The notes below the pieces were generated by a model, which saw only the letters and a list, made by a program, of their open reading frames with translations, was not told where the DNA came from and did not search any database. DNA of 64,000 bases from Chondrilla cf. caribensis (Eukaryota; Porifera; Demospongiae; Chondrillida; Chondrillidae), in assembly GCA_964020155.1 (NCBI GenBank), contig OZ026546.1:4918900-4982899 (forward strand), read 5' to 3'. Shown in pieces: positions 1 to 64,000 of this stretch. Positions within the stretch are counted from its first letter, which is position 1. Every line of letters begins with the position of its first letter. A program made the position numbers and the translations under genes.

Positions 1-936
1 CTCGTCGATGGCGTTTCTCATCTCTTTGTCAGCAGTTAGCTGAGTCTCCAGCCGTTGTAACGGATACTGCTGCATGCAGGTAGTAAAAATGGCTTTTAGT
101 TTGACTTGGTCCAAGGCGGTCTTTCCTTGTTTTCCTCTGCAATTACTGCCGCTTCTCTCCCGCAGTGTATAGACCTGAGCTGCCAGCCGACCAGCAAGGT
201 TTCTCCGTGATCGACAACCTTGCAGTGCAAGGTTTAGAACTTCAGTAGCAATCCCATAACTACTAATAGGGGGGCTAATGATATTAGCCCGAGAAGAGAT
301 GTCTTGGAGAACTGGGGTCATCTGGGCATCTGAAAAGTTGTCCGGGCCGTACCAGTAAGGCATTGGCCCCGGTGTTGACATCTCCTGAGGTGGCGGTAGA
401 GGAGCTGGTGGGAAGCAAGGTGGTAGGGGCTGCTGCTCCAAGGATTGAGGGAGAGGCGCTGCTGGGATGCTGGGCTGCAGTGAAGGCTGCTGCTCCAACG
501 ATTGAGGGTGAATGCACCTCTCTTTGACTTCATTCTTTAGAGCTGCTACCTCCTCCTCTAGGCTCTCCAGCCGGCACAGTCGAGCTTCCACTCGGGATAC
601 GGCGTCTAGAAGGTCGTCCAACTTCTCCAGCAAGGTGTCCCGTCCGTCTGTCCGTGTAGGCTGCGATGGGCCTGGGAGATCCACGTCCCGAGTTGTAGGT
701 GCTGGGGCCGCCAGTTCGAATGTAAATGGCTCCTCATTGTCGTCTTGTCGGGGGTTCTCTGAAGAGCGAACTCCATCATTGATCACTTCTGCATCGTATG
801 TCCTCTTTGACTTTCCCCAAGCAACCACGACTTTCTTCCCGACGGCAATAGTGCCCTTCTTCACTGCGCTCTTCTTCACCCACGAGGTTGTCCCCTTCGA
901 TCGTCCATCGCTCCACTTAACAAGGATTTTTTCCAT
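1..936 (-). CDS. BEN-domain protein, 5' part; runs off the left edge
   Basis: An uninterrupted minus-strand frame starts with ATG at 936-934 and stays open for 312 codons to base 1, so the C-terminus is missing. The first ~55 residues (MEKILVKWSDGRS..., then VGKKVVVAWGKSKRTYDAEV) form a short basic beta-rich module that resembles a Tudor/chromo-like N-terminus. Next come an acidic/proline linker, a leucine-heptad coiled coil at about residues 110-140 (LLEKLDDLLDAVSRVEARL), and a Pro/Gln-rich stretch. From about residue 235 the sequence LAAQVYTLRERSGSN followed by G-K-LD-KLKAI has the character of a BEN domain, a DNA- or protein-binding module of chromatin factors that also occurs in mobile elements. 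The gene is divergent from the transposase at 1210, with 273 bp between the ATGs. It could be a host gene or an accessory ORF of the neighbouring transposon. Confidence 0.7.
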   Translation of the reverse strand, partial: MEKILVKWSDGRSKGTTSWVKKSAVKKGTIAVGKKVVVAWGKSKRTYDAEVINDGVRSSENPRQDDNEEPFTFELAAPAPTTRDVDLPGPSQPTRTDGRDTLLEKLDDLLDAVSRVEARLCRLESLEEEVAALKNEVKERCIHPQSLEQQPSLQPSIPAAPLPQSLEQQPLPPCFPPAPLPPPQEMSTPGPMPYWYGPDNFSDAQMTPVLQDISSRANIISPPISSYGIATEVLNLALQGCRSRRNLAGRLAAQVYTLRERSGSNCRGKQGKTALDQVKLKAIFTTCMQQYPLQRLETQLTADKEMRNAIDE

Positions 937-1209
937 CTCGGCTGACTTGACTGACTCACAAACGAACGAACTTGAAGGCTTAAACTAGAAAGTTCATATA
1001 ATCACGTTGAGAATCGTGGCTAATTATAGCCAGCACGCTCGAGGTGCGAGATTACCTTCCGCCAATCAAATAATCGTTTGATATTACACTGCGGTCCGTT
1101 TGTTAAACGCTTATTTGATTGGTTGAAACGTATGCGAATGTATCCTCCTTTAAATAGTATAATAAGTAACTGATGTCAGTTACTCTTGCATATGCAAGAG
1201 TAACTGAAA
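937..1209. promoter_or_regulatory. Bidirectional promoter with inverted CCAAT arms
   Basis: This intergenic spacer lies between two divergent ATGs. It holds an inverted repeat with arms 1062-1079 and 1105-1122 (17 of 18 positions match). Each arm begins or ends with CCAATCAAATAA or its complement, so a CCAAT box faces each gene. TATA-like sequences (TAAATAG, TATAATA) lie at about 1151-1163 on the transposase side. Promoter function is inferred from the symmetry. Confidence 0.5.
1176..1207. repeat. Perfect 32-bp palindrome plus a third arm
   Basis: The sequence TCAGTTACTCTTGCAT is followed without a spacer by its exact reverse complement, ending two bases before the transposase ATG at 1210. 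A further inverted copy of the outer 9 bases (AGTAACTGA) sits at 1165-1173, so two alternative hairpins are possible. It may be an operator, a transposase binding site, or a structure in the mRNA leader. Confidence 0.85.
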
Positions 1210-2235
1210 ATGCCCTTAACAACCTATCAGAGAGAACGAGCTGTTGCCCTATGGACCCAATCTGGACGCAAAACAACAATAGCAAAAGTTAAGAGAGACT
1301 TGGCCTTGGAAGGGATTATCGCCAGTCATGAGGCAGTCCAGAACACCATCACCAGATGGTGCGCAACAGGCAGTGTGTGTGACCGTCCAAGGAGTGGGCC
1401 TCCAAAGAAAGTCCCAGACAGTCATTATCGCTGCATCGATGACGCAATGACTCATGATGATGAGCTTACAGCTTCTTCTTTGAAGGACATCCTGACCGAG
1501 AAGTTTGGTGCAGAGAACGTGAAGTATGGCATAAGAACAATTGCTAGGATACGGAATGAACTTGGATGGACATTCACGTCAGCTAGATATTGTCAGGCAA
1601 TTCGCGATGCCAACAAGGAGAAGCGCCTTGCATGGTGTAAACAGCGTATCGACGATAAGGAGTGTTTCCAGGATGTCATATTCACAGATGAGTCCACCTT
1701 CCAGCTGGAGAGCCACCGAAGGAAGTGCTTCCGGAAGAAGAAGACCCCAAGAAGGCTCAAATACAGGCACAAACACCCACCTAAAATCCATGTCTGGGGA
1801 GGGATTTCAAAGCGGGGAGCAACTCACCTGGTCATGTTTGGAGGAGTCATGAATGCCACAAGGTATGGAGACATTCTCTCAGCCTCTCTCGTGCCCTTTG
1901 TCCAGAAGACGTATCCAGATGGACACCGACTATATCAGGATAATGATCCTAAACATACAAGTAAATACATTCAGAATTTCTTTCTGCAAAATAACATCAC
2001 ATGGTGGAAGAGCCCAGCCGAAAGCCCTGACCTGAATCCTATTGAAAAAGTTTGGGGATCCATGAAGACATACCTTCGTGACAAGTACAAGCCAAGGAAC
2101 CTACCACAGCTCAAAGAAGGCATAAAAGCATACTGGAGCAAGCTGACACCTGAGCTGTGTGCCAGGTATATCGACCACTTACAAAAGGTCATGCCCATTG
2201 TTGTCCAGGAAGAGGGGCGACCTTCAGGACACTGA
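1210..2235 (+). CDS. Tc1/mariner-superfamily transposase (DD34E), intact
   Basis: This intact 341-aa cut-and-paste DNA transposase has the usual length for Tc1-like enzymes. An N-terminal helix-turn-helix region (about residues 1-110, including CATGSVCDRPRSGPPKK) is followed by a DDE_3 catalytic domain. The catalytic residues are visible: Asp in VIFTDEST, the first Asp in LYQDNDPKHTS, and Glu in SPDLNPIEKVWGSMK, with 34 residues between the second and third. ATG 1210 is the only start that includes the whole HTH. An AATAAA signal follows at 2375. Terminal inverted repeats were not found within reach, so either the element ends lie further out or the gene is domesticated. It is divergent from the BEN-domain gene. 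Confidence 0.92.
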   Translation: MPLTTYQRERAVALWTQSGRKTTIAKVKRDLALEGIIASHEAVQNTITRWCATGSVCDRPRSGPPKKVPDSHYRCIDDAMTHDDELTASSLKDILTEKFGAENVKYGIRTIARIRNELGWTFTSARYCQAIRDANKEKRLAWCKQRIDDKECFQDVIFTDESTFQLESHRRKCFRKKKTPRRLKYRHKHPPKIHVWGGISKRGATHLVMFGGVMNATRYGDILSASLVPFVQKTYPDGHRLYQDNDPKHTSKYIQNFFLQNNITWWKSPAESPDLNPIEKVWGSMKTYLRDKYKPRNLPQLKEGIKAYWSKLTPELCARYIDHLQKVMPIVVQEEGRPSGH

Positions 2236-2374
2236 ACTATCTATTCTATTATTATTATTATATTCTTATTCTATGGAAGAACAGTTTATTGTGTTTGCTA
2301 GTGTAACTGTTATAATTGTGATTGCCTTCCCTCTGCATTAGTTGTTGGGTGACATTTGACCTTTTGCGCTATTA

Positions 2375-2380
2375 AATAAA
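2375..2380 (+). terminator. Candidate polyadenylation signal of the transposase gene
   Basis: AATAAA lies 140 bp after the stop codon in an AT-rich stretch. It is the first canonical signal downstream. Confidence 0.45.
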
Positions 2381-2429
2381 CATTGCGTTGTTAAATTTTG
2401 ATTGATTGAAAACCACAATCCCTCACTCT

Positions 2430-2740
2430 TCCGCGAAGTAGAAAAATGGCGGCGCTGGAACACTATCTGTTGACGATTTGGGGTTACGAGAGCGTACTGT
2501 CTCGCAGACTGCGATAGATAGATTCAGGTAAACCTGCTCGGAACCATTTTCTGTGCGATCATGGCGAACTACCGCGCCGTACGTACGTACGTTTTCTCTC
2601 CGCGGGTACCAAGTGGTCGATCCGCAGGCGTAAACCGATCTTTCCGCAGGACGTTCATGAAAATCAACGACTTGCCGCTCTGCTATACGCAGATACCAAG
2701 CGCGGCAAGCCTGCGGAAAAATTCAGGTTTCTTGTAACAT
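2430..2740. other. CpG-rich block with small ORF and nested inverted repeats
   Basis: This stretch is clearly GC- and CpG-richer than the DNA to its right. It contains an ATG in good context at 2561 that opens a 58-aa frame to a TAA at 2735-2737 (begins MANYRAVRTYVF). The peptide matches no family I recognise and may not be real. The 3' part carries nested stems: 2641-2650 pairs with 2710-2719, 2671-2678 with 2702-2709, and 2679-2683 with 2689-2693. It could be a CpG promoter, the edge of the left-hand mobile block, or a structured RNA. Confidence 0.35.
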
Positions 2741-3701
2741 GTACCGTATGTAGATAAATAATAACATACAGTACATGTTAATAGCATTGATAAGCAATAA
2801 ACTGGAAGAGTGATTTGTGGGACTACCAAGTAGAAAGAATGTAAGAGATAAGGAAAGAATTGGTTTAGGAGCACAATTTTACCAAAGTTGACAGGTAAGT
2901 ACATTCCATGTACTTGTATGCTGGTTGAGGGTTAGATCAAAGGAAAAACTGTGTGTACATAAGCCATGTAGCAGACACAGCACAGGTCACCAGACAGGTT
3001 TCATTGTTAGAATTAATTGAGTGAGAACGAGGCAGGAAAATACTAAACATATTGCATATAATGTGTTGTATTGAGCTATGTGCCTATTTGCAGTATAAAT
3101 TGTCTATCAATCACCACACCAGGATATAACTATTACTTCTATATACGCATCACAGAAAACTTGACATATCATAATACAACCATGGTGCAATTAGGATTAT
3201 GTTATGACAAATCTGCATCACATTATAACGACATACAAAAGAATCAATGGGGTTGGAGAAAACTACGATTGTTTTACAATTTCGCAATGATCAAAGTACA
3301 ATTAAACTACGATAAATACTTAACAATAGAAAATTACAATTCCACTACAACGGAATTATGATGTACGTAACTACGAGCAAATATATGATTCCACTACAAT
3401 TACGTTATGCTACGACATGTCAACTTTTCTGTGACCAGCACCAAATGCAAATTCAAGCAGGAGACATTGTTAAATGACAGGAGGATTTTCACATTACTTC
3501 GTTTCCATCAAACCAATCCAAATTATATGTACGTGCATATAAAAATATACAGTGGATGTCACTATTCAAACAATATACTTGTGAAGTATAATATCCACTA
3601 ACAAATTATTATAAACACTATTGTTGGGTTAGACTACGTAATGCCACTACTACAGTAACTACTATCACTGTTGAAATACTATCAGTCACACCACACAAGG
3701 T
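2741..3701. other. Intergenic, no gene recognised
   Basis: AT-rich sequence without a convincing coding frame. Around 2975-3060 it resembles stretches near 28030-28110 and 48580-48650 (a CACCAGACA...GGCAGGAAA core), so a dispersed repeat also found beside the ITIM-tailed genes is present here. Confidence 0.4.
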
Positions 3702-6700
3702 TTAGTCCTCCTGCTTCATTGGACCATAAGCAGGACTATCAGTCATTGTAATATCTTCATAAGTCTTTGGTTCTTGTAGTTGATTACACAATATGTCTTT
3801 GTGTTTGGAAGACAAATTCTTTAGGGTTGAAGTATGACATCCATATTTGGTTATGAGGAAAACAGCCACCACACTGATGACGTTCGTCACAACCAGGATG
3901 ACTGATGGGATAGCACCAGCTAATGCTTCTGGTAGTACTGATGTGGGCTCATATGTACACGGAGGACAAGAACCTGCACACAGCATGATGTATATACAGC
4001 ACAGTAAATCACATGTATGTACTTATGTATGTACATATGTACATTGCCTGCAAGTGCATATGATACTAATATACAACACAGGGTTTCATCAAAGGGTTTC
4101 AACGCATATTGCTCCAATATCTTTGGGACTATGGGGATTATGGTTAATTTATGGAACTTATTATTAATTATGTATAGATACATGGGAATTTAACCTTTCT
4201 TTGACATAATTCAGAGCCCAGAGTTCGAGATAAAATTGTTCATGAATGATAGCCGGGAACTATGCATTAGAGGAAACCCCGTGTTGTGTATTAGTATCAT
4301 GTTCTAATTTGCTGCAGGAGATCAAGTGGGTATCAGATTAAACACACAGTTTTGTCACCTAAGGTGCAAATAACTTCTGAGGCCTTGTGAGGAGAGTAGT
4401 AACCACTTAAGCATTCGTTGATCAGATTCAGTGCAGCTATTAACTCCACTCAGTACTGTACGAATTCATTCTTGAATATGTTGGGTGAATTTGGCAGCTT
4501 GGCATAAAATGCTGGGCTAGATATTCTACAACATACTCTGTACATTTATATACGTAATATGCACATACGTATGTAAGTACAGTCTAACTTCTCTATAACA
4601 AACCCCCTTGGGACCAATGAAATAGTTCATTATAGCAGGGTGTTCACTATAACAGGTTCATTCAAAAATGAATATCGACTATATAAATTATGAGAATCAG
4701 ATGCTTACAGACAATGATATGCTTAAGATATTGTGCAAATAACACATTAAGCCTACAAAGCTATTTAAAATACATGTCAAGTGAGGATTGTTGAAGGTTG
4801 GAAACCTTCTTCTCTCTGCAATCTGCTTCAATTTTGTTGATCATGCCCAATAAGTCTTCCGATTCAGGTAACGATTGTGTAAAAGCACGTACAGTTTCAA
4901 TTGCTGTGAGAAACTCTTTAAACGTAGGGATTATGGGTTCAGCCATGTCCTCCTTCTCTTCCTCATGTTCTTCTTCAACTGTCTTCTTTGAACTGAGAAC
5001 GCATTGAACAATTTCATCGTCTTCCAATTCCTCACAGGTGGCAACCTCCCATTCTTCAGCATCCAGTTCTGTGATTATCCTCTCCTCAATTCCAAGCCTT
5101 TCACACTCATTAGATACCGTTGGCAATGTCAGCTCTTGAAGGGCTCCCTCTGTCCACCCTGCATGTCTGAAACAATTGGCAACGCACTCTTCAGTTACAT
5201 GTTCCCAGGCCTTCTTGGTGAAGTTCATAGCCTGTAAAACATTCACTTCGAAGGCTATTTCATTGTCAATGCAGTCCACCATTCTCTCCAATAATAATTT
5301 TCGATACCATGATTTGAAACATTGAATGATGCCCTGATCCATTGGCTGAAGTACAGCGGTTGTATTTGGGGGCAAATAGTGAACCACAATTGCCTTTAAA
5401 TTAGACACAACAGGGTGGGCAGGACAGTTATCAACGAACAACACAATTTTTCGTTTGCGAGAGGCCATCTTGTTGTCGAGACTTCTTATCCATTCTGTCC
5501 ACAAATAACCAGTCATCCAGGCTTTGTTATTATTCCGGTAAGTGACTGGTAAAGTCTTCACATTTTTGAAACATCTCGGATTGGCAGATTTTCCTATAAC
5601 AAGCGGGGTGAGGCAGTCTGTACCATCCATGTTGGCACCAAGAAGTAGTGTAATTCTTTGCTTGCTTCTTTTGTTACCAGCACACTCGTCACCTGCACGA
5701 GGCAGGGTTTTGTTAGGTAACAACTGATAAAACAGCCCGGTTTCATCAGCATTATAAATATCATTCGATTTATACCCTTCAATCAGTGTTGGAAAAACAT
5801 CTTTTAACCAGGTTTGCGTTGTATCCATGTTTACATCGCCTTTCTCTCCAATGATTGTCTTAAATGATAAATCGTGGCGCTGTTTGAAACGGTCTATCCA
5901 ACCATTAGAGCAGGCAAAATCGTTAACACCAAAAGATAACGCATACTTTACTGCTTTAGCTTTCAATATGGCAGCAGATATAGGAACGTTCTTTTCTCTG
6001 GCTTGACAAAACCATCTGTACACAGCTTCATCAATATCTTCATACTTAGCAGGACGAAGTTTCTTTCTGTTCCACGACGAAGAGCCACTTTCAGCAGCTG
6101 CTTTGATTTTGTCTCTGTCAGACCATATTGTAGCGACTGTACTTTTTGGCAATCCCAGTTCCCTGCAAATACTTGCTTGGGTCTTCTTTTTCCTCTCTAA
6201 ATCGTCCACAATCTGTAATTTCTCCTTAAGGGCTAGTGATTTTCGCGCGTGTTTAACAGAAGAAGCCATTTTCCACATAGGAAATTGTTATGACAGGAAA
6301 TGACCACAGATCGTTATAAAAGGAAATAGGAAAATGGCTGATCGATATACACGGGTAGTATTACATACACAAGAATCAGTTTTAACGCTGTAGATCGTTA
6401 TATCCAGTGTTATCGTTATAGCCAGGGTTCGTAATAGAGAAGTTAGACTGTATATGTACGTACATACAATACTTATGTAAGTAAGCAACTAATCTTAAAG
6501 ACACAAGTACAGACATTAACATAGAGCAATGACACTTGTCAAGATTAATATTATGAGGCATATACTCACTAGGAGTTTCAGCAGTAGAGTTGGTACCAGT
6601 ACATCCAGCAGCACTTCCACAGCTGTTACTTTGAATAACTGTGAAATTATACTCTATAAGAGGATCTAGTCCACCAATAACACACGGACTAGTACAGTCT

Positions 6701-7558
6701 GTACTATTCCCACAGTTTGGTGATGATGTAGGACAGTAGGTGACTGTAGTGGATGTGACTGGAGTATCAGGAAGTTGTTGCCATGTAAGAGCAAACACAT
6801 CAGCACCGACATAAACAACCATAACTGAATGGCATGAAGGAACACCTGGAATGTTGTACATACATAATATCATCAGTGTTAGGCATGCTGCATCAAATCA
6901 TGTTACACAAAATACATGCCATATTACAGTGAAGATGTTCACATATTGTGTGCATTCTATGACTATGTGTATGTTTTAAGTATGGATACATATGTATGTG
7001 GCATTATTATACCAGAGTTTTATACCGGGCAGAATTTTCTTTTGACATAATATTTTATATTGAACCATTTGTACATATGTACATGCTCTGTATAAATTGT
7101 CTACACCAGGATACAACTATTACATACAGTACATAGTATGTGTCTATGCACAATATGCACATGTACAGTGACATTCACATGTTCACTACAGCACTGTACA
7201 CAGGGGTATACAGTACATATGTATGTACAGGTCTATAAACATGGGAGGTTGGTTGCAGAGAGCCAGGTGTAGTGGGACATTTGGTACAAGTGGAGGTGAC
7301 CTGAAAACATACAACTATATCCCTGCAAAAAGACACCTACATACTGTAAGTGCATACGTATGTATGCACACACGTACGTATGTACATGCATTCTCATGCT
7401 GGACCACACTCTTAAATATGTAACTGGTACAGTTATAGCAATAAAAATATCTATACACTGATACTCTCACCAAGGATATATATTTCACTAACAGTACATG
7501 GATTAGTGATATTGATTGTACCTCATTGCATAGTGTGTGTGTGTGTGTGTTGTGTGTG

Positions 7559-7628
<70 letters not shown>

Positions 7629-8101
7629 CGGAAACTGAAGACTTTCCACATGAGATGCATTCGGGACATCCTTGGCTTCACACTGTGGGACAAGAGAAGA
7701 AATGAGGAACTTCTGAAAGAAGCAAATGAGCAGCCTATTGAGGAGCAAATGAAGGAGATGAGACTGAGATGGTTTGGCCATCTTCAGAGGATGCCAGATC
7801 ACTGGCCCCAGAAACAGCTTCTGAGGTTCAGACCGAAGGGCAAGAAGAGAAAACCAGGAGGTACCCAACAGCGCTGGGTGGACCTCATCAGCCGTGACCT
7901 GCAAGGACTAGATGACTGGCAAAGTGACTGCCAGGACCGCAAAAAGTGGAGACAGCTGATCAGGACTAATCGAGGTTCGGGTGCAGTATGAGTGATTCCA
8001 ACCCAATGTTCAAAATGAACAAGGAGTAAAGAAGAAGAAGTGTGTGTGTTGTATGTGTGCGTGCGTGCGTGTGTGCGTGCATGCGTGTGTGCGTGCGTGT
8101 G

Positions 8102-8174
<73 letters not shown>

Positions 8175-11162
8175 CAGGTGAAGTACTGGTGTGCTGTTGC
8201 CAGGAAACAGTGAAACCAATGGCGCATAACAACACTACATACGTAAGTCATTGTTATGGCAAACTTGTAAGGGTCAACTGAAACCAAAACAATGTTGGGA
8301 AGTGAAACTACAGAAACACAACACATAACTGTAACTTGTATGACTTGCCAGGGATGTCCTGATTCACAGAGTACATAATAGTAGAATTATATGGAGTAAC
8401 TTCCAGAGAGTGAATTAAGTAATTATGATACACACACAACACAGAAGGCCATTATACTTCTCCCTCTGCATGATGTGCAAACAGAATATGTTCCACTTTT
8501 CTGTATTCCAAGTATGATCTGTGCACTTGACATGTGTGCTTATATTACAGAGGCACAACAGACTATTGAGATGACAAATAACGTACACATACGTACGTAC
8601 ATGTACAAACTGGGCAACAGCTTTCTCAGTTACCTCTACTCTCACTGGAGTATGTACAGTGTGTATCCTACCTTCATTTTAAGGTGAGGTTTTGCCAATA
8701 TTTCTAATACAGAGATACTGTGACAATAAACCGCAAGATAACAGGTGTGAAACTTTAATGATATTCATGTCTTCATTAATAATATTCATTACAAAGTTAT
8801 GTAAACAAGGTGTCAGTCCCCTATCATGCAACAACACACCAGACCACACCCTCAGTTGTTGTCTGAGGCTGGAACTCAGGGAACAGGTCTAACTCAACAA
8901 GACTATTGTCATATTCTACTTACTCATATTTCTATGTTGATTTATTACTTGAGTATACACTTGTGGTTGTGTGTCACTTACTACACAACTAGGCTCCATC
9001 CTACTGAGCAACAGCTGGGTACCAAGTGTCACACCAAGAACCACCAAACAATAAATTGCAGGTCAACAATAAAGAGGTGGAACTGACTTCGTTAATGAGA
9101 TCACTCTGTACATTAAGTACATACACACATGCACGTATCATGCGTGTACATACGTATGTACGTATGTACATTATACGTATAATATGTACAGCACATACAC
9201 TGTATACTTAAGAGCATGCAATAGAATAGACATTAGTGTGTTATTCAAACTCACTGTCCAACATACATCATATACACATGGTATTTATTATGTACTTCTA
9301 AAGAAGTGAGGCAGCAACATGTACAATAGTTTAACTCCAGACAGTGAAGCAACAATCAACTTCAGATCACTGAGTGCACCACAAATTTACACAGGACTGA
9401 ATACTCAATGGACTACATAATTCTTTAATAGCTCAGGACCACACATCTCACCACGATTGGTACTGGTGAGGGATACACATCAGTGCTTGACCTCACATAC
9501 ATATTATTGTACATAATGTACTTGTGTACTCACATGTGGTATGTAGGTACAACAAGATAACTGTTACCATAGATATGTATGTACGTATCCATCACACAAA
9601 CATGATTGGACCTCAATTGGTACTTACTTAGTAATGCAAGGACTTGGTGTACTTACGTATGTTACATGTGAAATATGCCATAAGGTCATAGTAGCTACCA
9701 CAGCTGGAAACATATGTACGTACATTCATACATATATGAGAAAGCAATTTACGTATAGTTTGATGGTTCCTTTCTACACATGGAAGTAACAAGAAGTCCA
9801 TCTCAGATGATATACACTAAACACAATGAAAATGAAGAAGTGAAATATTACCAAAACTCAAAGTCATCTCTGTGACATTGGGTGCACACTCAGTAACAAC
9901 AGGTCAAAATTAACATTCTACAGGCTTCAATTCATAAACCATACTTAATGTACACAAGGTCATCTCTGAACACATTAGTGCAATGTCATGAACTATTAGC
10001 TAAGTATGTACTAAAGCTGAGAAGTTGTTTAGAAAACAGGTAACCATTTGTATGTCAATTAGTTATACAATTTGTTCCTTCTACTATAATGTACATATGT
10101 GTACAATTTATTAAACTTTATTCAATGCATTTGACAACACACAGAATTCCTACATTTTTTGGCCCACATCACTGCCTCGTGTAAAAGGCATCAATTGATT
10201 TCACTCATAGAACATTGGTACAATATAAGCTACATATCCTTGGATATAAATAAATGTAAACAAATCATTAGTTTGAATGACAACACACAGTGAGGGTTTG
10301 GCCTATTGGAGAACACTCTCAGGATGACATATCTAAAGCGTGCACCATTGTACTGAGTGTGTTTCTCCTAATGACTTTTATGACACTGTGACCACTGTTG
10401 CCTCTCCTGTGGGGACTCCCATTCAGTCAAAGAATACAGGAGTTTACTGAAATTAACAGGATATCTAAAAATAGCATGTCCTCATTTGGATATGATATGA
10501 GTACTGTAAAAGCGGGGTGTTAAGTGCATGCGCTTTTGACTCTGGTTGACAAGAAAATATGCACTTGATAAAAGATATGCGCTTATTAGCAATTTAGTTA
10601 GTAGCAGTTTTTTGCAGAGTATATCTTGTCCTCCATGGCTACACGGCCTTCCTTTCAAATTTTACACATGCTTACTCCCTTTGCTGCTACTGCAAATTTT
10701 CTCCTCATCTTCAATCAATGCAGGACTGTCTTTGTGTCTGCGTGTCTTCATGAAAAGTGCTTGCACGTCTTGTGATTGCGACCGTTGTGTCAATTAAACT
10801 TTAGCGTCTTTAGTTTTTACTCCCTCTCATAACTTTTTTTCTTTCCTTTTTGAGGCTTGTAAGTCAATAACGAGCTGTTGCTGCCTGCTGGAGCTGCTTT
10901 CTGCCATATTGTTTCAAGTGCATATGTGGCACACCACCCATACGTGCTTAACAAATGAATGTTTTGACAACAAAATCACAGGCGCTTAACAAAAAATATG
11001 TGCTTAACAACCCGCCTTTACGGTACCTACCAAGCAAACCCTGCTGAGACTAATGAGGGAAACCCTGTAGTGAGAGCTTTGATTGGTCAGGCTCTAGTTG
11101 AATGAATGAATTATCAATAGTCAACACAGCAGTTATGGAATGGGCTTGGGTTGCAGAACTTG

Positions 11163-11212
<50 letters not shown>

Positions 11213-13978
11213 ACACACACACACACAACAGCTTGTTTACTTCCATTTCCAATTGAATCCAGTACATAGTGTGTTAGTCACATGACACATGTCATATGAT
11301 TGTAACCAGAAACAATTACAAATACTTTCTTATCAAATGTAATGAGATTATGAAAATTTATTAAACTTTACTCAACACATCTATATAACACACACAAAAT
11401 TGCATGTTTCAGGCCAACATCACAAGAGACATCAATGGATTTCACTTATAGAAGATTTGTAAAAAGGGTATATGAGCTATATATATTCTATATTCCTTGG
11501 ATATAAATAAATGTACACAATCATTATTTTGAATGACAACACAGTAAGGCTTTGGCTTATTGGAAAACACCCTCAGGAGACATACCTAAAGCATGCACAG
11601 TAGTGTGGAGTGTGTTTCTCGTGTTATTTATGACATTGTGACCTGTGTTGCCTCTCCTGTCGGAACTCCTATTCAGTCTGAGTTTACTGAACTAACAGGG
11701 TACAAATAACATCTCCTTATTTGGAGATGATATGAGTACCTATCCAAGCAAACCTGCTGAGACTAATGAGGGAAACCCTATAGTGAGAGCTTTGATTGGT
11801 CAGGCTCTAGTTGAATGTATGAATTACTAATAGTCAACACAGCAGTTATGGAGTGGTTTTGGGTTATAGAATGTGAAACACACACGCACGCACGCATGCA
11901 CGCACACACACACAACACATCTGTGTAACACAAATCATGATTGTAGTTAGGATATTGCAGGATGTAACACCACACACTGTTGGCTTTACCTGTAGCACTT
12001 GACTAGCACTAATTACCACGCATGACAATGCAAGTTACATATGTACACACATATGTATATAGCCATATGAACTGATTGTAGCTGAGGTGTCACAGGATGT
12101 CCCATCACACACTGCTGTCATAATGAAGGAAAATTGACATGTATAAGTATATGACTAAACCAGTAACAGTATGTATAGGTAACCATTCACGCATGCACGT
12201 ACACACACACACACAAACATGACCATTTACTGTACATTAGTGGGGTTTCCTTCAGAAGGAGTAGGAGTGTAAGCCATGAGCAAGGGAGGGTATTTGTCCC
12301 CTCTCGCGAAAACTGTGTTAGAATTTCGACCTTGTGAAATGATTGTTAGAACATTACTCATGGTGATCCCTTTCTTTATTCAAAAACCATTCACTTACAT
12401 ATATATGTACTTTACCCCGCTTACATATAATATATGTACTTTACCCCACTTGCCCACTTTACTGAAAGAACTCCTGGTTAGCAACCCTGGATGCTGTATG
12501 CCATGTAGCACTGATAACCTATGTACCTACGTACCTGAATGGAATAGTAAAATGCAAACAAAAAAATCAGTTCCTCAGACATCACATGCAACCCACTAAA
12601 ATAACAGAAGGCTATCTATAGTTCAGTGAATTCTCTATAGCCATTCATATGTATTAGCTTTGGTAAGACTCGAAGGATATCACTTCAAGGAGGCTTGTTC
12701 ACATTGTGTACCTACGTACGTACATACGACATGTGCAACTCATCATACACCTATAGAATTCATCTATGGAGCTATGAAGAAAAGCTTCCATACAGCTGTA
12801 GAATGCACACATACTCACATATGTACAATATTTTATATCAGGATAACGGAGTAATAAATTCATCTATTACTATTGAATAGTCTAGAACTGTTATGATTAT
12901 GGTAGATACAATGGTTCCAAAATTGACTAAATGCCATAATTAGGGTCGGAAAAACATTGTACATAATATTATTTTGCCTATTGCTGTTACTGTAAGACAT
13001 TGTATTCAAGATATTTAAGGCAGCTGTAGTTTGGTGTAACCCAGCAATACATCCAACAAGATATGTACATATGTACAACCTATAAAACCAAGTGAGGATG
13101 GGTCTACTAAACTATGGTTTAGTTACAAGTAAGATCATTTTGGACAAGATACACAAATGGGTAGTCCTCATTGAGGTATGTGTGTAAATATCATACATAA
13201 TATATGTACATATGTACAACATGCATAATATTATACATACGTACATATACCTATATGAATGTGTGCAGTACAATTCTATAGTATTAGGCTTTGTGTGGAT
13301 TACAAATACAAAGTGAATAGGAATCCATACAGTAGATATGTATATACGTACCAACACACATATCTGTAGAAAATATGTACATGCACATATTACATGTTAG
13401 TACATACATTTACTGTATACATCCCTGTGATAATATTGGTAGTAACATACATTATAAAGCACATGACAGTTAAATGTAACTGGAAATGCTAACACAAATC
13501 ACAAATACCTTTTTTTATCAAATGTATGTATGTACGTATTCATGTGTTTGGTTTGTTTGTGTACCACTCATGCCTATAATTGGTCTCTGCCTATGAAAAA
13601 TACTCTAAATATTACTAATACGTAACCACAGAAATCTGCTAAATGCTAACACTTATCCTCAACCCTTAAACACTTATTTGAGAACACTAAACAAAATAAT
13701 AATATTATTGTTACTGTACTGCACCATACTTTGTCTATGGTGTGACCTACATAATCTTCACTGGGAACTCCCACTCATTCAAAGAATTTACATAACAGAA
13801 TATCTTAAGATAGCATCTCCTTATTTGGTAATGGGATTGTTTATATATCCAAGCAAACTGAAAGGAGACAAATGAGGAAAACCCTGAAATGAGAGCTGAA
13901 ATTGCTATTCAAATCTGTGGTCACACAGCAGTTATGGGTTTGAATAAATCACTCGAAACTAACAGAACACACACACAC

Positions 13979-14036
<58 letters not shown>

Positions 14037-15655
14037 CAACATGGTATAATAACTGTAGTGAGATAGTACTGTAAGATGTAACATCACACACTGCTGGCTT
14101 TAGCTGTAGCACTTGACTAGCACTAACTACCCCACACACACAAGGCACACACATGCACATATAATAATATAGCCATATGAACTGATCGTAGCTGAGGTGT
14201 TACAAAATGCCACATCATACACTGCTACCATAAGGAAGGAGAGTGCATGCACATGTAACCAAACCAGTATGAAGTACCCAGAATAATGGAATACCAGCTG
14301 TAGTACAGTATCAGCTGACATGTCTCCTTCACCTCATTATTTGGCAATCTTTTTGGTTCAATCATGGGAGTTATGGTCAAAAAGTAGTGCTGAACAATAG
14401 TATCGATTATCTGATTATTGTGATAGTAAGAATTAATTGCTGTGCCTGTAGGGATCAATAGTGTATTGGGTCCTATCACAATAGTCAGAAATGACATAAC
14501 CTCCCAAAATCCTAACCCTAGCATTCATCCTGAGTGCTTAGCAAAGACAGTGGGCCCAAACTATTCCTCAGAACTGTTTACATCCCCACATTTCCACCAT
14601 TCCCTTTTTAGCCATATTAACTGCATGATGCACATGATGGTAAACAATTACATGCTTACCCCTATTGAGCATTGGATTTCCATTTTACCATCAACTTTCA
14701 ATATATATATATTCATTGCATGATCTTTAATTGGATCATCTTAATTTAGTCTACCTTGTTGTGTTATATGTCTCTTTGTGGAGTTTACAATTTAATATAG
14801 GGGAATAAACCATACTATGAATATCATGATCATAATATTGCTCGAGCGACTATTGTGATGGAGAAATATAAGTATGATCACTTTCCCTATCTAGAATACT
14901 ATTGCAAACAGAATGGATAATGATGAGTACTAATGCAGGTGGTCAAGGACATGAGTTAGCTATCATGGCTACTCTACGTATGTACATATATTACCTATGG
15001 TAATAGATTGGGATAGTGATTACTTGCAAATTTTACCTATATAGCACACTTATTCTGTGGACATAATCTATGATCTGGACTCACCTACTGATATACTGGC
15101 CACTCCCTGAACACTATCATCAGCCTGGTCAATACACTGAATAGTTCCTCCATTGTCTGAGGTGGTAAACCTAGTGATAGTGATGGTGGAGGATTTAGGA
15201 ATACCACTTGTATCAGTAGTTGTGATCCTGGGATTGTTATTGGCTATAAATTGTCCACTGCCACGTGTTACACTTATACCACTAAATCCAGTGATATTCC
15301 ACACTGCTACGCCAGTTACGTTACAAGTAAAAGTCTCTTGACTACCACAATCCAACGAGACCGTACCATTTGGTGACAGAGTACCTGGAAAAACACAAGT
15401 AACTCAGTAAATTTCAAGGAATCGGGTTAAATTTGTCTAGTGGCAATTACCCACACCACACCGGGTCATTATATCGCTAAAAAGAACATTTGAAAAAGAA
15501 TTTAAAGATCTAAAAAAATGATCTCGATGGTAGGATCGTCGGAAAATATGTGCTGGGTGATCATAAGACATTTTATAGTACCGAACACTTGACTTACCTT
15601 CGACGACGAAAAAAGCGCTAAAAAAGACATACAGTATCACAGAGAACGATAACAT
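3702..15655 (-). CDS. Ig-FN3 transmembrane receptor with ITAM-like tail (minus strand)
   Basis: A four-exon model with consistent phase-1 junctions: 15655-15598 signal peptide (MLSFSVILYVFFSAFFVVE), 15384-15085 Ig domain, 6845-6570 FN3, and 3973-3702 TM plus tail; 301 aa. The Ig exon shows paired cysteines (FTCNVTG ... GTIQC), a core Trp and N-glycosylation sites. The FN3 exon has LTWQQLPDTP and the cysteine-rich [12 protein letters not shown] core shared with all genes here. The last exon encodes a hydrophobic helix (VILVVTNVISVVAVFLI), then a tail with YEDI and YGPM seven residues apart. The donors at 15597, 15084 and 6569 are GTAAGT, GTGAGT and GTGAGT. Its Ig domain differs clearly from that of the plus-strand genes. 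The 8.2-kb second intron is full of repeats, and the third contains a whole Tigger transposon. Extra exons in the large intron cannot be excluded. Confidence 0.72.
4184..4579. other. Intron sequence left of the Tigger element
   Basis: Part of the last intron of the minus-strand receptor gene. No coding frame, repeat array or other feature was recognised. Confidence 0.4.
4580..6451 (-). mobile_element. Tigger/pogo-type DNA transposon, complete
   Basis: Both ends carry terminal inverted repeats. CAGTCTAACTTCTCTAT at 4580-4596 matches the complement of 6435-6451, and similarity extends to about 28 bp with two mismatches. A TA dinucleotide flanks each end (4578-4579 and 6452-6453), which is the pogo-family target duplication. 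The element is 1872 bp with a single full transposase ORF, and lies in the last intron of the receptor gene in the same orientation. Confidence 0.93.
4761..6278 (-). CDS. Tigger/pogo transposase (CENP-B-like)
   Basis: An intact 505-aa transposase. An N-terminal psq/CENPB-N helix-turn-helix (about residues 10-60, ALKEKLQIVDDLERKK ... GLPKSTVATIWSDRDKI) is followed by a CENP-B-type HTH (about 70-145, ending SNGWIDRFKQRHDLSFK) and a DDE_1 catalytic domain. Catalytic aspartates are in NADETGLFY, VLFVDNCPAHP and LQPMDQGIIQCFK, with 30 residues between the last two, matching the pogo DD30D pattern. A glutamate-rich C-terminal tail follows. MASSVKHARKS, three codons downstream, is an equally good start. 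The frame has no lesions and both terminal repeats are present, so the copy may be recent or still active. Confidence 0.95.
   Translation of the reverse strand: MWKMASSVKHARKSLALKEKLQIVDDLERKKKTQASICRELGLPKSTVATIWSDRDKIKAAAESGSSSWNRKKLRPAKYEDIDEAVYRWFCQAREKNVPISAAILKAKAVKYALSFGVNDFACSNGWIDRFKQRHDLSFKTIIGEKGDVNMDTTQTWLKDVFPTLIEGYKSNDIYNADETGLFYQLLPNKTLPRAGDECAGNKRSKQRITLLLGANMDGTDCLTPLVIGKSANPRCFKNVKTLPVTYRNNNKAWMTGYLWTEWIRSLDNKMASRKRKIVLFVDNCPAHPVVSNLKAIVVHYLPPNTTAVLQPMDQGIIQCFKSWYRKLLLERMVDCIDNEIAFEVNVLQAMNFTKKAWEHVTEECVANCFRHAGWTEGALQELTLPTVSNECERLGIEERIITELDAEEWEVATCEELEDDEIVQCVLSSKKTVEEEHEEEKEDMAEPIIPTFKEFLTAIETVRAFTQSLPESEDLLGMINKIEADCREKKVSNLQQSSLDMYFK
7532..7623. repeat. (TG)n microsatellite, left arm
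   Basis: TG dinucleotide run with two TTG interruptions. It directly abuts the LINE fragment on its left. Confidence 0.9.
7624..8040 (+). mobile_element. 5'-truncated LINE fragment (C-terminal reverse-transcriptase ORF)
   Basis: An open frame to the TGA after 7988 encodes the C-terminal end of a non-LTR retrotransposon ORF2. RCIRDILGFTLWDKRRNEEL, RLRWFGHLQRMPD, PGGTQQRWVDLISRDL and DRKKWRQLIR are typical of the conserved region after the RT palm and thumb. The catalytic RT core is absent, so the copy is dead on arrival. It ends in an AAG repeat (8030-8040), a usual LINE 3' tail, and has TG microsatellite on both sides, indicating insertion into or next to a TG tract. Confidence 0.8.
8041..8173. 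repeat. (TG)n microsatellite, right arm, with TGCG variants
   Basis: TG run with GTGCGTGC variants in its first 70 bp, immediately 3' of the LINE tail. Confidence 0.9.
8174..10104. other. Intron of the minus-strand receptor gene, no exon recognised
   Basis: AT-rich DNA with scattered ACGTAC/GTACAT motifs. No frame shows Ig, FN3 or transposon signatures, and nothing else could be supported. Confidence 0.4.
10504..11023. mobile_element. 520-bp MITE with 21-bp inverted repeats and TA duplication
   Basis: CTGTAAAAGCGGGGTGTTAA at the left end matches the complement of the right end (CTTAACAACCCGCCTTTACG) with three mismatches over 21 bp. TA flanks both sides. The related repeat copy at 11730-11745 is the empty site (GAGTACCTATCC), which fixes the boundaries. 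There is no transposase ORF; the 10546-10797 open frame looks accidental. The TA target suggests mobilisation by a Tc1/mariner- or pogo-type enzyme. Confidence 0.85.
11164..11227. repeat. (CA)n microsatellite
   Basis: CA dinucleotide run at the end of repeat copy 1. Confidence 0.9.
11349..12175. repeat. Intronic repeat family, copy 2
   Basis: Uninterrupted copy. Its first half matches copy 1 and its second half (CACTTGACTAGCACTAA, ATAGCCATATGAACTGAT, GTAGCTGAGGTGT) matches copy 3. It carries the empty MITE site. Confidence 0.75.
12176..13479. other. Intronic AT-rich DNA, nothing recognised
   Basis: Contains short duplicated ATATGTACTTTACCCC motifs (about 12403-12450) and several GTACATATGTAC palindromes, but no supported gene. 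Confidence 0.35.
13480..14280. repeat. Intronic repeat family, copy 3, with (CA)n at 13968-14035
   Basis: Matches copies 1 and 2 in the AATGAGG-AAACCCT, CACTTGACTAGCACTAACTA and ATAGCCATATGAACTGAT blocks. More diverged at its start. Confidence 0.65.
14281..15060. other. Intronic DNA, nothing recognised
   Basis: No exon with splice sites and no repeat array was found between repeat copy 3 and the Ig exon of the minus-strand receptor. Confidence 0.35.
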
Positions 15656-15879
15656 CTCCTTGTGGCGCAGTTCAGAAGTCAACTTCGTCCAAAATTCCGT
15701 ATAATTCCTCCACACGCATGATGCAACTCCGTGTCATTTCGTGCATCTGTATACGCCACGCTCACTTGCCCAGACCTATTGTTTCCCTTCAGGATTAATA
15801 TTTACAAGACGAAATTGTTAATTTCATTTTCTGAAAGATTATTCAATTGCACATGCAATTATGAACGCTACGAACAATA

Positions 15880-16125
15880 ATCCCACAAGGCAAGATAATC
15901 CGAAGCAAAGCTGAATGGGAAGCATACTTTCGTAGTCTGTACAAAAATCAGGTAGCTAGTACCCAAGAGGAGTCCTCTCCACCTAACACCCACCAAAATG
16001 CACAATCAGTAAGCTCCCCAGAATCCCAAGCTTGCCCAGATATTACCATACTCGATATTAAGGAGGCCATTAAAAAGCTGAAGGTTGGAAAAGCCCCTGG
16101 CCCTGATGGGATGACTAACAAGGTA
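15880..16125 (+). mobile_element. LINE reverse-transcriptase fragment
   Basis: An open frame encodes SKAEWEAYFRSLYKNQ and then, at about 16050-16121, IKEAIKKLKVGKAPGPDGM, the linker region just before the RT palm of non-LTR retrotransposons (the KAPGPDG motif). Homology stops at about 16122, where sequence shared with 36330 and 59720 begins. It is a truncated relic in the spacer between the divergent receptor genes. Confidence 0.7.
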
Positions 16126-16703
16126 CTAATTTGTGTAGAGTATATTAAGTATAATTGTTCATTAAGTAATCTGCTCATTGCATACTCCTGGTAATACACA
16201 AACTTCACTGAAGTCATAGCTTATCTGCACAGTGTGTGTATGTCAACCATTGCTGATAACAAGGACTTTTACAATAAATGTGATTTTGTGTGCCCTTTAA
16301 GGCACTTACTAATCCAATCAAAATAGACATAACTAAAAGAGTGCTGGAGTGAATATAATACATAGCTACAGTTAAATTAAACCTCATAAACACGATATTG
16401 CTTAGTACAATATCTCTCATCATGAAACTTTTGTCAAATCCCAAAATTTACTGCTAATGTACATACACATTATGGACGTACTGTTAGCTAACACGAAATG
16501 TTGAAGCTAATTGTCCACAGTTTGTTGCAGAGATTCAACTGTACAGGCATATGCATTCATTTGTGTTAAGTGACAAAATCAAATAACCAATAGGAAGTGA
16601 AGTAGCACGCTTGAAAATGAATTTACTCTTATTATACATAATTTGTAAGTATAGACTTCGACAAATCTTCAGCTCTTTATATTTTATACAATGTCAAATA
16701 AAA

Positions 16704-16713
16704 ATTGCGCAAG
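16704..16713. promoter_or_regulatory. C/EBP-like ATTGCGCAA site upstream of the A-type gene
   Basis: ATTGCGCAAG lies 32 bp before the ATG. The same core occurs before the related first exons at 22530, 36918, 42854 and 60933. It matches the C/EBP consensus TTGCGCAA; binding is inferred. Confidence 0.45.
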
Positions 16714-16735
16714 ACCCAATAATGTAAAAACAAAC

Positions 16736-17454
16736 ATGGCTGTTCGCGATCTCGTTCTACTGGAGGGTATTAACTTATATAAAACCCAACTGTTCCTGGT
16801 CGTTTGTTTCGTGTTTAATCTTCCTATAAACGGACAAAGTGAGTGTTTAGTATCTATAAGTCTGTAATTTGGATATCTCTCCGTAGACCTACCTGTTAGG
16901 TATCGAGTCGATCTGAGTATGGACCCTAAATACGTGAGTGTTCACGTATTCGGCATTCTACATGCATCAAGTTATGTGTCCGGAATTGTAAGATGGGTTT
17001 ACTGAAGTAAACTGACCTGCTAATTTTTTGATAGATTGAGCGTCCGTGCACGTTTTGTTACAAATCTTGTTTCATCCGTTTTCTGATCCCGTCCTTGAAG
17101 TTAATCGTAGGACCATAAGTGTAAAGAAGTATACATAATTCGAACTATAATATTATGCATATTTTTTTCATGAAATTTCGAGTGCTCACGCTGTAAATGT
17201 GCGTTTTATACGATTTGTCTAGTAGATATGATTTATGATTATTATTATTATTATTATTATGATATTAAATACACATTTATTATTATTATTATTTAAGTAA
17301 TGATATAATTATTACACTCATATTTACAATTACATAAAATACACATAAGTTATGCATATATATACACATATTTTACAATTAAATAAAATAAATATAATAA
17401 TAATGATTACAAGAATAATAAAAACACTACATATAGCTAAATAAAATCCTCACT

Positions 17455-17485
<31 letters not shown>

Positions 17486-18171
17486 TCATTATTATTATTA
17501 TTATTATTATGATACAATAATAATATATAATTACAATAATAATAAATATAATTATTTAACAGAGATGACAACCATAAAGAAAACAATAGCAATAATAAAC
17601 AAACACACACAAGAATATGATAATAATTATATAAGAAAAATAATACTAAGAACAAGGATCTAGTCACCGAGATCTGGGCAGCGCAGGGAGCCCAACACCG
17701 AAATAGCATTCCCTGTTTGGACAGCAACTGAGAGCCTCTGCATCAGGAAGGAAAACGACTGAGGCTCTCCTGTGACCATCTTAATGCGGCGGCCTAGGTC
17801 TTTCAGGAAGGACATTGAATCCGGGCCAATAGAGCCAGAGGTTTCAAAAGCTATTGGTTGGAAAGAATAGCTGTGCTCAAGGTGGGAGTACTTCTTTTCT
17901 TTTTCTCCCTCTGCGAAGGCAGCAGCTGCGCCCGCTTCTGTGGAGCATCTTTGCCTGTGGGAAAGACAGAAGCTGTCCACACAAGTGACGTCCCAAGCCA
18001 AGAATTTGCCCTCAGACCATGGGACCATGGTGACACCATCTGGACGTTTGCCGTCGGCTCGGTGGAGACCAGTTGGTTCCAACCGAGAAGGTATCTTTGC
18101 TGTGGCCAGGGATAATAATAATAATAATAACAATAATAATAATAATAATAGTAATAATAATATGAAAGTAA

Positions 18172-18255
<84 letters not shown>

Positions 18256-20620
18256 TTGAATCTCCAGGTGTGGGCACACCAACTAGTCCTACAGTATGTA
18301 TTGGTAATATTGCTACACTGACTTGTGATATCACTCAGTCCAATGGAGTTGCCCCAATCTGGAGAGTCTTTACTACATCTGATACCAGTGGATCTCCTGT
18401 GGCCTTCCTTACTTCTGGTGAGAATAGCCCTCCATACAACTACCCTACAGTACAACCTGGAGACAATGTAGCAAGACTAGAAGTGATGGCTAGTTCAAGT
18501 ATTGATGGATACCATTTCCAGTGTAGACTACCCCTTCTGAGTGGTGATGTTGACAGTCCTGGTACTGGGACCATCACATTGACAGGTACTAATGTTATTT
18601 ATAATCAACTGTAACTTAATACATAATTTAAATAAGAATAAATATGTAAATCTATCCAATTGAGGCCATTTTTGATGCAGCGTGGTCACAAAATATCTTT
18701 TTTGCTCATACATAGACTTGGGTGTCTATGATGTAATCAACTCCTTTGATGTGTTAAAGCTTCCTCACTATCTGGATGTCCTTTTCATCCTAATTTGAAG
18801 GAAATGCCTCTTACTACATATGTACCATGTACGTATGTATTCTGTTAGTAATGTGTTGATAACAAATGACTTAGTTGTTACATGGGTATAGGTAGCTTTG
18901 TACATACGTATATACATACACGTAGGTACATCAGGAGATTAACATGTCTTATTGTGTGCACCTGAGTGTATGTGATGCTCATTCATATCTATGAAGGGAA
19001 TACATGGTTAAATCCTGTATCAACTTGTGTATTGTATGTACTTGTGTATGGTGGGAGCCAAATTCAGTTTGCATTCATAAAAAAACATGGCCAAACAGGG
19101 ACATAATTGTCTTTTGTTTTTCACTGAGATTGGAAATTTTTATAATGGTTATTGTACTTATAATTGTTGTACCCACACAGGTATAATATTTGGCAAAGTG
19201 ACTTTGCTGGTTTCGATCCAAATAGTAGCTTTATCTATGTACGTAGGTCTAGTTCATGTTTGTTGCCACTATTTATCATGGTGGCAACAAATGTGAGTTG
19301 ATCAGAGGTGGATCTGGAATTAAATTTGTGCGCCCTAATAATAACGGAGGTTAAATTTTAATTGTGCCTTGCATGCATTATCCAATACCAATCTGGTCTA
19401 TGACAATACTTTATGTGTGTGTTTGCATGTGTCATGTGCCTACATACACTTGTGTGTGCTTACATATTCCTGCATGCATGTGTGTGCCTTAGTGTGTGTG
19501 TGCATGTAACAGTGTCCTGTGCGACAGTGCCATGTGGAACTATGTACATTATGTATGTACTGATTTGGAGTTGGTCACCATGGTAGTAGTGTGCGACATT
19601 ACATCCCACAGTGTCTCAGGTACAGTCGTGTGGTATGACTGTATTTGTCTATATTACGTGTGCGTGTCTAAGTGCTGTAGAATTGCAGTCCATAACGGTA
19701 TTGAAGCCCCATGGTTGAACCTTATCCTACCTCTGATCCTGTTAGTTCTGTAAACTCAGCTTTCTTCAACTGAATGTCATGTTCTCAGAGGAGAGGCTAC
19801 TCAGGTTACATGCTGACCACAGAACCTGATGAAGAATATCAATAGTCTAAGTGATGTATTACGTAGTTATCACTCGACTTTCATGCATTGGATTATTGTA
19901 TGCTCCCCTCATGTGGGTGGTTCTGAAGCCTCGATCGGGTAAAGAATACAGTCATGTTAATAAAAGCTAGATAATAACTATTATAGTACTTGATGAATAT
20001 GAGAGAAGACTTGCAGTAGTCTGCCTGAGTGGTAAGGAATTCACAGATATTACAGAAATACACCCACACACACCCATCCACATACACTACAACCTCTGAC
20101 TTATCAGCTTGCTTGCGCTGATAATTATATTCAAATTCCCCACAATTATCGAGCATCGATTGATTACGGTGGATTATTTTCCTGGCATTACTTAGAATAA
20201 GGCTACAGTGTGTAGCAAGACTAGAACTACACCTTGTTAGGACAGAAGACATTTGTACATGTTTATAGTATTGTTTCTACACATTTATCTTTCAATATTA
20301 GACATTCCTTCATGCCCTACAAGTTGTACAAGGTTTAGAAATGAGGATTTCACAACTGTTTCTGTTTCCTGCCAACAACCTCCTAATACTCCTCCAGTCA
20401 CATCCACTACAGTCACCTACTGTCCTACATCATCACCAAACTGTGGGAATAGTATGAACTGTACCACTAGTCCATGTACTATTAGTGGACTCAATGCCTG
20501 TGAAGATTATCAGTTGAGGGTTGTTCCAAACAACAACTGTGGAAGTCCTACTGGATGTACTGTGAATAGTGTAATGTCTGAGGGTCAAGGTTAGTAACAC
20601 CCACCCACGCACACATGCGT

Positions 20621-20672
<52 letters not shown>

Positions 20673-21278
20673 GCATACACACACAATTAGAATATGGCTA
20701 CTGTGTGTAGAGAGCCTAGAACTACACCTTGTTATGGCAATACATATTTTTACATGTCTATTAGTCTCATGTACCACAGATCCACTTCTCCAATTTTAAT
20801 AATTATGCATTATGTCATAATTATTAAAAATGGAGGCGAGAAGTGGGTCTGTGCTATGTGAAACCACATGTCTACAGCATCGTTTGGGCACATTCATCTT
20901 TTATTCGTTTCAGACACTCCTTCCTGCCCTACAAGTTGTACAAGGTCTAGAAATGAAGACTTCACAACTGTTTCTGTTTCCTGTCAACAACCTCCTAATA
21001 CTCCTCCAGTCACATCCACTACAGTCACCTAGTGTCCTACATCATCACCAAACTGTGGGAATAGCATGAACTGTACCACTAGTCCATGTAATATTAGTGG
21101 ACTCAATGCCTGTGAAGATTATCAGTTGACAGTTGTTCCAGCCAACAACTGTGGACGTCCTACTGGATGTACTGGGAATAGTGTAATGTCTGAGGGTCAA
21201 GGTTAGTCACACACGCACACACACACACACACACCACATACGGTAGAAGGCAAAAGATTGTTGTTACACTCTTTAGTT

Positions 21279-21370
<92 letters not shown>

Positions 21371-21371
21371 G

Positions 21372-21403
<32 letters not shown>

Positions 21404-22299
21404 CACCAGGTTACATGTTCCTGTCTTCCTACGTCCACAATAGATGTGCCATCTTGTCCCAATGGTTTAAAAGTAGAGAATGTTGACTCAATCAACTGCT
21501 TTGTATCACTGACCTGGGAACAACCTCCGAATACTCCTCCAGTCACATCCACTACAGTCATCTACTGTCCTACATCATCACCAAACTGTGGGGATAGTAT
21601 GAACTGTACCAGTCCATGTATTATCAGTGGACTAGATCCAGGTACAGAGTATCAGTTTACAGTTATTCCAAACAACAACTGTGGAAGTCCTACTGGATGT
21701 ACTGGGAATACAGCTACTATGACAACCCTTGGTAAGCAATGTACATGTCTTCACAGATGTTGTCCTAGTATCTGTACTGATATACTGTATAATAATATGT
21801 GCAATGACCAGAAATACCATGCATTCCGTTCACAGTCTGTTATAATTCTTGCCTTGGATATTCGTCCTAGCTGTTTATGTAAACTTCCTGTCATGTAGTG
21901 ACCACATCAAACAATTAGGTAAAACTGCACTAGTCCCCTCACTATGTATCAATTGAAAGGCTACTGTAACATTCACTTCACCTCTCTCTACTGTATCTAC
22001 TCCTGCCTCTAGATTCCTGTACTGCCAGCTATCGTCAGCCAAGTGAAGGGGTCTCCATTGATGCAGCTAGTAGAACATCCTTGGGTATCGGTATAGCTGT
22101 CCCCATTGTTATCCTGATAGTGGTCAACATCATCAGTGTGGTGGTTGCCGTCCTTGTAACAATACACTGCTACAAGAAGACATCTCAAAAGAGTTCTCCT
22201 TCAAAAGGTGAAGATGTCTATGAACAAGTGGAGGGACAAAATCCCTGCACAAACATCATGATGACTGACAATCCAGCATATGGTCCAGTGGAGAAGTGA
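16736..22299 (+). CDS. A-type Ig/FN3 receptor gene, unit 1; one FN3 exon carries a stop
   Basis: Exons: 16736-16838 signal peptide (MAVRDLVLLEGINLYKTQLF...NGQ); 18268-18585 Ig (TLTCDI, IWRVFTT, DGYHFQC); 20302-20589 FN3; 20914-21201 FN3 with in-frame TAG at 21030-21032; 21444-21731 FN3; 22013-22299 TM and tail. All junctions are phase 1 with GT-AG sites. With the defective exon skipped the product is 427 aa: a type I surface receptor with Ig-FN3-FN3, helix [20 protein letters not shown] and a short tail. The tail keeps YEQV and NPAYGPV, but the YEDI seen in its paralogs has become CTNI. The NPAY here is an NPxY-type motif absent from its paralogs (SPAY). Intron 1 holds an antisense LINE fragment. 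Either an exon-skipping gene or an early pseudogene. Confidence 0.75.
17225..17520. repeat. (ATT)n-rich tracts
   Basis: Several ATT/TTA runs (17238-17290, 17454-17510) separated by AT-rich DNA at the 3' side of the antisense LINE fragment; probably derived from its tail. Confidence 0.7.
17660..18114 (-). mobile_element. LINE fragment encoding a nuclease-like C-terminus
   Basis: The minus-strand frame ends at TAG 17657-17659 and encodes GLHRADGKRPDGVTMVPW, FLAWDVTCVDSF, EKKYSHLEHSYSFQPIAFET and LMQRLSVAVQTGNAISVLGS. I recognise this as the C-terminal region of a non-LTR retrotransposon polyprotein. The RPDG...WDVT spacing suggests a PD-(D/E)XK endonuclease-like fold (inference). The fragment is GC-richer than its surroundings, 5'-truncated, and sits inside ATT microsatellite in intron 1 of the A-type gene, antisense to it. 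Confidence 0.75.
18115..18255. repeat. (AAT)n-(ATT)n inverted microsatellite before the Ig exon
   Basis: AAT repeats (18115-18150 and 18172-18220) run directly into ATT repeats (18221-18254). Together they can form a long hairpin ending 12 bp before the Ig exon acceptor. Confidence 0.9.
20602..20684. repeat. (CA)n at the FN3 donor site
   Basis: CA run beginning about 13 bp after the donor at 20590. Confidence 0.9.
20914..21201 (+). pseudogene. FN3 exon with premature stop (unit 1 A-type gene)
   Basis: A 288-bp exon, otherwise intact with splice sites, in which the TAC codon of the conserved TYCPTSS core is TAG (21030-21032). It is phase 1 at both ends, so skipping restores the frame. The equivalent exon in unit 2 (41000-41287) is open. 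Confidence 0.85.
21206..21406. repeat. (CA)n tracts between FN3 exons 2 and 3
   Basis: A short CA run at the donor (21206-21234), unique DNA, then a CA run of about 130 bp ending just before the next acceptor region. Confidence 0.9.
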
Positions 22300-22529
22300 A
22301 ACAAGACATGATACGTGTGGTGTGACCATCAGTACTTGACAGGGTGTAATATGTATATCCACAAACACTTTATAGTGTACAAATTTGAATTGTTGATTGA
22401 ATTGCATGTGCAAGCTAGTACAGTTGATAATGTGTACATAGTTTTAGGTAGAATTGAAATTGAATAACATTTTTCGCAATCTTTTCAACAACTCTCTTGC
22501 ATGACTCTGACACATGCATTAAAGTAGAA

Positions 22530-22539
22530 ATTGCGCAAT
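22530..22539. promoter_or_regulatory. Perfect C/EBP-like palindrome ATTGCGCAAT
   Basis: Ten-base palindrome, extended to AATTGCGCAATT at 22529-22540, 20 bp before the ATG of the Ig-only pseudogene. Confidence 0.5.
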
Positions 22540-22559
22540 TCCACCCACACAGAACAAAA

Positions 22560-23830
22560 ATGGCTGTTTGTAACCTTACCCTTTTTCTGCTGAAGAGAGC
22601 TCTGTCCTATAAAACCGAATTGTTCGCGATGTCGGTCGTTTGCTCAATTTCGTGTTCAATCTTCCGATAAATGGGCAAAGTGAGCGGTTATTATTGGTAA
22701 ATATCAGTATGTTCATTTAAATTATTGCTGTGTGTTCTTTAACATCGCGCAGATCGGAACGCATTTGACATGCAGTGGAACCTCTCTATTTAGGACACTT
22801 TGGGACCTTGAGATTAGTCCTTATTACAGAGGTTTCCTGAATTCAAAGGTCATTCATTACACTAAAGTGCTACACTGGGACACAGAATGGTGTCCTTATT
22901 ATAGAGGTTTCCACATTTCAGAGGTTTGTAATAGAGAGGTTTCACTGTAATACAATGTCCAGATTATGTGTACATGTCCGAGATTGTAAGAAAAGGAAAT
23001 TTATACTTTGCAAAACATCAATATAAAATTAGCAATTTAACATCAACATTACACATGAATGAGACAGTTAGCTGCAAGGAGTCTTCCTGTCTGGGCCTAG
23101 GAAGGCTACCCAGAATGCTGTCTGTGTTTCCCTTCTGAATCTCCACCGAGACATCTATTGTGGAGTATGAAGCTAATAGGGAAATTGACCTAATAATTTC
23201 AACAATTACACATTCACGTATTGTTTATTAAGTGCATGCCAATCGCGATTTATCGGTTTTGCCGTTAATCCCTTGTAGACCATGTGTAACTGTGACCATA
23301 GTAATGGAGTATATACGTATGCTATTCTGTTTTATGCACATTTTATGCAGTGTCGAGTACTCACAATGTACGTGTATTCGTTCGTTATTCAACGTAAATC
23401 ATTGATTTGAATAATAATAATATGGTTTCCCCCAAAATAATGTATTTATTGCATGTGCCTACACTTTATATACAGAATTGTGTCTTAACATTACACTTTT
23501 ACTATGATACTCCAGGTGCTGGCACATCTGCTAGTCCTACAGTGTGTAATGGTAGGACTACTACACTGATGTGTGATATTACTCAGTCCAGTGGAGTTAA
23601 TCCAGCCTGGAGAGTGTTCTCCACATCTGAAACCAGTGAATCTCCTGTGACCAACCTCGCTAGTGGTCAGAATAGCCCTCACTACAACTACCCTACAGTA
23701 CAACCTGGAGACACTGTAGTAAGACTAGAAGTGAATGCTAGTTCAAATATTGATGGATACCATTTCCAGTGTAGACTACCCCTTGTGACTCCTGTTGACA
23801 GTCCGAGTACTGGAACCATCAAAGTGACAG
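22560..23830 (+). pseudogene. Ig-only receptor pseudogene, unit 1
   Basis: Exon 1 (22560-22679) is related to the A-type signal exon, but a length change after the hydrophobic core shifts the frame to a TAA at 22668-22670, and the exon no longer ends in phase 1. The Ig exon (23516-23830, 105 codons) is fully open with both cysteines, Trp and splice sites. No FN3 or TM exon follows on this strand before the B-type gene at 30827. The Ig exon could still be used by splicing to another gene, or serve as a donor for gene conversion; a relic is the simpler reading. Confidence 0.7.
22773..22947. mobile_element. Tigger-derived MITE (175 bp)
   Basis: Ends with CAGTGGAACCTCTCTAT and its near complement (ATAGAGAGGTTTCACTG), resembling the termini of the full Tigger element at 4580. 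No ORF. An orthologous copy lies at 43084-43258 in unit 2, so it predates the unit duplication. Confidence 0.75.
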
Positions 23831-23934
23831 GTACGTACGTATGTGATGGTTGGAAGTAATCATGTGCACACAATAGGGCTGAGAATCGGCTACAAGTTTC
23901 AAATCGATTATCAGTGCATAGAAACCACACAAAC

Positions 23935-26350
<2,416 letters not shown>

Positions 26351-26590
26351 AGAGTGGCTCATAAGGGAGTGGTACATACAAGAGTGGTACATATGGGAGT
26401 GGTACACATGGAAGTGGTATGTATGGTAGTGGCACATATGGAAGTGGTACATCCGGGAGTGGCGCATTGGTAGGTATATTATGTGGGAGTGGCATATATG
26501 GGAGTTGTAAATATGATAGTGGTACACGTGAGAGTGATACAACTGGAAGTGGCACATATGGGAGTGGTATATCTGGGAGTGGTGCATACA
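26351..26590. repeat. 15-bp minisatellite, about 15 copies
   Basis: Units of the form GGGAGTGGTACATAT with variants, next to the 3' end of the ITIM-tailed gene. It is expanded about threefold in unit 2. Confidence 0.9.
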
Positions 26591-26712
26591 TACGTGCTGA
26601 GGGGTACATACAGGAGAAGTACATTAGTACAACCATGAAGAGATGTACATTCAGTAGGTTTAATCAATGCCAACACACACACTAGACTCACCTACTGCTG
26701 GTAGGAGACCTC

Positions 26713-29700
26713 TTAGGTCTGTCCCACAGACAAGTACTTCACAGGCTCCTCTTTAGAACGTATTGTGTTTCCCTCAGAGCCACCAGCTCGTTCGGAGAAT
26801 TCAAGAGCAGCATATTGGATCTAGGGGACAACAACACAGAGTAAATGGTAGGACACACTATTGGTTGAAGAATCAGGTGTAAATGGGGGCAGAAGTATAT
26901 TTACCAAAGTGGGTAGAACATTAAGTATAGGAGAGTTTAAATTGAAGTGGAAGTATCAAGAGATACCATTTGGAAGCGGTGGGGAGTGGATGTCCCTGTG
27001 GTACCCCATGAAATACACTACAGCAGTATACCAAAACACATGTATGGGATATTTTAAACAGTGAATAGAACAGTGGAATACAAACGAGATGTACTTGTGC
27101 AACACACAGGCAACAGAATGGATGGCTATTTTAAGAGTATTTCATCTTCCATGTGGACTACTGCAGCCAACTGCACTACCTTGTCCTCGTTCTCTTTCTT
27201 CTCTCTCACTTGTTTAGGATCAACATAGTTGGTGGCAGGCAAGGGTCTAGTTGGCAATGAGAAATATTATACTATTTAAGAAGTACAGAGTGATTGAGTA
27301 GTGTTCTTAACATGCCTTGTTGAACTGGATCTTTCAGGTTCACCTGAAATGAAACAACAAACAAAAGAACAAAATAAACGTAAAATCAACACCATTAGAC
27401 TGTGATGTTCACATTTGTGGATATAATAACATGTCATTGCTCCAAATCTTGTGAGCTGAGGTACTGTGTTTTATGTGTGTAACAAACCTCCACAACAGTA
27501 CTGACAGAAGAAGACATGGCAATAACCTGTGGGCGTGGTAAGCAAATTGAATGTAAAGAACAGTTGGCTGATGCAAGATTACATCTCAACCTCACTTCTT
27601 CCTTCACAAGAGCTGCAACACAGAACTGCAACCAGTACAGCAATAGCGTATGTAGCAAGAGAAGCTATTGCTAATCCTGCTAATCCACCTACCACTCCAC
27701 CAACTATGCCACCCACTTCAGTGATGAAAATAGAGAGTATACGTAGATACATAATATCATGTACACATGATACAAGTGGTACAATATGCTTCCGTACATG
27801 TATTCAAATAACAGTTTAAATGAAAAATTGTCTACAAATACAGACTTTAAGTTAAGAAAATTGACGAAGGTGACACACTTCATAAGATACACACACAAAT
27901 ATACACTTGTACACATTTGCTTACATGGAAATCAGGCAGATTATTACTAAATACAAATAATTTGCGTTCTGGTACACAGGTGATGGATAGGCTGATCAAA
28001 GATCGAAGAAGTGTGCTGATATATGTATGTGGTACAGCAAAGGTCACCAGACAAGGTTCAATGTTTGGGATTGACTTATTGGAAGCCAGGCAGGAAAGTA
28101 GTAAACACATTCTATTTCCTATGATATTTGCTCTGGAGTATATATGCAATAATATACATACATGGTATAAATTGTTGTCTTCATTTAAACTTGTATCCTC
28201 CCTGGATGTGTCCTGCAGCACACCTAGGCAGGATATACCTTATGCATACCAACTAGGTGTGCACTATGTGCAGATACCTCACTGCAGACCTATATATATG
28301 ACATTGTGTAGATTTGGTGATATCAACAATGTATGTCTGAGAAAATGGATGCAGCATGGCTGTTCATTCAGAGGTCCCCAATGACAGATCGACAAACTCT
28401 ACCCATCAATGACTAAATATATAAAATTGTTATTTAAAAATCTGAAAATAGTTGAGTAGATTGTTTCAAGACATCAGATGCTCTATTAGTGGATCAAGTG
28501 TCAAAAGCAACTAATGTCTATAATCATCATGCACGTCCATGCTGCCATCATGCCCCATTCCCAGAGATAAGACAATTTGGTGCAGACCCATTGGGACCAA
28601 AGAAACCATGCAAGTAGGTGTGTGGTTAGGAACTTCTGGGAGTGCTATGGACCAGAAGCCATAGTACGGAATTAGTTAATATTGCTAAACTGCTTGGTAC
28701 TAATACAGTAGTCACTTGCTAATAATGTTACCATAATATGATGTATCACTTTTCATCTATTGTACCCATGGCCTATTGGCTGTTCAAATAATAATAATGA
28801 AAAAAGCTAATAATACAGTACATGCTGTAATATTGTATACTGTATTGCACACATTTGTAAGGAAGCATACTCACCAGGTGGAGGAGGAGGAGTAGATGTA
28901 GCTGCAAAAAATGGAAGCCACATAAACTATAAACATTAAACACTGAAATAGAATAACAGATACTTGTGTAATTTATGTTTCTCAGTCCTGATTGTACAGT
29001 AAGCTACAAATAATCATGTGTTCTTATGTTTGTGAATAAAAATTTACATAATTACATTATTAACATTAAAGATATATTTAATTGGTTTGGTTCAAATAGG
29101 GTGTGAGTAGTAATGTTTAAAATCTGCATTCCATTAAAAATTTACACTCAGTCTGGTTTGTTGAGGAACAATAAGGAATGTGAATAAGACAAGATACATA
29201 TGCATCATAACAAAGGTCGGCATTCCTGTTTGGAGCAATAATCACATCATAGAATGCATAAACACGACAGTCTACATGACCCACCAAAACTACTCCTGGA
29301 CCTATTGACAATGTGAACAGATCAACTGTTTACAATTTGGGAGAAAATGTCTACAGTGATTGATTAGTTTAGAAAACAACTCATTATAGTACCATGTATG
29401 TAAGTCAATACTATCATCCTGATATGGACACCATTCTTTGTCATTGACGAATGGTGCTACTGAGGATGTTTGTACATGTGCCAAGGTTTTGAGAAGAACA
29501 ATTTTTGATGCAACACTTTGTGACAGAGGTAATAATTCAAATTTAAATGAATACTGCAATCATTAGCATACACACATATGAATGTTTATATGAAGTAAAA
29601 CAAAATAGAGGTATAAAATAATCAGTATACAACAGTATACATAAAAGAACATTCTTCGTGAAACTTTATAAGTTTGAAAGTTATACAAAATACATTAAAC

Positions 29701-30259
29701 TTGAATGCAAACTGCATGCCTGGTATGTTAGGCCTGGAATAAGATCACTTGTCTACCACACAACCAAGGAAAAACAGGTTAGGTTATGGAGATTTACACC
29801 TTGAAATACAGATTGGCAAAATGTCTGAAGGAGATGTGCACTTCTGTTACTTCCCTCAGTGATCAAATTTAATTTAATAGGTTATTGTCGACAATGACAT
29901 TGGCTCATAAAGCATACAACTCAGGGTACATTCACATGGGGACGTACATCACCTGTGAAGTCGTGCACATTGCTTACCAAGGGTCCTAGTCATATTCCCA
30001 GTACATCCAGTAGGACTTCCACAGTTGTTGTTTGGAACAACTGTAAACTGATACTCTGTACCAGGATCTAGTCCACTAATAGTACATGGACTGGTACAGG
30101 TCATACTATTCCCACAGTTTGGTGATGATGTAGGACAGTAGGTGACTGTAGTGAATGTGACTGGAGGAGTATTAGGAGGTTGTTGCCAGGTCAGTAATAC
30201 AAGACAGTTGATTGAGTCAACATTTTCGACTTGTATACCAGTGGGACAAGATGGCATAT
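26713..30259 (-). CDS. FN3 transmembrane receptor with two ITIM-like motifs, unit 1 (5' end not found)
   Basis: Exons read on the minus strand: 30259-29978 FN3 ([17 protein letters not shown]..., LDPGTEYQF); 28901-28875 Thr/Pro linker (ATSTPPPPP); 27715-27596 TM helix (LAIASLATYAIAVLVAVL) with juxtamembrane CCSSC; 27343-27316 Ser-rich exon with a GC-type donor; 27246-27210 ending NYVDPKQ; 26820-26713 final exon. Every junction keeps one frame, giving 200 codons from the FN3 exon on. The tail reads IQYAAL and, 25 residues later between tyrosines, VKYLSV, then TAA at 26715-26713. Both fit the ITIM pattern (I/V/L)xYxx(L/V/I); YVDP is a third possible phosphosite. ITIM tails recruit SH2 phosphatases in vertebrates; that role here is inference. 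No signal exon was identified upstream; the gene faces the B-type gene head-to-head. Confidence 0.65.
28390..28870. other. Intron of the ITIM-tailed gene, nothing recognised
   Basis: AT-rich, with strong similarity to 48940-49330 of unit 2 but no supported exon. Confidence 0.35.
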
Positions 30260-30826
30260 CTACAGGTGCGAAATAAGGAGACAGATAAAGTTACATAACA
30301 GTGTCAAGTGTACACACATGAACGCATATTGATATGTAAGCTCCTCTGATACATATGAGGGTTCTATCGAGAATTCGGGGATCCTTGGGTTGCAATCGTA
30401 CCAGTTTGACCCACCAGCTGACGAGAACGACCAAGAGGCAGGAGGCGATCGCGACTAAGATGACGACAATCTAAGACACTCTCTTAACAGTAGCGACTGG
30501 TGAGCCTCCTTTCAGCGCGTGGACCATCCCAGAGTACCCGTAAGTAGCTCTAAAGCTGAATCACCGTACATCCATAGTGGCCACTGCGAAGTTTACGGGC
30601 ATAGGCGAGAATATACTGATATCTATAACTACTTCCGAAATTCATGACAGTTGTAAAAGTGGAAGAAGAGAAATATAATATCATCGTACTTGAATCACAG
30701 TTCATTAACTATTCCATCCATTCATCGAAGCTTTCGGTAAGCTTAAAATTCTTTGAATTATTCCGAATTTGGTTAAATTTTCTTTCCAGTGAGCAATTAT
30801 CGTTTTGTAGGTATTGGCTCGGGGTA
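30260..30826. promoter_or_regulatory. Head-to-head spacer between ITIM-tailed and B-type genes
   Basis: The 567 bp between the FN3 exon (minus) and the B-type ATG (plus) are conserved in unit 2 (about 50290-50809), although the FN3 exon there is gone. On the minus strand, 30475-30385 encodes a hydrophobic run (VVILVAIASCLLVVLVSWW) preserved in unit 2, but a stop precedes it and no ATG or clear acceptor was found. It may be a lost or unusual signal-peptide exon. Shared promoter activity is inferred. Confidence 0.4.
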
Positions 30827-33517
30827 ATGGAGTTTCTACAGTATTCGATTTACCTTTTCCTTGTTTTTGTACAACTATTTCATGTTATCCGCGGACAAAG
30901 TGAGGCAACATAATATTATACTGTATATGATATTGTATAAACTGTTATTGCATAATTATATTATTATTATTACAGTATGCTATATACTGTTCAGTCACTG
31001 CAATTACGCATTTCATTTCTTATCCATCCGATCCTTGCCCTCCCAGTTCACTCTTAGCATTGTATTATTTTACTATTTTAACCCATTTGACAGAATTTAT
31101 AGAACCACTCTCTACCTAAGTACCTTAGCTTGTAAGGAAGTTGTTTATACAATTGATGACTCATTTGTGTTGTAAATGAAATTTTTCCTTTTACACAGTG
31201 GTTACTATTATAGATTATGTGTACTGCTTAGGATAAAGAATCTATTGAATAAAAAGCTGTCCATTGTTATTAATTTTATTACATTGGTATATTCAAATAT
31301 TAAACATCTTGCAATAAAAGTCTCCCATATATATGTGTGTACCTACATATTGCAATAATCTGTGATTACAAAATATCTGATTCAGAAGTATACCTGTCAT
31401 CTCTTTCCAAGGTGTTGGGACACCCACTAGTGCTACAGTGTGCGATGGTGAGACTGCTACACTGACTTGTGATATCAGTCAGTCCAATGGTGCTGTCCCT
31501 ACCTGGAGAGTCTTTGCTACAGCTGATACCAGTGGAACCCCTGTGACCTTCCTTGTTCGTAATGAGAATAGACCTCCCTACTACTACCCTCCAGTACAAC
31601 CTGGAGACACTGTAGCAAGACTGGAAGTGAATGCTAGTTCAAGTATTGATGGATACCATTTCCAGTGCAGACTATCCCGTATGCCTATTGTAGACAGTCC
31701 AATGACTGGAACTATCACTGTGACAGGTATGAATGTAGAGTAATTGCTTTATAATCAACTGTGCTTAGTATTAATCAAAATGTGAATCTGCGTATACATA
31801 TTTATGTGTGTTATGAATGAAGAAAGTCTGCTGCAGCGTATGTACGTATATATACTTTTTTGTGTGCATGTGTGTGTATGTGTATGTACAATGTCATACT
31901 TATATACTTAATATGTATGTACATGTATGTATGCCTGCATACATGGTATGTTCCTGTATGTATATGTCATGTGAAACAATGTACATTATGTAGGGTATTA
32001 CTGAGTCTGAGTTGGTCACCATGGTACTAGTGTGTGACAGTACATCCTACTTTGTCTCAGGTACAGTCATGTGGTTTGACTGTATTTTTGTCTATATTAA
32101 GTTTGTTTGGCTAAGTGCTGTAGAATTGCAGTCCATGAGGGCATTGAAGCCCCATGGTTGAAACGTATCCTACCATTTATAAGATTTCCCTCATTAATGT
32201 CAATAATACCCTTGGATAATTCCCTTCATTAATCCGCCACCGCTTTATCCGCCGCCAATTGCCTGCATGAATTCATTTGTATGGTACATAATATATATGT
32301 ACATGTATGTATGCCTGCATAAATGGTATGTTCCTGTACGTATGTGTAATGTGAAACTATGTACATTATGTAGAGTATTACTGAGTCTGAGTTGGTCACC
32401 ATGGTAGTAGTGTGTGACAGTACATCCTACGTTGTCTCAGGTACTGTCAGTGGTTTGACTGTATTTGTATATTATTATGTTTGTGTGGTTAAGTGCTGTA
32501 GAATTGCAGTTCATAACAGCATTAAAGTCCTATGGTGTTGAAGGGAAACTTACCCAACACTTTATAAAATTTTCCTCATTAATGACAGTACAGTAGTGGC
32601 TTTGGATAATAGCAATAACATTTACCTAGTAGGATGTTTTTATTTTAAGATATCCTGTTAGTTCTGTAAACTCAGCATTCTTCAACGGAATGTCATGTTC
32701 TCAGAGGAAAGACTACTCGGGTTACATACTGACCCCAGAACCTGATGAGGAATATCAATAGCCTCAAGTGATATATTGTGTAATTACTACCCAGCTTCTG
32801 CATGTACTGAATTTATTGTATGTGCCCCTCAGGTGTGTGGTTCTTGAGCCTAGGGCAGAGAATACAGTTCATAATAGAAGCTAGATAGTAACTATGTAGT
32901 ATGTAATGTGTTATGACAGAAGGATCACAGTAAATCTGCTTGAGTAGTAAGAAATTCACAGATACACAAATATTACAGAAATACACCCCCACACACACAC
33001 ATATCCATATACACAACCTCCTCTGTCTTACCAGCTTGCTTGCGATGATAATTATATTCAATTCCCACAATTATAGAATATCAATTGATTACAGTGGATT
33101 TATTTTCCTGGCATTACTTTGAATATGACTACTGTGTGTAGCAAGACTAGAACTACACCTTGTTAGGACAGAAGACATTTTTACATGTCTATAGTATCGT
33201 TTCTACACATTTATCTTTCTATATTAGACATTCCATCCTGTCCTACAAGTTGTACAGAGTCCAGAAATGAGGATTTCACAACTGTTACTGTTTCCTGCCA
33301 ACAACCAAATACTCCTCCAGTTACATTCACTACAGTCACCTACTGTCCTACATCATCACCAAACTGTGGGAATAGTATGAACTGTACCACTAGTCCATGT
33401 ACTATTAGTGGACTCAAAGCCTGTGAAGATTATCAGTTGACGGTTGTTCCAAACAACAACTGTGGAAGTCCTACTGGATGTACTGGGAATAGTGTAATGT
33501 CTGAAGGTCAAGGTTAG

Positions 33518-33569
<52 letters not shown>

Positions 33570-33580
33570 GCGCACGCGCG

Positions 33581-33613
<33 letters not shown>

Positions 33614-34933
33614 CAGGTTACATGTTCCTGTCTTCCTACGTCCACAATAGATGTGCCATCTTGTCCCAATGGTTTAAAAGTAGAAAATGTTGACTCAATC
33701 AACTGCTTTGTATTACTGTGACCTGGCAACAGCCTCCTAATACTCCTACATCATCACCAAACTGTGGGAACAGTATGAACTGTACCAGTCCATGTACTAT
33801 TAGTGGACTAGATCCTGGTACAGAATATCAGTTCGCAGTTATTCCAAACAACAACTGTGGAAGTCCACATATCACTACCACATGTCATTGATATAATTTA
33901 TCAAGTGTAAAACTTTGGTCTTCAAAATGGAAAATAATGTAAGGGAGGCCACATCCCTGAAAGAGAAGCAGTACAGAGCAGTAGTTGACAGCCTGCATCA
34001 TGAGGCATATCTGTGTGTACACACAAAATTATATGTAACATGATTTGATTCTGTCTTCCACCTTTAGATTTACCATTATGTGCAAGTGATGTTCAAGCCA
34101 CAAACATTCTTGCTTCAAACCTGTGTAGTGTGTCACTGACCTGGCAACAACCTCCTAATACTCCTTCAGTCACATCCACTACAGTCACCTACTGTCCTAC
34201 ATCATCACCAAACTGTGGGAATAGTATGACCTGTACCAGTCCATGTATTGTTAGTGGACTAGATCCTGGTACAGAGTATCAGTTTACAGTTATTCCAAAC
34301 AACAACTGTGGAAGTCCTACTGGATGTACTGGGAATATGTCTACTGTGACAACCCTTGGTTAGCAATGTACATGTCTTTGCAGATGACATCCTAGTATCT
34401 GTGCTGATATGCTGTATATGTGCAATGACCATAAATACCGTGCATAGTACACTCCGATCACAGTCTGTTATAATTCTTGCCTTGGATGTTCATCCTATAT
34501 AGCTGTTTATATAAACCTCCTGCCATGTAATGACCACATCAAACAACTTGGTGTAGCATTATGAAAATGATACACTAGCCCCCTCACCATGTATCAATTG
34601 AAAGGTTATTGTAACATTCACTTCACCTCTCCCTACTGTATCTACTGCTGTCTCTTAGATTCCTGTACTGCCAGCAATCGTCAGCCAAGTGAAGGACTCT
34701 CCATTGATGCAGCTTGTAGAACATCCTTGGGTATCGGTATAGCTGTCCCCACTGCTGTCCTGAATGTGGTCAACATCATCAGTGTGGTGGTTGCTGTCCT
34801 CATAACAAGACACTGCTGCAAGAAGACACCTCACAAGAGTTCTCCTTCAAAAGGTGAAGAGCAAGTGGAAGGACCAAAGACCTATGAAGACATTGTAATG
34901 ACTGACAGTCCAGCATATGGTCCAGTGAAGTAG
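30827..34933 (+). CDS. B-type Ig/FN3 receptor with ITAM-like tail, unit 1
   Basis: Exons: 30827-30899 signal peptide ([20 protein letters not shown]..., donor GTGAGG); 31412-31726 Ig; 33228-33512 FN3; 34068-34358 FN3; 34659-34933 TM and tail. The product is 412 aa. All junctions are phase 1 and no exon contains a stop. The Ig domain has TLTCDI, TWRVFAT and DGYHFQC. The second FN3 starts differently from its paralogs ([13 protein letters not shown]) and then joins the common core. The tail lost the first tyrosine motif (KGEEQVEG instead of KGEDVYDQVEG) but keeps YEDI and YGPV, seven residues apart. A broken FN3 exon at 33651 must be skipped. The signal peptide differs from the A-type genes, so ectodomain and leader evolved separately. 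Confidence 0.82.
31990..32560. repeat. Direct duplication inside intron 2 of the B-type gene
   Basis: Two copies of a segment of about 210 bp (about 31980-32170 and 32343-32540) containing GAGTTGGTCACCATGGTA and GTGCTGTAGAATTGCAGT. Single copies occur in the second intron of each related gene (19560, 39430, 52690, 63310). Confidence 0.7.
33517..33613. repeat. (CA)n at the FN3 donor site, with CGCG block
   Basis: Starts three bases after GTTAGT of the donor at 33513 and ends just before the acceptor of the broken FN3 exon. Confidence 0.9.
33651..33868 (+). pseudogene. Broken FN3 exon in the unit 1 B-type gene
   Basis: It begins like the other second-class FN3 exons (acceptor, then [13 protein letters not shown]), but a 2-bp insertion after the TTACTG codons gives an immediate TGA, about 45 bp are missing before TSSPNCGNS, and homology ends in GGAAGTCC without a donor. 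Confidence 0.85.
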
Positions 34934-36949
34934 GACTAGACCTGGTGTATGTGGTGTGAATGATGGTAGTACAGCTATGGTGTGTTATTGGTATATAGTC
35001 TTGAATGATGCAAGTGTTTGTGTGTTTATGTAGACATTATAAAATTATAATATAATATTATTATATTTGTTTGTGGGGTCGAATAATTATTCTAATAATG
35101 CTCTTCATCCTGTGAAGGACCGATCTCATGAGAGTGTCTCCTCATTAAAGCACATGTACACTACCTTACCTGTAGATATATGATAGCACTGCAGTTATGT
35201 ATAATAGCAACCTGTATACAGACATTCATGCATACTTGTATGCATGCACTTACACAAATCTATGCATACATATTCACATTTTGTAATTTATATACGCATA
35301 TACGTTTAATATATACCTGCAATATAATATTATGCACATGCATATAATATATTATGCATATATTATGCACACATACATGCACAGCTAGGTTCCAGCATAT
35401 TTGAATTCACATGCATATGTATGCACACAAACACACATATATATGCACATGCGAACACATATTACGTACTTAGAAAGAAAGTAGAAACTATACTCAGTTG
35501 GAAAGTACCACTTTCATTGAGGACATACCCTTCAATTTCCACACATGCAGAACATACCTACCCTAGCTCTGATCAGTTATTGGTGTAATATCAATAACAA
35601 TGAAAATGAAGTGGACAGTATATGACTGTGACATCATAAACTAGACTGCAAAGGAAACATAATAGTCATAACAAGTTATTTTATATACCTTCCAATTATT
35701 ATTTAACAGTCTAGGATATTGTGTGTTTTGTTATGCATTTCTATCACCTGCTTCACACATTTACAGTGAACAAGCACAACTCCAGGTAGGGTCACTAATT
35801 TAGTTGACCCTACACAGGTAGAGTCAACTAAATAGTGATCCTCACATACCCATAAAACAAACAATTGAGCTTTATTGGTAACATCTCAGGACATTGTGCA
35901 GACGTGAGTCTGAGTTGGCAATAAAGTGGTCAATTGTTGACATGTCCATAATTAGATATCAGCTGGAATTTAACCTAATTATGGGTCAACATGTTATTGG
36001 CTTCTTCATTTTCAGCCAGTTTAAAGCCAGTAATGAGATTCATCACTCAAGAATTGACAAAAACAAGCAATGTTTATTGTTTCTATCTGATAATAATATT
36101 ATGATAAAAACAGCCGCAAATCCGGATAACCATTAAATAATAATCAGTACCAAACATCTGCCACACATGAGTTACACATGATATAATATTACATAATGGG
36201 CATATTATACTAGACTTAGTGTATAATAGGTCATTGAGTATCCTATTTGTATGATAATGTGAATCAGATTTGTATAATAATATTATATGCATGTGTATAT
36301 AGTATATGGTTTACTTGCATGTACATGTGTAGAGTATGTATTGTTCATTAAGTAATCTGCTCAGAGCATACTCCTGGTAATACACAAACTTCACTAAGGT
36401 AGTAGGTTATCTGCACAATGTGCATTAATTTTGTCAACCATATGCATTGCAAATAACAAGGACTTTTACAATAAATATGTAGATTTTGTGTGCACTTCAA
36501 GGCACTTACTAATCCAATCAAAATGGATATAACTAAAGAGTGCTGGAGTGAATATAAACCATAGCTACAGTTAAACCTCATAAACACAATATTGCTTAGT
36601 ACAATATCTCTCATCATGAAACTTTTTCGTCAAATCCCAACATTTACTGCTAATGTACATACACATTATGGAAGTACTGTTAGCTAACACGAAATGTTGA
36701 AGTTAATTGTCCACAGTTTGTTGCAGAGATTCAACTGTACAGGCATATGCAAAGGCATTCATTTGTGTAAAGTGACAAAATCAAATAACCAATAGGAAGT
36801 GAAGTAGCACGCTTGAAAATGAATTTACTCTTATTAAACCAATTTTGTAAGTCTAGACTTCGACAAATCTTCAGCTCTTTATCTTTTATACAATGTTACT
36901 CTGACATATAAATAAAAATTGCGCAAGACCCTATTATGTACAAACAAAC
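34934..36949. other. Intergenic spacer between units 1 and 2
   Basis: 3' flank of the B-type gene (shared with 58629-59700), then from about 36330 the promoter-side sequence shared with 16150 and 59720. The unit boundary lies within it. A C/EBP-like ATTGCGCAAG is at 36918-36927. No gene recognised. Confidence 0.5.
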
Positions 36950-42300
<5,351 letters not shown>

Positions 42301-42605
42301 GGCATGACCTGGTTTCCTTTTTCTGTGGTGTAAATCATAGCCCTGCAACTGTTGTGTGTTAGCAGTGATGCATGTGTTTGTGTAAAAATGTAGGTGTTTT
42401 TATCAATTTTGTTTGTGTGTGTCATAATTCTAAGCTATTCTAATTCTATGCTCTTTGTCCAGTGAAGGTCAGATCTCATGAGAGTGTCTCCTCATTACAG
42501 CATGCGCACATGTACAATACCTTACCTACAGATATTATGATGAATCTGTATATAGCACACGGACATTCTGAATTGTATTCATGCACTTACGCACATGACA
42601 AAAAC

Positions 42606-42671
42606 AGGACAAAAACCCTGCACAAACATCATGATGACTGACAGTCCAGCATACGGTCCAGTGGAGAAGGG
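42606..42671 (+). pseudogene. Vestige of an A-type receptor tail
   Basis: Encodes the end of a tail ([17 protein letters not shown]) nearly identical to the unit 1 gene at 22235-22296 but without a stop, and lies 300 bp after the complete tail of the unit 2 gene. Its 3' flank matches 22300 onward. It marks an ancestral gene end overwritten by recombination. Confidence 0.75.
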
Positions 42672-42881
42672 GAACAAGATACGTGTGGTGTGACCATCAG
42701 TACAAATTTGAATTGTTGATTGAATTGCATGTGCAAGCTAGTACGGTTGGTAATGTGTGCATAATTTTAGGTAGAATTGAAAGTGAATTACATTTTTCGT
42801 AATCATTTCGACAACTGTCTTGCATGGCTCTGACACATGCAATTAAAGTAGAAATTGCGCAATTCTCCATACAAAACAAAA

Positions 42882-44150
42882 ATGGCTGGTTGTAGCCTTA
42901 CCCTTTTTCTGCTGAAGAGAGCTCTGTCCTATAAAAAAGAATTGTTCTCGATCTTGGTCGTTTGTTGAATTTCGTGTTCAATCTTCCGATAAATGGGCAA
43001 AGTGAGCGGTTATTATTGGTATGTTTATTTAAATTATTGCTGTGTGTTCTGTAACATCACGCAGATCGAACGCCTTTGACATGCAGTGGAACCTCTCTAT
43101 TTAGGACACTTTGGTACCTTAAGATTAGTCCTTATTACAGAGGTTTCCTCAATTCAGAGGTCATTTATTGCACTAGAGTACTACGCTGGGACACAGAATG
43201 GTGTCCTTATTAAAGAGTTTTCCACATTTCAGAGGTTTGTAATAGAGAGGTTCCACTGTAATACAATGTTCAGATTATGTGTCCGAGATTGTAAGAATTA
43301 TAGGGAAATTTATACTTTGCAAAATATTTATATAAAATTAGCAATTTAACATCAACATTACACATGTATGAGACAGTTAGCTACAAGGAGTCTTCCTGTT
43401 TGGGCCTAGGAAGGCTACCCAGAATGCTGGCTGTGTTGTCCCTCTAATTAAATCTCCACCGAGACCTCTGTAGGATATGAGAGGATGAAGAAAATAGGGA
43501 AATTGACCTAATAATTTCAACAATCACACATCCATGTATTGTCAATTAAGTGCATGCCAATCGCGATTTATCAGTTTTGCCGTTAATCTCTTGTAGACCA
43601 TGTATAAGTGTGACCATAGTAATGGAGTATATACGTACACTATTCTGTTTTATGCACATTTTCCTGCAGTGTCGAGTACTCGCAATGTACGTGTATTCGT
43701 TTGTTATTCAATGTAATTCTTTGATTTGAATAGTAATATGGTTTTCCCACGATATAATGTATTTATTGTATGGGCCTACAAATTATATACAGAATTGTGT
43801 CTTAACATTACATTATTACTATAATACTCCAGGTGTTGTCACATCCACTAGTGCTACAGTATGTAATGGTAGGACTACCACACTAGTGTGTGATATCACT
43901 CAGTCCGGTGGAGTTAATCCAGCCTGTAGAGTGTTCGCCACATCCGATACCAGTGGATGATCCCCTGTGGCCTCCCTTACTAGTGGTAAGAGTAGTCCTC
44001 CCTACAACTACCCTGCAGTACAACCTGGAGACACTGTAGCAAGACTGGAAGTGGTGGCTAGTTCAAGTATTGATGGATACCATTTCCAGTGTAGACTAGA
44101 CCTTGTGACTCCTGTTGTAAGTTCAAGTACTGGAACCATCAAAGTGACAG
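42882..44150 (+). pseudogene. Ig-only receptor pseudogene, unit 2
   Basis: Exon 1 (42882-43001) has a TGA at 42966-42968 and the same length change as its unit 1 copy. The Ig exon (43833-44150) gained an in-frame TGA (43958-43960, a 3-bp insertion) and its core Trp became Cys (PACRVFA). A C/EBP-like ATTGCGCAAT is at 42854-42863. No FN3 or TM exon follows. Confidence 0.85.
43084..43258. mobile_element. Tigger-derived MITE, unit 2 copy
   Basis: Same position and ends as 22773-22947 (CAGTGGAACCTCTCTAT ... GAGAGGTTCCACTG). Confidence 0.75.
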
Positions 44151-44705
44151 GTATGTATGTGATGATTGGAATTAAGTATGTGCACACAATAGGGCTGGGA
44201 ATCAGCTACAAGTTTCAAATCGATTATCAGTGCATAGAAACCCATATTGATTAATCGATTAATCATGCACCGGAATATGGTACATAATAGAACCCCGGGT
44301 AGTAACTTGTACTTGGTGTTATATGACAAAAGGCTCACAGGTACTCTGTTTGAGCCAAAAATGGTAGATACCCCTTCCCCCCCTCACACACTCTCTTCAG
44401 ACTTGTTCATAACTATGCACATACAATACACACCTACACAAAATCAAACCACATTCAAACGGTGACATGTACATGCACTTTTACACACATATAGGCTAGC
44501 ATGCATACTTTAACGTGTACAAATACTATTGCTGGGGATGTAGTACATTTGTACATCAATTTTCAGTGTATGTTCAAGAACGGAAGTCTTCAAGATTCTT
44601 TTTTTTCCCCCCAACACAAGGTGAGGGGATTTGGGGAGGATTTGAAGACCACATTACTCACATTATTCTCTGTATTTTCAGTACATTATATTATATACTA
44701 CGTAT

Positions 44706-44728
44706 CTCCATTCACACATGCACACACG

Positions 44729-44763
<35 letters not shown>
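44706..44763. repeat. (CA)n microsatellite
   Basis: CA run, counterpart of 23935-24117 but shorter. Confidence 0.9.
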
Positions 44764-44765
<2 letters not shown>

Positions 44766-46230
44766 TGCAGACTAGATGACATCAAAGACACATTTCCCTA
44801 TGTGTAAAATTTGTAAAGCAATGTTCACACTACACCCTATGTATGCTGTGTTCCACAACGTTGATCACCTGCAGGTGAAGAACAGTGGAAGAATCACTAT
44901 AATAGTATTATACACCATTTGATTTAATATAATGACAGTTGAAAGTTACTGCTTCCACATAAGGACATGGTTACATGTACATATGTACAGCATGTATGAA
45001 ATGTGATTTTATGTTTGGAGGACAACTAACATCGGCATGTGAATGAATTGTATAAAAATTGTGGTATCTGCACATGATTATGAGGATACATACATAGTAA
45101 ATCAACAGACAATAATTACGCATGTATATAATATATATAGTACATATTATTATGTTTGAAGAAAGGGAGGATATTGGCACACTGTCATGTAGTATTTTCT
45201 CATGATTGCATTTTGACACTAGCAACTGGAAGTGTATTTCCATACTCTCTGTAATTTTGTCAATTAATTTTCACAAATCCACCCTACCGCACCATATTCC
45301 ACCCTATTGGGACAGGGAAGTACAGCTAGAGAAACAGGAGGAAACAGAGAAATGCGTGTACAGGTAGAGAGATTGGCCAAGGGGTAGTGTGGAATGGCAA
45401 GATACATCTCCGTATTAATTTCCCGACATCAATATTATTTCGATGCTGTATCCTGACTACTGTTCCCAGAGTGGCTAATATGAGGAATTCGATAACGTCA
45501 TGGCTATAACAGGTCGAGGTCTGCTCCTCCTTTAAAACGTGATACCGGTTCAGAATTACAGTATGTATATTATATGTGTATGCACAATATTATACTGTAT
45601 ATTATACATGTACTACCATAATCATAATGACACTCTCAATCCTATTGAGATCTGATACATATCAACATTGGGACACCCGAGATATATGAATACCTACAAT
45701 TGTCACAATATCTTCAATGAATACTAAATGAAGGTAGTACAGCACCTTTGTGCGTTATGTATATACAGCTATAGTGGTAATACAAAACTCATCAGATTAT
45801 GCATATCAACTACAATTATTATGCATAGTCAGCAGAATACGGAGCCTATAGGAAAACTACGTATTGGGCTAAGTATTCAACCTGTCATGTATTGGTCGAA
45901 GCTAGCTGTCTTACTAGCAAATAAAATGGTCAATACAATTAGTTCACACAGTTTATGTTCTGGGTAAGGACACAACACAAAACAATACGAGAACTACTGT
46001 TCACACTATACTCTGTGATTGTGTTCCACAACTCATTATCAACTACAGAAGAGGACAGAATGGCAGAATGTACATGATATACATGCTAAGCAAAGTTGAT
46101 CATGACATTCTGAAATGACTGCTTGACAACACCAATGATTGTGACATGTTTGTACACTCTCTATAGCAGGGATGTGAACATGGTGATGAAGGGCCTAAAT
46201 TGACATCCACCATAATACATACATAATATT

Positions 46231-46905
46231 GTAGTACAAGAGTGACACGTAAGGGAGTGGTACATACAAGAGTGGCACATATGGGAGTGGCACATATGGG
46301 AGTGGTACATACAGGAGTGGCACACATGGGAGTGGTACATACGGGAGTGGCACATATGGGAGTGGTACATATGGGAGTGGCACATACGGGAGTGGTACAT
46401 ACAAGAGTGGTACATCTGGGAGTGGTACATATGGGAGTGGTACATATGGGAGTGGCACATACGGGAGTGGTACATCTGGGAGTGGTACATCTGGGAGTGG
46501 TACATATGGGAGTGGTACATACGGGAGTGGTACATCTGGGAGTGGTACATACAAGAGTGGTACATATGGGAGTGGTACATATGGGAGTGGCACATACGGG
46601 AGTGGTACATCTGGGAGTGGTACATCTGGGAGTGGTACATACGGGAGTGGTACATCTGGGAGTGGTACATACAAGAGTGGTACATCTGGGAGTGGTACAT
46701 ATGGAAGTTGTACATATGGGAGTGGCACATACGGGAGTGGTACATCTGGGAGTGGTACATCTGGGAGTGGTACATATGGGAGTGGTACATACGGGAGTGG
46801 TACATCTGGGAGTTGCATACGTGAGTGGAACATCTGGGAGTGGCACATACAGGAGTGGTACATCTGGGAGTGGTATGTATGAGAGTTGCATATATGGGAA
46901 ATGTA
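46231..46905. repeat. 15-bp minisatellite, about 42 copies
   Basis: Tandem GGGAGTGGTACATAT-type units (variants ACATACG, ACATCTG). Because 15 is a multiple of 3, several frames stay open and give 5-residue periodic peptides (VVHMG, YVPLP, MYHSQ). It ends about 130 bp from the ITIM tail exon; I treat it as noncoding. Confidence 0.93.
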
Positions 46906-47033
46906 CATACATGCGTATGGAGTGCTGCATACCGGAGTAGTCCACTAATACAACCGTGAAGAGATGCACGTTTAGTAGGTTTGAAAAATGACAACACACA
47001 CACTAGACTCACCTACTGCTGGTCGGAGACCTC

Positions 47034-48259
47034 TTAGGCCTGTTCCACAGACAAGTACTGCACAGGCTCCTCTTTAGAACGTATTGTGTTCCCCTCAGAG
47101 CCACCAGCTCGTTCGGAGAATTCAAGAGCAGCATATTGGATCTAGGGGACATCAACAGAAAGTAAATGGTGGAACACACTACAGGTTGAAGAATCAGGTA
47201 TAAGAGGGAACAGAAGTATTTTTGCCAAGGTGAGTAGGGAATCAATGTGTAGAACAGTAAGTATAGGAGAATACCAATGTATACGTATGCCTAAACATAA
47301 ACGTGCATCAATTCAAAGTACCAATGTAAGTACATATACGTAGATATGTACATCTCAAATGCATTGTATGCAAAGGTGCACTTGTGTGTATGGTATGTAA
47401 TTAAACAGTATACAGAACAGTGGAATACAAAAGGATGCATTACTATACATATGTAACACACAGGTTATGGATTGAATGGTATTTTTTAAAGAGTATATTA
47501 TCTTCCATGTGGACTACTTTGAGGGAACATACTGTAGAACAGTGTAGGACAAACACTAGCAAGAAACCTTGTGTACATGTCTACTTGTGTATTTATGTGC
47601 ATGGGATATTTCGAACAGTGGAATACAAACAAAATATACTTGTGCAACAGGCAGGCCAGGTAATGGATGGCTATTTTAAGAGGTATTTCATCTTCCATGT
47701 GGACTACTGCAGCAAACTGCACTACCTTGTCCTCTTTCTCTTTCTTCTCTCTCACTTTCTTAGGATCAGCATAGTCATCAGCAGGCAATGGTCTAGTTGA
47801 AGCAATGAGATATATACTATTTGAAAAGTGCAGAGTGATTGAGTATTGTTCTTAACATGCCTTGTTGAACTGGGTCTTTTGGAGTCACCTGAAATGAGAA
47901 CAACAAACACAAGAACAAAATAAATGTAAAATAAACACCATTAGAAGGCGATGTGTACATTTGTGGATAAGATAAAATGTAATTGTTCCAAATCGTAAGC
48001 TGAGGTATTGTGATTTATGCATGCAACAAACCTCCACAACAGTACTGACAGAAGAAGACATGGCAATACCCTGTGTGTGTTGTAAGCAAATTGGATGTAA
48101 AGTGCAACTGGTAGATGCAAGATTACATCTCAATCTCACTTCTTCCTTCACAAGAGCTGCAACACAGATCTGCAATCAGTACAGCAATAGCGTAGGTAGC
48201 AAGAGCACCTATAGCTAATTCTGCTGATCTGCCTACCACTCCACCAGCTATGCCACCCA
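47034..48259 (-). pseudogene. ITIM-tailed receptor, unit 2 copy; ectodomain lost or altered
   Basis: The membrane and tail exons are conserved: 48259-48140 TM, 47888-47861 (GC donor retained), 47792-47756 (ending DDYADPKK), and 47141-47034 final exon with IQYAAL and VQYLSV before TAA. The FN3 exon is missing. The linker exon equivalent (49382-49348) is 35 bp instead of 27 and breaks phase. The TM helix has gained Arg, Glu and Asp. The tail differs from unit 1 at only three residues in the last exon. It may be a decaying copy, or may be expressed from other upstream exons outside my model. Confidence 0.55.
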
Positions 48260-49384
48260 CTCTAATCATGAAAATAGAGAGTATGCGTAGATATATCATG
48301 TACACATACAGTAATAATACTCACAAGTGGTACAATATGCCTTCGTATATGTATTCAGATAACAGTATATTATATGTAAATTGTCTACAAATACAGACTT
48401 CTAGTTACGAAAATTGACAAAGGTGATACACTTCATAAGATACGCACACAAATATACACATGTACTCATTTGCTTACATGGAAATCAGGCAGAAAATTAC
48501 TAAATACTAATAATTTGCATTCTGGTACATAGGTGACTGATAGGCTGATCAAAGAACCATGCTGATGTATGTATGTGGTACAGCAGAGATCACCAGACAG
48601 GGTTCAATGTTTGCAGATTAACATATTGGAAGCCAGGCAGGAAATTAGTAAACACGTTCTATTTCCTATGATATTTGCTCTTGAGTATATATATGCAATA
48701 TTATATACATACTCGGTATATTGTCTTCAGTATGACAAGTTATTTAAACTTGTATCCTCCCTGGATGTGTCCTGCAGCACACCTAGGCAGGATAAACCTT
48801 ATGCATACTACTTAGGTGTACACTATGTGCAGATACCTCACTGCAGACCTATATGTGTAGATTTGGTGATGTCAACAGTGTACGTATGTCTGAGAAAAAG
48901 GATGCAGCATGGCTGTTCATTCAGATGTCCCCAATGACAGATGGACGAACTCTACCCATCAATGACTGAAAATATAAAATTGTTATGTAAAAAGCTGAAA
49001 ATAGTTGTGTAGATTGTTTCAAGATATCTAGTGTACAACTTAGTGGATCTAGCGTCAAAAACAAGCAACTAATCTCTATATTCACCATGCACTTCCATGC
49101 TGCCATCATGCCCCATTCCCAGAGATAAGACGATTCGGTACAGACCCATTGGGACCAAAGAAACCATGCAAGTAGGTGTGTGGTTAGGAACTTCTGAGAG
49201 TGCTATGGACCAGAAGCCATACTACGGAATTAGTTAATATAATTGCTAAACTACTTGGTACTAATACAGTAAACACTTGCTAATAATACAGTAAATGCCG
49301 TAATATTGTATACTGTATTGCACACATGCGTTAAGAAGGATGCTTACCAGGTGGAGGAGGAGCATTAGAAGTAAAAGTATAGCT

Positions 49385-50290
49385 GCAAAAAATGGAAGCG
49401 ACATAAACTATAAACACTAAACACTGAAATAGAATAACAGGTAAATGTGTAATTTATGTTTCTAAGTCCTGAATGTACCGTAAGCTACAAAATTAACAAT
49501 GATGTATCTTACGTTTGTGAATCAAAATGTGCATGATAAAAATAAACATATGTATATTTATTAATTAGTTCAGTTCAAATTGGGTGTGAGTAGTAATGCA
49601 TAAAATCTGTATATCAAAGATAATATGATCATTCCATCGAAAGTCTACACTCAGTCTGGTTCATTGAGGACACAATAAGGAATTTGAATAAGACAATATA
49701 CGTACATATGCATCATAACAAAGGTCGGCATTCATGTTTGGAACAGTAATCACATCAGAGTATGCATAAACACTGAGAGTCTACATGACCCCACAAAACT
49801 ACTCCTGGACCTACGAAACGTGAACAGGTCAACAGTTACTGTTCATAATTTGGGAGAAATGTCTACTAGGTATATAGGCGAGTTTAGAAAACAACTCATT
49901 AAGGTATCGCATTTGTGATGACACTCAAATGGTACATTAGAACACATTGAATACTATCATCCTGCTATGGACACTGTTCTTTGTCACTGAGGAATGGTGC
50001 TACTGAGGATGTTTGTACATGTGCCAGGGTTTCAAGAAGAGCAATTGGGATGCAACGCTTTGTACCAAAATTATTAATACTACACATTGAAAGGGTCCAT
50101 ATATCTGTGCAACATGACCATAGGTGTTCATGTGTATGAATCACATACATGAACATACATATCAGACAGGTCCGTATATAATGTGTGCTGAACACTTACT
50201 AAGTCTTGTAGGCATACAGGAATCCACAGAAGAAATAAATGAATACTGTAATCATTAGTATACACATATACTTACGTACGTACGTATGGT
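49385..50290. other. Degraded upstream part of the unit 2 ITIM-tailed gene
   Basis: Aligns with 28920-29560 of unit 1 but lacks the FN3 exon at 29978-30259, and the Cys-rich frame of unit 1 (29325-29117) is frameshifted here. Confidence 0.45.
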
Positions 50291-50809
50291 ACATGTCGCA
50301 AGAAACTAGAATTTTTCCGCTGAGTTCCGCGGAAATTTCCGATCGATCCTTTGGTTGCAATCGTACCAGTTTGACCCACCAACTGACGAGAACGACCAAG
50401 AGGCAGGATGCGAGCGCGAATAAGATGACGAAAATTTAGGACACTGTCTCAACAATAACAACTGGTGAGTCTCTATTCAGCGTGGACCATCCCAGAGTCC
50501 CCGTAGCTACATAGCTAAAGCTGAATCACTCCTCATCCATAGTGGCCACTACGAAGTTTACGGGCATAGGCGAGAATATACTGGTAGCTATAACTACTTC
50601 CGAAATTCATGACAGTTGTAAAAGTGGAAGAAGAGGAATACACATAATATTATCGTACTTGAATCACAATCGATTAACTATAATTCCATCCATCCATCGA
50701 AGCTTAAGCTTTCGGTAAGCTAAAAATTCTTTGAATTATTCTGAATTTGGTTAAATTTTCTTTCCAGTGAGTAATTGTGTACCTTGTTTTGTAGGTATTG
50801 GCTCGGGTA

Positions 50810-52487
50810 ATGGAGGTTCTACAGCATTTGATTTACCCTTTCCTTGTTTTTGTACAACTATTTCATGTTATCCGCGGACAAAGTTAGTCAACATAATATT
50901 ACAACTATTATTGCATAATTGCTATTATTACAGTATGCTATATACTGTTCAGTCACTACAATTATGTATTTCATTTCATATCCATACGATCCTTGCCCTC
51001 CCAGGTCACCCTTAGCATTTTAACCCATTTCCGAGGTTCACTTTTGTATCTCAGTATTATCAATAATGATGAGTGTTTCCCATGAAGTATGATAATTAAT
51101 TTTTGATTTTATGCTACTTTCCTTTTCGGATGCCTTACTACCAGTCTATGTCTTAAGTCCTAGATAGATTTCAACTCTATCACTGTCTGGTTGGAATTTT
51201 ACATGGTATAATATTCTATTATCAGGGATTGATGATTGACAATGGTATTGTATAGAAATACGGCATGGGCGCTATTAATAATAAGACAACAGCATACGTA
51301 AGACGTGTTATAGTCCTCCTCAACAACTGATTGAACCTTGTATAATTCACATTTAAAGTTTCTAATGAGCAAATTCTTAGAAGAAATGTCTGCGAGAAGA
51401 AATAAATTCTGAACTACTCTTCTACAGTGTTCTCTAACTTTGGAACCATGTCATATGAAAGATTAGTACATTCTATTCTTCAGTTACTTGCAGCATGCAC
51501 AAACATATGTAAGTGTGTGGCCTACTCTAGATCTATACCTACATCAATACCTGTCCTTTAGGTGCTTACCTTATCATATTCCTATTCCTATTCCACATTA
51601 TGCAGTATATAGAACTACGTATAACAATTCTGCATACGTATGGTATCAGCCATTTGATGTTTGCGTCACTAGACTGATGATGCAATGTCAAATTAGTCTA
51701 TCAGACAGAAATTATAGAACCATTCTCTACCTACGTAACTTAGCTTGTAAGGAAGTGTAGGCAAGTTGTTTATACAATTGATGACTCCTTTGTGTTGTGA
51801 ATGAAATTTTTCCTTTTACATAATGGTTACCATAGATTATGTGTACTGCTTAGTATAAAGAATCTATTGAATAAAGAAGTGTCCATGATTACGTACTAAT
51901 TTTATTACATTGGTATATTCAAATATTAAACATTTTGCAATAAAAGTCTCCTATATACATATGTGTACCTACATATTGCAATTATATGTGATTACTAAAC
52001 ATCTGAAGTACCTGTCATCTCTCTCCAAGGTGTCGGCACACCCAGTAGTGCTACAGTATGTGATGGTAGGACTACTACTGTCACACTGACTTGTGATATC
52101 AGTCAGTCCGGTGGAACTTCCCCCCTCTGGAGAGTCTTCACCACATCTGATACCAGTGGATCTCCTGTGGCCTCCCTTGCCAGTGGTGTGACTAGTCCTC
52201 CCTACAACTACCCTACAGTACAAGTTGGAGACAATGTAGCAAGACTGGAAGTGAATGCTAGTTCAAGTATTGATGGATACCATTTCCAGTGTAGACTATC
52301 CCTTGTGACTCCTGTTGACAGTCCAATGACTGGAACTATCACAGTGACAGGTATGCATGTACAGTAATTGTTTATAATCAACTGTGCTTAGTATTATAAC
52401 AGGGAATCAAGATGTGAATCTGTGTATACATATAATATGTATGTGTATTATGAATGAAGAATGTCTGCTGCAGCGTATGTATATATA

Positions 52488-52538
<51 letters not shown>

Positions 52539-53495
52539 TGTGTGTGCGTGCGCGCGTGTGTGCGTGTATATATGTACATACGTATATTATGTATGTACAT
52601 ATATTATGTATGCCTGCATATGTGGTATGTTCCTGTATGTATGTGTCATGTGAAACCATGTACATTACGTAGGGTATTACTGAGTCTGAGTTGGTCACCA
52701 TGGTATTAGTGTGTGACAGTACATCGTATGTTGTCTCGATCAGGTACAGTCAGTGGTTTGACTGTATTTGTATAATATTATGTTTGTGTGGTTAAGTGCT
52801 GTAGAATTGTACTCCATACAACAGTGCAGCCCCACAGGTGAAAGAAATTTAAAAAAGTTATCCTACTATCAGATTTCCCTCATTAATGCCCGTGGTACCC
52901 TTGGATAAAAATAACATTACCAATTAAGGTGAATCTATTGTAAGATATCCTGTTTGTTCTGTAAACTCAGCATTCTTCAACTGAATGTCATGTTCTCAGA
53001 GGAGAGGCAACACAGGCTACGTACATGATAATTTGACAATGCATATAAAATAAATCAAGGGTGTTTAGAATGTATGTGATTCGTGCTAATTTATAGATTA
53101 TTAACATGATTCACAGGATTATCGGTTTCTCTTGAAATATGTATATATGTACTGTTGATGGTGTGAAGCAGCATGGGCATTTGTGAATGTTGAACTGCTT
53201 TTCACAAGTAGAAGGAAAGCAAAACTGGTCAGTATGTAATGTATGTACATGTAAAACTTTTTGCATGATATCAGAATTTTCCTCAACTGAGGTGCAGCTA
53301 ATGCTATACTAATGAGTGCAGGAGATCATCATGATGCCATTGAGTATCATTTTATCTCATGAAGGCTTTGCAATGTTGCTCCAGCCTAGTTGGTACTGCA
53401 TGTTTGCTTCAAAGTCTTTGTGAACAACTTCTCACATGGATGGATTTCAAATTTGCGAATACTTTTATAACACCCACACCCTAGGCCACCCATAC

Positions 53496-53536
<41 letters not shown>

Positions 53537-53557
53537 CACACACACACACACACACAC

Positions 53558-53593
<36 letters not shown>

Positions 53594-56500
53594 TGTTGGG
53601 TATATTGTAATTTTATGTTCACATTAGCATTCTCTTGTTCAATGTAATAATGTGTAAGACAGAGTCATCATTAATGTTCATTGTTTTGGTCAGACAATCC
53701 CACAATATTATTAAGTTTAATTCTACTTTTATGAGTTAAAGACGTACATTATGTATGCATTGTTAGACTGTGTTTTGCATACATTCAACAGTATACTTTT
53801 ATAATGATTGTGGTAGACTATAAGTGTAATTCATGTTGTAGTGTTTGGTGTTCATATTCATATGCTAATACATGCATGTATGTGAGGATAAAGTATACAT
53901 ATACACTGCCCACTTATTTTACATACGTACATAGCTGCTCATGGAGTTTTGAATTGTATGCCTCCAGTTCTGTGTTTTAATTGAAAGTGAAACAATGGTA
54001 GTGCACTGTGCCTACTGTGGAACATTCCTGTAGGGCTGTGTGCAGTACAATGGCGACCCTGATTCTTAATCAGGGTATCAGGGTAACTTATTTAGACTGA
54101 GGAGCCTTTAGCCATTGGCTATTCTGACAGGCACCCAGTATAAGATCCTACTATAGGATTGGTAATGAAATCACCCTACTAAAGATAATTGGTCGCCTTG
54201 TAGCAGCTATTTGCAATGCTGTTTAGTGAATGTTGCTGGCCATTCTTTAGCTAGTATAGTTCCAATGCTGAGATGAAAATGCGATAATGATAAGCACATG
54301 GTAATGCACACACATTATAATTTGATGTTTTAGTATTCATCAGTCGTGTGTATACCATACACATATATAGTGAGAAAAAATATTGCAGAAGCAAATTTGT
54401 GCTCATTAATGTATTCATTTTGTAATTTGTGTGTTGATATTTCGCATTGATTTTATGTTTAGATAATTTCGCTTGTAAGGATTCTGCGAATACACTTGTG
54501 AATTGGGCCAAATTACAATAATGGGAAATTTTAACTTTGTTAAATTTGCCCGCTATACAGTAAAAATAATACACAGTACATAATAATAGCGATGCTCCCT
54601 AGTGCAGGGTGCAGCACCCTGTTGCATTTTCAACAGTGAATAATGAAAGGCACAGTATTCTTAAATCTGGATTGACCATGGCTGATAAGTGAGGGTCCAC
54701 TGCACGTGTATTACACCAATAATTATTGGAGTTAAATACATATGTACCTGACAGTGTGTGTGTCATTCTAACAAAATTGAACCTACAAGGATGGTTGAGC
54801 ATGGTGACCTGAGTTGGTTGCAGGTGTGATATTCAGGGTTTTTTGTTACTATAGTCACATTTGTATGTACCTTGAAATCTGTTTTGTATTCATGTCATGT
54901 TAGTGTATTTACTATAATGACATACGTATATGGACAATCCAGTCTTAATATAAATTGACAGAATATAAGTATGCAGTAAAGTGGTTGTTCCTTTAATTAT
55001 CTCCTGCTAAGCAATATGTATGTACTTATGCTTTTTTCATTTTAGACATTCCATCCTGCCCTACAAGTTGCACAAGGTCTAGAAATGAGGATTTCACAAC
55101 TGTTTCTGTTTCCTGCCAACAACCTCCTAATACTCCTCCAGTCACATCCACTACAGTCACCTACTGTCCTACATCGTCACCAAACTGTGGGGATAGTATG
55201 AACTGTACCACTAGTCCATGTACTATTAGTGGACTCAATGCCTGTGAAGATTATCAGTTTACAGCTATTCCTAACAACAACTGTGGAAGTCCTACTGGAT
55301 GTACTGGGAATAGTGTAATGTCTGAGGGTCAAGGTTAGTCCAATACATATGTATGCACATACGTATGTTGTTGTCCTTGTGTGAATGGAGCACATATAAT
55401 AGATGTCGAAAAGGTTTCTGTAACTTAATCGTAATTTCACAGTCATGCAATAAATACTTTTGTATTGCAATTTTAATCTTAATGTGACTGGATCATAAAG
55501 TGTCCGTAGTTCCATTGTTATCCCATGATAGTTTATCATAAATTTTAATCATAGTGTCTATCAATTTTTTAATGTTCCTACTCACTCCTTTATTTTTTCA
55601 ATTTTCTTTTCTAACTGCAGTAGCTGTTCTAGTTCAATCATAATGCCATTGTACTGTATAATTTGAAAGAATCTAATTATAATGTTACAGAATAAAAGTT
55701 ACCGGTTGATCCAATAACAGTTAATGTTTATCATTTTTAATTCAAAGTTAACTGATTTCTGTTAACCGTTAACCGATAACCGTTAATGGATAACCTCAAA
55801 TGGTACATTATAAATTCTTAATCGTTTGATTGATCACTGTCTATCTTACATTGCATCATTGTATATCTTCCCCTCAGGCGTGTAGCTCTTGAGCCTCAGG
55901 CAAAATGCAGTATGTAAATAATAGAAGGTGGATTGGAACTACAGTGGAACCTCTCTATAAAGGACACTTTGGGACCTTAATTTTGTTCTTGTTACAGAGG
56001 TTTCTCAATTCAGAGGTCATTCAATACACTTCAGTACTAGACTGGGACACAGAATGGTGTCCTCATGATAGAGGTTTCCACTCGGGCTGAGAATCGGCTG
56101 TAATTTTCAAGTGATTATCAGTACATATTAAGAGATTGATTAATCAATTAATCACCGGAAGTAATTAAGTGGGCGTAACCGGAAACCATTCCCACTTTAT
56201 TACACTGAGTAGATGTGAAGTGAAGTCCATAGAGTCCTTTTTGCATCTCAGCTACAAAATTGAACCCATGGAGTGAAGCTTAAGGTTCTGTGTAATAAAG
56301 TGGGGGTGGTTTTTGTTCTACTCAATTAATCAGTTCCTGTGATTAATCGATTTTGCTTCCACTATTAACAATAATCAGATTTGAAATGAAAATCGATTGT
56401 TAATCGATTAATCGATTAATCGTCCCAGTACTAGTACTTATATGTAATAGACAGCAGGCTCACAGCAACTCTGCTTGAGTAGTAATAATATATTCAAAGA

Positions 56501-58628
56501 TATACAATATGACAGTAATACACCTGGCAACACCCATTTACATATACATACACTACGTATAAACACACCCAAATCCTCCCCATGCATCCATCAACAGTTT
56601 CATCCTCCACACCTACCTTACTTCTTGTATCATACAAATGCTAAAATTTACTTGTATTGTACATGCATTATCCGATACCAATCTTGTCCATGGCAATACT
56701 CATACTTTGTGTGTTTGCATGTGTATGTCATCTGCCTATATATGTACACTTGTGTGTGCTTACATGTACATGCCTGCATGCATGTGTGTGCCTTAATGTG
56801 TGTGTGTAACAGTGTCATGTGCGACAGTGTCATGTGAAACTATGTACATTATGCACGTATGTACTGATTTGGACTTGGTCACCATGGTATAGTAGTGTAT
56901 GATATTACATCATACAGTGCCTCAAATATGACTGTATTTGTCTATGATATTATTATTATGTGTTTGGTTAGGTGCTGTAGAATTGCAGTACATAATAGAA
57001 GCTGGATAGTAACTATATAGTACGTAATGTGTTATGACAGAAGGATCACAGTAAATCTGCTTGAGTACTAGTAGTAGGAAATTCACGTACAGACACACAA
57101 AATTAATAATACAGTAATACACCCACACACACCCATCCCTGTACACTACCTCCTGTGACTTATCAGCTTGCTTGTGGTGATAATTATATTCAAATTCCCC
57201 TCATTTGAACAACAATTGATTATGGAGGATTTATTGTCCTGGCATTACTTAGAATAAGGCTACTGTGTGTAGCAAGACTAGAACTATGCCTTGTTAGGAC
57301 AGGAGACATATTTACATGTCTATAGTTACGTTTCTACACATTTATCTTTCTATATTAGACATTCCTTCCTGCCCTACAAGTTGTACAAGGTCTAGAAATG
57401 AGGATTTCACAACTGTTTCTGTTTCCTGCCAACAACCTCCTAATACTCCTCCAGTCACATCCACTACAGTCACCTACTGTCCTACATCATCACCAAACTG
57501 TGGGAATAGTATGAACTGTTCCACTAGTCCATGTAATATTAGTGGACTGAATGCCTGTGAAGATTATCAGTTGACGGTTGCTCCAAACAACAACTGTGGA
57601 AGTCCTTCTGGATGTACTGGGAATAGTGTAATGTCAGAGGGTCAAGGTTAGTCACAACCAACCCACACACGCACGCACGCACACACGCACGCACACACAC
57701 ATACACACACATGTACGCACACACACACACACGCACACCAGGTTATATGTTCCTGTCTTGGTATGTTCACAATATAGATATGCCATCTTGTCCCACTGGT
57801 TTAAAAGTAGAAAATGTTGACTCAATTAACTGCTTTGTATTACTGAGCTGGCAACAACCTCCAAACACTCCTCCAGTCACATCCACTACTGTCACCTACT
57901 GTCCTACATCATCACCAAACTGTGGGAATAGTATGAACTGTACTAGTCCATGTATTACTAGTGGACTAGATCCTGGTACAGAGTATCAGTTTACAGTTAT
58001 TCCAAACAACAACTGTGGAGGTACTACTGGATGTACTGGGAATATGGCTACTATGACGACTCTTGGTAAGCAATGTGCATGGCAGACGATGTCCTGATAT
58101 CTAGGCTGATATACTGCATATGTGCATGCAATGACTAGGAATACCATACATAGTACACTACAATCAAAGTCTGCTAATATTCTTGATTTGGATATTCATT
58201 CCTGTTTATGTAAACCTCCTGCCATGTAATGACCACATCAAACAACGTGGTATAGCATTATGAAAAACTACACTAAACCCCTCAACATGTATCAATTGAA
58301 AGGTTACTTCGCCTCTCTCTACTATATCTACTGCTGTCTCGTAGATTCCTGTACTGCCAGCTATCGTCAGACAAATGAAGGGGTCTCCATTGATACAACT
58401 TGTAGAACATCCTTGGGTATTGGTGTAGCTGTCCCCATTGCTGTCCTGATAGTGGTCAACATCATCAGTGTAGTGGTCGTCTTCCTCATAACAAGACACT
58501 GCTACAAGAAGGCATCTCAAATGAATTCTCCCTCAAAAGGTGAAGATGTCTGTGATCAAGTGGAGGGACCAAAGACCTATGAAGACATTGTAATGACTGA
58601 CAGTCCAGCATATGGTCCAGTGAAGTAG
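50810..58628 (+). CDS. B-type Ig/FN3 receptor with ITAM-like tail, unit 2
   Basis: Exons: 50810-50882 signal peptide ([20 protein letters not shown], donor GTTAGT); 52030-52350 Ig (two residues longer: TTTVTLTCD); 55046-55333, 57359-57646 and 57778-58065 FN3; 58345-58628 TM and tail. The product is 513 aa, with every junction in phase 1 and no stops. It has three FN3 domains where the unit 1 copy has two. The tail reads DVCDQV (the first tyrosine changed to Cys), then YEDI and YGPV. FN3 1 has no CA repeat after its donor, unlike the equivalent exons of the other genes. Intron 2 is enlarged by unique DNA (53000-55000). Predicted type I surface receptor. Confidence 0.85.
51010..52020. other. 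Intron 1 of the unit 2 B-type gene
   Basis: No exon recognised. About 51700-52000 matches 31080-31390 of unit 1; 51030-51690 is an insertion without recognisable features. Confidence 0.4.
52493..52566. repeat. (TG)n microsatellite
   Basis: TG run with TGCG variants in intron 2. Confidence 0.9.
53000..55040. other. Intron-2 insert specific to the unit 2 B-type gene
   Basis: Apart from a CA run at 53499-53590 this stretch has no counterpart in the other units, and I see no coding frame or terminal repeats that would identify an inserted element. Confidence 0.4.
55690..56430. repeat. Low-complexity and MITE-like repeats in an FN3 intron
   Basis: Degenerate GTTAACCGATAACC motifs (55700-55795), a Tigger-type MITE fragment (55942-56083, preceded by TA; right end lost), then an ATCGATTAATCGATTAATCG-rich element (56085-56430) whose start (GGGCTGAGAATCGGCT) also occurs at 23875 and 44190. 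Confidence 0.55.
57662..57739. repeat. (CA)n with ACGC variants at the FN3 donor site
   Basis: Begins about 14 bp after the donor at 57647 and ends about 40 bp before the next FN3 exon. Confidence 0.9.
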
Positions 58629-60140
58629 GACAAGACCTGGTGTATGTGGTGTGAATGATGGCAGTACAACTGTGGTGTGTTATTCTTACATACTTGAGTG
58701 ATGCAAGTGTTTGTGTGTTTATGTAGACAATATTATAGTGTATATTTGTTTGTGTGTTCGAATAATTCTAATAATGCTCTTCATCCTGTGAAGGACTGAT
58801 CTCAGGAGAGTGTCTCTTCATTACAGCACATGTACATGTACACTACCTTACCTACAGATATAATTATGGTATCACTGCAGTATTATAGCAACCTGCACAG
58901 ACTTATATATTCATTAGTAATTGCATGCATGCACTTACATGAATCTATACATAGATATTCACATGCTGTAATTTATATATGCACATACCTGCAATATATT
59001 ATTATATTATATATATATTTATAATAATATATTCACACACGCACGTGCACGGGTACCAGCATATTCCAATTCACATGCATACGTATACGTACGTACACAA
59101 ACCCACACACATGTACACATGAACACATCCTGAAAATGAAAAGTAAAACCTACTCAGCAGGAAATTACCAGTTTTTTGAGGATAAACACTTCAATTTTCA
59201 CACATGCAGAATAAACCTAACCTAGCTCTGATTAGTTATTGGTATAATATCAATAACAATGAAAATGAAGTGGACAGTGATAATGACTGTACGTACATGT
59301 GATGCCATAATATTATACGGTGTGGAGAGTACAAAGGAACATAATAAAATTAATCATACCTTTCACTGAGGTACTGACACTCAACAGTGTTCAACTGCTT
59401 CAACCATGCTCCCTACATAGATAGGACGTGTGTAGCACCAGTATATACATGATGTCATCGTAATATTAAATTTTAACTTATCATCGCTATGAGCTTAAGT
59501 GCATATGATGTAATTTACTCAATTGGTTAGTACCAAACATCTGCCACACAAGTTACACATGATATAATAATAATAAGATATAATCATTACAGTGCATAAT
59601 ATGAGCATATTACACATTGTCAAACTTCTACAATCACAAGTGCAACTACATATCCAAATGGTGTATAGTGTTATGCGTATGCACATGCAGTATAAGGTTT
59701 ACTTACATGCACATGTGTAGAGTACATATTGTTCATTAAGTAATCTGCTCAGTGCATACTCCTGGTAATACACAAACTTCACTAAGGTAATAGGTTATCT
59801 GCACAATGTGCATTTATCAGCCATATTATTGCAGATAACAAGGACTTCTACACTACATGTGTAGATTTTGTGTGTCCTTTGAGGCTCTTACTGATCCAAC
59901 TGAAACAGATTTAACTAAAGTGTGCTGAAGTGAATATAATACATTCAGTTAAACACCATAAACATTGTATTGCTTAGCAAATAATATCTCTTATACATAT
60001 GAAACTTTTGTCAAGTCCCAACATTTACCGCTAATGGCACACACATTATGTAAGTATTGTTAACACTAAAATTAATGTTGAAGGTGTCCACAGAGTTTGT
60101 TGTTATAGAGATTCAACTGTACATGTATATACAAAGGCAT
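58629..60140. other. Intergenic spacer between units 2 and 3
   Basis: First the B-type 3' flank (shared with 34934-35300), then from about 59700 the A-type upstream region (shared with 36330-36760), ending abruptly at about 60142. Confidence 0.5.
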
Positions 60141-60344
60141 TTGTCCATCGAGGGCAATCCATATTACACTCCAATCATCAATCTGCTATTACGCATACGT
60201 TGTCTTGGATATTCAATTCTGTTTTGCAAACCTCCTGTAATAACAAAAAAACTTCGTGTAGTATTATAATTATGAAAAACTACACTAGTGCCCTCACCAG
60301 CTACTTCACCTCTCTCTACTGTATCTACTGCAGCTCATTCTTAG

Positions 60345-60649
60345 ATTCCTGTACTGCTAGCTATCGTCAGCCAAGTGAAGGGGTCTCCATGGCCATTGAT
60401 GCAGCTTGTAGAACATCCTTGGGTATTGGTGTAGCTGTCCCCATTGCTGTCCTGATAGTGGTCAACATCATCAGTGTGCACGTGATGATTGCTGTCCTTG
60501 TAACAAGACGCTGCTAGTGCTCCAAGAAGACATCTCAAAAGAGTTCTCCTTCAAATGGAGATCGAAGATGTCTATGATCAAGTGGAGGGACCAAAGACCT
60601 ATGAAGACATTGTAATGACTACAGTCCAGCATATGGTCCAGTGAAGTAG
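60345..60649 (+). pseudogene. Orphan TM/tail exon
   Basis: The acceptor and the sequence SCTASYRQPSEGV through the TM helix are preserved, but insertions give an early TAG after the helix (TRRC, then stop), and later indels disrupt the tail frame around YEDI. No Ig or FN3 exon precedes it. It is the remnant of an A-type gene whose body was deleted. Confidence 0.85.
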
Positions 60650-60932
60650 GGGAACAAGACATGATACATGTGATGTGACCATTAGTACTTGACAATGTAT
60701 ATCCACATTCATGTATTTATACCTTGTACAAATTTGAATTGTTGATTCAATTATGTGTGTACGTGTTCTTCACATTGCGTGCATATTCGAATCACAGCTG
60801 AAAAATGAGTTGAGATTTTCTTCAGTCATGTCGACAACTCTCATTACATAAAATTAATGTCGATCATTCCGACAACTATACTGAGCTAGCATAACTCTCA
60901 ATTACAAGACACAAAATTTATAAGCAAGAATT

Positions 60933-60942
60933 ATTGCGCAAT
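60933..60942. promoter_or_regulatory. C/EBP-like ATTGCGCAAT
   Basis: Perfect palindrome 28 bp before the ATG of first exon 1a. Confidence 0.5.
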
Positions 60943-60970
60943 ACCGTAATTATTGCTATCCAAATAAAAC

Positions 60971-62635
60971 ATGGCCGGTTGTAGTCTTTTTCTACTGAAG
61001 GAATATCTGTCTTATAACGCCGAACTGTTCGTGGTCGTTTGTTTCTTGTTAAATCTACCGATAAACGGGCAAAGTGAGTGTGTAGTATCTAACCTACGTA
61101 TAATGTGTATAATATTATGTAGCGAGTAAGTCGGGGTCGATCTGAGAGCGTATTAAAAACTTGATACTTCAACTTGTGCTGTCCAGATTATGTAATTATG
61201 TGCTTGGGATTGTAAGAAGGGAATTGATCTACTAATGCGAATGATTGCACGTCCGGTGTGTCTCGTCATTGAAGTACATGTACACATGCAAAACTCGACT
61301 CTGGATTTCGAATACTTTACTTTCTCCCTGCTTATCCAGCCGTATGTAGACGGTTCTCGCCGAAATACGAATATGTGCTACAAGACATATATGAAAGCAT
61401 GCGGCGTGGTGTTCGTTCTTATCCGATTGAAATTGGTGGAGAAAACCTGCCCCGGCCGAATTCCCACTACACGTGGACGAATTTCCGTTTATTCAGCCAT
61501 CACGATGAAAAGGGATTTTTTTTCCTGGGAAATTATACTGGACACACTCATTTATTATATCCTATTTACCATTGGCAAGGCCTACAAGTTTTAGCCACCT
61601 GTATTCGCGGAAAACGGATGGCTGGGAAATTATACTGGACACTTTCATTGATCATAATATTATCCTATTTACCATTGGTAAGGCCTACAAGATACCTCTG
61701 TTTAAAGTTTTAGCCACCTGTATTCGTGGAGGATTAGGTAGCCGAATTTACATAACCGTACCCTCGAATTCCCGTTTTTCACTCTATGTACAAACAAACA
61801 TGGCTGTTTGCAATTTCGTTCTAATTAACTCTGTCTTAGGGCTATATAAAACCCAACTGTTCCTGGTCGTTTGCTTCGTATTTAATCTTCCTATAAACGG
61901 ACAAAGTGAGTGTTTATTATCAATAACCCTGTAATTTGGGTATGACTCCGTAACTGTTAGGTATCCTCGAGTCATTCTGAGTAATCGATATTTTACATAC
62001 ATTAAGTTCTGTATGCAGGACTGTAAGATGGGCTTATTTAAGTAAATTCCCTAATAATATGGTGATAGATTGATCGTCCACATTTTGTTACCAACAAATC
62101 TTGATTTATCGATTTTCCTGTTCTGAAATTTAATCGTAGGACCATAATTGTAAAGAAGCATACGTGAATATTTAAGTATATTTTTCATAAGTGGTGAGTA
62201 CGCACGCTGTATATATGTGCACTTGTTCATTCGATTTGTCTAGTGTATCATTATTAGTACTATAATTCTTAATATATTCTTCTTCTTATCTTTATTATCA
62301 TTTTGATTACCTCACTCCAGGTGTCGGCACACCCACTAGTGCTACAGTGTGTGATGGTGGGACTGCTACACTCGAGTGTGATATTAGTCGGTCCAATGGA
62401 GAGGCCCCACTCTGGAGAGTCTTCACCACATCTGATACCAGTGGATCCCCTGTGATCACCCTTGCTATTGGTGTGACTAGCCCTCCCTACAAATACCCTA
62501 CAGTACAACCTGGAGACACTGTGGCAAGACTGGAAGTGAATGCTAGTTCAAGTATTGATGGATACCATTTCCAGTGTAGACTACTCCTTGCACCTCCTGT
62601 TGACAGTCCGAGTACTGGAGTCATCACAGTGACAG
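60971..62635 (+). CDS. Ig receptor gene of unit 3 with two first exons; continues past the window
   Basis: Two intact signal-peptide exons precede one Ig exon: 1a at 60971-61073 (MAGCSLFLLKEYLSYNAELF) and 1b at 61800-61905 (MAVCNFVLINSVLGLYKTQLF), both ending CAA A|GTGAGT in phase 1. The Ig exon is 62321-62635 (TLECDI, LWRVFTT, DGYHFQC), open, with donor GTAACT. Only 1a has the C/EBP-like site. Downstream intron 2 matches the other genes up to the window end, where the region just before an FN3 exon is reached, so FN3 and TM exons are expected beyond 64000. Exon 1a is of the same class as the broken first exons of the Ig-only pseudogenes. Confidence 0.75.
61525..61740. repeat. Tandem duplication of about 100 bp between the two first exons
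   Basis: GGGAAATTATACTGGACAC, CCTATTTACCATTGG and TTTTAGCCACCTGTATTCG each occur twice in the same order (from about 61528 and 61624). Confidence 0.85.
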
Positions 62636-62639
62636 GTAA

Positions 62640-64000
62640 CTAGGTAATATTATCAGCTGTACCTTAATACATAATAACTGGAACAAATATGTAAATTAAT
62701 TCCAGTTGAGGCCATTTTTTGCAATGTGGTCAAAGATATTCTTTTTGTCTGTGTACTCACACACAGATTAGAACATAAATTTGGGTGTCTATGATGTAAT
62801 TAATTCTTTGAAGGTTCAAGCTCATCTTGATATCCTTTTCGTCCTAATTTGAAGGAAAATTCTTACGTATGTACCATGTATTTATGTACTCTGTTAGACA
62901 TTCGTTGATATCAAATGACTTATTTTGTTACATACTAATGTATAGGTACACTTGGGGATATGTACATACACGTAGACACATTAGTGATAAACATGTCATA
63001 TTATGTGCATCAGAGTGTATCATGCTTCTGGTGCTCATTCATTTCTTTAAAACGGAACTTATATTTCAATGCTGTATCAATTTGCATATCGTATGTATTT
63101 ACGTACGTAAGTATGGTGGGAGCCTAAGTTAGCTCACATTCGTAAAAAACACTGCCAAACATAGAAAAATTTTCTTTTGGTTTGCATGTGTGCATGTACA
63201 CATGTGAATGCTTACTGTGTGTACTTTCAGGTGTGTGTGTGTGTATATATACAGATTAATGTGTAATGAGTATTTAACAGTGTGTTGGAAAACTTTGTAC
63301 ATCATGTACTGATTTGGACTTGGTCACCATGGTAGTAGTGTGTGACATTACATCCTTCAGTGTCTCAGGCACAGTCATGTGGTATGACTATATTTGTATA
63401 TATACATTTGTATGCATATATAATATGTAATACCGATGTATGTGCGTATTTGTGGCTAAGTACTGTAGAAATTGCAGTCCATATCTGCGGTGAAGCCCTA
63501 TACACAGTTGATTATCCTGCCTTCTATAAGATTTCTCTCATTAGTGTCGGTGGTTTGCTGGATATACAATAACATTACCAAATAAAGGTGATTCTATTTT
63601 AAGATACCCTGTTTGTTCTGTAAACTCAGTGTTCTCCAACTGAATGTCGTGTTCTCAGAGGAGAGGCTACTCAAGTTATGTGCTGACCACAGAACCTGAT
63701 GAGGAATATCAATAACCTTAAGTGATATATTGTGTAATTATACCCAGCTTCTGCATGCACTGCATTTATTGTATGTCCCCTCAGGTGTGTGGTTCTTGAG
63801 CCTCAGGCAAAGAATACAGTACATAATAGAAGCTGGATAGTAACTATATAGTACGTAATGTGTTATGACAGAAGGATCACAGTAAATCGGCTTGAGTAGT
63901 GAGAAATTCACAGATACACAAGTATTAGAGAAACACACAAAAAGACACCCATCCATATACACAACCTTCTCTGTCTTACCAGCTTGCTTGCGTTAATAAT
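62640..64000. other. Intron 2 of the unit 3 gene
   Basis: Aligns with 18590-20100 and 38470-40000. No exon falls inside the window. Confidence 0.55.

Follow-up and report, generated by a model that had tools for sequence, protein, structure and literature searches.

A duplicated cluster of V-type Ig/FN3 receptors with ITIM-type and YxxI/[SN]PAY tails in the sponge Chondrilla cf. caribensis

Receptor genes in the window and the extent of the cluster

We analyzed a window of 64,000 nucleotides from the genome of the sponge Chondrilla cf. caribensis (137 Mb, 37 contigs), C1:4918900-4982899, which is a slice of an approximately 0.9-Mb receptor cluster on contig C1 (OZ026546.1). We took the exon inventory from tblastn searches of window pieces against the window itself. 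On the plus strand, a unit recurs that comprises a V-type Ig exon, two to three FN3 exons, and an exon for the transmembrane segment and cytoplasmic tail (TM/tail exon). The minus strand carries one Ig/FN3 gene with a tail of the same class, which we call YEDI/SPAY (15.7 to 3.7 kb), and two genes with ITIM-type tails (30.3 to 26.7 kb and 48.2 to 47.0 kb). Self-comparison of the window revealed tandem duplicates in blocks of approximately 20 kb, with 71 to 93% identity over aligned pieces of at least 150 bases. A preliminary description of this DNA had named seven receptor tails, three on the minus strand (3702, 26713, and 47034) and four in plus-strand genes (16736, 30827, 36950, and 50810), and all seven were located.

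Two plus-strand genes are intact. Gene B (30827 to 34933) consists of exons for a signal peptide (30827 to 30899), a V-type Ig domain (31412 to 31726), two FN3 domains (33228 to 33512 and 34068 to 34358), and TM/tail (34659 to 34933); the gene model skips a degenerate piece of FN3 at 33712. Gene D (50810 to 58628) consists of exons for a signal peptide (50810 to 50882), a V-type Ig domain (52030 to 52350), three FN3 domains (55046 to 55333, 57359 to 57646, and 57778 to 58065), and TM/tail (58345 to 58628). Both genes form one open frame from signal peptide to tail, with internal junctions that are GT-AG and in phase 1, in agreement with the splice phases described earlier. Exons bounded by phase 1 introns have symmetric phase, which permits exon shuffling.

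The other plus-strand genes are less regular. Gene A opens with a probable signal-peptide exon, identified by eye (16736 to 16838, MAVRDLVLLEGINLYKTQLFLVVCFVFNLPINGQ, with GTGAGT directly after it), followed by a V-type Ig exon (18261 to 18587), three FN3 exons (20301, 20913, and 21443, spanning 20301 to 21715 by tblastn, the second with an internal stop), and a TM/tail exon (22078 to 22299) that includes YEQV and NPAYGPV and ends in EDVYEQVEGQNPCTNIMMTDNPAYGPVEK and a stop codon. An orphan V-type Ig exon (23509 to 23832, plus strand) lies between the gene A tail and the first ITIM gene, and a copy of it with a stop (43826 to 44152, plus strand) likewise lies between a plus-strand gene and an ITIM gene. 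Gene C comprises a V-type Ig exon (38141 to 38464), three FN3 exons (40179, 40999, and 41449, spanning 40179 to 41715 by tblastn), and a TM/tail exon with YDQV, YEDI, and SPAYGPV (42082 to 42300), after which tblastn detected a second tail fragment (42607 to 42669). Toward the end of the window are a sixth TM/tail exon, broken by internal stops (60416 to 60646), and the V-type Ig exon of the next plus-strand gene (62314 to 62637).

The minus-strand YEDI-class gene includes an open frame with a probable signal-peptide exon, identified by eye (15437 to 15733, MLSFSVILYVFFSAFFVVEG), an Ig-like exon with a weak Pfam match (15086 to 15397), an FN3 exon (6577 to 6843, tblastn E = 1.9e-22), and a TM/tail exon (3702 to 3923). 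Pfam by itself gave only weak matches for the Ig exons; therefore, structure was predicted. The gene C exon was modeled and fold-searched, and the predicted structure is a V-type Ig fold, which assigns it to the immunoglobulin superfamily. By eye, two long open frames resemble transposases, one of Tc1/mariner type (1204 to 2235, plus strand) and one of Tigger/pogo type (4761 to 6287, minus strand), the latter between exons of the minus-strand receptor gene.

Genome-wide, the YEDI/SPAY TM/tail exon gave 86 matches at E ≤ 1. At E ≤ 1e-3, approximately 60 distinct places, counted by hand from the matches and including some broken or partial copies, fall in C1:4.71-5.61 Mb, with further places on C1 (1.9, 2.35, and 6.0 Mb), C8, and C13. 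Twenty of the 21 genomic matches of the V-type Ig exon are on C1, and the last exon of the ITIM genes has 13 separate occurrences, which fall without exception on the minus strand, within C1:4.77-5.57 Mb. These sequence matches support the reading of the window as one portion of a large cluster of duplicated, single-pass V-type Ig/FN3 receptors; a cluster of Ig/FN3 receptor genes had already been proposed in the preliminary description.

The ITIM-tailed class

ITIM gene copy 1 ends in an exon (26713 to 26820, minus strand) that reads IQYAALEFSERAGGSEGNTIRSKEEPVKYLSVGQT up to the stop codon and contains motifs of the types IQYAAL and VKYLSV/VQYLSV. Upstream of it are the exon TNYVDPKQVREKKENEDK (27180 to 27233, 5' border provisional), a TM exon (27596 to 27716), and an FN3 exon (29978 to 30259, Pfam fn3 E = 1.6e-9). 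Copy 2 has a last exon (47034 to 47141, minus strand) with IQYAALEF, ending in EEPVQYLSVEQA and a stop codon, so that its second motif stands in VQYLSVEQA, and a TM exon (48138 to 48224). Two ITIM-type motifs had been claimed for each of these genes, and both last exons are indeed open and contain both. Of the 13 ITIM loci, 12 have the first motif, [IL]xYA[AT]L (at L115, His takes the place of Tyr), and 9 have the second, [VIL]xYxxV, which fails at L059 (Cys), in two copies with AGYTEV, and in one that is truncated. We made 100,000 shuffles of three ITIM tails, in which the exon joins are approximate, and of one consensus YEDI/SPAY tail. Two ITIM-type motifs arose in 0.06 to 0.19% of the shuffled ITIM tails, and [VIL]xY[AVTS]x[LIV]x[FW] in 0.011 to 0.082%.

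Repeat arrays that are open in several frames lie directly 3' of both ITIM genes (46195 to 46940 and 26307 to 26663), and that of copy 2 is much longer. Neither copy in the window has a signal-peptide exon that could be found by eye; upstream of copy 1 we recognized one FN3 exon and no sense Ig exon, and within 5.4 kb upstream of copy 2 neither an Ig nor an FN3 exon. Both copies may be 5'-incomplete. The minus-strand open frames at 29559-29302 and approximately 29300-29110, with partial conservation at other ITIM loci, were rejected as ectodomain exons, as several copies are stopped or cut short. In the approximately 5 kb searched per locus, FN3 exons lie upstream in sense at five of eight ITIM loci, with none at the other three; a further two loci of insufficient length are outside this count.

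Given these gaps, the ITIM exons in the window could be nonfunctional remnants of genes in decay, an account to which we grant a substantial chance while leaning against it. The missing signal-peptide and Ig exons, and the absence of FN3 from copy 2, are what it explains; against it, the last exons keep open frames with both motifs, and near-complete ITIM genes exist elsewhere in the cluster. At L099, such a gene is composed of a signal exon, an Ig exon, two FN3 exons, a TM exon, a YADP exon, and ITYAALQFSEEAGGNGKNDIHCKEELVNVQYSEVERLQV, with the start codon and the TM/YADP junction provisional; the first ATG frame at the signal exon was rejected, being incompatible in phase with the Ig exon. 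The ENA protein P0008 is identical to a frame of this locus. L088 has three FN3 exons, a TM exon, a YVDS exon, and a tail with LTYAALEF and VQYAAV.

A related protein, P0006 (JGI contig of 1,053 bases), encodes in a single frame an FN3-like domain, a TM segment, YADP, and a tail from ITYAALEFSEQAGS to VQYMAV, and thus keeps both ITIM motifs. Its domain has the precomputed Pfam label PF27934 rather than fn3, yet is 35 to 39% identical to FN3 domains of both tail classes. With [ILVS]xYxx[LIV] motifs in the cytoplasmic tail of a transmembrane receptor, the candidate inhibitory half of the pairing is well supported by its sequence.

The YEDI/SPAY tail

We read the tails at 51 of the 86 matched places (the best 30, 20 picked from the remainder, and the minus-strand copy in the window), scored 50 for motifs (L067 was omitted, its frame being lost), and aligned 49 (omitting L067 and L079). 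The consensus begins SPSKGEDVY(D/E), and its tyrosines Y1 to Y3 stand in the elements YxxV, YxxI, and [SN]PAYGPV. The YxxI/YxxV-type tail ends claimed earlier hold in general, with two exceptions in the window: the gene A tail at 22 kb has CTNI in place of YEDI and hence no YxxI, and the minus-strand tail at 3.7 kb ends in YGPM rather than YxxV. That minus-strand tail stretch (3914 to 3702) lacks the first tyrosine (YDQV), as do those of gene B (34724 to 34933) and gene D (58410 to 58628).

The label "ITAM-like" fared worse. The strict motif, YxxL/I-x6-8-YxxL/I, occurs in 0 of the 50 tails, those of the window included. A form relaxed to admit V occurs in 34 of the 50, and in 39 if M is also allowed. 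Of the shuffled consensus tails, 0.65% gave the relaxed form Y..[LIV]x6-8Y..[LIV], 2.4% a looser form that admits M and spacers of x5-12, and 4.2% [NS]PxY. [SN]PAY is present in 49 of the 50 tails. In the 49 aligned tails, conservation is 86% at Y1, 82% at Y2, and 100% at Y3, with a median of 82% over cytoplasmic columns; Y2 thus sits at the median, with 23 of the 44 tail columns at least as conserved. Within [SN]PAY, P and Y3 are invariant and A is 98% conserved, and S replaces N in 35 of the 49.

Conservation of the tyrosine motifs in related proteins, which the earlier description had raised, is divided: the ITIM motifs persist in P0006, while Y2 is lost in P0004 (KNSDTIKMTDNPAYGPVK, with NSDTI) and P0005 has YEQV, YEGV, and three copies of NPSY. 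Y2 is also absent from the C13 relative L098 and the distant relatives L079 and L080. A DNA pattern for I-x-M-x-x-[SN]-P-A-Y was found 93 times in the genome and 0 times in reversed form as a control. By hand count, 49 of these copies are in the cluster and 44 outside it, 15 of the latter on C18; outside samples include NIEMDDNPAY, EIEMTSSPAY, and DIKMDPSPAY. One frame at L089 (C18:147200-147900) consists of nine tandem EDIVMEDNPAYEHT-like units, a multi-copy version of the tail core.

If the tails were real ITAMs, YEDI-x7-YGPV would be doubly phosphorylated and recruit a Syk-type kinase, yielding classical activating and inhibitory pairs. The spacing of Y2 and Y3 within the ITAM range, the frequency of the relaxed motif relative to shuffles, and a Syk-type tandem SH2 in the genome (see below) speak for this; the lack of any strict motif, the median conservation of Y2, and its loss in relatives speak against it, and we consider it unlikely. 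As stated, the ITAM assignment is rejected. Because the strict motif is absent, Y2 is lost in relatives, and the invariant Y3 sits in [SN]PAY, a motif with copies outside the cluster, the tail is better read from its sequence as a YxxI plus NPxY-like docking tail. An ITAM function is possible; it is not the simplest reading.

A further account takes the tails as NPxY/YxxPhi docking or endocytosis tails, bound by PTB adaptors and AP-2, with no immune-type activation, in an adhesion or scavenger family that has an inhibitory side branch. The near-invariance of [SN]PAY fits it, as do the pattern copies outside the cluster with the nine-unit repeat on C18, and YEDI, YDQV, and YGPV also match the YxxPhi sorting signal. 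It leaves the joined ITIM class unexplained, however, the S form of [SN]PAY departs from the textbook NPxY, and at least three of the outside copies (C1:2353201, C8, and C13) belong to tails of this receptor family. We treat this account as a serious contender that falls short of being the expected one. A docking tail within a receptor family that also includes the ITIM class is the reading we carry forward.

Pooled pairwise estimates of dN/dS (Nei-Gojobori) were 0.69 for the Ig exons (n = 16, with two of ten overlapping stretches >1), 0.57 for the cytoplasmic tail (n = 42), and 0.41 for the ITIM last exon (n = 10, one truncated); the values for the ITIM exon and the cytoplasmic tail are only moderately low. 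In the main group of 30 tail exons, synonymous divergence was 0.10 in the cytoplasmic part versus 0.36 in the TM part, which suggests tail exchange or gene conversion among genes with different TM types. This pattern is absent from a second, smaller tail subfamily (n = 9), with values of 0.17 and 0.11, respectively.

Shared ectodomains, candidate effectors, and known receptor systems

The FN3 of ITIM copy 1 (30.2 kb) is 85 to 88% identical to the third FN3 of three plus-strand genes and 82% identical to the FN3 of another ITIM gene, and the Ig of the L099 ITIM gene is 70% identical to that of the minus-strand YEDI-tail gene in the window. A tree of 23 FN3 domains does not split into one side per tail class: it requires 4 changes of class, and 0 of 200 bootstrap trees have one change. 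The classes are nonetheless more clustered than shuffled labels (mean of 7.7 to 7.8 changes, with 6 and 1 of 500 shuffles as low), and a single origin of each tail class is possible. None of the 20 inner branches is strongly supported, and 15 are open. The conclusion that both tail classes are attached to ectodomains of common types is supported at the sequence level; it rests on the percent identities and not on the tree. Paired receptors have the architecture of a gene cluster in which related ectodomains bear differing tails, and in this sense the pairing proposed earlier stands, the near-complete ITIM genes elsewhere in the cluster having the same Ig/FN3 ectodomain.

In P0005 (JGI contig of 1,415 bases, 8 members), an FN3 is joined to a TM exon at ...KLP|GEASQ, whereas the genomic exon P0016 (ENA) has an unrelated flank ahead of the same GEASQ; P0010 and P0015 likewise differ on both sides of a common FN3 exon. 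By these flank differences, a relative uses the Ig-FN3-TM-tail chain, and we infer from them that the JGI contigs are transcripts.

The preliminary description had also pointed to Syk- and SHP-like SH2 proteins as a check, and both types were found. A tandem SH2 at C17:4511327-4513703, known here from its SH2 part alone, best matches SYK (E = 2.3e-39) and then ZAP-70; a Syk-family sequence of the sponge Amphimedon is in print (PMC9601881). Two SH2-SH2-PTP loci lie on C12, one with pieces that match PTPN11 (E = 1.6e-84) and the other SHP-2-like by domain order and letters only. The presence of SHP-2 is not proof of its use by the ITIM class, because SHP-2 also serves growth-factor receptors.

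The explanation we favor, and think probable without being confident of it, is a duplicated cluster of V-type Ig/FN3 receptors in which the same ectodomains are placed on an inhibitory ITIM tail or on a tail of a docking class. The first class (13 places, minus strand, two ITIM-type tyrosines) would most likely be an inhibitory receptor, with a tail phosphorylated by Src-type kinases that would then recruit an SHP-2-type tandem-SH2 phosphatase. The YxxV/YxxI/[SN]PAYGPV tail of the second class (approximately 60 places) would most likely dock SH2 or PTB adaptors and may give an opposing or adhesive signal, and the family as a whole may act in cell recognition. More tentatively, and with more doubt than belief, we raise the possibility of a megabase-scale sponge paired-receptor complex in which V-Ig/FN3 ectodomains stand on a true double-ITIM tail and on a YxxI/[SN]PAY tail, either a precursor of the ITAM or a stand-in for it, with inhibitory-versus-activating pairing as old as animals.

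The vertebrate KIR, LILR, SIRP, Siglec, and CEACAM families are likewise clustered Ig receptors with common ectodomains and opposing tails, although opposing outputs are only presumed here. They share the double ITIM of the IxYAxLxF / VxYxxV type with the sponge genes, so that one tail class closely resembles the "off switch" of human immune receptors. They differ from the sponge receptors in that the latter have FN3 domains, and the second sponge class bears its own YxxI/[SN]PAY tail, whereas vertebrates use a charged TM residue and an adaptor. Should the pairing hold in a sponge, paired-receptor logic would extend down to the root of the animals and would come with specific peptides, SH2 domains, and genes for examination. 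The two halves also come apart: the ITIM motif is plainly recognizable, the partner tail is no ITAM, and this has a bearing on the order in which the halves arose.

According to the accessible text of PMC12065747, Hydractinia Alr and Botryllus FcoR are candidate allorecognition receptors with ITIM and ITAM/hemITAM motifs (ITIM and hemITAM in the Botryllus FcoRs, and such motifs in Hydractinia too); FcoR is composed of V-Ig, sushi, and two C2-Ig domains, unlike the V-Ig and FN3 domains here, and there is no conservation among the proteins put forward for allorecognition in sponges, cnidarians, and ascidians. The Alr and FcoR loci are linked to allorecognition, whereas the sponge cluster is known from the sequence of one genome. 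Aggregation factors and adhesion molecules are the proposed recognition molecules of sponges in the accessible text of PMC12065747 and PMC11999971, which makes no mention of ITIM tails in sponges. Unlike the transmembrane receptors here, the aggregation factor is a proteoglycan complex outside the cell. Our search of the literature on sponges, Porifera, and Amphimedon, which included the accessible text of PMC12065747, PMC11999971, and PMC9505182 and left subscription papers mostly outside, returned no description of an ITIM/ITAM receptor in sponges.

One related Ig-FN3-FN3 protein, P0003, has a short hydrophobic C-terminus and no tail, as a GPI-anchored third class would.
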